From: Chryseobacterium suipulveris
GTDB lineage: Bacteria; Bacteroidota; Bacteroidia; Flavobacteriales; Weeksellaceae
Direction: 5' to 3'
DNA length: 64,000 nucleotides
Assembly: GCF_022811685.1 (NCBI RefSeq)
Contig: NZ_CP094532.1
Span: 1,265,501-1,329,500 of the forward strand
Shown here: one piece after another, positions 1 to 64,000 of the stretch
How positions within the stretch are numbered: position 1 is the first letter of the stretch
Layout: every line of letters begins with the position of its first letter
The notes under the pieces: generated by a model
Told to the model about the DNA's origin: nothing
What the model saw: the letters and a program-made list of their open reading frames with translations, nothing else
Databases searched by the model: none
Position numbers and translations under genes: made by a program

Positions 1-1272
1 AGTCAGATTTTACGCCTCTTTCTTGGAATAATTTATTGAGTGCAATTGCATTATCAACATTTAATGCGAAAACCAAAGTTTGCTTATATTTTTCCTTGTT
101 GGAAACATATTTATCAACAATTTTGTAATTTCTTTCTCGGTTTTTTGCAATGGTTTCGGCAATTTGTTCTCCAATGCTGTTAATATCAAAAGTGTTTAAA
201 AGTTCAATTTGTTGGTCGGTCAAATCTTCTATAAAATTTTGTCCCGTTTCTACTTCCTCAAAAATTGGTTCAGATAAAATTCCCAATCTGATAAGTGTTT
301 TCAAATCAATCTTGAAAATAATATCATCAGGGAAAACCTTTTGCAAAAGACCTTTTTCGTTTTCTGCAGTTCTTGTCGGAGTTGCGGTTAATCCTAAAAG
401 TCTGAATTTTTTTACATTTTGTTTTATGTTTTCAATTAGTTTTCTGTAAGTTTTTGCTGTTGCGTGGTGTGCTTCGTCAATAACTAAAAAAACTTCGTCT
501 GTATTTTCGTGTATCCAATTCTTAAATAAATGGTCAAATCCCGAATTCAAACTATCCTTACTTGCGAAAATAATATCATCGGATTTTCTAATATTGATTG
601 GCTTGTCGTGAATTCCCGAAATAATTCTATAGTTGAAATTGTCTTTTTCTTTGAAAATGTCGGAATAAGCCAAAGTTTTTGTAAAAGTTCCTTTTGCTTG
701 TTCCAAAAGTTCGTGTCTGTGCGCAATCCAAAGAACTTTTTTGTTTTTGTCAAGAAAATTTTTCGCAATCCACCAAGAAGCAGTCAGTGTTTTTCCTCCT
801 CCCGTTGGTAAAACTAAAAGTCCTGCAAATGGATTTTTGTCATTTTTATAATTTGTTTTTGAAGATTATAAAAAGCATCTTCTTGATGTTTATATGGAGT
901 AATTCCGCTTTCAGATTTTGAAATAGTGATTTTTCCTGCAAATTTCACTTCTGCGGTTCCGTTCATTTCTTTTTGTTCGCTCATTAAAGTTTTCTTAAAA
1001 GTTATTGTTGAATTTTTTGTGAATTCTGAAAGTTTTGTCATTTGCGCTTTTCCGCTCCAAAAAGTAATTTTCAGTTTCTTAAATTGTGCTTCGTATTTTT
1101 TGAGTTTGTCAAAATCTCGTCTATTTTTCATTCCGATTTTTCCAAAAAAAGTCTCATATTTTCTCGTTGTATAATTATAGCGGTTTTTCTCAATGTCTTC
1201 ATTGATTTCGTTGGCAATAATTTCAAAAATAGTTTTCTTTAATTTTCGTCGTGGTAACTTTCTATCACTCAT
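1..1272 (-). pseudogene. SF2 DEAH-box helicase, frameshifted and cut by window edge
   Basis: Superfamily 2 helicase of the DEAH/type III restriction-subunit kind, an ATP-driven nucleic acid translocase. The start is the ATG at 1272. The first 150 residues are lysine-rich and end in a Q-motif-like TPYKHQEDAF. The frame then breaks near 833-838, where a run of A on the coding strand is one base short. The next frame carries Walker A (PTGGGKT), the DEAH box (VIDEAHH) and motif III (GLTATPTR), and stays open to base 1. The C-terminal half is outside the window. It lies directly upstream, in the coding direction, of the window edge and just left of an attC, so it is probably a cassette gene. A homopolymer read error is as likely as a real mutation. 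A restriction or defence role is inference only. Confidence 0.75.
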
Positions 1273-1299
1273 TTAGGGCGTGTTTTTGGGTAAAATTGC

Positions 1300-1492
1300 G
1301 TACAACGGAAAAAGTATTGGCGAAGAACGGACAACCTTGTAAACAATTTCAAAGGAAAACCGAACCTTAGCAAAAATTTTTTCCGCTGACTAAATTACTA
1401 AAAAAAAGAAAGCGGAAAAATTTTTGCGGATACTGCTAAATCAATTCTCAAAGACAGTATTCACCCCGTTTTTCGCCAATACAATGTTAGCC
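1300..1492 (-). repeat. attC site 1
   Basis: 193 bp, class B arms (AGTATTGGC left, GCCAATAC right). End boxes GTACAAC and GTTAGCC. It is the attC of the 503-aa lipoprotein cassette on its right. Confidence 0.85.
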
Positions 1493-1499
1493 GTAGTTT

Positions 1500-3011
1500 T
1501 TATTCCACATTAATTTTTAAAAATCTAATTTCACCAACTCCTGTTTGATTTGTTGATCGATCACCAACAATTATAAATTGATTATCATTAATTTCAAATG
1601 CACGGTTTGCAATAAATGTATCTGTATTTTGCCCAATTCCGTCGCTCCATTCCCAAATAAAATTCCCATTTTCATCAAATTTTGTTAAAGTAATTATATT
1701 ATAAACCGGAAAAGTAGGAGCATACATTTCATTCATCAGCGAGTATAGATTGTTTTGATTATTAGAGAAAAAATCTAAGCCATGATATATAAAATATTGT
1801 TTTGCAGGTAATTTATTTTGCCAAACAATATTGCCATCAAAATCTGTTTTTAAAATCCAATGTTGTTTATCAGAATAACCACTATTGCCACCATAAAATC
1901 CATCAATGTAAAAGTGATTGTCTTTAATAAAATAATTATCGAAACCATCATCTCCACCATAATCACCATAATATTTTGACCAAAGCACATTTGATGTTGA
2001 ATTTGAAAAATCGAATTTTCTTATGCAACCTTCAACTGTCCAAGTCCCATTTTGTGGATATTGGTTTTGTGCATAGATCGAAATTATAGAGCCGTCATTC
2101 ATATATTTCCCATCCATCATCGCTTGATTGTTTGAATTTTGAATAATTGTTCTTTGAGAAATAATGTTCCCATCATTATCAATAAATATCTCTTCTGAAT
2201 TATGCCAATCTCCTGGTCCGGTAATGATTTTTATTAAGTTGCTATGATATGAATAACCAAAGATAGTATTACTTTGATATCCATCAGCATCAATTAAAGG
2301 AAATTCTTTTTTCCATATTTCATCGCCGTTTGTTGGGTTAATTTTTGTAATTATTGTCGCTTTTTGATTTGATTTGCCTGTTATAACTGCAATATTATTA
2401 TCTGATAAAAATTGAATTTTATAGCCATTATGATTTACATTTACACTAGGAGAATTCGAATCTTGAATTAATTTGCTCCATAACAAATTTCCATTTAAAT
2501 CAATTTTGTGTAAAACTATTTTTTTTACTTCCGTTGCATATTGTTGAATTTGTCTAGTAATTAAATATAAATAAGATTTAGTAGGATCTATTTCACTATT
2601 CATTAAATATATAAAATTTCCATTATCCGGATTTAATCCAATATTTTTATCTAAAATTGTAGAAAATACTATTTCTTTTGTATTTGCTTCTATTGTATTG
2701 CTGTAATCTGCTGAATACCATCCCTTAAAGTAATATTTTTTATTAGGTAACAGATTGTTTATAGTTATTGTTCCTTCTGTATTTTGTATGGGAATTTTTA
2801 CTTCATAATTTTCAATGTCAAAATTATCAGATTGGCTACAAATCAGATATTTTTCGGTATTAATATTTTGAATTTTATAATTAATAGAAACACTACTATT
2901 TGTTACATTGCTAATAGTTATTTCAAATTTTGATTTGTTAGAATCTATTTCATCATTTCTGCAAGAAAAAAATATGAAAGTAAATAAAAAAAGAAGTAAA
3001 ATGTTTTTCAT
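1500..3011 (-). CDS. lipoprotein with FN3-like and propeller-like repeats
   Basis: Predicted outer-membrane or surface lipoprotein of 503 aa. The leader is MKNILLLFLFTFIFFSC, with the lipid-modified Cys at residue 17. Residues of about 25-120 have a fibronectin type III-like pattern. The rest contains spaced repeats of the type GNxxWxK (GNLLWSK, GDEIWKK, NVLWSK, GNIVWQ, GNFIWEW), as in PQQ-like or delta-60 beta-propellers. The open frame extends further upstream through attC site 2, but the ATG at 3011 is chosen because it gives a proper signal peptide. It is the only gene in its cassette. The exact family is not recognised. Confidence 0.8.
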   Translation of the reverse strand: MKNILLLFLFTFIFFSCRNDEIDSNKSKFEITISNVTNSSVSINYKIQNINTEKYLICSQSDNFDIENYEVKIPIQNTEGTITINNLLPNKKYYFKGWYSADYSNTIEANTKEIVFSTILDKNIGLNPDNGNFIYLMNSEIDPTKSYLYLITRQIQQYATEVKKIVLHKIDLNGNLLWSKLIQDSNSPSVNVNHNGYKIQFLSDNNIAVITGKSNQKATIITKINPTNGDEIWKKEFPLIDADGYQSNTIFGYSYHSNLIKIITGPGDWHNSEEIFIDNDGNIISQRTIIQNSNNQAMMDGKYMNDGSIISIYAQNQYPQNGTWTVEGCIRKFDFSNSTSNVLWSKYYGDYGGDDGFDNYFIKDNHFYIDGFYGGNSGYSDKQHWILKTDFDGNIVWQNKLPAKQYFIYHGLDFFSNNQNNLYSLMNEMYAPTFPVYNIITLTKFDENGNFIWEWSDGIGQNTDTFIANRAFEINDNQFIIVGDRSTNQTGVGEIRFLKINVE

Positions 3012-3037
3012 TGATATGTGTGATTTTTTAAAATTAC

Positions 3038-3229
3038 GGCTAACGGAAAAAGTATTTGCGAAGGGCGGGCTAAATTTAACTTCAAGTTCAATTTCGACCG
3101 AACGAAGCAAATTGCTTTTTCAGATTACCAAATTACAAAAAAAGTAATATGAAAAGCAAGTTGCGACTAAATGCATCAGGTAGTGGTTTTATAGATTCAA
3201 CCCCGCCTTTTGCAAATACTATGTTAGCT
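3038..3229 (-). repeat. attC site 2
   Basis: 192 bp, class A arms. Boxes GGCTAAC and GTTAGCT. The left box pairs with the right box of site 1 over ten bases, which bounds the 1500-3011 cassette. Confidence 0.87.
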
Positions 3230-3236
3230 GTAGTCC

Positions 3237-4112
3237 TTATTTTTCCCATGTGAAATTTTTATTATTTACACCAAAGTCTGTCACATGATTAACAATATCA
3301 ACTACAGTATTTTTTCCTTTTTTATCAATTTCAAGTAGTGAAACATTTGACAATTCAAAATTTTCATCAAGGAATTCAGGCAGTAAAGCTAGATTATATC
3401 CTAAATAATCACTTTTAACGCTTGGGTATTTTACTCCTCCAATATTTGGAGAAGAGTTGAGAGATAAATTAAAATACATTGATGATAACTTATAATCATG
3501 ATGTGACTTTATAGTTTTTTTTGAAAATTCTGATGTGAAAAACTCTAATATTAATTTAAAACGTTCTTCGAAATCTGGTAAATCTCTTTTTAAGTTTTTG
3601 TAATGATAGTCAAATGCTCTTTTATTTTCTTCTGATTTTAAAAAATCTTCTGAAAATATAACTTCTAAAACTTCAGTATTTTTCTTTAATTTCCATCTCC
3701 CTAAAGTTGCATAAAACTTAATGTCTAAATCTTCATGTTTTTCTATTTCTCTAAATATTTCACTTGTTTCTATAAGATTGACAAATCTCGGGAGCTTAAT
3801 ATTTTCTGATTCAAATGCTCCGTAAAATAAGGATTGTTTCATGAGATTTGCTCTTCCATACTTTTCGATATTTGTTTCATCCCGACGATAAGAAATTTGT
3901 TCTTCAGAAGTATATAATTTGTCGCCTTGATTTAATCTAATTCTATCAACATAAAATGTATTTTGCAACATTGCGGTTGGAAAAGGAATGAATACTAATT
4001 CTTGAATTTTCTGGAATATTAAGTTTTCATCTGTTAATTCTAAATCAAATGATTTTAATTCACGAATAATTTCGTTTATCCTTTCAATTGTTGGGAGTTT
4101 ACTAAAATCCAT
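3237..4112 (-). CDS. hypothetical protein, weakly RES-domain-like
   Basis: Cytoplasmic protein of 291 aa without signal peptide or membrane segment. The stretch from about residue 55 to 100 (RIRLNQGDKLYTSEEQ, then YGRANLMKQSLFYGAF) recalls the first half of RES-type NAD-degrading toxins, where an Arg is followed by a GRxN...FYGA strand. The similarity is by eye only and no partner antitoxin is present. The remainder is helical and charged. It is the single gene of its cassette. It starts at the ATG at 4112, 19 bp before the array sequence resumes its attC pattern. Function unknown. Confidence 0.6.
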   Translation of the reverse strand: MDFSKLPTIERINEIIRELKSFDLELTDENLIFQKIQELVFIPFPTAMLQNTFYVDRIRLNQGDKLYTSEEQISYRRDETNIEKYGRANLMKQSLFYGAFESENIKLPRFVNLIETSEIFREIEKHEDLDIKFYATLGRWKLKKNTEVLEVIFSEDFLKSEENKRAFDYHYKNLKRDLPDFEERFKLILEFFTSEFSKKTIKSHHDYKLSSMYFNLSLNSSPNIGGVKYPSVKSDYLGYNLALLPEFLDENFELSNVSLLEIDKKGKNTVVDIVNHVTDFGVNNKNFTWEK

Positions 4113-4154
4113 AGATTATAATTTCGTTTTATGGTGTTTGTTTTGTAGGATTAC

Positions 4155-4286
4155 AGCTAACGTTTTGCAGCTTGGCGAAGTGGCGGAAATCGAAGCACAA
4201 ATGTTCAGTTTTGCACAAAAGTTCAATCGAAGAACTACTGTTGAATTTAGCACTGAACCCGCCATTTTGCCAAACTGCTGTTACCT
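4155..4286 (-). repeat. attC site 3 (short class)
   Basis: 132 bp, class S with arms CAGCTTGGCGAAGTGGCGG and CCGCCATTTTGCCAAACTG. Boxes AGCTAAC and GTTACCT. The whole site is repeated at 20008-20139 with its cassette. Confidence 0.82.
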
Positions 4287-5579
4287 GCTGTTTTTATTTT
4301 GTCTATATAATTTTCTTACGCTGTCATCACTATCAAATTCAAGCTCTGCAAAGATTTTGTCGGACAACACTTTATTGTCAAGCAAGATTTTCACAATGTC
4401 TTTACGATGAAGTCCACAATTCATTTTGTTGTAAATTGTCTCCAATGGCTCTTTACACTCTTTTGTTGCGTTTGCTTCGTAAATGTCTATGAAACCAAAA
4501 ACAATAGAGTGTATAAATTCATAGTCGTCTGAACGACTCGCTATTTCTGTTAAAAGTTTATAGTCGCCTTTTTGGTAATTGCTAACCAACAAGTCTAAAT
4601 AGTCGCAAGGATTTTTTTCTGTGTTAAGTTTTTCCAAAGCAAGTTGCCGGATTTCTTTTGCAGAAAAATGTTTAAGTGATTCTACTGCATATTCAACCAT
4701 TCTTGTTTTCTTCGGATTTTTTCCACTTGCAATTAGAAATATAGGTTTGTAGTCAAATGGAAATTTCCGTGAACTAAAAAAACGTAAATATCTTTCTTTT
4801 TTAATATTGTCTTTTTCAGCCAAGAATTCGTTTGCTAATTTTTCTACTTCGTTCTCGGTTAATTCATTATTCCTTTTTGACGAAAGAAAACCATATCTTT
4901 TATTTTCAATGCTTTCTTTAATAAGTTCATAAGTAAACCTTTTTATTTTTCTGCGTCTTGGCAATGTCCATTTGTTTTTAATTATGGAATCATAGTAAGC
5001 CTTTATATATTCACTTTTGTTAGAAGCTTTTTTTAATTCCGCATATATATCAATTGACTTATGACGTTTCTGAAAATAGTCAATTCGCCAACTTTCTTCA
5101 TAATCATCTGGATTTTCAAAAAGTGTTTTGCCTACAATTTCAGCAACTTTCAATATTCCGTTTATACCGTCAATTTCCATCAGTTGGTCTTGTCCACAAA
5201 ACTCGTAATCTTCAAGACTATTTTTCTCAAAGCGGTTGTAAAGAGCTGTTTTTGCTTCAAGATGTCCTGCTTTATAAAATTTTACAGCCAAGTCACACAT
5301 TTGGTCAAGTCCATAGTAGTCATTCTTTTCAGATACTAATTTGGTTAAAACCGATTTTATAATTTTGTCTTTTTGTTTTGAGTTCTTAATAAGTCTATAA
5401 ATGTAATCAGCCCTACTTCCTTCTGATTGGTTGTCATAAGAGTAATTTTTTATTGCTCCTTTTATAATTAGGTCTGAAAAGTCGATATTTCGGTTTTCTT
5501 TGAGTAGGATATATGCTTCTCCTGTCCCACGTTTTAGCGAGTCAAAAAATTGTCGTTTTATGTTTGTAGTGTCGTTCAT
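4281..5579 (-). CDS. helical-repeat hypothetical protein, copy 1
   Basis: A 432-aa cytoplasmic protein composed of charged amphipathic helices, resembling HEAT/TPR-type scaffolds (for example the segments near residues 130-200 and 290-400). No catalytic motif is seen. Its TAA stop lies inside the end box of attC site 3 (the ggTAAc of the coding strand), so gene and recombination site overlap. The gene together with site 3 is repeated at 20134-21432, and the two translations are the same throughout. The copies stop matching inside the next attC on the right, which is how the cassette direction was established. Confidence 0.75.
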   Translation of the reverse strand: MNDTTNIKRQFFDSLKRGTGEAYILLKENRNIDFSDLIIKGAIKNYSYDNQSEGSRADYIYRLIKNSKQKDKIIKSVLTKLVSEKNDYYGLDQMCDLAVKFYKAGHLEAKTALYNRFEKNSLEDYEFCGQDQLMEIDGINGILKVAEIVGKTLFENPDDYEESWRIDYFQKRHKSIDIYAELKKASNKSEYIKAYYDSIIKNKWTLPRRRKIKRFTYELIKESIENKRYGFLSSKRNNELTENEVEKLANEFLAEKDNIKKERYLRFFSSRKFPFDYKPIFLIASGKNPKKTRMVEYAVESLKHFSAKEIRQLALEKLNTEKNPCDYLDLLVSNYQKGDYKLLTEIASRSDDYEFIHSIVFGFIDIYEANATKECKEPLETIYNKMNCGLHRKDIVKILLDNKVLSDKIFAELEFDSDDSVRKLYRQNKNSR

Positions 5580-5589
5580 TTAAAATAGC

Positions 5590-5782
5590 AGGTAACGGAA
5601 AAAGTATTTGCGAAGGGCGGGCTAAATTGGACGAAAAGTTCAATTTCGACCGAACGAAGCAAATTGCTTTTTCAGATTGTTAAATTACAAAAAAATACAA
5701 TATGAAAAGCAAGTTGCGACTAAATGCAACAAATAGTTCTATTAAATATTCAACCCCGCCTTTTGCAAATACTATGTTAGCC
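5590..5782 (-). repeat. attC site 4
   Basis: 193 bp, class A. Boxes AGGTAAC and GTTAGCC. It ends the 159-aa hypothetical cassette. Confidence 0.86.
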
Positions 5783-6251
5783 GTAGTTTTTTTAATTTTC
5801 GTTTAAGATTAAGTTCGCTTCTTTTTCTCTTTCCTTTTTTTTTAATAATTTCTTCAGAAACAATAGTTTCAATTTTAGTTCTTTTCCAAAATGGATAGAT
5901 TAGAAGGTTGGTTGTACCAATATTTAAAGGTTTAGAATTGTCATATTCTATTTCAACAGTTGTTTTGAAAATGGTATTCCCTTTTATAAAATTAGTTGTT
6001 TTAATTCTATTTGTGAGTAAATCTAAAGTTTGAAAAATTCCATCATCTAAATTTCCATATTCGTCGCTAAAATGTGTGTGATTTAGTCCGAATCCAACAG
6101 TAAATTCTGTTTTATCCACCATTAACCAAAAATTAGAATTTTTGATTTCTATAATTTCATTTCCGTTCTCTGAAATTACATCAATTTTTTCACCTAATTT
6201 TTCTTTAAGTAGATTTTTTATTTCGTTAAATTTTCTTTGGTGGCGCTGCAT
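5772..6251 (-). CDS. hypothetical protein with basic tail
   Basis: 159 aa, no signal peptide. The middle is strand-rich. The C-terminus is very basic (KKKGKRKRSELNLKRKLKKLR), as in nucleic-acid-binding tails. The frame runs on into attC site 4, so the last residues are encoded by the recombination site and the TAG stop is at 5772-5774. Single gene in its cassette. No family recognised. Confidence 0.6.
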   Translation of the reverse strand: MQRHQRKFNEIKNLLKEKLGEKIDVISENGNEIIEIKNSNFWLMVDKTEFTVGFGLNHTHFSDEYGNLDDGIFQTLDLLTNRIKTTNFIKGNTIFKTTVEIEYDNSKPLNIGTTNLLIYPFWKRTKIETIVSEEIIKKKGKRKRSELNLKRKLKKLRLT

Positions 6252-6264
6252 TGGATAAAATTAC

Positions 6265-6393
6265 GGCTAACGGTTTGGATTTGCGATGTGGCGGCTACGG
6301 ATGACGAAACTCTCAACACAGAATAAAAGTGAAAGCGAGTGAGAACCGTCAATTAACTTTTCAGACCGCCATATTGCAAAAACAGTGTTATAC
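6265..6393 (-). repeat. attC site 5 (short class)
   Basis: 129 bp, class S (GGATTTGCGATGTGGCGGC left, GCCGCCATATTGCAAAA right). Boxes GGCTAAC and GTTATAC. Confidence 0.8.
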
Positions 6394-6618
6394 GACGTCT
6401 TTTTTAAACTCCTGTATTTTTTTACAGAGATTATCCAATACGGAAATTGCTTCCTTTAAATCTTTATCAGTTATTCGTTGCTTTCCTGAACCCGATACAT
6501 TTTCAGCGAGTTTATTCGCAAGTTTAGTATTCGCAGATTTAATATTAGGATACATCAATTTAGCGAGTTGCGCATTATTAATTATCGGATTTGCTTCTAA
6601 AAATTCTTTGAGTTTCAT
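6388..6618 (-). CDS. small helical protein, divergent cassette
   Basis: 76 aa starting MKLKEFLEANP. The pattern NNAQLAKLMYPNIKSANTKLANKLA looks like a small helix-turn-helix fold of the phage repressor type. The TAA stop overlaps the end box of attC site 5. It diverges from two plus-strand genes in the same cassette, with about 70 bp between the starts, so a regulator of those genes is plausible but unproven. A longer frame from 6654 was rejected because it runs through A/T-rich promoter-like sequence. Confidence 0.6.
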   Translation of the reverse strand: MKLKEFLEANPIINNAQLAKLMYPNIKSANTKLANKLAENVSGSGKQRITDKDLKEAISVLDNLCKKIQEFKKDVV

Positions 6619-6648
6619 AAAGCAAATATAAAAAATATAAAATAAATG

Positions 6649-6680
6649 TTGCATATATAAAATAAATGTTTTATATTTGT
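6649..6680 (+). promoter_or_regulatory. candidate Bacteroidota promoter for 6690-7171
   Basis: TTG at 6649-6651 and TATATTTG at 6673-6680, matching the -33/-7 pattern TTG...TAnnTTTG with 21 bp between. The ATG at 6690 follows about 10 bases after the -7 box, so the transcript would have almost no leader. Confidence 0.5.
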
Positions 6681-6689
6681 ATCAACAAA

Positions 6690-6896
6690 ATGAGAGACAA
6701 ACCAACTCATTCAAAAATCAAGGCTATGACTACAAAAGAGAAAAGACAAAAAGAAGAACAAAAGCTAATTAAAAGAGCAATTGATATGTATATATTTGTG
6801 CATGGTAAAGAACCAAAGTCTTGGTGGTGTACTTCTGCTGGTAGAGCGAGAACGCTTTTAGATTATTACAAATCTGAATTTAATATTATTGGGTAA
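6690..6896 (+). CDS. small basic hypothetical protein
   Basis: 68 aa, lysine/arginine-rich first half and a SWWCTSAGRARTLLDYY core. It runs against the usual cassette direction. The ATG at 6690 is preferred to the one 24 bp upstream, which lies before the candidate -7 box. The stop and the next start overlap as TAATG, indicating translational coupling to the 91-aa gene that follows. Family not recognised. It resembles the small accessory proteins of mobile elements. Confidence 0.55.
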   Translation: MRDKPTHSKIKAMTTKEKRQKEEQKLIKRAIDMYIFVHGKEPKSWWCTSAGRARTLLDYYKSEFNIIG

Positions 6897-7171
6897 TGAA
6901 AAAAGACCAATTTTTTAAAAAATGTAAGGCTGTCAAGATTGAAAAGAGAGTACAGCACACTGGCAGTTTCTCTAATTTGCGATCTTGTGGGTTTGACTAC
7001 TACGTCTATGTTTGTCCTATAAATTTTGAAACTTTTAACCCGTTTACAGCAAAACACAAAGGAAGACCTTATAGATGTTTCTTTAGTTCTGTGTCTGCTT
7101 ATCACGCTAAAGAGCAGGCTTACAAATATATTGTTCAACAAAATGGGATGTTCAGTGACAATGAATGTTAA
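6896..7171 (+). CDS. hypothetical protein coupled to 6690 gene
   Basis: 91 aa beginning MKKDQFFKKCKAVKIEKRV. It is rich in aromatic residues and Cys (FDYYVYVCPINFETFNPF), with no signal peptide. It overlaps the upstream gene by one base. Together they are the only confident plus-strand operon in the array. An opposite-strand ORF of the same length is treated as a shadow, because this frame has the coupled start. Function unknown. Confidence 0.5.
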   Translation: MKKDQFFKKCKAVKIEKRVQHTGSFSNLRSCGFDYYVYVCPINFETFNPFTAKHKGRPYRCFFSSVSAYHAKEQAYKYIVQQNGMFSDNEC

Positions 7172-7202
7172 TTTTTTTTGAACGCTTTCTTTTTAAGATG
7201 TC

Positions 7203-7399
7203 GTATAACGGGAAAGGGCTTGGCGAAGGCGGGGATAAGAAGGACGGAAATTCCAACTAAACCCGAACCGAGCAAAAACCATTTTCGTTTTTTCAAAATT
7301 ACAAAAAATAAAAAAACGAAATGGTTTTTTGCGGCTAAAATTGCTGAAATCTTCTAAATGATAACTCTCCGCCCCGCTTTTGCCAAACCCATGTTGTAC
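7203..7399 (-). repeat. attC site 6
   Basis: 197 bp, class D. Boxes GTATAAC and GTTGTAC. It is the attC of the toxin-antitoxin cassette. Confidence 0.85.
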
Positions 7400-7409
7400 G
7401 ACGTTTTTT

Positions 7410-7694
7410 TTATGCAGTTATAGGATTAACTCTTATTTGTCCGCCAACTGCTTTCAAAACTTTCATAATTGTTGAAAACTGTGGTTTTGCACCTTCAGAA
7501 AGTGCTTTGTACAAACTCGGTCTGCTCATTCCTGTTTCTTCTGCAATTTTTGTCATTCCGATTGCTTTTGCAATATTACCAATTGCTACAACAATTTCAG
7601 AATCATCGCCTTCTTCAAGGACAACATTAAGATATTCAGCAATCATTTCGTTGCTGTCCAAATAATCTGCAATGTCAAATTTTGAAATATCCAT
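7410..7694 (-). CDS. antitoxin of HigA-like/COG3636 addiction-module family
   Basis: 94-aa Xre-type DNA-binding antidote. It matches the family of putative addiction module antidotes: an N-terminal FDIADYLDSNEMIAEYLNVVLEE, then an HTH core IAKAIGMTKIAEETGMSRPSLYKAL, then the typical tail PQFSTIMKVLKAVGGQI. It neutralises the neighbouring RelE-like toxin and represses the operon. It lies three bases downstream of the toxin gene, so the order is toxin first, as usual for this family. Confidence 0.9.
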   Translation of the reverse strand: MDISKFDIADYLDSNEMIAEYLNVVLEEGDDSEIVVAIGNIAKAIGMTKIAEETGMSRPSLYKALSEGAKPQFSTIMKVLKAVGGQIRVNPITA

Positions 7695-7697
7695 TCT

Positions 7698-7997
7698 TTA
7701 TTCTTTTACTTTTTCCCAAATTTCTTTCGCTTTTTCTATATCTTTTTGTTGGCTTGATTTGTCGCCGCCAATTAACAAGATAATAATTTTTCCATCTGTC
7801 TCTTTGAAATAGATTCTGTAGCCCTTTGCAAAATTTATTCGCAATTCGCTGATTCCATTTCCAACAGGTTTGCAATCTCCAAAATGTTCTTCGTTTTGTA
7901 ATTTCTGGATTCGGAACAAGATTTTAGCCTTTGCTCGGATATCTTTTAATTTTCGGAACCACTTGTCAAACTCATTCGTTTTCTCAATAAAGTACAT
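7698..7997 (-). CDS. RelE/HigB-like toxin (DUF891/addiction killer family)
   Basis: 99-aa mRNA-interferase-type toxin. It matches the family of phage-derived addiction killer proteins along its full length: MYFIEKTNEFDKWFRKLKD at the start, then GISELRINFAKGYRIYF, then IILLIGGDKSSQQKDIEKA. The ATG at 7997 is chosen over 8018 because a promoter -7 box covers 8016-8023 and the family usually starts at this point. It is in an operon with the antitoxin. The pair is self-contained and may stabilise the surrounding array. Confidence 0.88.
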   Translation of the reverse strand: MYFIEKTNEFDKWFRKLKDIRAKAKILFRIQKLQNEEHFGDCKPVGNGISELRINFAKGYRIYFKETDGKIIILLIGGDKSSQQKDIEKAKEIWEKVKE

Positions 7998-8015
7998 TTT
8001 GTATTCATTTGGATA

Positions 8016-8045
8016 CAAATATAGGAAAAAGTTAAATCAATCCAA
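8016..8045 (-). promoter_or_regulatory. Bacteroidota promoter of the toxin-antitoxin operon
   Basis: On the minus strand TTG (8043-8045), exactly 19 bases, then TATATTTG (8016-8023). This fits the Bacteroidota TTG-N19-TAnnTTTG consensus exactly. It is the clearest cassette-borne promoter in the window. Confidence 0.8.
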
Positions 8046-8080
8046 AATTTTTGTTTTAAGCGGAATCTTTCTAAAATGTC

Positions 8081-8211
8081 GCACAACGGGAAAGGGCTTC
8101 GCGAGGTGCGGGACAACTAACGATGAACTTCGGGCGTGGAAAAATCTTCAACCTGCGAAAATCTTCCGGGCGCGGCCTTCAACCCCGCATCTTGCGAAAC
8201 CCATGTTGTGC
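8081..8211 (-). repeat. attC site 7 (short class)
   Basis: 131 bp, class S (GGGCTTCGCGAGGTGCGGG left, CCCCGCATCTTGCGAAACCC right). Boxes GCACAAC and GTTGTGC. It is unusually G+C-rich for this array. Confidence 0.82.
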
Positions 8212-8631
8212 GACGTGCTTTCTTTTCCTATAATTTTTCGTTTTTTTTTTGTTTCGATAAAGTTAATAATTTTTTCCTTTCGCATGGAAAATCCCCGACT
8301 AAAATCCTAAAAAATTTTCCGAAAATGTTTTGAGCACTTTTTTTGCAAACTTCATGCACACTTTTGAAATATTCACGCACTTTAACGTGATTTTGTCGAG
8401 ATGTGGATTTTACGGCGTTTTTCCAAAGATGGTTTTTCGGCGCAATTTTTAACGCAACGTTTTTCACGCAGTTTTTCCAAAGTATCTAAAATTTTGCGGC
8501 TTGAAATATTCACGCAGTTTTTCCAAAGATTTTCGCCCAATTTTTAGGAACCTTGAAGTTTGGCTTGTTCAAAAATTTCAGATAAACTTTTCGATTTTCA
8601 GACACTTTATGCGCAATTTTGGCAGCATGTC
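8212..8631 (-). other. ORF-less cassette, family 3
   Basis: A 420-bp interval bounded by matching boxes (GTTGTGCGAC and GTCGCACAAC) with no credible reading frame. It is T-rich on the plus strand and contains three copies of TTCACGCA, two of them within CACGCAGTTTTTCCAAAG. No hairpin with a T-tract was seen. It may encode an untranslated RNA or be a dead cassette. Confidence 0.6.
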
Positions 8632-8823
8632 GCACAACGGGAAAGTATTTGCGAAGGGCGGGCTAAATTTAACTGAAAGTTCAATTTCGACCGAACGAAG
8701 CAAATTGCTTTTTCAGATTACTAATCTACAAAAAATTGTAATATGAAAAGCAAGTTGCGACTAAATGCATCGGGTTTTTCTATTATATATTCAACCCCGC
8801 CTTTTGCAAATACTATGTTATCG
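8632..8823 (-). repeat. attC site 8
   Basis: 192 bp, class A. Boxes GCACAAC and GTTATCG. Confidence 0.86.
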
Positions 8824-8833
8824 GCAGTGTTTT

Positions 8834-10348
8834 TTAGTTGTTAAGTTGCAAAAATAATTCACTATAATATTCGTCTTTGTTTAAATCTTCAATGACTTGA
8901 TTTATATCTATAACTTTTTGATTCTCAATTTCTGTTTCAGAAGTGTTGAAAAAGAATATTTTCTGAAAATCTTCATATTTTTCTAATTTCTTGATTTTCT
9001 GTTTCATTGTTGCCAAGTTTTTGGTGTTTGAAACTTGACCGATTAATTTTTTGTTGTCTTCTGTAACAGCAAAAACGTCAATATCTTTTTTGTTTCCTCC
9101 TGTTTTTAAGATTTGATATTTGATTTTGAATTCTTTTGGTGCATACTTGCTACGAAGCCATTCCGAAACTAAAACCTCTATTGCTTTGTCGTCCATTTCA
9201 AAGTTTTGCGTAAAACACGCGACTCTCGGATAAATTTTCCTTAAAGATTGGTGCTTTCTGTAGATATTGCTCAAAGTTACATTTGAAGGCAGAATAGTTT
9301 GAACAAACGGGAACAAATCTAAATCAACTTCTTTAGCATTTTCAAGTTTGAAAAAATAATATGCGAAATTATCATCCGAAAGTTTTCTAAACTTCGTTCC
9401 TTTCCTAATTTTTCCGATTTTAAAACCAATACCTTGATAACTTGCCAAAATTATAACGTCTTCTTCTTTCAGCAATTCGTTTAAACTTTTCCAACGTTGC
9501 AGATACTGTTGTTTAGGATTTTCTCCATTTTCTATTCTTTTCCAATCTTCAAAATCTCTGTCAGTATCTAAATAAATTGCTGTTTCGTTCTTATCATAAA
9601 ATTTTTTGATTTGGGTTTTGTTGCCAAAATTATTTCTGAATAAAACAAACTTGTGAAATGGTTCTTTTTCAAAAAATAGAACTTCAACAGCATATTTTAT
9701 CGCTTCAAAATAGTTTTCCTTCGTTGGGTTTTCCAAGAAAAATCTTACAACATATTCACTATGATAGTCAAAACCCATATCAATCATATAACCTACAAAA
9801 TTTTTGTTGCGGAAATCTGGAAGTAGATTATGCTTTAAAAATTTGTAAAGGTGGAAATATTGCTCCGCAAAAGGTTTGTTCTCTTCTGCATCTCTCTGTT
9901 TTACTTTCTTGGTTATGTCTTTTTCTAAATCAATTTTGAAAAAGTTCTTTTGCATTTCATATTCGGTCTTGTTTTCGGCCAAATATGAAGAAACAAATTT
10001 GTCTACAGAGTATTTTTCTGCGGTCAGTTTTTCAAGTTCAGTTTTTAGAGCGGAAATAATGGCTTTGAGTTTTGCTTTGTCTTTTCCATAGGTTTTGAAT
10101 GAAATTTTAGGATTTAGTTTGGTGACTAAAAAGTCTAAAGTTTTATTTACTTCGTCAACAATATCTTGTCTGTTATTTTCTTTGTAATTTTTTTGATATT
10201 CCTTAACTGTCTGTTCCAAAAAACCATATTTGTTAAGTAAAGCGAGAGTTTGGAATTTTTCTTCAACAGTTGAAGATTTAAATTCGTGACTAAAAGAGTC
10301 AAAAAGACTTCTTAATTGAATTCCATTCAAAATATTGATTTTCTTCAT
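8834..10348 (-). CDS. 504-aa protein with restriction-nuclease-like C-terminus
   Basis: Cytoplasmic protein. The N-terminal two thirds are helical and charged. Residues near 300-370 form a strand-rich domain (DVIILASYQGIGFKIGKIRKGTKFRKL). The C-terminus reads TGGNKKDIDVFAVTEDNKKLIGQVSN, close to the Mrr-like PD-(D/E)XK pattern where an Asp-rich strand is followed by QxK; here the usual Lys is Ser. It is followed by a helix-strand KYEDFQKIFFFNTSE. The start at 10348 (MKKINIL) is chosen because the upstream frame is attC sequence. A modification-sensing or abortive-infection role is plausible but inferred. Confidence 0.7.
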   Translation of the reverse strand: MKKINILNGIQLRSLFDSFSHEFKSSTVEEKFQTLALLNKYGFLEQTVKEYQKNYKENNRQDIVDEVNKTLDFLVTKLNPKISFKTYGKDKAKLKAIISALKTELEKLTAEKYSVDKFVSSYLAENKTEYEMQKNFFKIDLEKDITKKVKQRDAEENKPFAEQYFHLYKFLKHNLLPDFRNKNFVGYMIDMGFDYHSEYVVRFFLENPTKENYFEAIKYAVEVLFFEKEPFHKFVLFRNNFGNKTQIKKFYDKNETAIYLDTDRDFEDWKRIENGENPKQQYLQRWKSLNELLKEEDVIILASYQGIGFKIGKIRKGTKFRKLSDDNFAYYFFKLENAKEVDLDLFPFVQTILPSNVTLSNIYRKHQSLRKIYPRVACFTQNFEMDDKAIEVLVSEWLRSKYAPKEFKIKYQILKTGGNKKDIDVFAVTEDNKKLIGQVSNTKNLATMKQKIKKLEKYEDFQKIFFFNTSETEIENQKVIDINQVIEDLNKDEYYSELFLQLNN

Positions 10349-10374
10349 TTTATGCGGGGTTTTTATAACATTGC

Positions 10375-10566
10375 CGATAACGGAAAAGGGCTTTGCGAGG
10401 TGCGGGCTACTGCAAACCGAAAGTCGGGAGGAGAACCAATCTCTAGCAAAAACCATTTTCATTTTTTCAAATTTACAAAAAAAAATGAAATGGTTTTTTG
10501 CGGGTATTTTCTAGAATATTTCTGAGATTTCCTTCAACCCCGCATCTTGCAAAACCCATGTTATCG
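10375..10566 (-). repeat. attC site 9
   Basis: 192 bp, class C. Boxes CGATAAC and GTTATCG. It looks the same as site 53 throughout, copied with the DUF6624-like cassette. Confidence 0.87.
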
Positions 10567-10575
10567 GCAGTTGCT

Positions 10576-11271
10576 TTATTTTTTTGTTAATTTCTCAATT
10601 TCTTTAAGTGTATATTTTTTTGAATAATCAATTCCCATTGATTTCGCATATTCTTCTATTGACATTTTAATATCCATAGAAGTTCTTAATTCATTTACTT
10701 TTTCAGGATTTTCAATTGGCCAAATAAAATTTGTCCATTCTTCCTTTTTGGTTTCGGGATTAACAAATAATCTTCCTGCACCTTGAGTTCCATAAATTTG
10801 TTCTTTACCTTGATACATAAGCATCCTATCTTTCATCATTGCGATTTGTTGTTTACTTAAATCTCCATTTTCTTGTGCTTTTATCATTAATGGAAAATAC
10901 TTTTCAATAATTGGAAGTTTTGAATGTTGAATAACATACCAAACTGCATTACTTAGTTTCTCTCCGACAAGTTCCTTTCCTGGATAACCATATTTTTTGA
11001 TTATTTTTTCCGTTTTTAACAAATTGATACTGTCATTTTTTTCTGTTATTTTCCATCCTTGCTTTTGAAATTCACTTTCGCTTATTTTATAAGTCTGTAA
11101 AATTTCATTTTTTCTTTCTGGCCTTAAATCTGGTGTCCAAAGTTCTCTCAATTCTTGGTCAGATTTTAGAATTTGAGTTAATTCACTTTTCAGTTTGTCT
11201 TTCTGATTTTGAGTAACAGAGCAAGAGGTTAAAAGTGCTAAAAAAGTTATAATTGTCAATTTAATTTCCAT
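10576..11271 (-). CDS. DUF6624-like lipoprotein, copy 1
   Basis: Lipoprotein of 231 aa with leader MEIKLTIITFLALLTSC. The mature part resembles the DUF6624 family of unknown function: KYGYPGKELVGEKLSNAVWYVIQHS, then MMKDRMLMYQGKEQIYGTQ. An alternative start lies eight codons upstream, but MEIK gives the shortest typical leader. The whole cassette is repeated at 60417-61112. The catalytic role, if any, is unknown. Confidence 0.75.
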   Translation of the reverse strand: MEIKLTIITFLALLTSCSVTQNQKDKLKSELTQILKSDQELRELWTPDLRPERKNEILQTYKISESEFQKQGWKITEKNDSINLLKTEKIIKKYGYPGKELVGEKLSNAVWYVIQHSKLPIIEKYFPLMIKAQENGDLSKQQIAMMKDRMLMYQGKEQIYGTQGAGRLFVNPETKKEEWTNFIWPIENPEKVNELRTSMDIKMSIEEYAKSMGIDYSKKYTLKEIEKLTKK

Positions 11272-11299
11272 TTCAAACATAATTTTGGTATACAATTGC

Positions 11300-11496
11300 C
11301 GATAACGGGAAACGGCTTTGCGATGTGCGGGCTTTTACAACTGAAATTTCTACTAAAAACTGCATAAAGCAAAAAAAGTTTTCCGCTGACTAAATTACGA
11401 AAAAAATGGAAGCGGAAACTTTTTTTGCGACTAAAATTGACGAAACTTTCAACGCAAGAGCCTTCAACCCCGCATATTGCAAAACCGATGTTATCT
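11300..11496 (-). repeat. attC site 10
   Basis: 197 bp, class C variant (ACGGCTTTGCGATGTGCGGG). Boxes CGATAAC and GTTATCT. Confidence 0.85.
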
Positions 11497-11544
11497 GCCG
11501 TTTTCTTATTTCCATAGTATACAATTTATTTAATTAGTCAGTTT

Positions 11545-12672
11545 TCAATTAATTATCTTGTTTTGAAAATTATCGGATTTAGCAATCTTTACAATCCTTT
11601 TCCTTAAAACAGAATTAAGATTTTCATTTTTCTTTAGAATTTTAGAATTCAAATATCTCAACAAATCTTCATCTGTTTTCGTGGAATTAAATGCGGAAAT
11701 CAACTCTGCTTTTCCTCCTTTTTCTAATATCAAATCGCATAAAACTGCTCCAATTACATATTGAGGATTCGTGTTTTCATCCAATTCAAAAAAATCAAAA
11801 GGTTTTGAAAGATTGATTTCCTGATGTTTTTCTAAATATTCATAAACTCTTTTTGTGTGATAAATCAAAGGTTTTCCCAAATGCGCCTTGTCTTTTGAAA
11901 TATATGCCGAAATTCCTGTCAACAGCAATTCGTGTGCATTTGGAAAATGTTTGTTAATGAAATGTGTAATCTCGTGAAAATGATTTGCTCCTGCTTTTTC
12001 AGTAGCAAAAATGAAATTATTCTTCTCTTCAAAATATCCGCATTCTTTGGACATTCCTTTGCTGAAGATAAATTCGTAGCCGAGAATATCAAAAATATGG
12101 TCACAATTTTTTGCAATGAAATAAGTGAGTTTTTCGGGTTGAACACTGAAAGTTTTACATAAATCCAAATAAAAATTTTCTGCTTCATCAATCTCGTTTT
12201 GCTTCAAATCATAATCAGGTTGATAAATATATTTGATGTTTTTCGAATTAGTCGATTTCCAATTTTTAGTAATTTCAAAAAGATAATTGGAGAGTTTGAA
12301 TTGATTTCCTTCTTTAATCGCAACAACATTCGTAATGGCAAAAACATCTTTGTTTTCCTGTTCAAAAAGCGATTTTATCAAATATTTGTTTTCGAAAATT
12401 TGATTAATACTCAAAATCCGATTATCAAAACCCCAATTCATAAGCGATGGATTTAGAATTCCTTCCATATCCAAAACATTGAAGTTCGCAAGATTCTTCG
12501 TTTCACTTTCTGCCCAAAAATCTTTGGAATTACTTTTAAGATAGGATTGCCATAATTCTACAATTGATTTTGTATCGCTATTGTTAAGATTTACATTGAA
12601 GTTTGTTGTAAAAGTTTGCGCCTTTAATCCGATTGCAAAAACCATTAACAAAAAGAAAATTCTTATTTTCAT
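11545..12672 (-). CDS. exported HExxH metallopeptidase-like protein
   Basis: 375-aa protein with Sec leader MKIRIFFLLMVFAIGLKAQ. The zinc-peptidase motif HEITH sits in ANHFHEITHFINKHFP, with LLTGISAYIS 15-20 residues later in the place where gluzincins carry the third ligand region. A glutamate ligand is not obvious, so activity is uncertain. It is the second gene of a two-gene cassette, starting 22 bp after the aspartyl protease. The two may form an envelope proteolysis unit. Confidence 0.72.
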   Translation of the reverse strand: MKIRIFFLLMVFAIGLKAQTFTTNFNVNLNNSDTKSIVELWQSYLKSNSKDFWAESETKNLANFNVLDMEGILNPSLMNWGFDNRILSINQIFENKYLIKSLFEQENKDVFAITNVVAIKEGNQFKLSNYLFEITKNWKSTNSKNIKYIYQPDYDLKQNEIDEAENFYLDLCKTFSVQPEKLTYFIAKNCDHIFDILGYEFIFSKGMSKECGYFEEKNNFIFATEKAGANHFHEITHFINKHFPNAHELLLTGISAYISKDKAHLGKPLIYHTKRVYEYLEKHQEINLSKPFDFFELDENTNPQYVIGAVLCDLILEKGGKAELISAFNSTKTDEDLLRYLNSKILKKNENLNSVLRKRIVKIAKSDNFQNKIIN

Positions 12673-12693
12673 CACTTTCAAAAATATCAAGTT

Positions 12694-13854
12694 TTAGTTT
12701 TTCTTCATTTCCGCATATTCCTCATAAAAATGCTTATTCGGTTTCAGATAAACCACATTTTTTTGAAAATCTATAATCGCATTAAATCTTTTCAAAACCT
12801 CGTTTCCTAAAAAATTCGTTTTGTAACCCGCGGATTTATTGTAAGAATTTATCTGTGAAGGAATATTTTCTAAAAAATATTTTCCAAAATATAATTTGGG
12901 AAGTAAAACCGATTTCAAAGGAATTTCTTCATTTTGGCTGTTATACATTTTTGTTTCTTTAATAAGTTTAAATTCTCCAACCTTTAAATTATTTTCATTG
13001 AGAATATCATTGTCTAACATTATTGCTCTTTGATAACCGCTGTCAAAAAGAAAACGAGTTTTGTTTTTTTTGCCATTATTTTCTAAATCTACAGAAATAC
13101 AAAAATGTTCTTTCATAAGTTCCATTGGGAATTTTTCAAATTCTTTTCCAATTTTTGGAAGTTTTGAATAAACAATCATTATATTTTTGTCATAATCAAT
13201 TTCCAAAATTTTTCCGTCGAAAGCATTCCAACCGAACATTCCGTCATTTCCTTGTACCGTTGTTTCAATCGGATAAATTTGTTGATGTTTCCAATTCAGA
13301 TTTGAAATTTCAAAATTATTGTCGGAAATATCTTTCATTGTCAATTTCAAACCATTGGGATTTAGATATTTTTTAATTGCTTCTTTTGTTAAGTAAAAAT
13401 CAACTGAACCTGTGTCAAACATCAATTTTATAGAATCCTTTTTGTTTAGAACAGCATTCACGGAAATATTATTGAATTCAGTTAAATGAAATGGAATTGT
13501 TTGGCGAAAAGTTGTTTTTGTTTTAGAAAAATCTACATTTTTCGGACTCTCAAACCTTGTAAAGCAAGAATCTTTTTTGTTGAGTAAAATAATAAAGTCG
13601 AATTTTTGATTTGGTTTTAATTTTACTTCAATGCTGTCAATATCTGTAACAAGTTTTACTTCCTTATATTTTGAAACTTTTCCTGTGGTGTAAACATCAG
13701 GTTTTAGCTTTGGGTTTAAAGTCCAATCAGTTATTATTTCTTTACTCTCAATAATTTTTACATTCGGCGTATTTGAATAAATGGTAGTTGCATTTTTCTG
13801 CGCAAAAATTATTGAAAAAGTAAAAATAAATGCTAATGAATAAAAAATCTTCAT
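12694..13854 (-). CDS. exported aspartyl protease, retropepsin-like
   Basis: 386 aa with leader ending FSIIFAQ. Two aspartyl protease motifs are visible, LMFDTGSVDFYLT in the first half and RFLFDSGYQRAIML in the second, so it is a two-lobed enzyme in one chain. Each is followed by the hydrophobic strand typical of the fold. The region NEVLKRFNAIIDFQKNVVYLKPN is shared with the shorter paralogue at 35424-36305. Likely periplasmic. It is the first gene of its cassette. Confidence 0.82.
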   Translation of the reverse strand: MKIFYSLAFIFTFSIIFAQKNATTIYSNTPNVKIIESKEIITDWTLNPKLKPDVYTTGKVSKYKEVKLVTDIDSIEVKLKPNQKFDFIILLNKKDSCFTRFESPKNVDFSKTKTTFRQTIPFHLTEFNNISVNAVLNKKDSIKLMFDTGSVDFYLTKEAIKKYLNPNGLKLTMKDISDNNFEISNLNWKHQQIYPIETTVQGNDGMFGWNAFDGKILEIDYDKNIMIVYSKLPKIGKEFEKFPMELMKEHFCISVDLENNGKKNKTRFLFDSGYQRAIMLDNDILNENNLKVGEFKLIKETKMYNSQNEEIPLKSVLLPKLYFGKYFLENIPSQINSYNKSAGYKTNFLGNEVLKRFNAIIDFQKNVVYLKPNKHFYEEYAEMKKN

Positions 13855-13881
13855 ATTTAGACACGGTTTTTATAAAATGGC

Positions 13882-14075
13882 AGATAACGGAAAAAGTATT
13901 GGCGAAGTGCGGGCTAAAAATGAACGACTGTTCAATTTTCGAACAAGCGGAGCCGATATTTTTTCCATGAAACTAAACTACAAAAATAATGTGGAATGGA
14001 AAAATAGCGGCGGCTAAATGTGACAAATCTTTCAATTATCCCTTCACCCCGCATTTTGCCAATACTATGTTAGCT
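13882..14075 (-). repeat. attC site 11
   Basis: 194 bp, class B. Boxes AGATAAC and GTTAGCT. It carries the same body as site 57, both attached to RDD genes. Confidence 0.87.
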
Positions 14076-14085
14076 GCAGTGTCTT

Positions 14086-14502
14086 TTATTCAGTCAATTT
14101 TATCACTTTAGTTTTTGCAAGTAAATCACCCAATCGCTGGCTTTCTGGCGAATTTTTAATAATAATTATTCCAACCAAACCGAAGAGAGACATATCAATT
14201 GGATCGAGTAAATGTCTTAAAAATGATTGTTTAAAGTCAATATTCTTTTCAGTATTTAAATCAACAGGTTTAAGTTTCATCAAATAATTTCCCAAAGTTG
14301 AATTCAGGGTTGATTCAATAACACAAAAATAGAAAAACCAAAAAATAAAGATTGGAATTGCTTTTAGTCCATTTACGGAATATTCGCCTAATTCATTTTT
14401 TTCTCCAAAAGTAAAAATGTAAATGCAAGTTAAAGTCAAAACAATTGAATAATCAATAACTCCAGCAATAATTCTAGATATTAGATATTTTTCTTTTTTC
14501 AA
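14086..14502 (-). CDS. RDD-family membrane protein, copy 1
   Basis: 138-aa integral membrane protein of the RDD family. The Arg and first Asp of the name are in RIIAGVIDYSIV. Transmembrane segments are near residues 10-32 and 47-68, with a third near 108-118. The tail SQRLGDLLAKTKVI is the family signature. RDD proteins are linked to ion transport in some species, but the substrate here is unknown. Three identical coding copies exist in the window (also 55343 and 63374). Confidence 0.85.
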   Translation of the reverse strand: MKKEKYLISRIIAGVIDYSIVLTLTCIYIFTFGEKNELGEYSVNGLKAIPIFIFWFFYFCVIESTLNSTLGNYLMKLKPVDLNTEKNIDFKQSFLRHLLDPIDMSLFGLVGIIIIKNSPESQRLGDLLAKTKVIKLTE

Positions 14503-14552
14503 TTTTTAGTTTTTTAAGAATTTGGATTTTAGCGGAGTCTTTCTGACATTGC

Positions 14553-14746
14553 AGCTAACGGAAAAAGTATTGGCGAAGTGCGGGCTAAATAGAACGAAAA
14601 GTTCAATTTAGACTGAACGTAGCCGATGCTTTTTTCGGATTGTTAAATTACAAAAAATAATCAATACGAAAAAGCAGCGGCGGATAAATTTTGCAAGTCT
14701 TTCAACTTTGTACTTCTCCCCGCATTTTGCCAATACTATGTTAGCT
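14553..14746 (-). repeat. attC site 12
   Basis: 194 bp, class B. Boxes AGCTAAC and GTTAGCT. Confidence 0.87.
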
Positions 14747-14755
14747 GCAGTTTCT

Positions 14756-15187
14756 TTAAGAGAAAATTTCTTTAAAAGTGTTTTTTATTGTATTTAGTCC
14801 ATCATTATTAATTCCAAAGAGATAGAGAAAAATAACCCAAGGAAGAACATAGTATTTTTTTGGATGTTCCGAGTAAAATAAAATGAAGATAAAGAATCCC
14901 ACAAAAGTTAAATACAAAATCCAATGCATTAATCTTAAATATGAAAAGAAAGAAATGCGGCAGTTTTCATTATCGACTTCTTTAATTTTTATGTATACAT
15001 TTAAGTATGAATTTTGACTTTTCATGCCATAAACTTTCATTCGCTTTAATAATATACTACCATTTTTCTCATTAATTTTTAATTCATAGTCATATGTGGA
15101 TTTAAATCGATCTTTCAAACTGTCTATTATTTTATTTTTTGACATCTCAGATGATATTATAAAAAAATCAAATGGTAAGAATTTCAT
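14756..15187 (-). CDS. two-TM hypothetical membrane protein
   Basis: 143 aa. A soluble N-terminal part with strands is followed by two membrane segments at about 88-108 (MHWILYLTFVGFFIFILF) and 114-128. The start is uncertain: MKFLPF at 15187 or MSKNK at about 15145. The 263 bp upstream to attC site 13 (15188-15450) is A/T-rich and holds no gene that I can see. Confidence 0.6.
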   Translation of the reverse strand: MKFLPFDFFIISSEMSKNKIIDSLKDRFKSTYDYELKINEKNGSILLKRMKVYGMKSQNSYLNVYIKIKEVDNENCRISFFSYLRLMHWILYLTFVGFFIFILFYSEHPKKYYVLPWVIFLYLFGINNDGLNTIKNTFKEIFS

Positions 15188-15450
15188 AGAATTAATTTTA
15201 AATAAAGATTATCATATAAATATGATTATAAATGCAATCTTTGAAAATCTATTCAATAAAATATTTTAATAATCTAATATTTCAAAAACATTTTAAACGG
15301 TACTATTCTGAAATTCTGACTAACGTTAAATTAATTCAGTGATAATCAAATAGTTATAGATTTTAATTTTTGACCATTTGATTATTCAAAATAGTGAAAA
15401 TTTCTTCGTTAGCGGCTAAAAACAACTCCGTTTTCGAGTAGGGGAATTGC

Positions 15451-15645
15451 AGCTAACGGAAAAAGTATTGGCGAAGGACGGGCTACCTTGCAGACAATTT
15501 CAAAGGAAAACCGAACCTGAGCAAAATGCTTTTTCAGATTTCTAATTTACTAAAAAAAGAAATATGAAAAGCATTTTTGCGGATATTGTTAACTGAATTC
15601 TCAAAGACAATATTCACCCCGTCTTTTGCCAATACTATGTTGTAG
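15451..15645 (-). repeat. attC site 13
   Basis: 195 bp, class B with GAAGGACGGG. Boxes AGCTAAC and GTTGTAG. Confidence 0.86.
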
Positions 15646-15654
15646 GCAGTGCTC

Positions 15655-16479
15655 TTATTTTTCTGGATATGGAATTGCCTTGTCCTTTTCTATCGGATTA
15701 TAGAATTTTTTTATCATTTGTTGCATAAATTTTCTTTTTTGATCAAGTTGCTCTTGAGTAGTAATATTTTCTCCCATAATATTTACTGTTCCGCCACTGC
15801 TCAATGCCTTTTTCATATCGGAAACGGGGTCAGAGTAATAATCTAATTTAACTTTATGATATTGCTTTAGAGTTACTGGAACAGGATTTATTCCATAATG
15901 TGTTTCAAGAAAATTCTTTGTGTCAAAAGTTTCCTTTAAGTTTATACTTTTTACAAGTTTGTAACTGTATTCATTATCTTTATCGTTAAGTTCAAAAATT
16001 AAACCCGGTAAACCTGCAAATTTAAAAGGTCCTTCTTGAAAAGGGATTTCAGGAGAAAACCAAGCGGTCCATTCTCTTCCCCCAAAACTTGTTGTTGCTT
16101 TTTGTAGTTTATAGTTGTCCAATTTTTTGGTTTCTTTTGTTACTTTCCAATTCATTTTATCTTTTGAACTCAAAACAAAATAGTCAAAATTATTATCGTG
16201 GAAAGTTTTGTTTTCGCTAGAATTTCTTTTTCTAATTAAAAGTTGGTCAGCCATTGTATTCGTCCTGTTATTATTTCCTCCAAATTTTTTGTTGATGGAG
16301 TCCATTTCAAGAAATTTATAATCGTAAAATTTCACGAAGTCTTTGTCAATATCCAAGACCATATTTGTTTTCATTTCTTGACCTGCCATTTTCCAATCTA
16401 ATTGATAAATAAATCGGTTTGTTTGACCAAAAATAAAAAATACTGAAAAAGTTAAAATTGTTGTCAAAATTTTATTCAT
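15655..16479 (-). CDS. GLPGLI family exported protein
   Basis: 274 aa with leader ending FFIFGQ. The name motif occurs in GPFKFAGLPGLIFEL, after the family-typical ATTSFGGREWTAWFSPEIP. GLPGLI proteins are a Bacteroidota-specific exported family of unknown function. A diverged relative lies at 31452-32291. Single gene in its cassette. Confidence 0.9.
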   Translation of the reverse strand: MNKILTTILTFSVFFIFGQTNRFIYQLDWKMAGQEMKTNMVLDIDKDFVKFYDYKFLEMDSINKKFGGNNNRTNTMADQLLIRKRNSSENKTFHDNNFDYFVLSSKDKMNWKVTKETKKLDNYKLQKATTSFGGREWTAWFSPEIPFQEGPFKFAGLPGLIFELNDKDNEYSYKLVKSINLKETFDTKNFLETHYGINPVPVTLKQYHKVKLDYYSDPVSDMKKALSSGGTVNIMGENITTQEQLDQKRKFMQQMIKKFYNPIEKDKAIPYPEK

Positions 16480-16516
16480 ATCTATTGTTTTTATGCGGGT
16501 TTTTGGATAGCATTGC

Positions 16517-16715
16517 CTACAACGGAAAACGGCTTTGCGAAGGCGGGGATTTTACAACCGAAAAGTTCTATAAAAACTACACCGAGCAAAAACCATTTTC
16601 GTTTTTTCAAAATTACAAAAAATAAAAAAACGAAATGGTTTTTTGCGGCGAAAAGTGCTGAAAACTTTCAACGCAAGGTAACTTCGCCCCCGCTTTTGCA
16701 AAACCGATGTTATGT
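16517..16715 (-). repeat. attC site 14
   Basis: 199 bp, class D variant (GGCTTTGCGAAGGCGGGG). Boxes CTACAAC and GTTATGT. Same body as site 54. Confidence 0.86.
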
Positions 16716-17157
16716 GATGTGGCAACTTTTCAGCGTATTTTCAGCAGTCAGATTCAGTTTCATCGCCTTTATTCAGCAAGATTTTAAAAATTCAGCGTGA
16801 AATTTGTAAAAATCAGTCAGATGAAATATTCAGAGCGTTAAATTTCAAAAATTTTTTCGGAAAGTTTTTGCGCGCGAGTTTTTTTCAGCGTTTTTATTTT
16901 CAGGAAGTTGTTTTTCAGGCAGAATTTTATTCAGCAGCGTGATATTCAAGCGTAAGTTTTTTTTCACGCAGAGTTTCCGTTAGTGATTTGGTGTCAGAAA
17001 TCAGTTTTTTTAAGTCAAGTCCGCATTTTATTTAGTCAGTCAAGCAGAAAATGAATTCAGACCATATTTTCAAGCACATTTAGGTCTGGATTCAGTTTCT
17101 TTTTATTCACTAAAAATCGTGGATTTTATTTCGGAGCGTGATTTTAGGCGCCATATC
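16716..17157 (-). other. ORF-less cassette, family 2, copy 1
   Basis: A 442-bp interval between matching boxes with no usable ORF on either strand. The coding-direction strand is dense in CTGAA/GCTGAA and contains TGCGTGAA and GTGCTTGA once each. The whole interval with its attC is repeated at 61340-61781. Exact duplication shows it moves as a cassette. Confidence 0.7.
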
Positions 17158-17356
17158 ACATAACGGGAAACGGCTTGGCGAAGGCGGGGGAAAGAAAGAC
17201 AAAAAGTTCAACTAAACCCGAAACCAGCAAAAAACCATTTTCGTTTTTTCAAAATTACAAAAAATAACAAACGAAAATGGTTTTTTTGCGGCGAAAAGTG
17301 CAGAAATTTTCTAAATGATAACTTTCACCCCCGCTTTTGCCAAACCGATGTTGTGC
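17158..17356 (-). repeat. attC site 15
   Basis: 199 bp, class D. Boxes ACATAAC and GTTGTGC. Same body as site 52. Confidence 0.86.
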
Positions 17357-17812
17357 GCAGTATTTTCGGTTCGAGGACTTGGATTTAACGGCGTTAAATT
17401 CGAGTCAGAGAAGTGAAAATCAAGCACGACAGATGTTTTCTGGTGCAGAATTACAAAATAAATTCAGAACTTTAGTCAGCGAATTTTTTTAAATCTCCGC
17501 GCAAATTATATTCATTCAGTTAAGCGCAATATTTGTCAAAGTCAAGCACGTTTTTTGAAAAAGTTAATGAGATTTTAATTAGAAATTTTAATGCGCAAAG
17601 TTTTTTAAAAGTCAAGCACGATAATTTTAAAAGTCAGCGCAATTTTTTTGAAACTCAATTCCGCAATTTTCTTAACAAAGTTTTCTTCATAATTTTTAAA
17701 AGAATTAGCACAGAGTTTTAAAAATTTAAGTCAGTTTTAGAAGTTAAACTCGAGCAAGTTTTAAAAATTAAAACCGCATTTTCTTTTGATAACCGCACTT
17801 CAAATATTGCGC
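17357..17812 (-). other. ORF-less cassette, family 1, type C, copy 1
   Basis: A 456-bp non-coding interval repeated at 59762-60215. A diverged relative occupies 49959-50402 and 58282-58725. Conserved parts are the first 80 bp (GACTTGGATTTAAC, TCAAGCACGAC) and the last 90 bp (AGTTTTAGAAGTT, ending ATTGCGCACAAC). A 62-codon plus-strand frame inside is not conserved in the relative, so it is treated as chance. Confidence 0.7.
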
Positions 17813-18004
17813 ACAACGAAAAAGTATTGGCGAAGTGCGGGCTGGATTGGACGAAAAGTTCAATTCAGAACTGAGCGTAGCCGATGCTTTTTTCGGATTG
17901 TTAAATTACAAAAATAATCAATACGGAAAAAGCAATCGGCGGATAAATGCTAAAAATATTTCAACTTGCGTTTCGCCCCGCATTTTGCCAATACACTGTT
18001 AGGC
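17813..18004 (-). repeat. attC site 16
   Basis: 192 bp, class B. Boxes GCACAAC and GTTAGGC. AACGA replaces the usual AACGG. Confidence 0.85.
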
Positions 18005-18018
18005 GATGTTTTTTTATT

Positions 18019-18324
18019 TTAGGTGTAATCAAATTCGGTGTCATTTTCATCTCGTCTTGCGTCCCAAATTGATTGAACAATTAGTTCTTTTTCTGTAAAT
18101 TCATAGAAAATTAAATAGTCTCGAACAATATTTATTCGAGTTTCCCCATCATTTGTGGTTCTTCCGATTTTCGGATGTTCAGATAAAAGATTTACGGCTT
18201 CACTAAATAATTTGTTAAGTTTTTTGCTATAGGTTTTAGATTTTGTTCTATTAATCCAATAAATCAAAATTTCTTTTCGTTCAAATTTTGCAGATTTGGT
18301 CCAAATTATTTTTCGTTTAGCCAT
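18019..18324 (-). CDS. ParE/RelE-family toxin
   Basis: 101-aa RelE/ParE fold toxin: MAKRKIIWTKSAKFERKEIL at the start, HPKIGRTTNDGETRINIVRDYLIFYEF in the core, and IVQSIWDARRD at the end, the usual landmarks of the ParE family. It overlaps the antitoxin gene upstream by 19 bp, so the pair is translated together. ParE members usually poison gyrase, RelE members cleave mRNA; the sequence does not decide. Confidence 0.88.
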   Translation of the reverse strand: MAKRKIIWTKSAKFERKEILIYWINRTKSKTYSKKLNKLFSEAVNLLSEHPKIGRTTNDGETRINIVRDYLIFYEFTEKELIVQSIWDARRDENDTEFDYT

Positions 18325-18548
18325 TGTTCAATTTCGTTTTCTACTTCATCATTTGTAAAAGTTTCTCCATTAGTATATTCTTTTCTTGCTTTCATAATAC
18401 GATTTTTTTGTTTTTTCGATAGTTCGAAAATTTCTTCATCAAGTTCGAAATCAAGAAGTTTTTTTAATTCTTTAATAATCCGAATTTCTTTTAATTCGGT
18501 TATTTTATTGATCAATTCTAATTTAAGTTTCAACTCAGCTGTACTCAT
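18306..18548 (-). CDS. antitoxin partner of ParE-like toxin
   Basis: 80 aa, highly charged and helical, beginning MSTAELKLKLELINKI. It matches the small antitoxins found before ParE-type toxins in Flavobacteria. The C-terminal part (TFTNDEVENEIEQWLNEK) would wrap the toxin. No clear DNA-binding domain is seen in the N-terminus. Confidence 0.8.
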   Translation of the reverse strand: MSTAELKLKLELINKITELKEIRIIKELKKLLDFELDEEIFELSKKQKNRIMKARKEYTNGETFTNDEVENEIEQWLNEK

Positions 18549-18566
18549 TTTGCAAATTATTTATCT

Positions 18567-18574
18567 CAAATTTA
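18567..18574 (-). promoter_or_regulatory. candidate -7 box of the ParE module
   Basis: TAAATTTG on the minus strand, 18 bases before the antitoxin ATG, fits TAnnTTTG. No TTG is found at the expected 19-21 bases upstream (one is at 15), so support is partial. Confidence 0.4.
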
Positions 18575-18624
18575 CATAAAATTTTGAAACAAAATATTTA
18601 AGCGTATAGTTTTTATAAAATATC

Positions 18625-18756
18625 GCCTAACGTTTTTCGGCTTGGCGATGTGGCGGATTTTTAGCACTAAAGTTCAATCGAAGAACGAAAGTTGAAGCTT
18701 GCACAAATGTTTCATAGAAGCACTTCAGCCGCCATATTGCCAAACCGATGTTATAG
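18625..18756 (-). repeat. attC site 17 (short class)
   Basis: 132 bp, class S (GGCTTGGCGATGTGGCGG). Boxes GCCTAAC and GTTATAG. Confidence 0.82.
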
Positions 18757-18786
18757 GTAGGCGTTCTTTCTACCGTGTCGTTATTA

Positions 18787-19311
18787 TTAATATATAAAGT
18801 CAATGTCTTCAAATGTTTCACTTGGTTTAAAGTCCTTGTTAGTTCCAAAATAAATTTCGTCTTCGTGGAAAAAAAGTAATGCCCAATTCAAGCTTTGGTC
18901 AATAATAGTCAAGTCGTCTGAGCCACCATAATAAAAACTGTCGAAGTATTTTATTAAAAGTTTCCAAGGAACAATCATTGCGTCTGTCTCGTCCCAAGAT
19001 AGATAAACAGGCTTGTCAAAAGGAAGTCCACGATGGTAAAGCCACTTTTTAATTTGCTTTTCGTTACCGTCTAAAATTTTTGCGTTGTCAATTGTCCGAA
19101 AGAAGTCTTTTTTAAAAGGGATGTCGTGGTGCAAATTTGTCTTTGCGATATAGTCCCACAAGAATTTTGCAGCTTTTTTGTCTAACGGTTTTAACTGGTC
19201 AAGATGTTGGTCGGTTAATACGTCATACTTCTCTTCCGTAAAACGCCATTTTCGTCCAAAGTTGTCCATTGGAATTACGTGTTGAAATATGTTGTCAAAG
19301 TCTATGCTCAT
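18787..19311 (-). CDS. DUF2947-like hypothetical protein
   Basis: 174-aa cytoplasmic protein. The segments RKWRFTEEKYDVLTDQHLDQ, KPLDKKAAKFLWDYI, IVPWKLLIKYFDSFYYGGSDD and NWALLFFHEDEIYFG recall the DUF2947 family, which is known from other chromosomal integron arrays. The assignment is from memory of the pattern and tentative. No active-site motif stands out. The codon usage is less A/T-rich than in its neighbours, with many GTC and TTG codons. Confidence 0.6.
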   Translation of the reverse strand: MSIDFDNIFQHVIPMDNFGRKWRFTEEKYDVLTDQHLDQLKPLDKKAAKFLWDYIAKTNLHHDIPFKKDFFRTIDNAKILDGNEKQIKKWLYHRGLPFDKPVYLSWDETDAMIVPWKLLIKYFDSFYYGGSDDLTIIDQSLNWALLFFHEDEIYFGTNKDFKPSETFEDIDFIY

Positions 19312-19339
19312 TTGTCGTTGTGTCGTCTTTTACGCTTAC

Positions 19340-19532
19340 CTATAACGGAAAAAGTATTTGCGAAGGGCGGGCTAAATTTAACTGAAAGTTCAATTTCGAC
19401 CGAACGAAGCAAATTGCTTTTTCAGATTGTTAAATTACAAAAAAATACAATATGAAAAGCAAGTTGCGACTAAATATATCGGGTTTTTCTATTATATATT
19501 CAACCCCGCCTTTTGCAAATACTATGTTAGCT
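19340..19532 (-). repeat. attC site 18
   Basis: 193 bp, class A. Boxes CTATAAC and GTTAGCT. Body same as site 56. Confidence 0.86.
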
Positions 19533-19974
19533 GTAGTAATTTTTCTTTGATTTATTTCAGCAAATTTATTACTTTTTAATATTAAGGGGATTAATAATGA
19601 ACTAAGTAATATAAATAATGTAAAAAATTTATCAAGAATTTTAGTTTTCTTGTTTCTTCTTGGAGTGAGAGTCTTTCCAACAACTTCTATAATTATATTT
19701 CTATTATAAATTTTTCTTATTAAAAAATTGAAAATATTGTAAGAACTATAAAAATTATTGGAGAAAAATAATATGTTTCAAGAGTTAAGGTGTTAAATCG
19801 GATTATTCCAATTACACTTAGGAATAATGAGATTAGTATATATTTTAATGAAGATTTAAATTCAAATAATTGATGATATTCATGTAGATTATTTTGTTTG
19901 TTCTTTTTCTCAATTAGAAAAATTATGAATCCGAATCCAATTAAAATGGAAAGTATTGTTAAGAATGAATTCAT
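19430..19974 (-). pseudogene. membrane protein with frameshift, copy 1
   Basis: The start MNSFLTILSILIGFGFIIFLIEK and two further hydrophobic segments give 84 aa ending TIFSIF at a TAA in the run TTTTTTAA (near 19718). The next frame continues convincingly: FLIRKIYNRNIIIEVVGKT, then KILDKFFTLFILLSSLLIPL, and stays open into attC site 18 until a TAA at 19430. The intact product would have about 150 residues before the attC and four or five membrane segments. The same frameshift is present in the copy at 62592-63136. This argues for duplication after the event, for programmed slippage, or for a systematic read error. Confidence 0.6.
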
Positions 19975-20007
19975 TTTCTATTTAAACGTCATTTTTGGAA
20001 TTATTAC

Positions 20008-20139
20008 AGCTAACGTTTTGCAGCTTGGCGAAGTGGCGGAAATCGAAGCACAAATGTTCAGTTTTGCACAAAAGTTCAATCGAAGAACTACTGTTGAATT
20101 TAGCACTGAACCCGCCATTTTGCCAAACTGCTGTTACCT
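20008..20139 (-). repeat. attC site 19 (short class)
   Basis: 132 bp. Same sequence as site 3. Boxes AGCTAAC and GTTACCT. Confidence 0.83.
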
Positions 20140-21432
20140 GCTGTTTTTATTTTGTCTATATAATTTTCTTACGCTGTCATCACTATCAAATTCAAGCTCT
20201 GCAAAGATTTTGTCGGACAACACTTTATTGTCAAGCAAGATTTTCACAATGTCTTTACGATGAAGTCCACAATTCATTTTGTTGTAAATTGTCTCCAATG
20301 GCTCTTTACACTCTTTTGTTGCGTTTGCTTCGTAAATGTCTATGAAACCAAAAACAATAGAGTGTATAAATTCATAGTCGTCTGAACGACTCGCTATTTC
20401 TGTTAAAAGTTTATAGTCGCCTTTTTGGTAATTGCTAACCAACAAGTCTAAATAGTCGCAAGGATTTTTTTCTGTGTTAAGTTTTTCCAAAGCAAGTTGC
20501 CGGATTTCTTTTGCAGAAAAATGTTTAAGTGATTCTACTGCATATTCAACCATTCTTGTTTTCTTCGGATTTTTTCCACTTGCAATTAGAAATATAGGTT
20601 TGTAGTCAAATGGAAATTTCCGTGAACTAAAAAAACGTAAATATCTTTCTTTTTTAATATTGTCTTTTTCAGCCAAGAATTCGTTTGCTAATTTTTCTAC
20701 TTCGTTCTCGGTTAATTCATTATTCCTTTTTGACGAAAGAAAACCATATCTTTTATTTTCAATGCTTTCTTTAATAAGTTCATAAGTAAACCTTTTTATT
20801 TTTCTGCGTCTTGGCAATGTCCATTTGTTTTTAATTATGGAATCATAGTAAGCCTTTATATATTCACTTTTGTTAGAAGCTTTTTTTAATTCCGCATATA
20901 TATCAATTGACTTATGACGTTTCTGAAAATAGTCAATTCGCCAACTTTCTTCATAATCATCTGGATTTTCAAAAAGTGTTTTGCCTACAATTTCAGCAAC
21001 TTTCAATATTCCGTTTATACCGTCAATTTCCATCAGTTGGTCTTGTCCACAAAACTCGTAATCTTCAAGACTATTTTTCTCAAAGCGGTTGTAAAGAGCT
21101 GTTTTTGCTTCAAGATGTCCTGCTTTATAAAATTTTACAGCCAAGTCACACATTTGGTCAAGTCCATAGTAGTCATTCTTTTCAGATACTAATTTGGTTA
21201 AAACCGATTTTATAATTTTGTCTTTTTGTTTTGAGTTCTTAATAAGTCTATAAATGTAATCAGCCCTACTTCCTTCTGATTGGTTGTCATAAGAGTAATT
21301 TTTTATTGCTCCTTTTATAATTAGGTCTGAAAAGTCGATATTTCGGTTTTCTTTGAGTAGGATATATGCTTCTCCTGTCCCACGTTTTAGCGAGTCAAAA
21401 AATTGTCGTTTTATGTTTGTAGTGTCGTTCAT
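20134..21432 (-). CDS. helical-repeat hypothetical protein, copy 2
   Basis: Identical translation to the gene at 4281-5579, 15853 bp away, with the stop again inside the attC end box. The match ends on the right within the next attC (site 20 differs from site 4 after its outer arm), so the copied unit is gene plus left attC. Exact identity implies recent duplication. Confidence 0.78.
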   Translation of the reverse strand: MNDTTNIKRQFFDSLKRGTGEAYILLKENRNIDFSDLIIKGAIKNYSYDNQSEGSRADYIYRLIKNSKQKDKIIKSVLTKLVSEKNDYYGLDQMCDLAVKFYKAGHLEAKTALYNRFEKNSLEDYEFCGQDQLMEIDGINGILKVAEIVGKTLFENPDDYEESWRIDYFQKRHKSIDIYAELKKASNKSEYIKAYYDSIIKNKWTLPRRRKIKRFTYELIKESIENKRYGFLSSKRNNELTENEVEKLANEFLAEKDNIKKERYLRFFSSRKFPFDYKPIFLIASGKNPKKTRMVEYAVESLKHFSAKEIRQLALEKLNTEKNPCDYLDLLVSNYQKGDYKLLTEIASRSDDYEFIHSIVFGFIDIYEANATKECKEPLETIYNKMNCGLHRKDIVKILLDNKVLSDKIFAELEFDSDDSVRKLYRQNKNSR

Positions 21433-21442
21433 TTAAAATAGC

Positions 21443-21635
21443 AGGTAACGGAAAAAGTATTTGCGAAGGGCGGGCTAAATTTAACTGCAAGTTCAATTTC
21501 GACCGAACGAAGCAAATTGCTTTTTCAGATTGTTAAATTACAAAAAAATACAATATGAAAAGCAAGTTGCGACTAAATGCATCGGGTTTTTCTATTAACT
21601 ATTCAACCCCGCCTTTTGCAAATACTATGTTACCT
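21443..21635 (-). repeat. attC site 20
   Basis: 193 bp, class A. Boxes AGGTAAC and GTTACCT. Confidence 0.87.
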
Positions 21636-22337
21636 GCAGTTCTTTTTTGGTGGTAGTTTTATTTCGTGCTTTATGCAATAGTCGATAAATTTTCCATTTT
21701 CAATAACTTCAAAAGCAGAAGATTTCGCATCGTCTAGTTTTGAATATCGTTTTTTTCCTTTTTTTCCGTGTATTGTTAGAATATAAGCATTTTCAACTTC
21801 TTCAATAATAATTTCAAACAAATTTTTCTTTATAGAATGCTGATTTCCAATATCTTTCCATTTATGTGATTTGATGAAATTTCTTTTTCTATTTTCAAAT
21901 CTGCGAAGAGATTCCATATGATTTGAGGCCTCAAGACTATGTGTCAAATTATCGCAGCATTGTCTTCCAACCTGAATGCATCCCCATTTTTCGTGATATA
22001 TGTGAAATGCATATCTCATATTGTTTCCACAATTTTCGCATTCTCCAATTAAATCGCCTAAATCTTCATCACAAACATATTCCCAACCAAAATTAGGCAT
22101 TATTATTCCGTGTTCCATAGCGTGACATCCACGACATAAAGTAATGCAATCTTCAGAAGCATATTCCCATAATTTTCTTCCTTTAATATAATTCTTATGG
22201 TGAACTTGCAAAACAACTTCAAAAGAATTGCGTCCACAATGTGCGCAAACATAACCGTCAGATTCAATAATATCTTTGCGAAATTCTTTCCAAACTTCGT
22301 TTTTGTATTTGTTATTGTTCTTGTGCGGACTTTTCAT
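21630..22337 (-). CDS. HNH endonuclease with extra zinc-binding module
   Basis: 235-aa HNH nuclease. The first zinc pair is CAHCG at about residue 33. The catalytic beta-alpha-metal core follows as LQVHHKNYIKGRKLWEY...CITLCRGCH. A second Cys/His cluster (CENCGNNMRYAFHIYHEKWGCIQVGRQCC) lies near residues 118-147 and is unusual for simple HNH enzymes. Non-specific or restriction-type DNA cleavage is expected. The stop lies at the attC box edge. Defence is the likely context, by inference. Confidence 0.88.
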   Translation of the reverse strand: MKSPHKNNNKYKNEVWKEFRKDIIESDGYVCAHCGRNSFEVVLQVHHKNYIKGRKLWEYASEDCITLCRGCHAMEHGIIMPNFGWEYVCDEDLGDLIGECENCGNNMRYAFHIYHEKWGCIQVGRQCCDNLTHSLEASNHMESLRRFENRKRNFIKSHKWKDIGNQHSIKKNLFEIIIEEVENAYILTIHGKKGKKRYSKLDDAKSSAFEVIENGKFIDYCIKHEIKLPPKKNCR

Positions 22338-22345
22338 AGAATTGC

Positions 22346-22543
22346 AGGTAACGGTAAGGGGCTTTGCGAGGTGCGGGCTACTGCAACTGAAAGTGGAGAG
22401 GAGAACGAAACTCTAGCAAAAACTTTTTCCATTTTTTAAAATTACGAAAAAACTAAAAAATGGAAAAGTTTTTTGCGGGTATTTTCTAGAATATTTCTCT
22501 GAGATTTCCTTCAACCCCGCATCTTGCAAAACCCATGTTATCT
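22346..22543 (-). repeat. attC site 21
   Basis: 198 bp, class C (GGGGCTTTGCGAGGTGCGGG). Boxes AGGTAAC and GTTATCT. Confidence 0.86.
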
Positions 22544-22554
22544 GCAGGCGTTTT

Positions 22555-22971
22555 TCAGTTTTCTATTATTTCATCAACATTTAAGGCAGTCAAGATTGCA
22601 GATATTATATTGCCATTTTTTTCAAATACAATTTCAGCGTCCATGTCGTAAAATTCATTTTCTTTATCAGGAATTATAATATTTACAACCTTATAATTTT
22701 CAAATTCAATTTGTGAATTAAGATTTTTCAGTTGATTTATGATAGAGTTCCAATTATTTTCAATTTTCTTAAAATATTCGGTTTGATAAGTTGATATTTC
22801 AGTTCCATTTATAGGAAAAAGCAATTCAATATTTTGACCAATATTTGAATTAATATTTCCTTTGAAATTTTTTGTTCCGTCAAATTCAACTAATGAAAAC
22901 TTTCCAATACTATTAAAAATCGGATTTGCATTTTCGTTTTTTGAAGATTTAAAGATGTCAAATATTCCCAT
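22555..22971 (-). CDS. hypothetical protein
   Basis: 138 aa starting MGIFDIFKSSKNE. A strand-helix protein with an acidic C-terminus (ALNVDEIIEN) and no signal peptide. The pattern VEFDGTKNFKGNI resembles small immunity-like or enzyme-regulator proteins, but no family is recognised. Single gene in its cassette. Confidence 0.6.
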   Translation of the reverse strand: MGIFDIFKSSKNENANPIFNSIGKFSLVEFDGTKNFKGNINSNIGQNIELLFPINGTEISTYQTEYFKKIENNWNSIINQLKNLNSQIEFENYKVVNIIIPDKENEFYDMDAEIVFEKNGNIISAILTALNVDEIIEN

Positions 22972-23044
22972 TTTTTATTTTTTAAGATTTCAAAATATTA
23001 ATTTTTAGTGTCTGTCTTTTGTACACGATTTTTGATACGCTTGC

Positions 23045-23238
23045 AGATAACGGAAAAAGTATTTGCGAAGGGCGGGCTAAATTGGACGAAAAGTTCAATT
23101 TCGACCAACCGAAGCGAATGCTTTTTTCGTGGAACTAAACTACAAAAAAATTGTGGAACGAAAAAGCAGGCGCGACTAAATGCATCGGGTAGTTCTATTA
23201 AATATTCAACCCCGCCTTTTGCAAATACTATGTTATGC
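23045..23238 (-). repeat. attC site 22
   Basis: 194 bp, class A with a variant centre (GAATGCTTTTTTCGTGGAAC). Boxes AGATAAC and GTTATGC. Body same as site 44. Confidence 0.86.
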
Positions 23239-23247
23239 GACGTCGTT

Positions 23248-23841
23248 TTATTCATCAAATTCAAATTCTGCTGATTTTTCGAACTTACAGTCGTTATTAA
23301 TTATGTCAAATTTTCTAAAGTCAGAATCTTTTATGAAAAGCATTTTGCGTAATTCAAGTCCGTCAGGATAGCGAAATTCGTAAATGCCATATTTTGAGTC
23401 AATTAGTTTTATTCTCAAATTTGTTTTGTGTTTTTGAGGAAACCTAGAAATAAAAATGATGTTATATTCTTTTTCATTTATTTTTTTAACAGATTTTATT
23501 TTTTCTTTTATTAATTCACAGCCACTAACTTGCAAAAAATCATCATTTATTTGTAATTTAGTATCATTACACCAATCACAAGGTGCATATAGAAAATATT
23601 CATTGTTAAATTTGTGTATTCTTATCCATTTTGAATTTAATCCAATCTTCATTATTTTTTCAGTTTTTCCCTCATCAAAATTTTTAAAATTAGATAAATC
23701 ATTATACATTTTAGAATTTCGATTTTGAATTTTGTAAATATTATGACCTTTTTCCTTTTTTAGAAATATTGTATCTTTTGTTTGAGAAAAACAAATAATA
23801 GAAATTAGTGTCAGTGTTAATAAAATGAATTTTCTATTCAT
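23248..23841 (-). CDS. exported hypothetical protein, copy 1
   Basis: 197 aa with leader MNRKFILLTLTLISIICFSQ. The mature part contains the cysteine pair CDWCND near residue 88 and another Cys at about 107, suggesting a disulfide-stabilised periplasmic protein. The C-terminus is acidic (KSAEFEFDE). It is repeated with its attC at 49146-49739. No family recognised. Confidence 0.68.
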   Translation of the reverse strand: MNRKFILLTLTLISIICFSQTKDTIFLKKEKGHNIYKIQNRNSKMYNDLSNFKNFDEGKTEKIMKIGLNSKWIRIHKFNNEYFLYAPCDWCNDTKLQINDDFLQVSGCELIKEKIKSVKKINEKEYNIIFISRFPQKHKTNLRIKLIDSKYGIYEFRYPDGLELRKMLFIKDSDFRKFDIINNDCKFEKSAEFEFDE

Positions 23842-23862
23842 AACGGGTTTTGATACGATGTC

Positions 23863-24060
23863 GCATAACGGAAAAAGTATTGCCGAAGAAGCGGGATTTT
23901 TATAACCGAAATTTCAAAAGAATCACTTCCCGAAGCAAAAATTTTTCCCTTTTTCAAACTTACAAATTTCTTTGAAAAAGGGAAAATTTTTTGCGACTAT
24001 TTTCCCAAAACACCCAAATAATTCCTTCAACCCCGCTTTTTTGGCAATACTATGTTGTGC
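23863..24060 (-). repeat. attC site 23
   Basis: 198 bp, divergent arms (AGTATTGCCGAAGAAGCGGG left, CCCCGCTTTTTTGGCAATAC right). Boxes GCATAAC and GTTGTGC. Confidence 0.82.
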
Positions 24061-24069
24061 GACGTTTTT

Positions 24070-24309
24070 TTATACGAAACAATTTGGAATTTCTTTTTCA
24101 ATTAACTCAATTTCTTTTTTGGAAATTGCTATATCTTCAGAATTTTTTACAAAATCGAACTGACCATATTTTGAGATATATTCAAATTCATAAAGTCCAG
24201 GATAATTTGATAATACTTTTTTAGCAATTTCTTTAAAAAACTTTACTTTTTCAATATGGTTAATTGAATTGTCGCTAAAAATCTCGTGTTTAATTACTAT
24301 TTCAGCCAT
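24070..24309 (-). CDS. small hypothetical protein downstream of 24309 gene
   Basis: 79 aa, no signal peptide, helical and charged (HIEKVKFFKEIAKKVLSNYPG). Its ATG overlaps the stop of the upstream gene (TAATG), so the two are co-translated. Function unknown. It could be a cytoplasmic partner of the exported protein. Confidence 0.6.
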   Translation of the reverse strand: MAEIVIKHEIFSDNSINHIEKVKFFKEIAKKVLSNYPGLYEFEYISKYGQFDFVKNSEDIAISKKEIELIEKEIPNCFV

Positions 24310-24893
24310 TATTTTACAACGTTATCTATTTTTAAATTTGCGATTGAAACATATCCTGATTTATATTTTCCAAGTAATATATTTCCATTATAAATGTATA
24401 AATTGTCTCCGCCTACTTGTGACCATTGAAGACCTAAATCTGATAATTTTTCTAATAAATTTCTTTGAATATTGTCTTTTTGATAAGTTTCAGTATAAGG
24501 AAATGAAATTTTAATGTCATTCGCATCAAGAATAACCAAAGAATTTTTTATATTTTTTTCGGTTATGCTTTTAAACGCAAGTTGCTGTTCAGAAGGCATT
24601 GAACTTCCTATTTTTTCAAAATCAAATTCATATAGGAATAGTTTTCTACGATTTTGTATATTTTCAATATTCGTAAATATTTTTAAGGGGTCAACATCGT
24701 TCCACTCATTTTTGGAATCATTTATCCTATTGTCAAAGTCGACAAAAATCTTATTAAAAGTTACTGTTTGAGTTTTAGTCAGAAAATTCCTTGCGTCATA
24801 ATTTTTTCCAATCAAAAAATTAGTTGAATTTTTTTGAGAAAATAAAAATCCTGAAATTAATGTTAGAATTAAAAAAATAATTTTTTTTTTCAT
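24309..24893 (-). CDS. exported hypothetical protein
   Basis: 194 aa with leader MKKKIIFLILTLISGFLFSQ. The mature part has a mixed helix/strand pattern and a C-terminal strand-rich part (GDNLYIYNGNILLGKYKSGYV). First gene of a two-gene cassette. No family recognised. Confidence 0.65.
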   Translation of the reverse strand: MKKKIIFLILTLISGFLFSQKNSTNFLIGKNYDARNFLTKTQTVTFNKIFVDFDNRINDSKNEWNDVDPLKIFTNIENIQNRRKLFLYEFDFEKIGSSMPSEQQLAFKSITEKNIKNSLVILDANDIKISFPYTETYQKDNIQRNLLEKLSDLGLQWSQVGGDNLYIYNGNILLGKYKSGYVSIANLKIDNVVK

Positions 24894-24912
24894 ACGGTCT
24901 GTTTAAAATGTC

Positions 24913-25107
24913 GCACAACGGAAAAAGTATTGGCGAAGGACGGGCTACTTTGCAAACAATTTCAAAAGAAGACCGAACCGGAGCAAAATGCTTTTTCAGA
25001 TTTCTAAATTACTAAAAAAAGAAATATGAAAAGCATTTTTGCGGATATTGTTAACTGAATTCTCAAAGCCAATATTTACCCCGTCTTTTGCCAATACAAT
25101 GTTGTAC
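24913..25107 (-). repeat. attC site 24
   Basis: 195 bp, class B with GAAGGACGGG. Boxes GCACAAC and GTTGTAC. Confidence 0.86.
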
Positions 25108-25143
25108 GATGTGCTTGTATATTTTTTTTGCGATTTATTTCAC

Positions 25144-25662
25144 TTAAAAACTCAAACCAATATCTGTCTTTTCAATTAGACCAGTATCTTCGAGATTACA
25201 AATACAGCCTTTTATTGTATTTGCCATGCCATTTATTCTTATCTCTTTATTGGTTGAATTGGTTATTATTATACCAGTGTTGTTTTTTCCGTTTTCTGCA
25301 AAATAGGTTCGATAAATCAAGTAAGTATATCCACCGTTTGTAAATTGAAGGTTGTCAATTTCCATTCCTGAATTGTCTTTTCCGCCACCTCTCCAATAAG
25401 AATTGTATTGAAATTTTTTCCAGCTATCTTTATTGCTTTCTTTCGGAAATTCAAGTTCAATTTTCCCATTATTCCCATATCTGTACTTTATATATGCATT
25501 ACTTTTATCTTTTACGATAAATATTTGCTTTTTATTTTTAGTTTTAAATGAGTATATCAATTCTTCATTTTCATAAATTAATTGTTCTAGTTTTTGAGCT
25601 TTACTTTCAAAAAATTGAAACGAAAAAATAATTATTAAAGTTAGTCTGATTATGTTTTTCAT
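25144..25662 (-). CDS. exported hypothetical protein
   Basis: 172 aa with leader ending QFFESKAQ. The mature part is beta-rich (IKYRYGNNGKIELEFP, YWRGGGKDNSGMEIDNLQF, GGYTYLIYRTYF), like a small jelly-roll or lysozyme-inhibitor-type fold. Two Cys close together near the C-terminus (KGCICNLED) may form a disulfide. Family unknown. Confidence 0.65.
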   Translation of the reverse strand: MKNIIRLTLIIIFSFQFFESKAQKLEQLIYENEELIYSFKTKNKKQIFIVKDKSNAYIKYRYGNNGKIELEFPKESNKDSWKKFQYNSYWRGGGKDNSGMEIDNLQFTNGGYTYLIYRTYFAENGKNNTGIIITNSTNKEIRINGMANTIKGCICNLEDTGLIEKTDIGLSF

Positions 25663-25703
25663 TTTAAATCGTTGATTTTACTAGAATGTTGGAATAGGAT
25701 ATC

Positions 25704-25900
25704 GTACAACGGGAAAAGTATTGGCGAAGTGCGGGAGAAAGATGCTGAAAATGAACAACTTAAACTGCAATAAGCAAAAAACTTTTTCGTATTACGAACT
25801 TACAATAATTTTCGGAATACGAAAAGTTTTTTTGCGACTAAATCTAACTGAATGTTCTATTAGTGCTTCAACCCCGCATTTTGCCAATACTATGTTAGCT
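25704..25900 (-). repeat. attC site 25
   Basis: 197 bp, class B with GAAGTGCGGGAG. Boxes GTACAAC and GTTAGCT. Confidence 0.84.
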
Positions 25901-26920
25901 GTAGTTGTTTTTTCGTAAAAGTATCTCAAACTCATTTTTTAAACTTTCAATCTTTTCTGCTGTTATTTTTTCTAACGAGGTTAAATAAATTAATGGATAC
26001 ATACTTCCTCCCTTGAATTTATCTGATTGATATAATGCAACTGATTCTCTATATTTTTGCCACTTTTGAATGCTAGATTTAAACAATTTTATATCTATTG
26101 AAAAAGCATCATCGAGCTTTTCATAATTACTAGTAACAAAATCAATTAAAGTTTGAAGTTCAGTTTCTTTGTTTTTGAAATTATTATCCGCTTCCAAATT
26201 CATTTCTGTTTGTGTTTCAGGAGAATTAGGATATAAAGTTTCCCAAATTATAACATTGGTGAATTCTAGAAAATCTTTACAATTTTCATAGTTTTTTATA
26301 ATTCTATCTTTGTCAATATTCACATTTGTCGCAAATTCATGACAGAATATATGTCTCAATTCATAAGTTTCTTTTACACTTTTAATAATTTCTGGCAATC
26401 TATTCTTCTTATCATAATTTAAAGCATTAGCAGTATGATAAACAGATTTTTTGTCAAAATTTTTCATTTCTTCTATGAAATCTTTACCGATAATGACTGA
26501 TAAGTTCGATTTAATATCTTCAAAATTATTAAAAGGTAACAAATGACCAACTAATTCTCCGACAGTAACTGATTTTGTTTGAATTGCTCCTATTATTTCA
26601 AAATCGAGTTTAATATTTTTTGATTGATTAAAATTTACAATATTCTTACTAAAAGGCTCACCAAAATCAACTAACTCTTTTATAACTGATTTAAAAAATG
26701 CCTCAAAACATGAAACTGTTGAAATTGGAATATACTTCAAAATTTCAGAATTATAATTACCATTATAATTTGTAAATTCTGTCAAAGCATAATCAATTTC
26801 ATACAACCTAGATGTTAAATCATATCTTGAATTAAACTCTGTTCTTGACTTTATTAGTTTTATCTCTTCAATGAAATCTCGTTTTCCCAATTTTGAATTT
26901 GTTGCGATTTTTTTATACAA
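25895..26920 (-). CDS. HEPN-like protein with LprI-type C-terminal domain
   Basis: 341 aa. Residues 30-230 look like a HEPN/RiboL-PSP domain: FEAFFKSVIKELV, then the RNase-type motif ELRHIFCHEFA, an Arg followed by His within six residues. The C-terminal 80 residues (IQKWQKYRESVALYQSDKF, GGSMYPLIYLTSLEKITAEK) match the DUF1311/LprI pattern, normally found in exported lysozyme inhibitors, but there is no signal peptide and the usual Cys are replaced. A toxin or abortive-infection RNase is a reasonable guess. Single gene in its cassette. Confidence 0.72.
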   Translation of the reverse strand: MYKKIATNSKLGKRDFIEEIKLIKSRTEFNSRYDLTSRLYEIDYALTEFTNYNGNYNSEILKYIPISTVSCFEAFFKSVIKELVDFGEPFSKNIVNFNQSKNIKLDFEIIGAIQTKSVTVGELVGHLLPFNNFEDIKSNLSVIIGKDFIEEMKNFDKKSVYHTANALNYDKKNRLPEIIKSVKETYELRHIFCHEFATNVNIDKDRIIKNYENCKDFLEFTNVIIWETLYPNSPETQTEMNLEADNNFKNKETELQTLIDFVTSNYEKLDDAFSIDIKLFKSSIQKWQKYRESVALYQSDKFKGGSMYPLIYLTSLEKITAEKIESLKNEFEILLRKNNYS

Positions 26921-26924
26921 TTAC

Positions 26925-27118
26925 AGCTAACGGAAAAAGTATTGGCGAAGAACGGGCTACCTTGCAGACAATTCCAAAGAAAGACCGAACCTGAGCAAAA
27001 ATTTTTTCCGCTGACTAAAATACAAAAAATATGTTAGCGGAAAATTTTTTTGCGGATACTGCTAAATGAGTTCTCAATGACAGTATTCACCCCGTTTTTT
27101 GCCAATACACTGTTATCT
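26925..27118 (-). repeat. attC site 26
   Basis: 194 bp, class B with GAAGAACGGG. Boxes AGCTAAC and GTTATCT. Confidence 0.86.
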
Positions 27119-27122
27119 GCCG

Positions 27123-28472
27123 TTATTTCTTTCGAATTGTATTTTTTGGAAGTAAGTTCTGAGTAAAGGAAGTGTATGGAAATATTTTCGGCATTTTACT
27201 ATAAATAAATTCATCTTCAAAGAATGATTGGGCTACTTTATCATCAAAAAAAGCAGGATTTAATGGGATTTTAGCGTTTGGGTTATGAAACACAACCGTT
27301 CCTTCTGACCAAGTTTCAAGGCTTTGTTCATTCACTTGATAAGATACTAAATTTGGTTTGTCGGCATTTGGAGTGTGATTATAAAAGGCACCCATTCGAA
27401 TTAATATTGGAATGTCGCTTCCCAATCCTGCTTGTTTACCCATTCTGTTAAACTTGGATAAAGTTCCGCAAGATGAAAAAATGATTGCACTTACATTTTC
27501 TGATTCTGGCTGGAAAAAGAAACCGCTCGGTATTTTTGTGCCATTTGGTTTTGTGTAATCGTCAATTTTTACTGGTTTAATTACTAAATTTCCTTGTTTG
27601 TCAAATGAATGTTCATATTTATAGCCATAAAGATAATCCAAAATAGCATTATAAGTCCAAGTCATCGACATTGAATCATGAAAATCGGCAATAGCAATTA
27701 CAAAAGGCTTCCCTTTTACATGATTTTTTTCCCAATATTTTTTTTTCATTTTGTCAAAAAGAGCACTACTAAATAATAATGGGGTTTCATTATTTAGTTT
27801 TTCTTGAATTTGTTCAATTTTTTGCGGCTCACTTTCAATATCTGTTTTTCTACTTATTATGACTGCTTCAACTGCAATTTCTTGATTGAATTTTTCCACA
27901 ATAAAATCTGGTGCATAATTGTTTCTTTTGAAAGAGAAGAATTGTTCTCTGAAAAAACAAAATAAAAATAATTCCCAAATTCTGGAATCAAAGCCATTGA
28001 CTGATTGGAATTGTTCAATAAAATTTCCATCAATATCTTTATAATGATATGAAATTTCTTTTATTGCTTCATTAGCGGAAGAGAATGCTACGTTTGATTT
28101 TAATAATTTGAAAAATGGATGTTGTTTATCTTCGTTGCCTATATTTTGAAAAATGTCAAAAAACTCAAACTTATTGTCATGAAAGGTTATTGAATTGCTA
28201 CTCATTTTCTCATCAATCCATTTTCTTGCTTCCTCTATTGTTTTAAGACTAGCAACTATTAATTCTGCTCGATATTGTTTTGCTTTATCTCTCGAAAGAA
28301 TACATCCATAATAATCGTTATCTGTTAAATCGAGGCTTATTAATCCTAATAGTCCACCATTTCCATTCGAATAAAATTCTAATTCTTTAGAAAAATATTG
28401 AACAAACGGTTCGCGTGTAAAAAGTAAATAGATGTCAAAAAGTTTCTTGTTTATTGGGATTGCTGTTTTCAT
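27123..28472 (-). CDS. 449-aa protein with possible PD-(D/E)XK core
   Basis: Cytoplasmic protein of unknown family. The segment NGFDSRIWELFLFCFFREQF, NYAPDFIVEKFNQEIAVEAV around residues 157-205 follows the layout of PD-(D/E)XK nucleases (helix, then PDF, then a strand with E), although the expected ExK is EAV. The C-terminal half includes AIIFSSCGTLSKFNRMGKQAG, also seen in large uncharacterised bacterial proteins with restriction-like annotation. The stop lies at the attC edge. A nuclease role is inference. Confidence 0.62.
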   Translation of the reverse strand: MKTAIPINKKLFDIYLLFTREPFVQYFSKELEFYSNGNGGLLGLISLDLTDNDYYGCILSRDKAKQYRAELIVASLKTIEEARKWIDEKMSSNSITFHDNKFEFFDIFQNIGNEDKQHPFFKLLKSNVAFSSANEAIKEISYHYKDIDGNFIEQFQSVNGFDSRIWELFLFCFFREQFFSFKRNNYAPDFIVEKFNQEIAVEAVIISRKTDIESEPQKIEQIQEKLNNETPLLFSSALFDKMKKKYWEKNHVKGKPFVIAIADFHDSMSMTWTYNAILDYLYGYKYEHSFDKQGNLVIKPVKIDDYTKPNGTKIPSGFFFQPESENVSAIIFSSCGTLSKFNRMGKQAGLGSDIPILIRMGAFYNHTPNADKPNLVSYQVNEQSLETWSEGTVVFHNPNAKIPLNPAFFDDKVAQSFFEDEFIYSKMPKIFPYTSFTQNLLPKNTIRKK

Positions 28473-28480
28473 ATAATGGC

Positions 28481-28673
28481 AGATAACGGAAAAAGTATTG
28501 GCGAAGTGCGGGCTTAATTTGAACGAATGTTCAAGTTCAGACCAAACGGAGCCGATGCTTTTTCAGATTGTCTAAATTAAGAAAAAAAACAATATGAAAA
28601 GCAGCGGCGGGAAAATATTACAAATCTTTCTATTATACATTTAACCCCGCATTTTGCCAATACAATGTTAGGC
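28481..28673 (-). repeat. attC site 27
   Basis: 193 bp, class B with CGGGCTTAATTTGAACGAATG. Boxes AGATAAC and GTTAGGC. Confidence 0.86.
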
Positions 28674-28680
28674 GACGTTT

Positions 28681-29367
28681 TTATTTGAAAATATTTGTAT
28701 AATTTATTACTTTATTTTTGTGATTTCTTTCCTCCACATTATAAAAATCTCCTCCTCGAATTTTAGTGAATCCCTTTTTCTTCATAAAATGTATTACTAA
28801 GTCATTATGCTTTTGTCTAACAACTTCTTTATCAAATTCAAGTATTTTAATTAAATTAATTAATTCTGTAGGCTTGTGAATCTTTGTCCATTCTGAACCT
28901 AAACCATTACATTCATTTAGTATGGCAAGAGTTACATTTTTTGATTTTCCAATAAAATAATTATCATTTTCTAATTTTAGAATAAAGAAAAAATAACCAG
29001 CTTCATTTACTCTATAATTTTTTGGATTTTTAATTGTCAATAGTTCACTTCCTAAATCTTCATTTGCAGATAATAAAAAACGTAACTTTTCAATGTTCAA
29101 TGTACAATAATCACCACCTCGAACATTTTCCCAACCATACTTTCTCATATATTTTACTGTAATCGAGTTTTCTAAAGATATTGCTTCTGAAATTTTTGTA
29201 AAATTGGTTGTTATTATTTCAATTATTCTTAAAGGTTTATATTTTTTAGTCCACTCTGAGCTTAATTTTCCTTTTAAGTGCTGTTCAAATCTAAGATTTA
29301 CATCTTTTGTCTGTCCGATGTAATATTTATCTTCTTCTAATTCTAAAACGTAAATGTCTATTGGCAT
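28681..29367 (-). CDS. double GIY-YIG domain protein
   Basis: 228 aa with two GIY-YIG-type modules in tandem. The first starts IYVLELEEDKYYIGQTKDVNLRFEQH, the second YFFILKLENDNYFIGKSKN, about 115 residues apart. Both repeats end in the same KKYGWENVRGGDYC / KKGFTKIRGGDFYN element. The second copy lacks the conserved Arg and His of the first (RFEQH), so it is probably a binding module. Single-domain relatives act as structure-specific endonucleases. Confidence 0.83.
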   Translation of the reverse strand: MPIDIYVLELEEDKYYIGQTKDVNLRFEQHLKGKLSSEWTKKYKPLRIIEIITTNFTKISEAISLENSITVKYMRKYGWENVRGGDYCTLNIEKLRFLLSANEDLGSELLTIKNPKNYRVNEAGYFFFILKLENDNYFIGKSKNVTLAILNECNGLGSEWTKIHKPTELINLIKILEFDKEVVRQKHNDLVIHFMKKKGFTKIRGGDFYNVEERNHKNKVINYTNIFK

Positions 29368-29386
29368 TGTGTTTTTATAAAATGTC

Positions 29387-29579
29387 GCCTAACGGAAAAA
29401 GTATTTGCGAAGGGCGGGCTAAATTGGACGAAAAGTTCAATTTCGACCAACCGTAGCGAATGCTTTTTCCACGAAACTAAATTACAAAAAAATGTGAAGT
29501 GGAAAAGCAGGCGCGGCGAAAAAAATCGAGTGGTGTTATTATAAATTCAACCCCGCCTTTTGCAAATACTATGTTAGGC
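29387..29579 (-). repeat. attC site 28
   Basis: 193 bp, class A. Boxes GCCTAAC and GTTAGGC. Confidence 0.87.
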
Positions 29580-30434
29580 GACGTTGTTTTCTGGATTTTC
29601 ATATTCTTTTAGAGTTTTTCCCCCTTGCAATTTCCACTCTGTTAATCCATTTGCATTTCTTCCCATCACTGTTGCTGCAGCTAAAGATGGACTTGTAAAT
29701 ATATAATCTTCACTAAATTGATAATATTCTGGAAACTCTACTAAAATTCCTTTTTCAATCAAATTATTTCGTAAGTTGATGAAGGAATTAGATAAGGAAG
29801 GAACCGTATCTTTTGATGCTTTTGAGCCTTTGAATACTAAAAAACCATCTGAATTTGGTTCTCCTGTTGCATTTGCTTCTCTTGCAGCATTGATATGAAA
29901 AATATTTGAAATTAATTCTGCTTGGATTTCTCTTTTATCTTCGAAAACTTTATGCCCCAATGTATTTACTAATAATCGAATGTTCTCGATATATTCTTCC
30001 ATTTCTGCTCTGTCAGATTCTGAAATAGAAGATAGAGTAGGAATGTTTGAGTTTTCTACTTTGTAACGATTTACTTTTGTTGCAATATCATAAAGGCGAT
30101 TTTCAAGATACTTAATATGAGCTTTATTTAAGTTTTCGTCTTTGCTAACAAAAACGATTGACTCGTTCCAAAAGTCTTTTTGGGCAAGATGTTGATTTAA
30201 TCTATTCAAAACTGTTTCGGCTTCTCCAATATAAACTAATTCTTTTCCATCTTGATCTTTTCCAAACAATAAATAAATTCCAGTATTAAAAATATCAGGT
30301 CTGTCTTTACAATCTTTAATTTTATTTCTTGGAATTTTATATGCTTTTCCGGTCCAATTTGATAATTCACAAGTCATTCTTCCATTTGGATCTCCATCAA
30401 TTAGAAATATTTTGATTGTTTTGCCGAATTTCAT
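29574..30434 (-). CDS. GIY-YIG nuclease family protein with DUF4357
   Basis: 286 aa. The GIY-YIG module is at about residues 50-130 (TGIYLLFGKDQDGKELVYIG, then RLNQH and the catalytic-type KYLENRLYDIA). The C-terminal domain from about 205 (FTSPSLAAATVMGRNANGLTEWK) matches DUF4357, a usual partner. The TAA stop is inside the attC end box. It belongs to the nuclease-rich stretch with the double GIY-YIG gene next door. Confidence 0.9.
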   Translation of the reverse strand: MKFGKTIKIFLIDGDPNGRMTCELSNWTGKAYKIPRNKIKDCKDRPDIFNTGIYLLFGKDQDGKELVYIGEAETVLNRLNQHLAQKDFWNESIVFVSKDENLNKAHIKYLENRLYDIATKVNRYKVENSNIPTLSSISESDRAEMEEYIENIRLLVNTLGHKVFEDKREIQAELISNIFHINAAREANATGEPNSDGFLVFKGSKASKDTVPSLSNSFINLRNNLIEKGILVEFPEYYQFSEDYIFTSPSLAAATVMGRNANGLTEWKLQGGKTLKEYENPENNVA

Positions 30435-30464
30435 GTTCTATAGTTCTGTTTTTTTTACAATGTC

Positions 30465-30657
30465 GCCTAACGGAAAAAGTATTGGCGAAGTGCGGGCTTA
30501 ATTTGAACGAATGTTCAAGTTCAGACCAAGCGGAGCCGATGCTTTTTCAGATTGTCTAAATTAAAGAAAAAAACAATATGAAAAGCAACGGCGGATAAAT
30601 ATTACAAATCTTTCAATTATATAATTAGCCCCGCATTTTGCCAATACTATGTTAGCA
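30465..30657 (-). repeat. attC site 29
   Basis: 193 bp, class B. Boxes GCCTAAC and GTTAGCA. Confidence 0.86.
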
Positions 30658-30664
30658 GAAGTTT

Positions 30665-31216
30665 TTATTTTCCGTATGTTTTTGAATTAGCTTTTATGTA
30701 AGTTATTAATGCATTGAAAAGTGGATTAAAGGTATTTTGATCATTCACACCAACCCAAAAATCATCATAAAGAGTATCACCAACAAATATTTCGTCAAAA
30801 TTCTCAGGATTAACTAATTTTAATTGTATTCTTTTACTTTTTTCTTTATTATCGTCAAACTTTAGATATAGAAATTTTTTATATTTTCTGTATACATTAT
30901 TAATTCCTATTTTTCCAGTTATTGCTCCAACTTCATCTTGTTTTCCGTCTTTTATAATATCTTTTTCTAAATCTTCAAAAGTAATTACTTTGTCAAAATA
31001 TCCTAATTTTTCAGCCATTCCTTTCATAAATGCATTGTTTGGAACTACAAGTAATTCTTTATTACTATCTAAATCATAAGGTTGATTAACTAAAATGTCT
31101 GCTTTTTTTGATGATTCAAAGTATCCATCTTGTTTTTTCTCTGATACTTTCATTACTGTACAACTTTGAATTGAGAAAGCTGTAACAATTAAAATAGGTA
31201 AAATTAATTTTTTCAT
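30665..31216 (-). CDS. lipoprotein of unknown function
   Basis: 183 aa with leader MKKLILPILIVTAFSIQSC. Mature part acidic and mixed in structure (ELLVVPNNAFMKGMAEKLGYFDKVITFEDLEKDII). Single gene of its cassette. No family recognised. Confidence 0.7.
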   Translation of the reverse strand: MKKLILPILIVTAFSIQSCTVMKVSEKKQDGYFESSKKADILVNQPYDLDSNKELLVVPNNAFMKGMAEKLGYFDKVITFEDLEKDIIKDGKQDEVGAITGKIGINNVYRKYKKFLYLKFDDNKEKSKRIQLKLVNPENFDEIFVGDTLYDDFWVGVNDQNTFNPLFNALITYIKANSKTYGK

Positions 31217-31249
31217 TTCTTTATTATGGAGAATGTTGTTTAAAATTTC

Positions 31250-31442
31250 TGCTAACGGAAAAAGTATTGGCGAAGTGCGGGCTTAATTTGAACGAATGTT
31301 CAAGTTCAGACCAAACGAAGCCGATGCTTTTTCAGATTGTCTAAATTAAGAAAAAAAACAATATGAAAAGCAGCGGCGGCTAAATTTTTCAGATCTTTCT
31401 ATTATACACGAAACCCCGCATTTTGCCAATACAATGTTAGCA
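31250..31442 (-). repeat. attC site 30
   Basis: 193 bp, class B. Boxes TGCTAAC and GTTAGCA. Confidence 0.86.
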
Positions 31443-31451
31443 GAAGTACTA

Positions 31452-32291
31452 TTATTCACCATATTTGACAGCTTTATCAAGTTCGATTGGATTGTAATAT
31501 TTCCTTTTTTCTTGTTGAATAACTTTTCTAACTTCATCCAAGTCTTTAACGGATTTAATTTGCCTTCCATAAGCAGCAAAAGTATAATCTTCACCTCGTT
31601 CCAACTTTGTTCTGATTTCTGAATATGGATTGTTGTAAGAATTCAAAAGTATTTTATTATATTTTTCTAAAGAAATTGGAATTGCGTTCTTTCCAAAATT
31701 TGAATCAATAATTCTAGCAGTATCATATTCATTCTCAAGCTTTTTAATTTGAATAAGGTTAAAACTAAAATGTTTTTTCTCATCTTCAATTTGGAAAATC
31801 AAACCTGGTAAACCTTGAAATTTAAAAGGTCCCTGATTAATAGGAATATTTTTGCAAAACCATGCAACCCAAGTTCTTCCTCCAAAGCTTGTTGTTGCTT
31901 TTTGTAAATCATAATTATTCTGCTTCTTGGTTTCAGGCAAAATTGTCCAAATCATTTTATCGGTGGTTTCATATTTGAAATAATCAGTATCAACAAAAAC
32001 AAAATTTTCATTTTTGAAACTATTTGCTTTTCTCTTCAGCATTAAGCTAGTATTGAGAGACATACTTGAAGCATAATTTTTCGTTGCTTTTTGGGTTGAA
32101 TCAAGTTCATATAGTTCTTGGTAATAGAATTTTATTTCTTTGTCATTTGTATCTAGAAACAGAATATTAGTCAACGGCTTATCCGAAATTGTATCTCGGA
32201 CAAATTTTAATTCATAAACAAATCTGTTATTTGATTGAGAATATAATTGATTAAATAAAATGATCAAAATTATCAAAAATGTTTTATTCAT
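31452..32291 (-). CDS. GLPGLI family exported protein
   Basis: 279 aa from the ATG at 32291, leader ending FNQLYSQ. The motif occurs as GPFKFQGLPGLIFQI after ATTSFGGRTWVAWFCKNIP. It is clearly related to the protein at 15655-16479 but well diverged, so the two cassettes were acquired separately or separated long ago. The longer frame upstream is attC sequence. Confidence 0.9.
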   Translation of the reverse strand: MNKTFLIILIILFNQLYSQSNNRFVYELKFVRDTISDKPLTNILFLDTNDKEIKFYYQELYELDSTQKATKNYASSMSLNTSLMLKRKANSFKNENFVFVDTDYFKYETTDKMIWTILPETKKQNNYDLQKATTSFGGRTWVAWFCKNIPINQGPFKFQGLPGLIFQIEDEKKHFSFNLIQIKKLENEYDTARIIDSNFGKNAIPISLEKYNKILLNSYNNPYSEIRTKLERGEDYTFAAYGRQIKSVKDLDEVRKVIQQEKRKYYNPIELDKAVKYGE

Positions 32292-32321
32292 AACTATTCG
32301 CACGAGTTTGGTAAGTATTTC

Positions 32322-32517
32322 TGCTAACGGGAAACGGCTTTGCGAGGTGCGGGCTACTGCAACCGAGAGTGGAGAGGAGAACCGAACGATAGCAAAAACT
32401 TTTTCCATTTTTTAAAATTACGAAAAAACTAAAAAATGGAAAAGTTTTTTGCGGGTACTTTCTGAAAATTTTCTAAGATTTCCTTCAACCCCGCATCTTG
32501 CAAAACCCATGTTATGC
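32322..32517 (-). repeat. attC site 31
   Basis: 196 bp, class C. Boxes TGCTAAC and GTTATGC. Confidence 0.86.
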
Positions 32518-32539
32518 GACGTTTTTTTTATATTTCCAT

Positions 32540-32908
32540 TTATTGTAATCGGTAATTTTCAGAAATAGGAGTGAATTTTCTCAATTCACAAATTTTAACG
32601 GATTTATTATCCTTTATAAAAACTAGAAGTTCAAAATAATCACTATACGAAATGTCATTTTGGTAAATATTAGTAAAATTTAAATTCTTTGTTTTTGCAT
32701 AATCTTTAACATTCGTATATGGATATAAAATAGTGTATGTATCCCAGTCAAAATCGGTGATTTCTTTTAGATTTACAGGTCTTTTTTCAATTTCATATTT
32801 GTTTTCAATTTTCTTAGTTAATTCACTATCTGATTTCAGTTGATTCAAAAATCCACAGGATTGAAAAAAGAATAAGGAAAAGATAAGGATTAAAATTTTA
32901 ATATTCAT
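32540..32908 (-). CDS. small lipoprotein
   Basis: 122 aa from the ATG at 32908. Leader MNIKILILIFSLFFFQSC with the lipidated Cys at 18. Mature part about 100 aa, no recognised family. Two in-frame ATGs upstream were rejected because they lengthen the leader with charged residues. Confidence 0.65.
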   Translation of the reverse strand: MNIKILILIFSLFFFQSCGFLNQLKSDSELTKKIENKYEIEKRPVNLKEITDFDWDTYTILYPYTNVKDYAKTKNLNFTNIYQNDISYSDYFELLVFIKDNKSVKICELRKFTPISENYRLQ

Positions 32909-32934
32909 TTTAACAGCTGTTTTCATAAAATGTC

Positions 32935-33128
32935 GCATAACGGTTTGGGGCTTTGCGAAGTGGCGGAAAATCGAAGCGGAAAGTTTCGATTTAGACGGAA
33001 CGCAGCAAAAGCCAATTTTTATTTGCTAATTTATGAAAAAAAGCTAATAAAATTGGCTTTTGCGGATTAAAATGTAGAAACTTTCAATTTAGACTGAAAC
33101 CCGCCATTTTGCAAAACCCTTGTTACCT
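32935..33128 (-). repeat. attC site 32
   Basis: 194 bp, own arm class (GGGGCTTTGCGAAGTGGCGG left, CCCGCCATTTTGCAAAACCC right). Boxes GCATAAC and GTTACCT. Confidence 0.84.
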
Positions 33129-34019
33129 GCTGGCATTTTCATTTATCAATGTAAATTTAGTTTTTTTATTAGCAGTCATTACGCCTGTTGCTTCTAAACT
33201 CATAATTCCGTCATAATTTATCCAACGTCCTTTGTCAACGGAAAACTCTGAAATACCCTGATGAGTAAATTTCATCATAGTTTCTTTTTGTCCACCTTCA
33301 CTACCAAAAAATGAAGGAGTATTGAAATTCCCCTTTACATATTCGACAATGTTATATTTAAGAACTGCTATTGTCTCTCCGTTTATTTTCTTTATGTCTG
33401 CAAGCGTTACTTCGTTTATCTTATAAGAACTGTCACAATCAAAGTTTTGGTCGTTTGTAATCAGATTAATGTCAAGAGACCATTTGTCACCAATTTTTAC
33501 TGGTTTTGTTGGTAATTCAAAAAATAAAGCAATCAAATTCTTTTGAGCACTCTTGACCCAAAAACTATGAATTCCACCTGTCTCATAAACTGAACCACGA
33601 AGCATTACACCTTGTGTCATTGATTGCATCATTTTTAAAACTTCAGCTTCCTTGTTGTCTGTTGTGTCAATGTTTTCTTCTTTAATGGTCTCTTTGGGTT
33701 TTGTCGTCATTAATATGTCAATAACACCGTTATTTTTATTGGTTAGTGTCGTTACATAGTCTTGATTTTTGAAAGCATCATTAATTTTTTTGAATAAGTC
33801 TTTACTTTCCTTAAGTCCATTGTCTGTGCTGTCCGATAGAGATTTGAAAAGTCCACCAAAATCCATCTCTATTGAGGATTCGTCAATGTCACTCATAATT
33901 GTGAAATAGTTGAGTTTTTCACTCTTTCCAATTTTCCATTTCAGGTCAACCGTTTGGTTTTTCTGTCCGAATGCTGTCAAAGTAATGACTGCAAATAGTA
34001 TAGTTAATTTTTGTTTCAT
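33123..34019 (-). CDS. exported protein, DUF6263-like
   Basis: 298 aa, leader MKQKLTILFAVITLTAFGQ. The beta-rich layout with VDLKWKIGKSEKLNYFTIMS near the start and PVKIGDKWSLDINL in the middle resembles DUF6263-type periplasmic proteins (tentative). The TAA stop is inside the attC end box. The upstream frame into attC site 33 was rejected as start. Confidence 0.65.
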   Translation of the reverse strand: MKQKLTILFAVITLTAFGQKNQTVDLKWKIGKSEKLNYFTIMSDIDESSIEMDFGGLFKSLSDSTDNGLKESKDLFKKINDAFKNQDYVTTLTNKNNGVIDILMTTKPKETIKEENIDTTDNKEAEVLKMMQSMTQGVMLRGSVYETGGIHSFWVKSAQKNLIALFFELPTKPVKIGDKWSLDINLITNDQNFDCDSSYKINEVTLADIKKINGETIAVLKYNIVEYVKGNFNTPSFFGSEGGQKETMMKFTHQGISEFSVDKGRWINYDGIMSLEATGVMTANKKTKFTLINENASR

Positions 34020-34045
34020 ATTGTCGTGTCGTCTGTTATGCTTGC

Positions 34046-34238
34046 AGGTAACGGAAAAAGTATTTGCGAAGGGCGGGCTAAATTTAACTGCAAGTTCAAT
34101 TTCGACCGAACGAAGCAAATTGCTTTTTCAGATTGTTAAATTACAAAAAAATACAATATGAAAAGCAAGTTGCGACTAAATGCATCGGGTTTTTCTATTA
34201 TAGATTCAACCCCGCCTTTTGCAAATACTATGTTACCT
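34046..34238 (-). repeat. attC site 33
   Basis: 193 bp, class A. Boxes AGGTAAC and GTTACCT. Confidence 0.87.
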
Positions 34239-34247
34239 GCAGTCTCT

Positions 34248-35195
34248 TTATTCACGAAGCCATTTTTTAATTTCGGTAAAAGATTGTTCGCTTTGTTCAA
34301 TCCAAGGAAAATGTCCTGCTTTATCTATAAAAACTAATTTGGAATTTTGCAACCTAAAATGTAGTTCTGTTGCAAATTCGGGCAAATTGTTTGTGTCGTA
34401 TTTTCCGTTAATTATTAAAATCTTTGTTTTTAAATCCTTAAACTTCTTTTGAAATTCCAAATACTTTTGTCTTTCTTCAGGTGTTTCTTGATAATAATTG
34501 TTTCCAATTGGTTTTCTTCTTCCTACTTTTGTAATTTCCTTTACAATCGGAATCACTTTTTGTGCAGTTTCTTCATCATAAGTCCACCATTTTGTTCTTG
34601 CAGTTGAAATATCATTTCCATTTTTATCAAATGTTGTATTATTTTCAATCATATAATCCCAATCCTCAATAACTTTAGCAAACCATTTAGATTCTTTTAA
34701 TCTTTTGTTTTCAGAAGTTTTTCGTCTTTCAATAGATTCATTTTGACTTCCAACATAACTTGTCCCTGATAAAATTATTCCCGAAATATTTTTTGGATAT
34801 TCAACAGCGTATTGCAAAGCGATTGCACTTTGGTCTGAATGTCCAAAAAGCCAAATCTTTTTTACACCAAGTTTTTCTCTTAATAATTCAATTTCTTTTA
34901 CGGAATTTTTAGCACTGTAATCTTCAAGTTTTTTTGGGGTTTCGGATTTTCCTATTCCACGAGAATCATAGTAAACCATTGTAAAACTTTCTTCAAGTGG
35001 TTTTAAAGTCATTTCGTAGCCGATTTTTCCTGAACTTGGGTGTCCAACAATCATAATTGGTCCTTTTCCTTTTACTGTAAAATTGATATTTAAATCGTCA
35101 ATTTTTTCGGTATAATTCCCATTCTCAAATTTAGAATTTGAAGCGCAGGAAATAATGAATAAAAAAATTATAAATGTTTTGAAAATTTCTTTCAT
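34248..35195 (-). CDS. alpha/beta hydrolase lipoprotein
   Basis: 315 aa. Lipoprotein leader MKEIFKTFIIFLFIISC. Alpha/beta hydrolase landmarks in order: oxyanion region HPSSGKIG, YYDSRGIGKSETP, nucleophile elbow GHSDQS, acid strand INGKYDTNNLPE and final His in DKAGHFPW. The elbow has Gln where the family normally has Gly (GxSxG), which is unusual. Probably an envelope hydrolase of the proline iminopeptidase or haloperoxidase type, substrate unknown. Confidence 0.87.
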   Translation of the reverse strand: MKEIFKTFIIFLFIISCASNSKFENGNYTEKIDDLNINFTVKGKGPIMIVGHPSSGKIGYEMTLKPLEESFTMVYYDSRGIGKSETPKKLEDYSAKNSVKEIELLREKLGVKKIWLFGHSDQSAIALQYAVEYPKNISGIILSGTSYVGSQNESIERRKTSENKRLKESKWFAKVIEDWDYMIENNTTFDKNGNDISTARTKWWTYDEETAQKVIPIVKEITKVGRRKPIGNNYYQETPEERQKYLEFQKKFKDLKTKILIINGKYDTNNLPEFATELHFRLQNSKLVFIDKAGHFPWIEQSEQSFTEIKKWLRE

Positions 35196-35218
35196 ACTCG
35201 CTGTTTTGGTGAGATTGC

Positions 35219-35414
35219 AGGTAACGGAAAGGGGCTTTGCGAGGTGCGGGCTACTGCAACCGAAAGTGGAGAGGAAAACCGAACGCTAGCAAAAACTTTT
35301 TCCATTTTTTAAAATTACGAAAAAACTAAAAAATGGAAAAGTTTTTTGCGGGTATTTTATAGAATTTCTCTAAGATTTCCTTCAACCCCGCATCTTGCAA
35401 AACCCATGTTACCT
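35219..35414 (-). repeat. attC site 34
   Basis: 196 bp, class C. Boxes AGGTAAC and GTTACCT. Confidence 0.86.
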
Positions 35415-35423
35415 GCAGTGCTT

Positions 35424-36305
35424 TTATGATTTCTTTTTATCGTCAAAATATTTTTCTTTAAAGTATTTATTTGGTTTTAAATACACAATTTTTTTCTGAA
35501 AATCTAAAATAGTATTAAATCTTTTAAGGACATCACTTCCTAGAAAATTAGTTTCGTAACCTGCGGGTTTATTATAGGTATTCAATTCAGCAGGAACATT
35601 TTTCAGCAAAATTTTTCCCAATTTTAGGTTTTTGATTTTTACAGTATTCAAAGGTATTTCATCATTATTTGAATTATGCAAAATAGTTGTTTTGATAACT
35701 TCCAATTCATTTACTGGAAATTTTGCCTTTTTCAACAAATCATTATCTAACATTAATGCTTTTTGAAAGCCTGTATCAAAAAGAAATTGGCTGTTGTATT
35801 TCTGACCTTTCTCTTCCAAATCCAAATTAATTGAAAAATGTTCATCCATAACATTCATTTCAAATTTTTGATATTTTCTTGATATTTTTGGAAGTTTTGA
35901 ATAGACTTTCAATAATTTTTTCTCATAATCAATTTCAATAATTTTGTTTTGAAACATATTCCATCCAAACATGCCATCCGTTCCTTGTCCTGTTGTTTCA
36001 ATAGGGTAGACTTGTTGGTTGCTCCATTCTAGTTTCTCTATCAAAAATGAATTATCACTGATGTCATTCATTGTCAATTTTAAACCTTTTGGGTTTAGAT
36101 ACTTTTTTATCGCTTCTTTTGTCAAATAAAAGTCTATTGAGCCTGTGTCAAAAGTCAAAAATATAGTATCTTTTTTGTTTAGGATAGTTTTTACTTTGAT
36201 ATTATTATATTCCGTTAATTCAAAAGGAATTTTCTCAATTAGAAATTTTTGTGAAAAACTAAAAGTAAAAACTAAACAGAAAAAAAATGTTAAAATAAAT
36301 TTCAT
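35424..36305 (-). CDS. exported aspartyl protease, retropepsin-like
   Basis: 293 aa from the ATG at 36305, leader ending TFSFSQ. Two Asp motifs, TFDTGSIDFYLT and FLFDTGFQKAL, and the same tail as the 386-aa paralogue at 12694 (GSDVLKRFNTILDFQKKIVYL). It lacks that protein's extra N-terminal region. Likely periplasmic. Related cassettes in one array suggest repeated recruitment of the family. Confidence 0.83.
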   Translation of the reverse strand: MKFILTFFFCLVFTFSFSQKFLIEKIPFELTEYNNIKVKTILNKKDTIFLTFDTGSIDFYLTKEAIKKYLNPKGLKLTMNDISDNSFLIEKLEWSNQQVYPIETTGQGTDGMFGWNMFQNKIIEIDYEKKLLKVYSKLPKISRKYQKFEMNVMDEHFSINLDLEEKGQKYNSQFLFDTGFQKALMLDNDLLKKAKFPVNELEVIKTTILHNSNNDEIPLNTVKIKNLKLGKILLKNVPAELNTYNKPAGYETNFLGSDVLKRFNTILDFQKKIVYLKPNKYFKEKYFDDKKKS

Positions 36306-36334
36306 AGGTTTTGAGGCATTTTTGGTAGCATTGC

Positions 36335-36415
36335 AGGTAACGGCAAAGCATCTTGCGAAGTGTGGCGTATGCAGATTGAAAGTTTCCGCCACATTTTGCA
36401 AATGCCATGTTATCT
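36335..36415 (-). repeat. attC site 35 (minimal)
   Basis: Only 81 bp, the smallest site. Arms GCATCTTGCGAAGTGTGGCG and CGCCACATTTTGCAAATGC around a 20-base centre. Boxes AGGTAAC and GTTATCT. Confidence 0.75.
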
Positions 36416-36440
36416 GTAGTGTCTTTTTAAATATTGAATT

Positions 36441-36779
36441 ATGAAAGTATATGTATCAATTTTTTATTTACAATCTCCGTTTGGAGATAGAATAAACTGC
36501 GGAGTGGTTATGTTCAGCAGAAAGGGTTGTATTGTTAAAATAAATGAGGACAGGTTGAAATTTATTAAAAAGTTTCGCCCCGGTGGCGCAAAATTATTTA
36601 CGATGGCAGTTAAAAATATGGCTTATCATTTTAATAACGTCCATATTCCAACTGTAAAAGGATTAACTGATTTACATTACAACTCAAATAACCTTTTCGG
36701 AATTGAAAAGCCTAAAAGAATTATGATTGATTTCACACAAGAAAATTTCGATAATTTTTTTGAGCGGGTTTTTCAGTGA
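36441..36779 (+). CDS. DUF3037-like protein in reverse orientation
   Basis: 112 aa, YVSIFYLQSPFGDRINCGVVMFSRKG at the start, the usual opening of DUF3037-type proteins (a conserved Arg and Asn-x-Gly-Val-Val). No signal peptide. It runs against the array, ending six bases before the box of site 36, so it cannot depend on a promoter at attI. Family assignment is moderate; function unknown. Confidence 0.65.
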   Translation: MKVYVSIFYLQSPFGDRINCGVVMFSRKGCIVKINEDRLKFIKKFRPGGAKLFTMAVKNMAYHFNNVHIPTVKGLTDLHYNSNNLFGIEKPKRIMIDFTQENFDNFFERVFQ

Positions 36780-36785
36780 CATTAC

Positions 36786-36978
36786 AGATAACGGAAAAAG
36801 TATTTGCGAAGGGCGGGCTAAACTGCACGAAAAGTTCAATTTCGACCAACCGAAGCAAATTGCTTTTTCGTGGAACTAAATTACAAAAAAATGTGAAACG
36901 AAAAGCAAATTGCGACTAAAAAAGTAGAGTGGTTCTATTATAACTTCAACCCCGCCTTTTGCAAATACTATGTTACCT
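36786..36978 (-). repeat. attC site 36
   Basis: 193 bp, class A. Boxes AGATAAC and GTTACCT. Confidence 0.86.
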
Positions 36979-36987
36979 GCTGCCGTT

Positions 36988-37980
36988 TTATTCATTTAGT
37001 TTTTCTAATATTTCTTTTACTAATTCCTTATACTCGTCGTTGATTTTGAAATTGTCCTTTTCCCACGGATAATTCGGAAATTCATAGTGAATAACTTGTC
37101 TCAAGTAATCGTTCCATTTATGTCCGAGTTGATTTGAGATTAATGCCAAAAAGTATCCCGCTTGTCTTTCGTTATCAGCGGCGCCATTTCTTGCAAATTC
37201 TTTTCTCATTTGCACTCTTGTTAGCATATCTTTTTTAAGTAATGCAGGCAAAAAATAATCTTTGATTCTTTGAGAGGATACGATATTTTTTGAAAGATAC
37301 TTTATGAGATTTTCTCTTAATTCATTTATTTCATATGTTCCTGGTTCATTTGACATATCAATAATGAATTTCTTTTTGTTTGATTTTTCCCTTTCAACTT
37401 CTTCTGGAATTATTACAGTTTTGGATAAAAGTTCATCTCCGCTTTTGGTTTTAATGTAACTTAAAACAATTGCATTAATTCCTAAATTATAATTTGTGGA
37501 TAGCCATTCAATCATTCTACTCAGCGGTTCTTCAACAGCAAAACCAACAAGTAAAAGTCGCTGAACCTGATTTATAGACAAATCTTCAATTTGTTTTTGA
37601 GGAAATTTTTCGGATAAATAATCAATCAAAGATTGGTCAGTAAATTTTTGGCAAATTTCTCCAAGTTTTTCAATATCCCAAGTAGAAACGTCAGAAGCAT
37701 AGTCAACAACTTGTGCTAATACTTCTCTCGGCAGTTTTTCTCTCTTAAGTTCAATGATAACGACATTTCCATTGTTATCAATACCCAAAAAATCTAACGG
37801 TCCGGATTTAGTTTGAACTTGTTGACCGATAATTGCAATATCATTTCCGAGAATTTCAGAATTACTTTTAATCCATTCTTCTAAATCCTCTTTTTCTTTT
37901 CTTCCGTTTTCACTTAAAGTCGAATTTACGATATTCAATTTACCGTCAATAATTTGCCAAGTTTGTATTTCTGTTGCCAT
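36988..37980 (-). CDS. NucS/DUF91-like endonuclease
   Basis: 330 aa. The PD-(D/E)XK core is clear: GPLDFLGIDNNGNVVIIELKREK at about residues 59-81 gives the Asp and the ExK pair, preceded by LEEWIKSNSEILG. This N-terminal module is that of NucS/DUF91 nucleases, which cut branched or mismatched DNA. The C-terminal 130 residues are helical and are an addition to the basic family. Defence or repair role by inference. Confidence 0.85.
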   Translation of the reverse strand: MATEIQTWQIIDGKLNIVNSTLSENGRKEKEDLEEWIKSNSEILGNDIAIIGQQVQTKSGPLDFLGIDNNGNVVIIELKREKLPREVLAQVVDYASDVSTWDIEKLGEICQKFTDQSLIDYLSEKFPQKQIEDLSINQVQRLLLVGFAVEEPLSRMIEWLSTNYNLGINAIVLSYIKTKSGDELLSKTVIIPEEVEREKSNKKKFIIDMSNEPGTYEINELRENLIKYLSKNIVSSQRIKDYFLPALLKKDMLTRVQMRKEFARNGAADNERQAGYFLALISNQLGHKWNDYLRQVIHYEFPNYPWEKDNFKINDEYKELVKEILEKLNE

Positions 37981-38014
37981 ATTTGTTTTTATGCGGTTGT
38001 TCAGTTACGGTTGC

Positions 38015-38208
38015 AGGTAACGGGAAAAGGCTTGGCGCAGTGCGGGCTTAATTGAACGGCAAGTTCAATTCAAACCAAACGAAGCCAATGCTTTTTCCGT
38101 GGAACTAACTTAAGAAAAATTTGTGGAACGGAAAAGCAGTGGCGGCTAAATTTTTCGGGTAGTTCAACTTGGATTCAAGCCCCGCATTGCGCCAAACCTA
38201 TGTTATCT
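38015..38208 (-). repeat. attC site 37
   Basis: 194 bp, own arm class (AAGGCTTGGCGCAGTGCGGG left, CCCGCATTGCGCCAAACCT right). Boxes AGGTAAC and GTTATCT. Confidence 0.84.
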
Positions 38209-38218
38209 GCAGTATTTT

Positions 38219-38617
38219 TTACTTCGGTTTATAATGAAATTTTACGATTTCCAATTCAGGATGTTTTCCAATTTTTGTTGTTGGAATTAATATTATTTTA
38301 TCTTTAGAAATAGCTGTCACTTTTCCTTCAATTTCTCCATAAGGATTTTGAAAATATACGCTTTTTTCTTCCACATTAAATTCCCATTTTCCATTTGATT
38401 CGGTTCCGTTATCATAAACGGTGTAAGTATTATCTTTTTTGAATTCATATTCCATCGAACCTTCCTCTTTTCCAAACTCTTCCATTTTTTGATTATTCAA
38501 TTCAACATAATCAATTTTCCATCTTTTAAATAAGACAGAAACATTTTCAGAATTTTTTGAGGTCATACAGGAAAGCAGAAAAATTGTAAATAATAAGATT
38601 AATAGGTTGGTTTTCAT
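38219..38617 (-). CDS. lipocalin-like lipoprotein
   Basis: 132 aa, leader MKTNLLILLFTIFLLSC. The mature domain has the lipocalin-like opening LFKRWKIDYVELNNQKM and beta hairpins (YEFKKDNTYTVYDNG, NGKWEFNVEEKSVYF), as in the small Bacteroidota lipocalin-like lipoproteins. Ligand unknown. Confidence 0.75.
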   Translation of the reverse strand: MKTNLLILLFTIFLLSCMTSKNSENVSVLFKRWKIDYVELNNQKMEEFGKEEGSMEYEFKKDNTYTVYDNGTESNGKWEFNVEEKSVYFQNPYGEIEGKVTAISKDKIILIPTTKIGKHPELEIVKFHYKPK

Positions 38618-38666
38618 TATTTATGATACTAATTGAATTAATTTGTTACGGTCTTCATAATATTGC

Positions 38667-38798
38667 AGATAACGGTTCGCGTATTGGCGATGGGCGGGAT
38701 TTTTAGCACTAATGTTCATACGAAGCACAAATGTTGAATTTTGCACTTCCGTTGATACGAAGCCGTTCAGCCCGCCTATTGCCAATACGATGTTATAG
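38667..38798 (-). repeat. attC site 38 (short class)
   Basis: 132 bp, class S (CGCGTATTGGCGATGGGCGG). Boxes AGATAAC and GTTATAG. It is the attC of the four-gene cassette. Confidence 0.82.
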
Positions 38799-38807
38799 GC
38801 TGCCTTT

Positions 38808-39335
38808 TTAGTTGTTATTTATTTTTAGTTTCATCATTATGTCCGTCTGTTCGTCATTGCCCAATTTGAAAATGTGTTTGTCAAATTCAACGAAACCATT
38901 TTTCTTGTAGAAACTTATTGCTCTTGGATTTTCTTCCCAAACGCCTAACCAAACATAGTCAGCGTTTTTTTGTCTTGCGACTTGCAACGCCTTGTCGTAA
39001 AGAATTTGTCCGACTTTTTTTCCGTGAAATTCTTTCGGAACGTAAATTCTTTCTATTTCAAGTGCTTTGTCGTTTTTAAGTTCTGTTTGTGATTGTCCAA
39101 AGTTCACTTTTAAGTAACCGATTACATTGTCATCAAGTATTGCAAAATAAAATTCAGAGTTTGGGTCTGTAAGTTCTTCTGTCAATTTGGTTTCGGCAAA
39201 ACTTTCGTCTAAATATTTTTGCATATCTTCTTCGGTGTTTGAACCTGCAAAAGTTTCATAAAAAGTTTTTCTTCCTATTTCCTGTAATTGTTTAATGTTG
39301 TTTAGCGTAACTTTCTGTACTGTTATATTTTTCAT
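38808..39335 (-). CDS. GNAT N-acetyltransferase
   Basis: 175 aa GNAT fold. Motif A is ALEIERIYVPKEFHGKKVGQ, the acetyl-CoA pyrophosphate loop being HGKKVGQ. Motif B is GVWEENPRAISFYKKNGF. Closest in layout to the PaiA/spermidine-type acetyltransferases of Bacteroidota. Last gene of the four-gene cassette, 11 bp after the next acetyltransferase. A detoxifying role is possible. Confidence 0.9.
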   Translation of the reverse strand: MKNITVQKVTLNNIKQLQEIGRKTFYETFAGSNTEEDMQKYLDESFAETKLTEELTDPNSEFYFAILDDNVIGYLKVNFGQSQTELKNDKALEIERIYVPKEFHGKKVGQILYDKALQVARQKNADYVWLGVWEENPRAISFYKKNGFVEFDKHIFKLGNDEQTDIMMKLKINNN

Positions 39336-39346
39336 TGCTTAAATAA

Positions 39347-39802
39347 TTAAATATTCCATTCATAATTCAGCCATTCTTTATTTTCATTTGCTCCTAATCT
39401 CTCGTAAAATCTTTGTCCTGCTTCATTCCAAGGTGCAACTGTCCATTTAATCTGCGAGCAATTATTTTCTTTTGCTTCATTTTTTAAAGCATTCATTAAC
39501 TGTTCTCCCATTTTTTGCCCTCTGTAATTTTCATCTACATACAATTCTTTCATATAAATGGCAGGTTTGTTCTGGGCTGTGTAAGGATGATAATAATACA
39601 CCAACATTCCTGCGATTTTATCACTGTCTTCCGCAACAATACAATGAAAATCGGGTGGATTTTTTTTAAATCCACTGTTTCTAACAATTTCCGGTGTAAT
39701 GGCAAATGAATTAATATACTTTTCAAAAACTGCCAATTCTTTCATTAACTGCCAAAGTTGTTCACTGTCTTTTTCTTCTGCTTTTCGTATTGTGATATTC
39801 AT
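39347..39802 (-). CDS. GNAT N-acetyltransferase
   Basis: 151 aa GNAT enzyme: ITIRKAEEKDSEQLWQLMKE at the start, acetyl-CoA loop YRGQKMGEQLM, then WNEAGQRFYERLGA. The layout YYYHPYTAQNKPAIYMKELYVDE is typical of diamine/spermidine acetyltransferase-like GNATs. It sits between the SMR pump gene and the second GNAT. Confidence 0.9.
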   Translation of the reverse strand: MNITIRKAEEKDSEQLWQLMKELAVFEKYINSFAITPEIVRNSGFKKNPPDFHCIVAEDSDKIAGMLVYYYHPYTAQNKPAIYMKELYVDENYRGQKMGEQLMNALKNEAKENNCSQIKWTVAPWNEAGQRFYERLGANENKEWLNYEWNI

Positions 39803-39820
39803 TTTGTAAATTTAATTTGG

Positions 39821-40150
39821 TTAATGTGCAGAAACAGCTTTAAGTCCAACAATTGAACCAATTAAAGTAGTCAGAAACAGTATTCGTAAGAAGGTTGCAG
39901 GTTCTTTAAATACAAAAATTCCTACTAAAACTGTTCCTACGGCTCCGATACCTGTCCAGACAGCATAAGCTGTTCCGATTGGTAATGCTTGAGTAGCTTT
40001 AACAAGAAGTCCCATACTGATGGCAAGAGTAACTAAAAAACCTCCATACCATAAATACATTTCGTTTCCTGTTGTCCCTTTTGCTTTACCTAAACAAAAG
40101 GCAAAAGCGACTTCAAATAAACCAGCAATCACTAAAATAATCCAATTCAT
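39821..40150 (-). CDS. SMR-family multidrug/guanidinium exporter
   Basis: 109 aa with four membrane segments. The membrane-embedded Glu is in MNWIILVIAGLFEVAFAF (Glu-13). YAVWTGIGAVGTVLVG is the family signature. Members of the SugE/Gdx branch export guanidinium and quaternary ammonium cations, EmrE-type members export a wider range; the short sequence does not settle which. Single-gene pumps of this family work as dimers. Confidence 0.92.
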   Translation of the reverse strand: MNWIILVIAGLFEVAFAFCLGKAKGTTGNEMYLWYGGFLVTLAISMGLLVKATQALPIGTAYAVWTGIGAVGTVLVGIFVFKEPATFLRILFLTTLIGSIVGLKAVSAH

Positions 40151-40226
40151 TTTCTCTAATTTTCTGCTTGCAAAATTCGGAAATGAAATTGAGAGAAAAT
40201 TTTACAAATGATAAAAAATGAACTAG

Positions 40227-40790
40227 CTATTTTATTTCTGCTCTTATTCTGCTTAAACTAACTTGTGTTATTCCCAAATATGAAGCTATGTGTCCTAATT
40301 GAACCCGTTGAATTAGGTCGGGATTATCTTTTAGAATTTCTTTGTAACGTTCTTTTGCAGTTCGGAATTGTCGGGAAATAAGACGTTCTTCTGTTTTTAC
40401 AAGCTCCTGTTCGGCAAATCTTCGCCCCCAATTTGCAATATGAATGTCTTCGTCAAAAAGTTTTTTAAGGCTTTTTGTTTTCAGTTCATACAGTTTGCAA
40501 CTTTCCATCAATTCAATATCTTCATATCCTTTCTGATTTGAAACATAACTTTTCATAGAAATAATTGTATCTCCCTCTTTTCCAAACCAAAAAGTTATTT
40601 CGTTGTCGGTTGTTTTAGAATAACCTCTGACAATTCCTTGTTTAATAAAGTAGATATTGTTTTCGATTTTGTCTGCTCTTAACAAGATATGTCCCTTTGA
40701 AAAACTCACTTCATCAATTTGCTTTTTAAGCGTCTGCTTAGATGTTTGTGGCAATAGATATATGTTGTCAAGAATGTTGTCTATATTCAT
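40227..40790 (-). CDS. Crp/Fnr-family transcriptional regulator
   Basis: 187 aa from the ATG at 40790. Cyclic-nucleotide-binding-like beta barrel at about 25-115 (KGHILLRADKIENNIYFIKQ, GYSKTTDNEITFWFGKEGD), dimer helix, and C-terminal HTH GHIASYLGITQVSLSRIRAE. First gene of the four-gene cassette, so it probably controls the pump and acetyltransferase genes. The upstream frame extends into attC site 39 and was rejected. Confidence 0.88.
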   Translation of the reverse strand: MNIDNILDNIYLLPQTSKQTLKKQIDEVSFSKGHILLRADKIENNIYFIKQGIVRGYSKTTDNEITFWFGKEGDTIISMKSYVSNQKGYEDIELMESCKLYELKTKSLKKLFDEDIHIANWGRRFAEQELVKTEERLISRQFRTAKERYKEILKDNPDLIQRVQLGHIASYLGITQVSLSRIRAEIK

Positions 40791-40813
40791 TTGAGGGGTT
40801 TTGGTAAGGTTGC

Positions 40814-41005
40814 CTATAACGGAAAAAGTATTGCTGAAGTGCGGGCTTTTACAAACTGAAAGTTCAATTATCACTACACTGAACAAAAACTTTTTTCTTT
40901 TGCTAATTTACTAAAAAGAGTGAAAAAAAAAAGTTTTTGTGGGTAAATATAACCGAGTTTTCTATCTTGACTTTAACCCCGCATTTTAGCAATACCATGT
41001 TATAT
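40814..41005 (-). repeat. attC site 39
   Basis: 192 bp, divergent class B (AGTATTGCTGAAGTGCGGGC left, CCCGCATTTTAGCAATAC right). Boxes CTATAAC and GTTATAT. Its right box begins the 5.2-kb cassette. Confidence 0.83.
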
Positions 41006-41196
41006 GCAGTGCTTTTTGTTCAGTGTGTTTGAAAATATGTAGGAGTAGTTGAGGGAAATTTATTCTTTTTTGGCGGAGGGGAAAAAGAGGGAAGGGAAAA
41101 GCTCTTTTGCAGTCTTGGGTTTTGAGGCTGGTGAAGCGGACTGCAAATGTGCTTTTTCCTTTGCGGTGGGCTTTTTTGCAAGTTGGATTTTAAATT

Positions 41197-41394
41197 ATGG
41201 AAGAATGTAATTTACAAACACGAAAATATAACTTTCAAACGCTCCAATATAAATTACAAACACGAAAATATATTTTACAAAGACAAGAATATAGCTCCAC
41301 ATCATGCCAATATAATTTACAAACGAAAGAATATAAAAACATCCTAACAGAATATTCCGTTAGGATAGAAGAATATAAATACAGGACGCTCTAA
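41197..41394 (+). CDS. small heptad-repeat ORF over a 21-bp tandem repeat
   Basis: 65 codons, MEECNLQTRKYNF and so on, with Tyr every seven residues: YNFQTLQ, YKLQTRK, YILQRQE, YSSTSCQ, YNLQTKE. The DNA repeats with a 21-bp period, units ending AATATA. Because 21 is a multiple of three, all forward frames stay open, so coding is unproven. No Shine-Dalgarno is expected in this group. If made, the protein would be an amphipathic coil. Confidence 0.35.
   Translation: MEECNLQTRKYNFQTLQYKLQTRKYILQRQEYSSTSCQYNLQTKEYKNILTEYSVRIEEYKYRTL
41210..41380 (+). repeat. 21-bp tandem repeat tract
   Basis: About eight units of 21 bp ending AATATA, for example AATTACAAACACGAAAATATA in two parts. Some units are degenerate. 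The tract lies at the low-coordinate end of the 5.2-kb cassette, between the frameshifted gene and attC site 39. Confidence 0.75.
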
Positions 41395-41417
41395 TTGAAA
41401 AACTTCCTGTTCTAATA

Positions 41418-42139
41418 TTAAACTGGAGAGGTGAATTTGATGTCCAATACATTTTTATACTCCGGCGACGTTGCTCCATAAAGGCTTTTTACATACTTCT
41501 TGATATTTTGGGCGATAGGATATAAACCTGTTCCGTCTGCATATAAAAGATTGTCTCTTTCTATGAGTTTTGTGTTGAGTTCCGCTTCGGTTTGGTCAAT
41601 GGATTGAGTGGAACTTACTAATGAATCTTTGTAGGTGTTGAGATTTACTAATTTTAAATCGTCCTCGTTTGGGTTGTATGCTGTAATTGTAGACAACAAT
41701 TGCAATAAAATTCCGAAATTCTCTGCTTGTTGGGTATAAGATTGTCGGAAGTGGAAACGGTGGGTGCAGGATTTCCGTTTTCATCGGGTGGTGCAGTCGT
41801 TTTCTTTTGTCCGCCTTGGATTACCCGGTTTAAGGATTTTGCTTGGTCGATTGTTCCCTCGGGAAGTCCCAAAATTTCTAAATGATTGATGATTTTTGTG
41901 CAGGTAGATTTCAAATTTTCAAATGCAGATTGGCGTAATGCGATTGCATTTTTGTTGGCGTGTCGCTTGTCTTCAACTTCGCTCAATTTTGTGGAAGCGG
42001 TTGTATAAAGGGTTTGTAGGTTTGCAACTTTGAGGTTGTCTACTGGTGGATTGTAATTGGTAAAAGTAATTACTTGTTCTGTAAGTTTTTGTAGGTTGGC
42101 TACGTTTTTGGCGTGTCCTACTTCTGATGTTGATGGCAT
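41418..42139 (-). pseudogene. frameshifted hypothetical protein
   Basis: Two overlapping frames give one plausible protein of about 240 aa. The first part runs MPSTSEVGHAKNVANLQKLT to APTVSTS, and the second continues from QSYTQQAENFGILLQLLS to the TAA-proximal DIKFTSPV. The shift is near 41740, where one base is missing after TCC. Helical, with heptad character. This kind of protein is often found as a conserved hypothetical in Chryseobacterium-like genomes. It sits downstream of the antiporter gene in the 5.2-kb cassette. Confidence 0.6.
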
Positions 42140-42201
42140 ATTATTGTTTTTTTTTGTAGGATAAAGTTACTAATTCATTTTTAATCAATATGATAAACTA
42201 C

Positions 42202-44478
42202 TCAATTATTGGAAATTATTAGTGTTGAGGGTATTGATGTAAGCCAAATGCTTTTGCTATCAATTAGTTTTTTCCAGCTTTGGGTACTAATTAGCATGAG
42301 TTGCATTGTTGCGAGAAATTCTTTGTCTATTTTTTGATTTTCATATAGTGAAATATTGTTTGGGGCTACTTGTTCTATGTTTCTGATGGTTTCTTTAATT
42401 TCGGTATTACGATTTATTTCCCCTGCTGCATCTAATATGATGATTTGTGAGTCGTTGTTATGAATGAGGTTTTTTGCATATTCTAAGAGGAAGAAATCAT
42501 TGAGATCAAAAATCGGAACAAATACTTTGGTGGCATTCTGGAAATTTTTATTAATCATAATCCCAACAGGAATGGTGGTTTTGTCCATAATGCTGAGCGT
42601 GAAATCATCGAATGGTGATGAGTTGAATATTGGATTTTTTCCTTTTACGGTATTGATTAATTTTTCGGGATTGATGATTTTTGTCGTAAACCCTAACAGT
42701 TTTCCTAAAATACTTCCTTCGTAAATGGATCTTCCGAGCATGATAAGGAGTAAATCGTAATTTCCTTTTTTTGAAATGTTCAGTAAATCTCCTTCTAAAT
42801 CATTGGATACTTTGAAGAGCGTTTTAACGGGGATTTTCAGTTCCTGAGAGGTCTCTAATGTTTCGGCGAATTGTTCTTCTTTGTATAAATCTGCATCGAA
42901 GGAATGAAGCTCTGTTGTGGGTGCTATATTCATCACGGTAATGCTTTTTTTATCCTTCATTTTATGTGTCAGGTTATCTGCGAGTTTTAGCAAGGCACTC
43001 CCAGAATCTGGCTTGTCAAAAGAGATTAAGACTTTATATTGATTCGCATTGATTTCATCAATAATTTCATTTTCTGATGTTTTGTTTTTGAACAAAAAGT
43101 TAATCAGATCTAATGCAGGCCCTGTCATGAAGGTTGTAAACAGTGCCATAATCACCATCATTGTAAAAATCTGTGGGCTAAGAACTCCTAATTCATATCC
43201 AATATTGAGGACGATTAATTCCATCAATCCCCTTGTGTTCATCAATGCACCAATGGTAAGGCTGTCTTTCCAACTCATTTTGAGAAATTTTGCAGTGAAA
43301 GCACTTCCTGCGAATTTTCCTACAACTGCAACTGAAATGATGAGTGCTGCTGTGATCCAGAGATGGCTATCGTCTAACAGACCAATCTGGGTGCGTAATC
43401 CTGTAAATACAAAGAAAAGCGGTAGGAGTAAAATCATAGCTACATCCTCTACTTTTTCTATAAAAAGGTTTCGGAATTTTGTGTTCTCCGGCATGATTGC
43501 ACCTGCCATAAATGCTCCGAAAAGGGCATGAATACCGATGACTTCTGTAGCATAAGAAGATAAAATGAGAACTAAAAAGAAGATAGCAACAAAGGCTTTG
43601 CTAATGATGCCTTTGCCTGTTTGTAAATCTGCAATTCTTTTAAGAAATGGGCGCACAATTTTGATCATCATCAGTACGTAGATAATCGCCATTATGATAA
43701 CAAATAAAGAACTGGTAAATGAGCCTGCCTTTACGATGGCAATAACCGCTGCCAAAATGCACCAAGCTGTAATGTCATCTGCCGCTGCACAGGTAATGAC
43801 AACGGTGCCCAGTCGGGTTTTTTGTAGATTCCTTTCTTGCACGATCCTGGCTAAAACCGGGAAAGCAGTGATGCTCATGGCGATTGCGATAAATAGTGCA
43901 AATGATGTGAACTGAACTCCTTTTGGAGCGAATTCGAGATAGAGAAAATAGGAAAGTCCTATTCCTAAGGCAAAAGGGATGATGATACTTGCGTGGCTGA
44001 TTACAACGGCATCGTGTGCTTTTTTGCGTAGAACACTTAAATCGAGCTCCATACCGACAATAAACATAAAAAGTATTAATCCTATCTGGCTTAGAAACTG
44101 AAGATTCCCCAGTGATTCTGATGGAAAGAGGAAGGCGGAAAAATCGGGGAAATAAAGGCCAAGTAGGGAGGGGCCTAAAACGATCCCCGCAATCATTTCG
44201 CCAATGACCGCCGGTTGTTTTATTTTGATGCAAATCCAACCAAAAAGTCTAGCTGCAAGGATAATGGTGACGATTTGTGCCAGCAGCAAAGCCAAAGGAT
44301 GATGCAGATTTTCTTTAAAAGATGCTACAAATGTTTCCCACATGGATCCTTCTGAAACTTTGTGTATTACATTTTGATTGATTTCTAAAGTTTTACCTTC
44401 AATAAAAAAATAATACATTAATCCTGAGAAAAATAGGATTGTTATTACATAAAAAAACACATTTCTATACTTCGCCAT
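42202..44478 (-). CDS. CPA2-family cation:proton antiporter
   Basis: 758 aa from the ATG at 44478. The membrane domain (about 60-450) has the CPA2/Kef layout: IKQPAVIGEMIAGIVLGPSLLG, FMFIVGMELDLSVLRKKAHD and the core pair ITCAAADDITAW, with ALFGAFMAGAIMPEN and GALMNTRGLMELI. The C-terminal 300 residues form a soluble, USP-like regulatory part. Expected to exchange Na+ or K+ for H+. It is the largest gene in the window. It is longer, more G+C-rich and more chromosomal in character than typical cassette genes. Confidence 0.92.
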   Translation of the reverse strand: MAKYRNVFFYVITILFFSGLMYYFFIEGKTLEINQNVIHKVSEGSMWETFVASFKENLHHPLALLLAQIVTIILAARLFGWICIKIKQPAVIGEMIAGIVLGPSLLGLYFPDFSAFLFPSESLGNLQFLSQIGLILFMFIVGMELDLSVLRKKAHDAVVISHASIIIPFALGIGLSYFLYLEFAPKGVQFTSFALFIAIAMSITAFPVLARIVQERNLQKTRLGTVVITCAAADDITAWCILAAVIAIVKAGSFTSSLFVIIMAIIYVLMMIKIVRPFLKRIADLQTGKGIISKAFVAIFFLVLILSSYATEVIGIHALFGAFMAGAIMPENTKFRNLFIEKVEDVAMILLLPLFFVFTGLRTQIGLLDDSHLWITAALIISVAVVGKFAGSAFTAKFLKMSWKDSLTIGALMNTRGLMELIVLNIGYELGVLSPQIFTMMVIMALFTTFMTGPALDLINFLFKNKTSENEIIDEINANQYKVLISFDKPDSGSALLKLADNLTHKMKDKKSITVMNIAPTTELHSFDADLYKEEQFAETLETSQELKIPVKTLFKVSNDLEGDLLNISKKGNYDLLLIMLGRSIYEGSILGKLLGFTTKIINPEKLINTVKGKNPIFNSSPFDDFTLSIMDKTTIPVGIMINKNFQNATKVFVPIFDLNDFFLLEYAKNLIHNNDSQIIILDAAGEINRNTEIKETIRNIEQVAPNNISLYENQKIDKEFLATMQLMLISTQSWKKLIDSKSIWLTSIPSTLIISNN

Positions 44479-44576
44479 ATTGATAAATTTGAAGGGCAAA
44501 GTTGGAAAAAAGCGATAAAAATACCAATAGTCGGAAATGGAAATGCAGTAAAATCCTGTTTTTCTGTAATGAAATT

Positions 44577-45284
44577 TCAGCTGTTTATTTTCTCTAAAAA
44601 AGAATTTCGGTACACATCGCTTATGTGTAATGAGAGGTTGGATTCGGGTTTGCTTTTAAGATGGATTTCGTTGTTGGAAAATGCTTTTATGGCTCTTATC
44701 GCAACGATTTCTTTTTTGTTGATCTGCGCAAATTCTTTTTCTGGCAGAAGGTCTAAAAGTTTTTTGAAATTGATGTTTTTCAAGGTTATTTTTATATGAT
44801 CCAATAGTAAAACATCTTTATCCCGGCTATCAATTTCGGAGGTCTGTATATAGAGTATTTGATTGATTTCTATATGGCTTTTTCCGAGATTGGAGTTCCA
44901 TTCTAAAAAGCTATTTGGAGTATGTTCCAGCTGTTCCCAAACTTTGTCAAACGCTTGCAAAAGCCGTTCTTTTTTAATTGGTTTCCTGACATAGTCGATA
45001 ACGTTTAAGTCGAATGCTTCTGCCGCATATTCTTTGTAGGCTGTCGTGAAAATGATGTGTTTCTTCGCAATTTGTTCTGCTACTTGTAGCCCATTTATTC
45101 CGGGCATTTCAATATCCAAAATGCAAAGATTGCAATCGATATTGTTTATTTCTTCTAAAAATGCACGAGGATTATTAAATACTTTTATCACTTCCACATA
45201 TTCTACTGACTCGCAAAGTAGTTTCAGATAGCTTATTGCAAGCAATTCGTCATCGAGTATAACGCACTTGATTGTATTTTTCAT
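44577..45284 (-). CDS. LytTR response regulator
   Basis: 235 aa. Receiver domain with phosphoacceptor Asp in CILDIEMPGINGLQ and Lys in VRKPIKKERL. The C-terminal part is a LytTR DNA-binding domain (ILYIQTSEIDSRDKDVLLLD, with KEIVAIRAIKAF). Its start overlaps the end of the kinase gene by 35 bp. It is likely to regulate the antiporter or its own operon. Confidence 0.9.
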   Translation of the reverse strand: MKNTIKCVILDDELLAISYLKLLCESVEYVEVIKVFNNPRAFLEEINNIDCNLCILDIEMPGINGLQVAEQIAKKHIIFTTAYKEYAAEAFDLNVIDYVRKPIKKERLLQAFDKVWEQLEHTPNSFLEWNSNLGKSHIEINQILYIQTSEIDSRDKDVLLLDHIKITLKNINFKKLLDLLPEKEFAQINKKEIVAIRAIKAFSNNEIHLKSKPESNLSLHISDVYRNSFLEKINS

Positions 45285-46008
45285 TGAGATTGATTTTCAA
45301 ATATGCAGTATGAGTATTGCCATTAATTTGTTTGCTGATTTCGAAATTTTTACGGTAAAGCATTTTTAGCCGTTGTTCCAAAGATTCGCCACCAAAACCA
45401 CTGTTTTTTTTTGTTAGTGGTGTTTTTTGAGTGATTCTGTTTTCTACTTTTACTTCTAAAATTTTATTTTTCAACGACATAAATACGTATATAAAGGAAT
45501 CCTCAGATAGAAAATCGGTATGTTTGAAGGCATTTTCTACAAAATCGACGGTAATGAGTGGTGCTAAAACTTTTTCATTATATGTTTCATCTTCTTGGTC
45601 GATATGAGATTTGATTCTAAAATTAAATAATGGATTGAGTTTTATTTTATTGATCTCGATTAGATTAATGGTGAAGTCGAATTCGGATTTTGGTGTAACA
45701 AATTTTTCACTACTTTCATAAAGGATGTAATCTAAAACGCCCGAAAGTTTGTCTAAAGAATTATAGGTTTGATAAGCGTGGCTTTGTACAGAATTTAAGA
45801 TATTCTTGAATAAATGTGGGCTTAGTTTGGTCTCAATATAGTCTATGCGAACATTATTAAGACGATTTTGTAATTTTTTTTTGTCCGTTTCTAAATTCAT
45901 AATTTCTTTTTGAAGCCTTCTATTTTGAATAAACAGAAAGAAAATTGAAGCAATAAGAATGAAAATAAAAGTAGAAAGATAAATCCAAAAATTCCAAGAG
46001 TATTCCAT
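45250..46008 (-). CDS. LytS/YehU-type sensor histidine kinase
   Basis: 252 aa. One N-terminal membrane segment (FWIYLSTFIFILIASIFFLF), a coiled linker, then the His_kinase core with phosphoacceptor His in IETKLSPHLFKNILNSVQSH, N-box VDFVENAFKHTD and G-box GFGGESLEQRLKMLY. It lacks a periplasmic sensor domain, so it may sense inside the membrane. It is co-translated with the response regulator. Confidence 0.9.
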   Translation of the reverse strand: MEYSWNFWIYLSTFIFILIASIFFLFIQNRRLQKEIMNLETDKKKLQNRLNNVRIDYIETKLSPHLFKNILNSVQSHAYQTYNSLDKLSGVLDYILYESSEKFVTPKSEFDFTINLIEINKIKLNPLFNFRIKSHIDQEDETYNEKVLAPLITVDFVENAFKHTDFLSEDSFIYVFMSLKNKILEVKVENRITQKTPLTKKNSGFGGESLEQRLKMLYRKNFEISKQINGNTHTAYLKINLNEKYNQVRYTR

Positions 46009-46024
46009 TATTTATAAAATTGTT

Positions 46025-46032
46025 CAAATGTA
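46025..46032 (-). promoter_or_regulatory. candidate -7 box before the kinase gene
   Basis: TACATTTG on the minus strand, 16 bases before the kinase ATG, fits TAnnTTTG. No TTG at the expected distance was seen. The interval 46009-46215 holds no gene. Confidence 0.35.
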
Positions 46033-46215
46033 CGTGTTATTTGGGAAAGCTGGATGGGAAAATTAGCTCTTTTGCAAAATAAGCGTTGGAAAAGGCATGG
46101 GCATTTTGTAAATGTGCTGATGAGCGATGGCAAAAAAAGCGGCTGGAAAAAAGAATAAATTTTGGGTGGAGAAAAGGTTTTTATTTTTATGCGTAATTTT
46201 TTTTAATAGCATTGC

Positions 46216-46347
46216 ATATAACGGTTTGGGTATTGCCGAAGGCGGGGATTTTTAGCGCTAAAGTTCAATCGAAAAACGAAAGTTGAACCTTGTACAAATG
46301 TCCAATCGAAGCCGTTCAGCCCCGCTTTTGGCAATACCTTGTTAGCG
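46216..46347 (-). repeat. attC site 40 (short class)
   Basis: 132 bp, class S (GGGTATTGCCGAAGGCGGGG). Boxes ATATAAC and GTTAGCG. Left box matches the right box of site 39 across the 5.2-kb segment. Confidence 0.82.
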
Positions 46348-46860
46348 GTAGTTTTTTTGTTTGTTACTAAATATACTGCGGTACTTATAAAATCGATATG
46401 CCATAAATAGAGTTCCTATTCCTCCAATTAAGCCAATATAAATTAGTGAACTTTCTTTTTTCTCATATTCTTCCTTGCCAATTAGAACCTGTCCATCTCT
46501 TTCTACTTGAATTAAGTCAATGTTTATGTTCTCCCTTTCGTTAGAACTCGGTCGGTAGTAAACTTTAACCTTGTCTCCAACATTTACTTTTTTAAGCAAG
46601 TCTTCGTATTCTTTTGACATTCTGTAAATGCCTAAATCTTCGTCCAAGTCTTTTAAGGATAGGTAAAATACATTTGATTTACGACCCTTACTTCCATAAT
46701 GAATATCAATTCCTTTGTCGATTATAATATTTTCATATTGTGCATATTTTGATAAGTCAAGATTTTGTTTTCCGTAACCGATATAAGCAAGAAAAAAATA
46801 TAAAATCGATGTTGAAGCAAACAAGATTGAGCTTAGTAAATGCTTTGTTTTTTTATTCAT
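46342..46860 (-). CDS. DUF3592-like membrane protein
   Basis: 172 aa with one hydrophobic segment near the start (LLSSILFASTSILYFFLAYI) and one near 143-163, and a beta-rich loop between (DKVKVYYRPSSNERENI), the arrangement of DUF3592 proteins. The TAA stop is inside the attC end box. Start MNKKTK at 46860. Function unknown. Confidence 0.68.
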   Translation of the reverse strand: MNKKTKHLLSSILFASTSILYFFLAYIGYGKQNLDLSKYAQYENIIIDKGIDIHYGSKGRKSNVFYLSLKDLDEDLGIYRMSKEYEDLLKKVNVGDKVKVYYRPSSNERENINIDLIQVERDGQVLIGKEEYEKKESSLIYIGLIGGIGTLFMAYRFYKYRSIFSNKQKNYR

Positions 46861-46891
46861 TGTCAATTCTCGTGTCGTCTGTTAAAATTAC

Positions 46892-46979
46892 CGCTAACGG
46901 GAAAGGGCTTTGCGAAGTTACGCCAAAAACGAGGCTGCCATAGCTTTGGAGGCGTAATTTTGCAAAACCCATGTTATCT
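46892..46979 (-). repeat. attC site 41 (minimal)
   Basis: 88 bp. Arms GGGCTTTGCGAAGTTACGCC and GGCGTAATTTTGCAAAACCC with a short centre. Boxes CGCTAAC and GTTATCT. Confidence 0.75.
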
Positions 46980-47361
46980 GCTGTTTTTGTTTAATATTCA
47001 TACCGCTAATCTACAAAAACAGTTTCAGTTTTATCTCCAATCTGCTTGTTTTTTTTCGTTTTTTTATTTTGCAAAACCCCGCTTTGCGAAGTCATAAAAC
47101 GAAGAGAGGAAAATCTCAGTGTCAAAAATTTTTGTTTTAAGCCACCGAAGGAAAATCCATGGTGTTGACTTTGTCATTTTTTTTCGGTAACTTCGCCAAA
47201 CTTAATAGCGAGTATTCGCTTTGAAAGTAAACTTTCAGCAAAGATCTCTTTGTAAGTTTGACAGCGAAATCCATACTTCCTTTCGCTTAATCTCAAAAAT
47301 TTTTTCCGCTAAAATCCAACCTGATTTTCCTCTAAAAACCGCAATATTGGTATAAAATTGC
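46980..47361 (-). other. ORF-less cassette, family 4
   Basis: A 382-bp interval between boxes GTTATCTGCT and TTGCAGATAAC with no coding frame. It contains short inverted pairs such as AAAGTAAACTTTCAGC and GCGAAGTC...GCTTTGCGAAG. It does not share the vocabulary of the other ORF-less families and may be a decayed gene. Confidence 0.5.
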
Positions 47362-47557
47362 AGATAACGGAAAGGGGCTTTGCGAGGTGCGGGCTACTGC
47401 AACCGAAAGTGGAGAGGAGGGCGAAACTCTAGCAAAAACTTTTTCCATTTTTTAAAATTACAAAAAAACTAAAAAATGGAAAAGTTTTTTGCGGGTATTT
47501 TCTAAAAATTTTCTGAGATTTCCTTCAACCCCGCATCTTGCAAAACCCATGTTATCT
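47362..47557 (-). repeat. attC site 42
   Basis: 196 bp, class C. Boxes AGATAAC and GTTATCT. Confidence 0.86.
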
Positions 47558-48076
47558 GCTGTTGCAATTTTCAAGCATTTTTGATATTAAATTGTCATAT
47601 TTACCTTGAGTTTCTAAAATTGTTCCGTGTTCTGTTTCCAAATCATATTTTATCTGAAAATCTTCATATTCTTTATAATTTTCATCATATAATCTTTGGA
47701 AAATTTCATTAAAGTCTTTCGTATTCTTTATTGATTTATCAACTATTTTTTGAAGTTTAGATGCAAATATTTGTGCTATATCAAAATGTTTTTGTTCGTG
47801 ATTCAGTAATTTTTCAGAAATATGTTGCGGTTTAATCCATGAAATTGTTGTGTCAAAAGTAGGATAAATTTTCACTTTTATTTTTCCTGTCCAAATAGAA
47901 GTTGATAAAATTTTATATTCAAGCGTTATCATTGAACCTGCAGATTTTTCACTTTCCACTTTTGGAATTTCTCCATTGAAATCTTGAGATTTTAATTTAT
48001 ATTGATTATTCCACTCAATTTTTTGAGCAAAACCGAAAAAAGAAAAGAAAATTAGTAAAAAATTTAATGTTTTCAT
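47552..48076 (-). CDS. DUF922 exported putative zinc protease
   Basis: 174 aa, leader MKTLNFLLIFFSFFGFAQ. The motif LNHEQKHFDIAQ gives an HExxH zinc site followed by F-D-I, as in DUF922. The opening IEWNNQYKLKSQDFNGEIP is also family-typical. The TAA stop is in the attC end box. Substrate unknown. Confidence 0.85.
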   Translation of the reverse strand: MKTLNFLLIFFSFFGFAQKIEWNNQYKLKSQDFNGEIPKVESEKSAGSMITLEYKILSTSIWTGKIKVKIYPTFDTTISWIKPQHISEKLLNHEQKHFDIAQIFASKLQKIVDKSIKNTKDFNEIFQRLYDENYKEYEDFQIKYDLETEHGTILETQGKYDNLISKMLENCNSR

Positions 48077-48105
48077 TTTTTAGCGATATTTTTAGACGCA
48101 ATAGC

Positions 48106-48301
48106 AGATAACGGAAAGGGGCTTTGCGAGGTGCGGGCTACTGCAACCGAAAGTGGAGAGGAGAACCAATCTCTAGCAAAAACTTTTTCCATTTTTTAAA
48201 ATTACGAAAAAACTAAAAAATGGAAAAGTTTTTTGCGGGTATTTTCTAGGATATTTCTAAGATTTCCTTCAACCCCGCATCTTGCAAAACCCATGTTACC
48301 T
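48106..48301 (-). repeat. attC site 43
   Basis: 196 bp, class C. Boxes AGATAAC and GTTACCT. Confidence 0.86.
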
Positions 48302-48310
48302 GCAGTATCT

Positions 48311-48934
48311 TTAAGGTATTTGATAATTATAGATTAGAGTTTTTAGTTTACTATTTTTAAAAATCATTTCGGCAGAAAACTCAAGTCCGTCATGTACAAA
48401 TGGTTTTAGATTTCCAAATTCGTAATTATTTCGGTTCTCGTTCATTGTGAAAGTCCAATATAAAGTTTCATTTCCATTGTTAATTTTCGTTGAATCAGGT
48501 TTTCCATAAATTTTTTCCACGAATATTTTTGACATTCCGAGTTTAATTTTCTTGTCTGTTTGAATTTCAGTTGTTTCAATTGAATTTAAAGAATCTTCAA
48601 CCATTATTTTATCTGCTTTCATAAGTTCAATCAGTTTTTTATTCTTTAAAGGTTCATCTGTCAAAATTAGCGTTGTAATTGAATAATCAGTGTAAGGAAT
48701 GAAAAATAATTTTTGATTTTTAAATCTGAACCATTTTGAATTTTCTCCATTTGCAAATTTTTCAAAGTCTGTTTCAGATAAATGTATGAAGTCAGGAAAG
48801 ATAGTTTTTTCTGCAATCTTTATTTTATTGATTTTTGAAAGTTTTTCGGAATTACTCTGTTCACCCATGTTGTTTTTTGAACAAGAAACAATGAAAAATA
48901 TTGCTAAAACTCCTTTTAGGACGGCTTTTGTCAT
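48311..48934 (-). CDS. lipoprotein of unknown function
   Basis: 207 aa from the ATG at 48934, leader MTKAVLKGVLAIFFIVSC. Central part includes KLGMSKIFVEKIYGKPDSTKI, like the SmpA/BamE-type ligand hairpin found in many small lipoproteins. C-terminal strands YEFGNLKPFVHDGLEFSAEMIF. The long frame upstream (76 codons) is attC site 44 sequence. Confidence 0.68.
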   Translation of the reverse strand: MTKAVLKGVLAIFFIVSCSKNNMGEQSNSEKLSKINKIKIAEKTIFPDFIHLSETDFEKFANGENSKWFRFKNQKLFFIPYTDYSITTLILTDEPLKNKKLIELMKADKIMVEDSLNSIETTEIQTDKKIKLGMSKIFVEKIYGKPDSTKINNGNETLYWTFTMNENRNNYEFGNLKPFVHDGLEFSAEMIFKNSKLKTLIYNYQIP

Positions 48935-48942
48935 GATATTGC

Positions 48943-49136
48943 AGGTAACGGAAAAAGTATTTGCGAAGGGCGGGCTAAATTGGACGAAAAGTTCAATTTC
49001 GACCAACCGAAGCGAATGCTTTTTTCGTGGAACTAAACTACAAAAAAATTGTGGAACGAAAAAGCAGGCGCGACTAAATGCATCGGGTAGTTCTATTAAA
49101 TATTCAACCCCGCCTTTTGCAAATACTATGTTATGC
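48943..49136 (-). repeat. attC site 44
   Basis: 194 bp, class A, same body as site 22. Boxes AGGTAAC and GTTATGC. Confidence 0.86.
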
Positions 49137-49145
49137 GACGTCGTT

Positions 49146-49739
49146 TTATTCATCAAATTCAAATTCTGCTGATTTTTCGAACTTACAGTCGTTATTAATT
49201 ATGTCAAATTTTCTAAAGTCAGAATCTTTTATGAAAAGCATTTTGCGTAATTCAAGTCCGTCAGGATAGCGAAATTCGTAAATGCCATATTTTGAGTCAA
49301 TTAGTTTTATTCTCAAATTTGTTTTGTGTTTTTGAGGAAACCTAGAAATAAAAATGATGTTATATTCTTTTTCATTTATTTTTTTAACAGATTTTATTTT
49401 TTCTTTTATTAATTCACAGCCACTAACTTGCAAAAAATCATCATTTATTTGTAATTTAGTATCATTACACCAATCACAAGGTGCATATAGAAAATATTCA
49501 TTGTTAAATTTGTGTATTCTTATCCATTTTGAATTTAATCCAATCTTCATTATTTTTTCAGTTTTTCCCTCATCAAAATTTTTAAAATTAGATAAATCAT
49601 TATACATTTTAGAATTTCGATTTTGAATTTTGTAAATATTATGACCTTTTTCCTTTTTTAGAAATATTGTATCTTTTGTTTGAGAAAAACAAATAATAGA
49701 AATTAGTGTCAGTGTTAATAAAATGAATTTTCTATTCAT
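49146..49739 (-). CDS. exported hypothetical protein, copy 2
   Basis: Same 197-aa product as at 23248-23841, with the attC to its left copied too. On the right side the two copies lead into different attC classes (site 23 against site 45), which marks the cassette edge at the ATAAC box. Confidence 0.72.
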   Translation of the reverse strand: MNRKFILLTLTLISIICFSQTKDTIFLKKEKGHNIYKIQNRNSKMYNDLSNFKNFDEGKTEKIMKIGLNSKWIRIHKFNNEYFLYAPCDWCNDTKLQINDDFLQVSGCELIKEKIKSVKKINEKEYNIIFISRFPQKHKTNLRIKLIDSKYGIYEFRYPDGLELRKMLFIKDSDFRKFDIINNDCKFEKSAEFEFDE

Positions 49740-49760
49740 AACGGGTTTTGATACGATGTC

Positions 49761-49958
49761 GCATAACGGGAAAGGGCTTGGCGAAGGCGGGGATAAGATA
49801 GACGGAAATTCCAACTAAACCCGAACCGAGCAAAAACCATTTTCGTTTTTTCAAAATTACAAAAAATAAAAAAACGAAATGGTTTTTTGCGGCTAAAAAT
49901 GCTAAAAAGTTCAACGCAAGGGAACTTCAACCCCGCTTTTGCCAAACCCATGTTGTGC
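49761..49958 (-). repeat. attC site 45
   Basis: 198 bp, class D. Boxes GCATAAC and GTTGTGC. Same body as site 50. Confidence 0.86.
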
Positions 49959-50402
49959 GCAGTATTTTTAGTTCGGCGACTTGGATTTAACTCGTTAAAT
50001 TCAGGTCAGAGAATTAAAAATCAAGCACGACAATTTTTTTCACCCACGAAATAGCGAAGATTTTCAGAATTTTATTCACGGATTTTAGAAAAGCATTCAC
50101 GCAGAATTTATTCACGCAGTTAAGTGAAAAATTTGTAAAAGTCAAGCACAATTTTTACAATCCAGTGGAATTTTTGTAGATTGATTTTAGGCTTTTTGCG
50201 CATTTTTCAGTCAGCGTTTTGAAAAATTCAGCACAATTTTTAATACTCAAATCCGTAAGTTTTTCGCAAAGTTTTTTTCTGGATTTAGGAAAATCAGCGC
50301 AAAGAATTTCAGATTTCATTCAGTTTTAGAAGTTTAAATTCAGGTCAAAATTTTGATTTTTCAGACCGAAATTTCTTTTTGATACCGCGCTTCTAATATT
50401 GC
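49959..50402 (-). other. ORF-less cassette, family 1, type D, copy 1
   Basis: A 444-bp interval without credible ORF. It is repeated with its attC at 58282-58725. It aligns by eye with the type C cassettes (17357 and 59762) at both ends. It contains two TTCACGCA and two TCAAGCAC words. The last 90 bp and the first 80 bp are best conserved. Confidence 0.7.
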
Positions 50403-50593
50403 GCACAACGGAAAAGGGCTTTGCGAGGTGCGGGTTACTGCAACTGGAAGTGGAGAGGAGAACCGAACGCTAGCAAAAACTTTTTCCATTTTTTAAAATT
50501 ACGAAAAAACTAAAAAATGGAAAAGTTTTTTGCGGGTATTTTCTAGGATTTTTCTGAGATTTCCTTCAACCCGCATCTTGCAAAACCCATGTT
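50403..50593 (-). repeat. attC site 46, split by an IS91-like element
   Basis: Class C, left box GCACAAC. The right arm is normal up to AAACCCATG, then the IS sequence begins. The remaining half of the right box (TTACCTGCAG) is found at 53012, beyond the element. Confidence 0.82.
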
Positions 50594-50664
50594 GAACTAA
50601 ACCTTCGGTAGCTTTCTCAGCGCTATATTTAGTTACTTTGTAAAACTAATTAAAAATCAGTAAA

Positions 50665-51614
50665 ATGGCAACAAAAAAAAGAGTGTAGAAGAGCTTAGAG
50701 AAAACAAGATCATCAATCAGGCAAAGCGCGAAGTTCCGGGATTTGCGGAGCTTTTGCATAGGTTTGAACGTACGGTTTCTGTATTGGGAAGAAGCCAAAG
50801 TACCTTTCAAAATTACTCCAGACACGTCGCTGCGGTGTCGCTACATTTCGGAAAAATTCCTACAGAATTGGATCCCGAGCAAATTCACGATTACCTTTTT
50901 TACCTTCAGAAAAAATCAAAATCACCTTCACAGTCGTATTTTAAACACACCGTTTACGGACTTCGATTTCTGCTTAAATCGGAAGGTTTGAGCTATGATT
51001 ATTTGAGTCTTCCGGAAATTAAAAGAGAGAAAAAACTGCCTGTAGTGCTTAGTAAACAGGAGGTTTGGCAGATGTTGTCCGGCTGTAAACTTTTAAAACA
51101 TAAAATTTTGATCGGCATTCTTTACGGCTGCGGATTGCGCTGTATGGAAGTTCGAAATCTCCGTTTGTGCGACTTAGATTTTGGTCGAAAACAACTCAAA
51201 GTGGTTCAGGGAAAAGGCAAAAAAGACCGCTATTTACCACTTTCCGAACATCTGATTCGTGGGCTCAAAAAGTATATCGAAGCGGAAAAACCGGAAGATT
51301 ATCTCTTTGGAGAACCTCGTGGAGGGCGTGCTGGTGGCGATTTCGATTCCCGTTACTCCCAGCGCGGCGTTCAGTGGGCGGTAAAGCAGGCATCAAAAAC
51401 GGCAAATATCCTGAAAGAAGTGAGTGTCCATACGCTTCGGCACAGTTTTGCGACGCATCTTCTGGAAGATGGGATGGATATTTTGAGCATCAAAAATCTT
51501 CTCGGTCACGAAAGTATCGATACCACGCTGGTTTATCTTCAAATTGCCCAGCTTTCAACCCAAAAACTCTTTTCACCGCTCGATACCCTTTTTTCAGAAT
51601 TTGGGAAAAAATGA
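50665..51614 (+). pseudogene. XerC/D-type tyrosine recombinase, frame change near start
   Basis: About 316 aa if read across a run of eight A at 50673-50680. From the ATG at 50665 the zero frame stops after eight codons. A -1 slip on the A run continues KSVEELRENKIINQAKREV into the long frame. Catalytic residues are present: Arg in GCGLRCMEVRNLRL, HTLRH and GHESIDTTLVYL with the nucleophile Tyr. SAM-like N-terminal domain at about 40-110. Whether the slip is programmed or a read error is open. The stop overlaps the transposase start as ATGA. Confidence 0.72.
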
Positions 51615-52777
51615 GCGGTTTAAAAACCTCAAAAAAACAGTCAGTTCAACCTCAATCTCAACCTCAATACGAAGTCGCCGATGTTTTAAACAAATTAGGT
51701 TCAAAATTGGAAGATTTAGGACTTAATTCTTGGCAATTACGAACACTTTCAGCGTTGAAAAAATGCCGTACCTCTGCTTTGGGTGGTCATATTGACGCTT
51801 GTGATGAATGTGGAAATGTAAGCATCAGTTACAACTCCTGCCGAAACCGTCATTGCCCAAAATGTCAGAGCAAAAACCGAGAGCAATGGATTGAAAATCG
51901 GGAAACCGAACTGCTTCCGGTACCTTATTTCCACGTGGTTTTTACGCTTCCTGATGTATTGAACAAAACCGCGCTTCACGAGCCCAAAATGTTGTACGAT
52001 TTTTTATTTGAATCTGCCTGGGAAACGCTTCAAACGTTTGGTGAAAATCGAGGTTTAAAAATGGGAATGATTGCTGTTTTGCACACTTGGGGGCAGAATC
52101 TGAGCCTTCATCCGCATTTGCACTGCATTGTTCCGGGCGGTGGAGTGGATGAAAGCGGAGCTTGGAAAAATCTACGTTCAGACGGCAAATTTTTGTTTCC
52201 GGTAAAGGCTTTGAGTAAAGTTTTCAGGGCTAAATTTTGTGAGAAATTAAAAGATAAAAACTTTGAAGAGTATACCAAAATCAGGCAAAATCTGTGGGAA
52301 AAGTCTTGGGTTGTTTACGCCAAAAAGCCTTTTGGAAGCCCAAAATCTGTGGTAGAATATTTGGGCAGATACACGCATAAAATCGCCATCAGCAACCAGA
52401 GAATCAGGAAAATTGACGCGGAAACGGTAACTTTTTCTTACAAAGATTACCGCCAAAAAGGCATCAAAAAGCAGATGGTTTTGAGCCATGAAGAGTTTAT
52501 CCGCCGTTTTGTGATGCATATTTTACCGAAAAGATTTGTAAAAATCCGTCATTATGGTTTTTTGAGCAGCACCTGGAAGCGTATCAAACTTAAAAATCTA
52601 CAACAAAATTTAGGCATCCAGCCCAAAGAAAAGCTTCCGCCAAAAGCTTTTCAGCCGAAATGTACGTGTTGTAAAGATGGAAATCTTGTGACGATTGCCA
52701 CGTTCGATCTACGAGGTCCGCCAAGTTGGTTTTTGGAGATGAGCCGAAATTTACCTGCTCCTAAATCTGCATTTTAG
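51611..52777 (+). CDS. IS91-family transposase
   Basis: 388 aa rolling-circle transposase. N-terminal zinc finger CDECGNVSISYNSCRNRHCPKC, then the domain with PYFHVVFTLPDVLN, the HUH-like HLHCIVPGGGV and the Tyr pair in YLGRYTHKIAISN. The start overlaps the recombinase stop (ATGA), so it needs translational coupling. Full length, no internal stops. C-terminal metal-binding CTCC is present. Confidence 0.9.
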   Translation: MSGLKTSKKQSVQPQSQPQYEVADVLNKLGSKLEDLGLNSWQLRTLSALKKCRTSALGGHIDACDECGNVSISYNSCRNRHCPKCQSKNREQWIENRETELLPVPYFHVVFTLPDVLNKTALHEPKMLYDFLFESAWETLQTFGENRGLKMGMIAVLHTWGQNLSLHPHLHCIVPGGGVDESGAWKNLRSDGKFLFPVKALSKVFRAKFCEKLKDKNFEEYTKIRQNLWEKSWVVYAKKPFGSPKSVVEYLGRYTHKIAISNQRIRKIDAETVTFSYKDYRQKGIKKQMVLSHEEFIRRFVMHILPKRFVKIRHYGFLSSTWKRIKLKNLQQNLGIQPKEKLPPKAFQPKCTCCKDGNLVTIATFDLRGPPSWFLEMSRNLPAPKSAF

Positions 52778-52855
52778 CGGATTTGGGTAAGGGAAATGTT
52801 AACCTAACGTGAAGGAAAGCACGATAAAACCAAGAAAAACTCGCCAAAATCACCC

Positions 52856-52887
52856 ACAAAAAAAGAGACTCTTCTCAAAGTCTCTTG
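52856..52887 (-). terminator. rho-independent terminator, minus strand
   Basis: Stem AAGAGACT with AGTCTCTT and an eight-base loop. On the minus strand it is followed by a run of seven T. It would stop transcription coming from the arsenic cassette into the element; on the plus strand the T run is absent. Confidence 0.65.
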
Positions 52888-53027
52888 TATCTCTAAAAAT
52901 CTTTTGTCGATAAACCCATAGTGTGGGAAAATACCCAACCAAAAGCTGCCGAAGGTTCCGTTCAACAGGGTTTTCATTGTTCGTGCTGCGCACGCAACGA
53001 AAACTTAGCTATTACCTGCAGTTCTTT

Positions 53028-53639
53028 TTATTCAGCAAGTTTTGAGAAAAGATAGAACATTTCTTGTCCGATTTCTATACTTTTTTGCAAATATTTTTTG
53101 TTCATTTCTGTTGTTCCGTAAAAAGTTTTCGGGTCTTCGTAGCGAATTGCAATTCTTTTGTCCGCTCCTGCAATGAAAGGACAGCCTTGGTCTGCACTCG
53201 AACAAGTCATAATTGCACAAAAATGGCTTTCAGGATTAAATTTGTCGTCGTATCTTTTTGAAAATCCTATAATTGGACTTTCATTTTCATCAAATTTTAT
53301 GGCGTAAATTGGATTTTGATTTTCGGATAATTTAACGATTTCAAAACCTTGATTTGCCAAGGTTTCCGCAACTTTAGGGAACATTGCAGTTGCTTGTGTT
53401 CCGCCCGAAAAACACGATACATTTTCTATTTTAAAATAATTTGCCAAAGTTTGCGCCCAAATCTGCGACAAATGACTTCTCCGTGAATTGTGTGTGCAAA
53501 TAAAGTTCAGACGAATTTTTTCGCTTGTGTTTCTTTTGCTTTGAATGTAGTCAATTAGCGGTTGCAAAACTTCTTTTCTTTCTTTGGAAATTTCGCTGTT
53601 TTGAAAGTTTGAAATGATTTCAAGAATTTTAGAGTTCAT
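53028..53639 (-). CDS. arsC: arsenate reductase, LMW-PTP type
   Basis: 203 aa. Phosphatase P-loop CTHNSRRS (Cys-x5-Arg) near residue 49, followed by SQIWAQ and FSGGT, and the second cysteine region [10 protein letters not shown]. This is the thioredoxin-linked or mycothiol-like protein-tyrosine-phosphatase fold of arsenate reductases in Bacteroidota. It overlaps acr3 by 11 bp. It reduces arsenate to arsenite for export by its neighbour. Confidence 0.9.
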
Positions 53640-54669
53640 TTTTATAGTATTTTGATTTTAGATAAAGACTGATTTTTACGAGTAGAATTAAAACGGGAAC
53701 TTCAACTAAAGGTCCGATTACGCCTGCAAATGCCTGTGGCGAATGAATTCCGAAAACGGCAATAGCAACTGCAATCGCCAATTCAAAATTATTTCCTGTT
53801 GCCGTAAATGAGATTGAAGCGTTTTTGTCGTATGGAATTTTCATTGATTTTCCCAAAAAGAAACTCACGAAAAACATCAACATAAAATAAATGACAAGCG
53901 GGATTGCAATTTTCACAACATCAAATGGAAGTTCTAAAATTTTGTCGCCTTTCAAACTGAACATCAGAACAATCGTAAACAAAAGCGCATACAAAGTAAA
54001 GGGCGAAATAAAGGGAACAAATTTTCTATCAAACCAAGTTTTTCCCTTATGTTTGATGAGAAAATATCGGCTCAAAAAACCAAGCAAAAAAGGAATTCCC
54101 AAATAGATTAAAACGCTTTCTGCAACATCTTTCATTGGAACTTGAACATTGAAATTTCCCAATCCCAATTTTTGTGGCAAAACATTAATGAAAAGCCAAG
54201 CGTAAAAACTATAAGTTATCAATTGAAAAATGCTGTTTAGAGCAATTAACAATGCTCCATATTCTCGGTTTCCTTTTGCCAAATCGTTCCAAACAATCAC
54301 CATTGCGATACATCTCGCCAAACCAATTAAGATTAATCCGACCATATAATCAGGCTCATTTCTTAAAAAAATAATTGCGAGAACAAACATTAAAATCGGG
54401 CCAATTATCCAATTCAGAAGTAAAGAAAGCGACATCGCTTTTTTGTCGGAAAATGCTTTTGGAAGTAGGGAATAATCCACTTTTGCAAGTGGTGGATACA
54501 TCATCAAAATCAATCCTATTGCTAAAAGTATGTTCGTTGAAGCTACAGAAAGTTTTTCGTTAATTTCTTTAATATTTGGGAAAAAATATCCCAAAGTAAC
54601 GCCGAAAATCATCGCAAGGAAAATCCAAAGCGTGAGATAACGGTCTAAAAATTTGAGTTTTGGTTTCAT
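53629..54669 (-). CDS. acr3: ACR3-type arsenite efflux transporter
   Basis: 346 aa, about ten membrane helices. Characteristic Acr3 segments: [20 protein letters not shown], in which the Cys is the conserved arsenite-binding residue, and [20 protein letters not shown], with [13 protein letters not shown]. Second gene of the arsenic cassette; starts 42 bp after arsR, with an ArsR-like site between. Confidence 0.94.
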
Positions 54670-54673
54670 TTTG

Positions 54674-54693
54674 TATTATTGCGATATTACGAT
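54674..54693 (-). promoter_or_regulatory. candidate ArsR operator upstream of acr3
   Basis: Minus-strand ATCGTAATATCGCAATAATA, the same motif as upstream of arsR with two changes. Position between arsR and acr3 fits repression of the efflux gene. Confidence 0.55.
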
Positions 54694-54710
54694 TAAGTTT
54701 TTTAAATTTT

Positions 54711-55037
54711 TTAACAGCAGTTTTGTTTTTTAAGTTTTGTAGTCATTGTTTCAAAATAAAATTCAAACATTGAAAGTGTTTCTTCATTAATGCAGTAACA
54801 CACGGAATTTCCTTCTATATTTCCTTTTATTAATCCTGCGTCTTTAAGTTGTTTTAAGTGTTGTGAAACGGTTGGTTGTGCCAAAGGCAGTTTATCTACA
54901 ATATCACTGCAAATGCATTCATTCACTTTTAGAAGATATTCCAAGATTGCAATTCTTGCAGGATGTGCCAATGCTTTCGCAATGTTTGCGATTTCATTTT
55001 GTTGGTCTGTAAAATGTTCGGTTTTTGTTGCTCCCAT
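54711..55037 (-). CDS. arsR: ArsR-family repressor
   Basis: 108 aa winged-helix repressor. HTH core LPLAQPTVSQHLKQLKDAGLI, and the metal-site region NECICSDIV in the helix before it holds the Cys pair CxC that binds arsenite. A further CC ends the protein. First gene of the cassette; it should repress arsR-acr3-arsC until arsenite binds. Confidence 0.93.
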   Translation of the reverse strand: MGATKTEHFTDQQNEIANIAKALAHPARIAILEYLLKVNECICSDIVDKLPLAQPTVSQHLKQLKDAGLIKGNIEGNSVCYCINEETLSMFEFYFETMTTKLKKQNCC

Positions 55038-55050
55038 TTTTCTACATTTT

Positions 55051-55070
55051 GATATTGCAATATTACGATG
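55051..55070 (-). promoter_or_regulatory. candidate ArsR operator upstream of arsR
   Basis: Minus-strand CATCGTAATATTGCAATATC contains the perfect palindrome ATATTGCAATAT, 14 bp before the arsR start. The match with the site before acr3 supports a shared operator. Confidence 0.65.
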
Positions 55071-55137
55071 AATTTTTTAATCTTAAAATATTTTTTCGTT
55101 TTTTTGTCTTTTTATACGGGATTTTGGTTAGAATTGC

Positions 55138-55332
55138 AGGTAACGGAAAAAGTATTGGCGAAGTGCGGGCTTAATTTGAATGAAAGTTCAAGTTCAGACC
55201 AATCGTAGCCGATATTTTTTCCATGGAACTAAATTACAAAAAAATTGTGGAATGGAAAAATAGCGGCGGCTAAAAAGAAGAGGATTTTCAATTCCGATGT
55301 TCCGCCCGCATTTTGCCAATACAATGTTAGCT
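55138..55332 (-). repeat. attC site 47
   Basis: 195 bp, class B but with a different centre from sites 11 and 57, although attached to the same RDD gene. Boxes AGGTAAC and GTTAGCT. Confidence 0.86.
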
Positions 55333-55342
55333 GCAGTGTCTT

Positions 55343-55759
55343 TTATTCAGTCAATTTTATCACTTTAGTTTTTGCAAGTAAATCACCCAATCGCTGGCTT
55401 TCTGGCGAATTTTTAATAATAATTATTCCAACCAAACCGAAGAGAGACATATCAATTGGATCGAGTAAATGTCTTAAAAATGATTGTTTAAAGTCAATAT
55501 TCTTTTCAGTATTTAAATCAACAGGTTTAAGTTTCATCAAATAATTTCCCAAAGTTGAATTCAGGGTTGATTCAATAACACAAAAATAGAAAAACCAAAA
55601 AATAAAGATTGGAATTGCTTTTAGTCCATTTACGGAATATTCGCCTAATTCATTTTTTTCTCCAAAAGTAAAAATGTAAATGCAAGTTAAAGTCAAAACA
55701 ATTGAATAATCAATAACTCCAGCAATAATTCTAGATATTAGATATTTTTCTTTTTTCAA
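55343..55759 (-). CDS. RDD-family membrane protein, copy 2
   Basis: Same 138 residues as the copies at 14086 and 63374, but joined to a different attC. Either the gene part recombined with another attC, or attC conversion followed the duplication. Confidence 0.85.
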   Translation of the reverse strand: MKKEKYLISRIIAGVIDYSIVLTLTCIYIFTFGEKNELGEYSVNGLKAIPIFIFWFFYFCVIESTLNSTLGNYLMKLKPVDLNTEKNIDFKQSFLRHLLDPIDMSLFGLVGIIIIKNSPESQRLGDLLAKTKVIKLTE

Positions 55760-55809
55760 TTTTTAGTTTTTTAAGAATTTGGATTTTAGCGGAGTCTTTC
55801 TGACATTGC

Positions 55810-56004
55810 AGCTAACGGAAAACGGCTTGGCGAAGGCGGGGATAAGAAAGACGAAACTTCCAACTAAACCCGAACCGAGCAAAAACCATTTTCGTTTTTT
55901 CAAAATTACAAAAAATAAAAAACGAAATGGTTTTTTGCGGCGACAAGTGAGAGAATCTCCTAACTTATAACTTCAACCCCGCTTTTGCCAAACCGATGTT
56001 AGCG
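55810..56004 (-). repeat. attC site 48
   Basis: 195 bp, class D. Boxes AGCTAAC and GTTAGCG. Confidence 0.86.
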
Positions 56005-56031
56005 GTTCGGGCTGTTGGTCTGTGTCATTTG

Positions 56032-56484
56032 TCAGCCTTTAATAGCTGAAAGATATGTCCAAACTATAAACAGAATTTGTAACGGTATTCTAAACCACAA
56101 ATACGTCAATCCGTTTCCGTCAGAAGTCCCTTTTTGATAATCAATATGATTTATAGCTGCAAAGATATTTGCAGGAAGTATAAGGAGAAAAAATGCAATC
56201 AACAGCCACGCTGTAACTATTCGTAAACTCGGGATAAAAAGTCCAACTGCTGCCACAATTTCTATAATTCCTGTCAGATAAACGACTGTCGTTTTGTAGG
56301 GTATAAAATCGGGCAACATCATTGTCATACCTTTGGTAAATGTGAAATGTGCAACTGCCGTAAACACAAGCATTACCGACATTGCAATTCTTCCTGACGA
56401 GGCAAAGTCATAATTGCCACGAAAAATTTTAGTTGCAAAAAGCAAAACTGAAAACACAGAAAGTAATACTAATAAAGGTTTCAT
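56032..56484 (-). CDS. DoxX-family membrane protein
   Basis: 150 aa with four membrane segments. DoxX signature: GNYDFASSGRIAMSVMLVFTAVAHF, then TGIIEIVAAVGLFIPSLR. These proteins are redox-related or transport-associated membrane proteins whose role differs by species. It is transcribed after the adjacent Crp-type regulator, with 52 bp between. Confidence 0.85.
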   Translation of the reverse strand: MKPLLVLLSVFSVLLFATKIFRGNYDFASSGRIAMSVMLVFTAVAHFTFTKGMTMMLPDFIPYKTTVVYLTGIIEIVAAVGLFIPSLRIVTAWLLIAFFLLILPANIFAAINHIDYQKGTSDGNGLTYLWFRIPLQILFIVWTYLSAIKG

Positions 56485-56536
56485 ATGTATTTTTTTGTGG
56501 CAAAGGTCAGCATATTTATAGAGTGAAACAATGAAC

Positions 56537-57109
56537 CTAAGTTAAGAAAATACGTTTACGTATTCTGCTCAACGCTTGTGGGGTAATACCAATGTATGAA
56601 GCAATATATTTCAATGGGATTTTTTCTATGAGTTTAGGTTGTTCGGTAAATAAATTCAGGTAACGCTGTTCGGCAGTTTCGTTTAGAAGCGAAAGTTCTC
56701 TTTGGGATTTTTTGAGAAACAAATCTTCGCTTGCCTGTCGTCCAATGGTGTTTCCGATTTTAGTTTTCTTATATATGCTTTGCAGGTCGTTATATGTCAG
56801 TCGCCAAAGCGTTGTTTTTGTTAGCGTCTCTATGTTGTAAGAAGAAGGTGTTTGGGTGAGGAATGAATTATAGCCACTTACAAAGTTGTTGTCAAATATA
56901 AAAGCGAATGTCAAGTCGTTTTCTTCTTTTGGAATATAGGAACGCACAATGCCTGTTTCAACAAATGAAAGGTAGTTTTCTGTTTGTCCCGTTTTTAAGA
57001 GAATATAATTTTTAGGAAACTCCTTCCTTGTGAGTTTTGAAGAAAAAAATTGCCAATCTTTGTCTGTCAGCCTAACGTTTTTTTCAAAATATTGTCGTAT
57101 TTGTTCCAT
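56537..57109 (-). CDS. Crp/Fnr-family transcriptional regulator
   Basis: 190 aa from the ATG at 57109. Sensor barrel at about 25-110 (KNYILLKTGQTENYLSFVETG), dimer helix, HTH at the C-terminus (LKYIASYIGITPQALSRIRKR). It is related in plan to the regulator at 40227. It probably controls the DoxX gene beside it. Confidence 0.88.
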   Translation of the reverse strand: MEQIRQYFEKNVRLTDKDWQFFSSKLTRKEFPKNYILLKTGQTENYLSFVETGIVRSYIPKEENDLTFAFIFDNNFVSGYNSFLTQTPSSYNIETLTKTTLWRLTYNDLQSIYKKTKIGNTIGRQASEDLFLKKSQRELSLLNETAEQRYLNLFTEQPKLIEKIPLKYIASYIGITPQALSRIRKRIFLT

Positions 57110-57143
57110 TATAAATGCTTGCACCGCTGTAGGTTAGCCTGAC

Positions 57144-57336
57144 CGCTAACGGAAAAAGTATTTGCGAAGGGCGGGCTAAATTTAACTGAAAGTTCAATTT
57201 CGACCGAATGAAGCAAATTGCTTTTTCAGATTACCAAATTACAAAAAAAAGTAATATGAAAAGCAAGTTGCGACTAAATGCATCGGGTTTTTCTATTATA
57301 TATTCAACCCCGCCTTTTGCAAATACAATGTTATAT
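57144..57336 (-). repeat. attC site 49
   Basis: 193 bp, class A. Boxes CGCTAAC and GTTATAT. Confidence 0.86.
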
Positions 57337-57343
57337 GCCGTTT

Positions 57344-57778
57344 TTATTTACGATAATTCTCAGGTGAAAATGGGTCATTATTTGATTTCCTCGCATTTTC
57401 ACTTCTCAATTTTTTAAATAAATAATCAAATGCATTTAAAACTCTCCTATACTGTTCTTTATCATCAAAGAATAACCTTGCAAGGTTTGAATATCTCGTT
57501 TCGTAACTTGTATTATAATTAGGATTGTCAATACATTCAATATTATTTATGCATTTAAATTGAACTTGGAAAGTACTAAAGGGATACCAACCTAATTCAA
57601 TATCAGAATAATGGAACTTTCCAACTCTTGAAATTGAAATATACCCCTGCTCATCAACACTAATAGAATTTCGGCTCAAATTATTATTGATATAGTTTAT
57701 CGTTTCAGTTTTTGACATATTTTGGGAAAACAAAACTTGAAACGAAACAATTGTAATAAATGTAAATATGGTTTTCAT
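57344..57778 (-). CDS. exported hypothetical protein
   Basis: 144 aa, leader MKTIFTFITIVSFQVLFSQ. Mature part about 125 aa with a Cys pair (CINNIECID) and a charged C-terminus. Second gene of its cassette, following the 92-aa gene by four bases. No family recognised. Confidence 0.65.
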   Translation of the reverse strand: MKTIFTFITIVSFQVLFSQNMSKTETINYINNNLSRNSISVDEQGYISISRVGKFHYSDIELGWYPFSTFQVQFKCINNIECIDNPNYNTSYETRYSNLARLFFDDKEQYRRVLNAFDYLFKKLRSENARKSNNDPFSPENYRK

Positions 57779-57782
57779 AAAA

Positions 57783-58061
57783 TCATAATTTTTTTAAATC
57801 TTCATAAATTCTTTTAAGCAAATTTCCAGTTGAAATCAAAACTGGAAGTGTATTTGAAACTAAATTATAATGGCGCGAATACAATGTTTCAACACTTGTG
57901 TTTAATATTGATAATTCGTTATCGATTTCGCCGGAAGTATATTCAATTCTTTTGCTAGTATATTCCTTAAGTTCATTTAAATTTAATTCTGAAATTTCAT
58001 CTTTCTTGCTGAAATCCAAAGAAATAATTTGCTTTTTTAAGTCATCAAGTGTATAGTTCAT
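57783..58061 (-). CDS. small helical hypothetical protein
   Basis: 92 aa, MNYTLDDLKKQIISLDFSKK, largely coiled, with repeated leucines in heptads. No signal peptide. Co-transcribed with the exported protein that follows. Function unknown. Confidence 0.6.
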   Translation of the reverse strand: MNYTLDDLKKQIISLDFSKKDEISELNLNELKEYTSKRIEYTSGEIDNELSILNTSVETLYSRHYNLVSNTLPVLISTGNLLKRIYEDLKKL

Positions 58062-58083
58062 ACGAGTTTTGTTTTAAAATGGC

Positions 58084-58281
58084 ATATAACGGGAAAGGGC
58101 TTGGCGAAGGCGGGGATAAGATAGACGGAAATTCCAACTAAACCCGAACCGAGCAAAAACCATTTTCGTTTTTTCAAAATTACAAAAAATAAAAAAACGA
58201 AATGGTTTTTTGCGGCTAAAAATGCTAAAAAGTTCAACGCAAGGGAACTTCAACCCCGCTTTTGCCAAACCCATGTTGTGC
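58084..58281 (-). repeat. attC site 50
   Basis: 198 bp, class D, same body as site 45. Boxes ATATAAC and GTTGTGC. Confidence 0.86.
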
Positions 58282-58725
58282 GCAGTATTTTTAGTTCGGC
58301 GACTTGGATTTAACTCGTTAAATTCAGGTCAGAGAATTAAAAATCAAGCACGACAATTTTTTTCACCCACGAAATAGCGAAGATTTTCAGAATTTTATTC
58401 ACGGATTTTAGAAAAGCATTCACGCAGAATTTATTCACGCAGTTAAGTGAAAAATTTGTAAAAGTCAAGCACAATTTTTACAATCCAGTGGAATTTTTGT
58501 AGATTGATTTTAGGCTTTTTGCGCATTTTTCAGTCAGCGTTTTGAAAAATTCAGCACAATTTTTAATACTCAAATCCGTAAGTTTTTCGCAAAGTTTTTT
58601 TCTGGATTTAGGAAAATCAGCGCAAAGAATTTCAGATTTCATTCAGTTTTAGAAGTTTAAATTCAGGTCAAAATTTTGATTTTTCAGACCGAAATTTCTT
58701 TTTGATACCGCGCTTCTAATATTGC
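58282..58725 (-). other. ORF-less cassette, family 1, type D, copy 2
   Basis: Second copy of 49959-50402, with which it shares sequence throughout. The right neighbour differs (site 51 against site 46), as for a moved cassette. Confidence 0.72.
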
Positions 58726-58918
58726 GCACAACGGAAAAAGTATTGGCGAAGTGCGGGCTAAAAATGAACTAATGTTCAATTTTCGACCAAACGGAGCCGA
58801 TGCTTTTTTCGGATTGTTAAATTAAGAAAAAAATCAATACGAAAAAGCAGCGGCGGCTAAAAATCACAAATCTTTCTACTTGGATTCAACCCCGCATTTT
58901 GCCAATACTATGTTAGCA
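58726..58918 (-). repeat. attC site 51
   Basis: 193 bp, class B. Boxes GCACAAC and GTTAGCA. Confidence 0.86.
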
Positions 58919-58996
58919 GAAGTTGTATTTTATTTTTTTGTAAATTGTTGCTATTTTCTTCGTGATTTTCTTTAATTTGGAAATACTTCAGTAATT

Positions 58997-59234
58997 TCAG
59001 TTGAAATTTTTTATTGCAATCCAATTTAGAGGCATTCCATTCTTTATTTTTCTTACTTCTTCTATTTGCTCTATTTTTTTGCTTTTTTCAATCCATTAAA
59101 ATCTAGAAGAATAATATTTTCGGTTTCAATTTTTCCATAAGTCAATTCTCCGATTAAAAAAAACTCGATTTAACATTTTTTACTAAATCGTAGATTAAGA
59201 ATTTTCCAACTATAGATTGATTTGAAGATTCCAT
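58997..59234 (-). pseudogene. small protein with two homopolymer frameshifts
   Basis: Start ATG overlaps the stop of the gene before it (TAATG). Reading MESSNQSIVGKFLIYDLVKN, then after a T-run shift LIGELTYGKIETENIILLDF, then after an A-run shift IEQIEEVRKIKNGMPLNWIA to a TGA at 58997. Both shifts need one added base in runs of eight T and seven A. The restored product of about 80 aa has a small beta-barrel-like pattern. Read error is possible. The 78 bp to site 51 hold nothing visible. Confidence 0.5.
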
Positions 59235-59533
59235 TATTTATTCAGTTTTGAGAAGAATTTCTGCAAAATATTTTTTCTATCATTCTCTGCAAGTTTATAA
59301 GGTTCATAAATTCCATAGATTAAATTTGAAAATTCTCCGGCAGAAAACCTTGTCGTTTTATTTCCAGAATTTATTTCGTAAACATTAAAAGAATAATTTT
59401 GTTTGTAGAGTGGATCTTGAATTTGAATTGTTTCTCCAGTATTTTTCCATTCAAATTCCCAAATATTTAAATTGTCAATATAATACGGTTCACTATCAAC
59501 AATAGTTTTTTTGAACTGCCAAATTTCTTTCAT
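59234..59533 (-). CDS. small hypothetical protein
   Basis: 99 aa, MKEIWQFKKTIVDSEPYYID, with two strand-rich blocks (WEFEWKNTGETIQI, YSFNVYEINSGNKTTRF) and a helical end. No signal peptide. The longer frame upstream is attC site 52 sequence. It is coupled to the frameshifted gene that follows. Confidence 0.6.
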   Translation of the reverse strand: MKEIWQFKKTIVDSEPYYIDNLNIWEFEWKNTGETIQIQDPLYKQNYSFNVYEINSGNKTTRFSAGEFSNLIYGIYEPYKLAENDRKNILQKFFSKLNK

Positions 59534-59562
59534 TTTTTTGTGGGGAATTTGGTTACAATTTC

Positions 59563-59761
59563 TGCTAACGGGAAACGGCTTGGCGAAGGCGGGGGAAAGA
59601 AAGACAAAAAGTTCAACTAAACCCGAAACCAGCAAAAAACCATTTTCGTTTTTTCAAAATTACAAAAAATAACAAACGAAAATGGTTTTTTTGCGGCGAA
59701 AAGTGCAGAAATTTTCTAAATGATAACTTTCACCCCCGCTTTTGCCAAACCGATGTTGTGC
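59563..59761 (-). repeat. attC site 52
   Basis: 199 bp, class D, same body as site 15. Boxes TGCTAAC and GTTGTGC. Confidence 0.86.
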
Positions 59762-60215
59762 GCAGTATTTTCGGTTCGAGGACTTGGATTTAACGGCGTT
59801 AAATTCGAGTCAGAGAAGTGAAAATCAAGCACGACAGATGTTTTCTGGTGCAGAATTACAAAATAAATTCAGAACTTTAGTCAGCGAATTTTTTTAAATC
59901 TCCGCGCAAATTATATTCATTCAGTTAAGCGCAATATTTGTCAAAGTCAAGCACGTTTTTTGAAAAAGTTAATGAGATTTTAATTAGAAATTTTAATGCG
60001 CAAAGTTTTTTAAAAGTCAAGCACGATAATTTTAAAAGTCAGCGCAATTTTTTTGAAACTCAATTCCGCAATTTTCTTAACAAAGTTTTCTTCATAATTT
60101 TTAAAAGAATTAGCACAGAGTTTTAAAAATTTAAGTCAGTTTTAGAAGTTAAACTCGAGCAAGTTTTAAAAATTAAAACCGCATTTTCTTTTGATAACCG
60201 CACTTCAAATATTGC
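59762..60215 (-). other. ORF-less cassette, family 1, type C, copy 2
   Basis: Repeat of 17357-17812, apparently unchanged. It lies in the block of duplicated cassettes near the right edge of the window. Confidence 0.72.
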
Positions 60216-60407
60216 GCACAACGGAAAAGGGCTTTGCGAGGTGCGGGCTACTGCAAACCGAAAGTCGGGAGGAGAACCAATCTCTAGCAAAAACCATTTT
60301 CATTTTTTCAAATTTACAAAAAAAAATGAAATGGTTTTTTGCGGGTATTTTCTAGAATATTTCTGAGATTTCCTTCAACCCCGCATCTTGCAAAACCCAT
60401 GTTATCG
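60216..60407 (-). repeat. attC site 53
   Basis: 192 bp, class C, same as site 9. Boxes GCACAAC and GTTATCG. Confidence 0.87.
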
Positions 60408-60416
60408 GCAGTTGCT

Positions 60417-61112
60417 TTATTTTTTTGTTAATTTCTCAATTTCTTTAAGTGTATATTTTTTTGAATAATCAATTCCCATTGATTTCGCATATTCTTCTAT
60501 TGACATTTTAATATCCATAGAAGTTCTTAATTCATTTACTTTTTCAGGATTTTCAATTGGCCAAATAAAATTTGTCCATTCTTCCTTTTTGGTTTCGGGA
60601 TTAACAAATAATCTTCCTGCACCTTGAGTTCCATAAATTTGTTCTTTACCTTGATACATAAGCATCCTATCTTTCATCATTGCGATTTGTTGTTTACTTA
60701 AATCTCCATTTTCTTGTGCTTTTATCATTAATGGAAAATACTTTTCAATAATTGGAAGTTTTGAATGTTGAATAACATACCAAACTGCATTACTTAGTTT
60801 CTCTCCGACAAGTTCCTTTCCTGGATAACCATATTTTTTGATTATTTTTTCCGTTTTTAACAAATTGATACTGTCATTTTTTTCTGTTATTTTCCATCCT
60901 TGCTTTTGAAATTCACTTTCGCTTATTTTATAAGTCTGTAAAATTTCATTTTTTCTTTCTGGCCTTAAATCTGGTGTCCAAAGTTCTCTCAATTCTTGGT
61001 CAGATTTTAGAATTTGAGTTAATTCACTTTTCAGTTTGTCTTTCTGATTTTGAGTAACAGAGCAAGAGGTTAAAAGTGCTAAAAAAGTTATAATTGTCAA
61101 TTTAATTTCCAT
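60417..61112 (-). CDS. DUF6624-like lipoprotein, copy 2
   Basis: Same product as at 10576-11271 with its attC. Right-hand neighbours differ, so the copied unit is the gene and the site on its left. Confidence 0.77.
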   Translation of the reverse strand: MEIKLTIITFLALLTSCSVTQNQKDKLKSELTQILKSDQELRELWTPDLRPERKNEILQTYKISESEFQKQGWKITEKNDSINLLKTEKIIKKYGYPGKELVGEKLSNAVWYVIQHSKLPIIEKYFPLMIKAQENGDLSKQQIAMMKDRMLMYQGKEQIYGTQGAGRLFVNPETKKEEWTNFIWPIENPEKVNELRTSMDIKMSIEEYAKSMGIDYSKKYTLKEIEKLTKK

Positions 61113-61140
61113 TTCAAACATAATTTTGGTATACAATTGC

Positions 61141-61339
61141 CGATAACGGAAAACGGCTTTGCGAAGGCGGGGATTTTACAACCGAAAAGTTCTATAAAAA
61201 CTACACCGAGCAAAAACCATTTTCGTTTTTTCAAAATTACAAAAAATAAAAAAACGAAATGGTTTTTTGCGGCGAAAAGTGCTGAAAACTTTCAACGCAA
61301 GGTAACTTCGCCCCCGCTTTTGCAAAACCGATGTTATGT
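61141..61339 (-). repeat. attC site 54
   Basis: 199 bp, class D variant, same body as site 14. Boxes CGATAAC and GTTATGT. Confidence 0.86.
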
Positions 61340-61781
61340 GATGTGGCAACTTTTCAGCGTATTTTCAGCAGTCAGATTCAGTTTCATCGCCTTTATTCAG
61401 CAAGATTTTAAAAATTCAGCGTGAAATTTGTAAAAATCAGTCAGATGAAATATTCAGAGCGTTAAATTTCAAAAATTTTTTCGGAAAGTTTTTGCGCGCG
61501 AGTTTTTTTCAGCGTTTTTATTTTCAGGAAGTTGTTTTTCAGGCAGAATTTTATTCAGCAGCGTGATATTCAAGCGTAAGTTTTTTTTCACGCAGAGTTT
61601 CCGTTAGTGATTTGGTGTCAGAAATCAGTTTTTTTAAGTCAAGTCCGCATTTTATTTAGTCAGTCAAGCAGAAAATGAATTCAGACCATATTTTCAAGCA
61701 CATTTAGGTCTGGATTCAGTTTCTTTTTATTCACTAAAAATCGTGGATTTTATTTCGGAGCGTGATTTTAGGCGCCATATC
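61340..61781 (-). other. ORF-less cassette, family 2, copy 2
   Basis: Repeat of 16716-17157. Dense in CTGAA words on the coding-direction strand. No ORF of note. Confidence 0.72.
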
Positions 61782-61974
61782 ACATAACGGAAAAAGTATT
61801 TGCGAAGGGCGGGCTAAATTTAACTGAAAGTTCAATTTCGACCGAACGAAGCAAATTGCTTTTTCAGATTGTTAAATTACAAAAAAATACAATATGAAAA
61901 GCAAGTTGCGACTAAATGCAACTGATAGTTCTATTAAAGATTTAACCCCGCCTTTTGCAAATACTATGTTATAC
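61782..61974 (-). repeat. attC site 55
   Basis: 193 bp, class A. Boxes ACATAAC and GTTATAC. Confidence 0.86.
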
Positions 61975-61983
61975 GACGTAATT

Positions 61984-62481
61984 TTATTTCTTTGTAAATA
62001 TGCTGTCAACTTTTTTAAAAATTTTCCTTCTTAATTCGTTCTCATTTGAATTCGGCTTTCCTAAAATAAATCCAATCCATTTTGTTGAGTTTTTATTTTC
62101 TGTTGATAAATAGATAGAGTCAATATTGGATTGATTATTATTTTGAAAAGCAATTTTTCCATCTATTCTGTCAAGAATATAAATTTCAGATTTTTCAATA
62201 TTATTTCGGAATTTATCCATTGCATAATCTGACAATTTAGTTCCATCTTCAAATTTTACAATTTGATTTAGTATACCTTTTTTTCTTTGAAAATCAACAA
62301 ATAGAATTCCATTTTTAGGGATTTTATATTCTATGTTTTGTTTATTATAATCAATATTTTTTTTCTGTCGATAAATTACAATAAAATTATTCACATTGTT
62401 AGGAACAGTAAAAATTTCTTTAGGATTTTCCTTTTTACAACCTAAAAATAATATTAAAAATATTACTAAAATTTTATTCAA
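61984..62481 (-). CDS. lipoprotein with likely TTG start
   Basis: 165 aa if begun at the TTG at 62481, which gives the leader (M)NKILVIFLILFLGCKKENP with a lipidated Cys at 14. No ATG lies between that point and the attC; the next upstream ATG is deep in attC site 56. Mature part strand-rich (VVIYRQKKNIDYNKQ, GKIAFQNNNQSNIDS). No family recognised. Confidence 0.6.
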   Translation of the reverse strand: MNKILVIFLILFLGCKKENPKEIFTVPNNVNNFIVIYRQKKNIDYNKQNIEYKIPKNGILFVDFQRKKGILNQIVKFEDGTKLSDYAMDKFRNNIEKSEIYILDRIDGKIAFQNNNQSNIDSIYLSTENKNSTKWIGFILGKPNSNENELRRKIFKKVDSIFTKK

Positions 62482-62501
62482 CGTAGTTTTGGTATTATGT
62501 C

Positions 62502-62694
62502 GTATAACGGAAAAAGTATTTGCGAAGGGCGGGCTAAATTTAACTGAAAGTTCAATTTCGACCGAACGAAGCAAATTGCTTTTTCAGATTGTTAAATTAC
62601 AAAAAAATACAATATGAAAAGCAAGTTGCGACTAAATATATCGGGTTTTTCTATTATATATTCAACCCCGCCTTTTGCAAATACTATGTTAGCT
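62502..62694 (-). repeat. attC site 56
   Basis: 193 bp, class A, same body as site 18. Boxes GTATAAC and GTTAGCT. Confidence 0.86.
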
Positions 62695-63136
62695 GTAGTA
62701 ATTTTTCTTTGATTTATTTCAGCAAATTTATTACTTTTTAATATTAAGGGGATTAATAATGAACTAAGTAATATAAATAATGTAAAAAATTTATCAAGAA
62801 TTTTAGTTTTCTTGTTTCTTCTTGGAGTGAGAGTCTTTCCAACAACTTCTATAATTATATTTCTATTATAAATTTTTCTTATTAAAAAATTGAAAATATT
62901 GTAAGAACTATAAAAATTATTGGAGAAAAATAATATGTTTCAAGAGTTAAGGTGTTAAATCGGATTATTCCAATTACACTTAGGAATAATGAGATTAGTA
63001 TATATTTTAATGAAGATTTAAATTCAAATAATTGATGATATTCATGTAGATTATTTTGTTTGTTCTTTTTCTCAATTAGAAAAATTATGAATCCGAATCC
63101 AATTAAAATGGAAAGTATTGTTAAGAATGAATTCAT
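62592..63136 (-). pseudogene. membrane protein with frameshift, copy 2
   Basis: Copy of 19430-19974 with the same break in a T run near 62880. Identity across the break in both copies favours a real mutation before duplication, or a slippage signal, over random error. Confidence 0.6.
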
Positions 63137-63169
63137 TTTCTATTTAAACGTCATTTTTGGAATTATTAC

Positions 63170-63363
63170 AGCTAACGGAAAAAGTATTGGCGAAGTGCGG
63201 GCTAAAAATGAACGACTGTTCAATTTTCGAACAAGCGGAGCCGATATTTTTTCCATGAAACTAAACTACAAAAATAATGTGGAATGGAAAAATAGCGGCG
63301 GCTAAATGTGACAAATCTTTCAATTATCCCTTCACCCCGCATTTTGCCAATACTATGTTAGCT
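63170..63363 (-). repeat. attC site 57
   Basis: 194 bp, class B, same body as site 11. Boxes AGCTAAC and GTTAGCT. Confidence 0.86.
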
Positions 63364-63373
63364 GCAGTGTCTT

Positions 63374-63790
63374 TTATTCAGTCAATTTTATCACTTTAGT
63401 TTTTGCAAGTAAATCACCCAATCGCTGGCTTTCTGGCGAATTTTTAATAATAATTATTCCAACCAAACCGAAGAGAGACATATCAATTGGATCGAGTAAA
63501 TGTCTTAAAAATGATTGTTTAAAGTCAATATTCTTTTCAGTATTTAAATCAACAGGTTTAAGTTTCATCAAATAATTTCCCAAAGTTGAATTCAGGGTTG
63601 ATTCAATAACACAAAAATAGAAAAACCAAAAAATAAAGATTGGAATTGCTTTTAGTCCATTTACGGAATATTCGCCTAATTCATTTTTTTCTCCAAAAGT
63701 AAAAATGTAAATGCAAGTTAAAGTCAAAACAATTGAATAATCAATAACTCCAGCAATAATTCTAGATATTAGATATTTTTCTTTTTTCAA
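63374..63790 (-). CDS. RDD-family membrane protein, copy 3
   Basis: Third copy, with the same attC body as the one at 14086. It is the last complete gene before the window edge and so one of the nearest to the predicted attI. Confidence 0.85.
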   Translation of the reverse strand: MKKEKYLISRIIAGVIDYSIVLTLTCIYIFTFGEKNELGEYSVNGLKAIPIFIFWFFYFCVIESTLNSTLGNYLMKLKPVDLNTEKNIDFKQSFLRHLLDPIDMSLFGLVGIIIIKNSPESQRLGDLLAKTKVIKLTE

Positions 63791-63840
63791 TTTTTAGTTT
63801 TTTAAGAATTTGGATTTTAGCGGAGTCTTTCTGACATTGC

Positions 63841-63972
63841 AGCTAACGGTTTGGGTATTGCCGAAGGCGGGGATTTTTAGCACAAAAGTTCAATCGAAGA
63901 ACGAAAGTTGAACCTTTCACAAATGCCCAATAGAAGCCGTTCAGCCCCGCTTTTGGCAATACCATGTTGTAC
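63841..63972 (-). repeat. attC site 58 (short class)
   Basis: 132 bp, class S like site 40. Boxes AGCTAAC and GTTGTAC. Its right box opens another cassette outside the window. Confidence 0.82.
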
Positions 63973-63979
63973 GACGTAG

Positions 63980-64000
63980 TTATGTTTTGAATTTTAGTTC
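63980..64000 (-). CDS. possible 3-prime end of next cassette gene
   Basis: Six codons (ELKFKT) and a TAA at the usual distance from the attC box. Too short to identify; listed because every neighbouring cassette has a gene end here. Confidence 0.3.
   Translation of the reverse strand, partial: ELKFKT

What the first reader, a model, noticed from the sequence alone, without database searches (positions are those of the whole stretch)
1300..63972. Large Bacteroidota integron-like array with 58 attC-type sites
Fifty-eight hairpin sites (nnnnAAC ... GTTnnnn with paired inner arms) separate the genes. Nearly all intervals hold one to four genes, almost all on the minus strand. This is the architecture of a sedentary chromosomal integron, best known from Vibrio. 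Such long arrays are less familiar in Bacteroidota, and several attC classes coexist here instead of one dominant class. The integrase is not in the window, so function as an integron is inferred from the sites.
Basis: partly seen in the sequence, partly recalled or inferred. Interest (0 to 1): 0.88.

Follow-up and report, generated by a model that had tools for sequence, protein, structure and literature searches.

The report
Patchless integron-like cassette array in Bacteroidota
This bacterium carries a very long row of swappable gene cassettes that is built and rearranged like an integron, but the enzyme next to it lacks the part thought essential for integrons, and related bacteria seem to use the same system to hold drug-resistance genes.

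Summary
In detail: 58 hairpin sites lie at 1304-63968, five more continue the array on both sides, and it ends at 67561 in a putative attI, 140 bp from a divergent 366-aa tyrosine recombinase. Each gene unit is bounded by its own 15-nt inverted repeat: the 4 nt after GTT match the far end of the same cassette in 60 of 62 cases, against 10 of 63 within a site. Identical cassettes recur with other neighbours, and identity stops at the AAC core. So these are mobile cassettes of integron design. But the recombinase lacks the IntI patch (56 residues where IntI has 98), falls outside the IntI clade and below the integron-integrase cut-off; the core GTTRRRY is met in 4 of 63 sites. Recombinase, attI motif and hairpins recur in many Bacteroidota. 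On a Riemerella anatipestifer plasmid two such sites lie 956 bp apart around an APH(3') gene, equal to the 27 bp + 262-codon gene + 140 bp that PMC13148043 reports as inserting without homology by an unexplained mechanism. Best reading: a second kind of integron, run by a patchless integrase. That this recombinase acts on these sites is inferred.

The parts
1304..63968 (-). cassette array: 58 attC-like hairpin sites in one orientation, cassettes mostly read on the minus strand. It continues beyond the window to a putative attI at 67561-67580 and a patchless tyrosine recombinase at 67701-68801 (+)
   Evidence: attI and recombinase
1304..1488 (-). attC-like site 2 (185 nt)
3042..3225 (-). attC-like site 3
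4159..4282 (-). attC-like site 4 (short)
5594..5778 (-). attC-like site 5
6269..6389 (-). attC-like site 6 (short)
7207..7395 (-). attC-like site 7
8085..8207 (-). attC-like site 8 (short)
8636..8819 (-). attC-like site 9
10379..10562 (-). attC-like site 10
11304..11492 (-). attC-like site 11
13886..14071 (-). attC-like site 12
14557..14742 (-). attC-like site 13
15455..15641 (-). attC-like site 14
16521..16711 (-). attC-like site 15
17162..17352 (-). attC-like site 16
17815..18000 (-). attC-like site 17
18629..18752 (-). attC-like site 18 (short)
19344..19528 (-). attC-like site 19
20012..20135 (-). attC-like site 20 (short)
21447..21631 (-). attC-like site 21
22350..22539 (-). attC-like site 22
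23049..23234 (-). attC-like site 23
23867..24056 (-). attC-like site 24
24917..25103 (-). attC-like site 25
25708..25896 (-). attC-like site 26
26929..27114 (-). attC-like site 27
28485..28669 (-). attC-like site 28
29391..29575 (-). attC-like site 29
30469..30653 (-). attC-like site 30
31254..31438 (-). attC-like site 31
32326..32513 (-). attC-like site 32
32939..33124 (-). attC-like site 33
34050..34234 (-). attC-like site 34
35223..35410 (-). attC-like site 35
36339..36411 (-). attC-like site 36 (shortest, 73 nt)
36790..36974 (-). attC-like site 37
38019..38204 (-). attC-like site 38
38671..38794 (-). attC-like site 39 (short)
40818..41001 (-). attC-like site 40
46220..46343 (-). attC-like site 41 (short)
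46896..46975 (-). attC-like site 42 (short)
47366..47553 (-). attC-like site 43
48110..48297 (-). attC-like site 44
48947..49132 (-). attC-like site 45
49765..49954 (-). attC-like site 46
50407..50593 (-). attC-like site 47, interrupted after GTT by an IS91-type element
55142..55328 (-). attC-like site 48
55814..56000 (-). attC-like site 49
57148..57332 (-). attC-like site 50
58088..58277 (-). attC-like site 51
58730..58914 (-). attC-like site 52
59567..59757 (-). attC-like site 53
60220..60403 (-). attC-like site 54
61145..61335 (-). attC-like site 55
61786..61970 (-). attC-like site 56
62506..62690 (-). attC-like site 57
63174..63359 (-). attC-like site 58
63845..63968 (-). attC-like site 59 (short)
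50594..53011 (+). IS91-type element (IntI-like recombinase 50754-51614, HUH transposase within ORF 51167-52777) inserted at the attC core; the interrupted cassette resumes with TTACCTGCAGT at 53012

Best explanation
This is a large chromosomal cassette array that works like an integron, run by a tyrosine recombinase without the IntI patch. Anatomy: recombinase gene, putative attI, then cassettes pointing away from it. In gene orientation each cassette is TT-nnnn-G...gene...nnnnAAC-hairpin-G; its two ends form a 15-nt inverted repeat with one fixed mismatch at position 11. Likely working: a cassette circle, or single-stranded DNA taken up by the cell, folds on its bottom strand into a hairpin; the recombinase recognises the fold and exchanges strands at the G/TT core with attI or another attC-like site, so that new cassettes enter next to the recombinase and old ones are excised, reinserted and copied. 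Shown here: the sites, the cassette ends, the attI motif and its link to the recombinase family, single-cassette duplication and sharing between species with breaks at the core, and the missing patch. Inferred: that this recombinase is the enzyme, single-strand folding, use of the bottom strand, and expression.
For: Cassette ends: exact 4-nt match in 60 of 62 cassettes against 10 of 63 within sites; the repeat is 15 nt with G against A at position 11 in 60 of 62 and stops at position 16; in nine other arrays that I chose 66 of 85 against 7 of 94, one of the nine (L134) giving 0 of 4; in a Riemerella array 31 of 39 against 1 of 40. Recombination: 11 pairs of 100% identical cassettes; in 9 of 11 the hairpin 3' of the gene is shared too, and on the other side identity stops within 4 nt of AAC in 9 of 11. 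Sharing with other species over the full GTT-to-AAC length beside other neighbours: 97.5% over 437 bp, 86% over 911 bp, 84% over 669 bp. The attI motif, taken from these loci, stands within 400 nt upstream of 51 of 75 recombinases and downstream of 0 of 76. Scan hits on the divergent side 84 in 402 kb, on the other side 18 in 639 kb, in shuffled sequence 4. Stem covariation score 0.560 against 0.139 shuffled and at most 0.098 slid. The bottom strand folds more stably in 62 of 63 own sites and in 64 of 67 arm pairs of other genomes. The unit reported in R. anatipestifer, 27 bp + gene for 262 aa + 140 bp (PMC13148043, section 11), equals the 956 bp between the two AAC cores on pRCAD0416RA-1.
Against: No excision, circle or in vitro recombination was observed. 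In a Riemerella genome the recombinase lies far from the array, and L101 (R. anatipestifer) has no attI motif upstream, so the link there would be in trans. Of 24 loci with the motif and at least 3 kb of sequence 7 have no site; of 18 without it 3 have one. Two of 11 identical pairs, both with cassette 48, do not share the hairpin, and cassettes shared between species carry different hairpins, which simple cassette transfer does not explain. The genome-wide model searches were insensitive. No structure of the recombinase could be computed.
Confidence: 0.82

Rival explanations
1. A classical sedentary chromosomal integron run by an IntI integrase with the patch.
For: Same layout of integrase, attI and cassettes; IntI over the cut-off exists in the phylum, in 84 of 296 genomes.
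Against: No match in this genome passes the TIGR02249 cut-off; the recombinase at attI lacks the patch; the core is GTTRRRY in 4 of 63 sites; of the genomes listed with IntI over the cut-off none is of the same order and one (G183) of the same class; the hairpin model finds one weak match (E 0.096) in 12 IntI loci of 44 kb in all.
Confidence: 0.04
2. The cassettes are real, but another recombinase (XerC/D, or the IntI-like recombinases carried by IS91-type elements) moves them, and the patchless recombinase is a bystander.
For: IS91-type elements begin right after the GTT core at window 50593 and at three sites of array B (2399, 2414 and 2418 kb), and their recombinases group with IntI in the tree at 95/82, with a long-branch warning. 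In Riemerella recombinase and array lie apart.
Against: The attI motif and the arrays accompany the patchless family on a fixed side in many genera. I did not check which of these loci also hold an IS91-type element.
Confidence: 0.12
3. The hairpins are interspersed palindromic repeats or terminators, shuffled by homologous recombination.
For: Some hairpins are the same over their whole length, enough for RecA.
Against: Cassette-specific 15-nt ends that pair across a gene have no role in that model; the sense strand folds worse than the other in 62 of 63 sites, the wrong way round for terminators; the published insertion had no flanking homology.
Confidence: 0.04

Closest known systems
Sedentary chromosomal integrons with IntI (Vibrio, Xanthomonas, Treponema)
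   Same: Divergent recombinase, attI, long single-orientation cassette array, hairpin sites whose outer arm is cassette-borne, gene-less cassettes (IntI side recalled; gene-less cassettes of Vibrionaceae seen as the title of PMC11014356).
   Different: No IntI patch; core GTTR mostly without RRY; 15-nt outer arm with a fixed mismatch at position 11; inner stem with two A.C mismatches (G.T on the bottom strand) where IntI sites have bulged extrahelical bases (the IntI side is recalled).
Integron-like subgroup of simple tyrosine recombinases (PMC8138268, passages seen)
   Same: [quoted passage not shown]
   Different: It calls the insertion essential for integron function; here a patchless family accompanies cassette arrays. 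I did not check whether this family is in that subgroup.
Homology-independent insertion of aph(3')-IVb in Riemerella anatipestifer (PMC13148043; passages and section 11 seen)
   Same: attC-like stem-loop downstream of the gene; inserted unit as long as the cassette defined here.
   Different: The parts I saw name no recombinase, array, attI or cassette ends, and call the mechanism yet to be fully elucidated.
Integrons found by IntegronFinder 2.0 in Bacteroidetes (PMC9024848, passages seen)
   Same: [quoted passage not shown] PMC8618304 (passage) lists Bacteroidota among phyla with integrons.
   Different: Those are found through the IntI profile; earlier only In0 elements had been seen in Bacteroidetes.

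Membership tests
Integron (IntI type) | integrase with the IntI-specific patch near patch III | tested here: not met
   56 residues between KDR and HxLRHS in 17 of 17 family members against 98 in 11 of 11 IntI extracted of 12; 58 by a regex in 78 of 80 named loci, 2 not measurable; TIGR02249 189.2 bits, cut-off 265
Integron (IntI type) | attI next to the integrase, with cassettes joined to its core | tested here: met
   AACTCTCAAATATACGCA at 67561 joined to a cassette end; motif upstream in 51 of 75, downstream in 0 of 76. Function not tested
Integron (IntI type) | cassette array with attC sites in one orientation | tested here: met
   58 sites in the window; pattern 40 forward, 0 reverse in the genome; model matches in the window all on the minus strand
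Integron (IntI type) | RYYYAAC / GTTRRRY core sites | tested here: not met
   RRRY after GTT in 4 of 63; AAC and GTT themselves were required by the scan
Integron (IntI type) | extrahelical bases and recombination of the folded bottom strand | tested here: inconclusive
   A.C at two stem positions, 49 of 51 and 34 of 51; bottom strand more stable in 62 of 63; no assay
Integron (IntI type) | recombination between sites | tested here: met
   single-cassette duplications and sharing between species with breaks at the core; the enzyme is not shown
XerA / NF040815 | score over the curated cut-off | tested here: not met
   203.6 bits against 220
IntI clade | placement inside the IntI clade | tested here: not met
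   IntI one clade at 100/100; patchless family apart at 81/88 (34 proteins, long-branch warning)

The most novel reading that the evidence does not exclude
Bacteroidota have their own kind of integron: a patchless recombinase that reads folded cassette hairpins by G.T wobbles in a long outer and an inner arm instead of by the IntI patch and bulged bases. It would be either a convergent invention or a relic of the state before IntI gained its patch, is widespread in the phylum, and is a hidden route by which tet(X), estT, aadS, APH and OXA genes are collected in Weeksellaceae.
Probability: 0.6. Interest if true: 0.94.

Novelty: new variant of a known kind. Interest (0 to 1): 0.91.

Why it matters
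The IntI insertion has been called essential for integron function (PMC8138268, passage), and IntegronFinder looks for integrases by IntI profiles, so a widespread system could have been missed. It gives a testable explanation for the unexplained homology-free insertion of a resistance gene in Riemerella, places several resistance genes in cassettes, and offers a natural comparison for how a recombinase reads folded single-stranded DNA.

Tried and rejected
My first exact-pair scan (41 pairs, many of them in genes) missed most sites for that reason.

The covariance model R1 for surveys: its reach is too short for 185-nt sites. In the single-genome mode it gave 3 places in this genome; in the many-genome mode 16 of 148 family genomes matched and this very genome scored none, so I do not use it as evidence of absence.

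Rfam at gathering threshold: 0 matches. tRNA search: 0. Conserved chromosomal place: the gamma-glutamyltransferase-like protein beside the recombinase has no match at 1e-50 in 97 loci, so there is no sign of one fixed site within those short flanks.

Plasmid search with the array-B recombinase at 1e-60: 2 records, both Chryseobacterium, 43.5% and 43.6% identity; the idea that the xerD beside tet(X) on Acinetobacter plasmids (recalled) is this family was not supported. Of 25 listed of 312 plasmid records matching an estT-tet(X) stretch, 23 begin beyond the hairpin; the Riemerella record (H4) covers it and the Sphingobacterium record (H26) begins at its end.

A2 holds 51 of the 109 arm pairs collected (97 printed), picked by eye for variety; 11 of the 51 are from this genome. 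All had been found through stem pairing, so the percentage paired leans towards the structure. In one search one IntI (L157) was not extracted and one IS91-type protein was read in the wrong frame; the latter was corrected for the tree.

Paper searches. No paper listed there describes this system by its title or abstract start; most subscription papers and bioRxiv are not in that library, so this does not prove that none exists.


Full report
What was checked. The window is bases 1265501-1329500 of a 3.04-Mb single-contig genome. Genus Kaistella is inferred: G134, which the tool calls same genus, has a contig of 131771 bases like the named record of Kaistella chaponensis. A scan that knows only AAC, an inner stem and GTT gave 69 raw hits in 124 kb and 1 in a shuffled copy. 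After dropping six rows and adding one site there are 63 sites, 58 in the window. One right-arm pattern occurs 40 times in the genome, all forward, none in the control, 31 of them in the window.

What bounds a unit. The four letters after GTT match the reverse complement of the four before the next site's AAC in 60 of 62 cassettes, but those of the same site in 10 of 63; over the eight letters after GTT the mean match is 6.82, and 2000 random partner draws reach at most 4.45. Position by position the two ends of a cassette agree from position 4 to 15 in 57 to 61 of 62, except position 11, where one end has G and the other A in 60 of 62; agreement ends at position 16. So each cassette carries its own 15-nt inverted repeat with a fixed mismatch. 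Of the two exceptions at four letters, one is site 47, where an IS91-type element follows GTT; the cassette resumes with TTACCTGCAGT after it, which fits its far end. This is the cassette rule of integrons with a longer arm (the 7-bp arm of IntI sites is recalled).

Hairpins. In gene orientation the stem of 51 arm pairs from this and other genomes changes on both sides in 19 of 23 pairs; covariation score 0.560 against 0.139 shuffled and 0.061-0.098 slid. Two stem positions are A.C mismatches, in 49 of 51 and in 34 of 51 (11 of 51 have G-C at the second), which are G.T on the other strand. That other strand, bottom with respect to the genes, folds more stably in 62 of 63 own sites and in 64 of 67 arm pairs of other genomes.

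Recombination. Eleven pairs of cassettes are 100% identical. In 9 of 11 the hairpin 3' of the gene is shared as well, and in 9 of 11 identity stops within 4 nt of AAC on the other side; in the other two it runs 15 and 31 nt into a hairpin of the same class. No two neighbouring cassettes are duplicated in the same order. Full-length sharing with other species: 97.5% over 437 bp with Amniculibacterium aquaticum (L062), where the cassette sits at attI instead of mid-array; 86% over 911 bp with a Riemerella plasmid (L161) and Chryseobacterium sp. VAUSW3 (L051); 84% over 669 bp with G066, inferred to be R. anatipestifer CCUG25054 from its contig length; about 75% with Kaistella palustris and K. treverensis.

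Recombinase and attI. To the right of the window the last cassette ends in TAAC joined to TCTCAAATATACGCA at 67561; 140 bp on begins a divergent 366-aa tyrosine recombinase at 67701-68801. The motif, taken from such loci, stands within 400 nt upstream of 51 of 75 relatives and downstream of 0 of 76; on the right-hand sides, both strands, 7 in 1.28 Mb. In 80 named loci scan hits number 84 in 402 kb on the divergent side, 18 in 639 kb on the other and 4 in shuffled sequence. Of 42 loci with 3 kb or more on that side 17 have motif and site, 15 neither, 7 the motif only, 3 a site only. The family matches at E <= 1e-60 in 83 of 148 genomes of the taxonomic family, 23 of 33 genera.

Not IntI. Against IntI4 (2a3v) the family profile has 25 positions where IntI4 has 68 residues. 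Between KDR and HxLRHS there are 56 residues in 17 of 17 members, 98 in 11 of 11 IntI, 60 and 64 in two Xer-like proteins of this genome. TIGR02249 gives 189.2 bits (cut-off 265) and NF040815 203.6 (cut-off 220). In a tree of 34 proteins IntI is one clade (100/100), apart from the patchless clade (81/88). A C-terminal KSPLD-like tail is shared with IntI. IntI passes the cut-off in 84 of 296 genomes of the phylum; in the listing one of them is of the same class and none of the same order.

Riemerella. PMC13148043 (abstract start, passages and section 11 seen) reports that aph(3')-IVb, coding for 262 aa, enters the chromosome of R. anatipestifer ATCC 11845 with 27 bp of 5' and 140 bp of 3' sequence, without flanking homology, and that the 140 bp fold like attC. 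On plasmid pRCAD0416RA-1 of strain RCAD0416, which the paper names as a carrier, an APH(3') gene of 789 bp lies between two of my sites whose AAC cores are 956 bp apart: 27 + 789 + 140 (the model finds both sites). That this gene is aph(3')-IVb is inferred from strain, family and length. The plasmid has 11 sites in the scan. G052, a single-contig genome of the same genus as G066, holds 40 sites on one strand against 6 hits on the other in 60 kb, with a relE/HTH cassette, the genes that the paper names beside the insertion; that G052 is ATCC 11845 rests only on my memory of its length.

Cargo. Of 47 window ORFs scanned with Pfam, IS91-type genes not counted (7, 40), 23 had no family; named ones include GNAT, SMR, GIY-YIG, RDD, alpha/beta hydrolase, ArsR with ACR3, a response regulator with a histidine kinase, and a Na/H exchanger. 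A second array of the genome (2393-2422 kb) with a 362-aa recombinase lies in a region holding AadS, EstT, Tet(X), FloR and an ABC-F protein, each over its NCBIfam cut-off; the recombinase profile gives the same 635.3 bits in five other genomes, so that platform looks mobile.

Limits. Nothing was assayed. The enzyme, the single-strand step and the direction of insertion are inferences from layout. Hairpins of cassettes shared between species differ, and cassette 48 lacks the hairpin of its identical copies; how hairpins are replaced is unexplained.

Noticed in passing
50594-53011; copies with the same recombinase score at 2395 kb and 2418 kb of the genome: IS91-type elements with an IntI-like recombinase and a HUH transposase begin exactly after the attC core (ATGTT|GAACTAAAC); the same junction is seen in L056 and L063, so they seem to target these sites.
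   Followed up: partly
genome 2393-2422 kb (L037-L039), outside the window: Second array with a 362-aa patchless recombinase and resistance genes (AadS, EstT, Tet(X), FloR, ABC-F; by eye second copies of EstT and Tet(X); an ISCR-like transposase below its cut-off).
   Followed up: partly
cassettes 15, 16, 42, 46, 51, 53, 55, 62, 63: Nine of 63 cassettes have no ORF of 70 aa; eight of these nine are members of identical pairs.
   Followed up: partly
53012-55142: Cassette with ArsR, an ACR3 arsenite exporter and a further ORF, directly after the IS91-type element.
   Followed up: partly
63968-64874 (runs over the window end): Cassette 59 is 86% identical over 911 bp to an aadS cassette of a Riemerella plasmid.
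   Followed up: yes
genome 1194-1238 kb (window about -71 to -28 kb): About ten more sites in the same orientation, interrupted by stretches with other integrases at 1206.6 and 1238.7 kb that begin near attC-like sites.
   Followed up: partly
L062, L047, L055, L161, L051 against the window: The same cassette body carries different hairpins in different species: hairpins get replaced by an unknown process.
   Followed up: partly
L168, L170 (G052): A run of eight sites with the same spacings is present twice in the Riemerella array across the record start.
   Followed up: no
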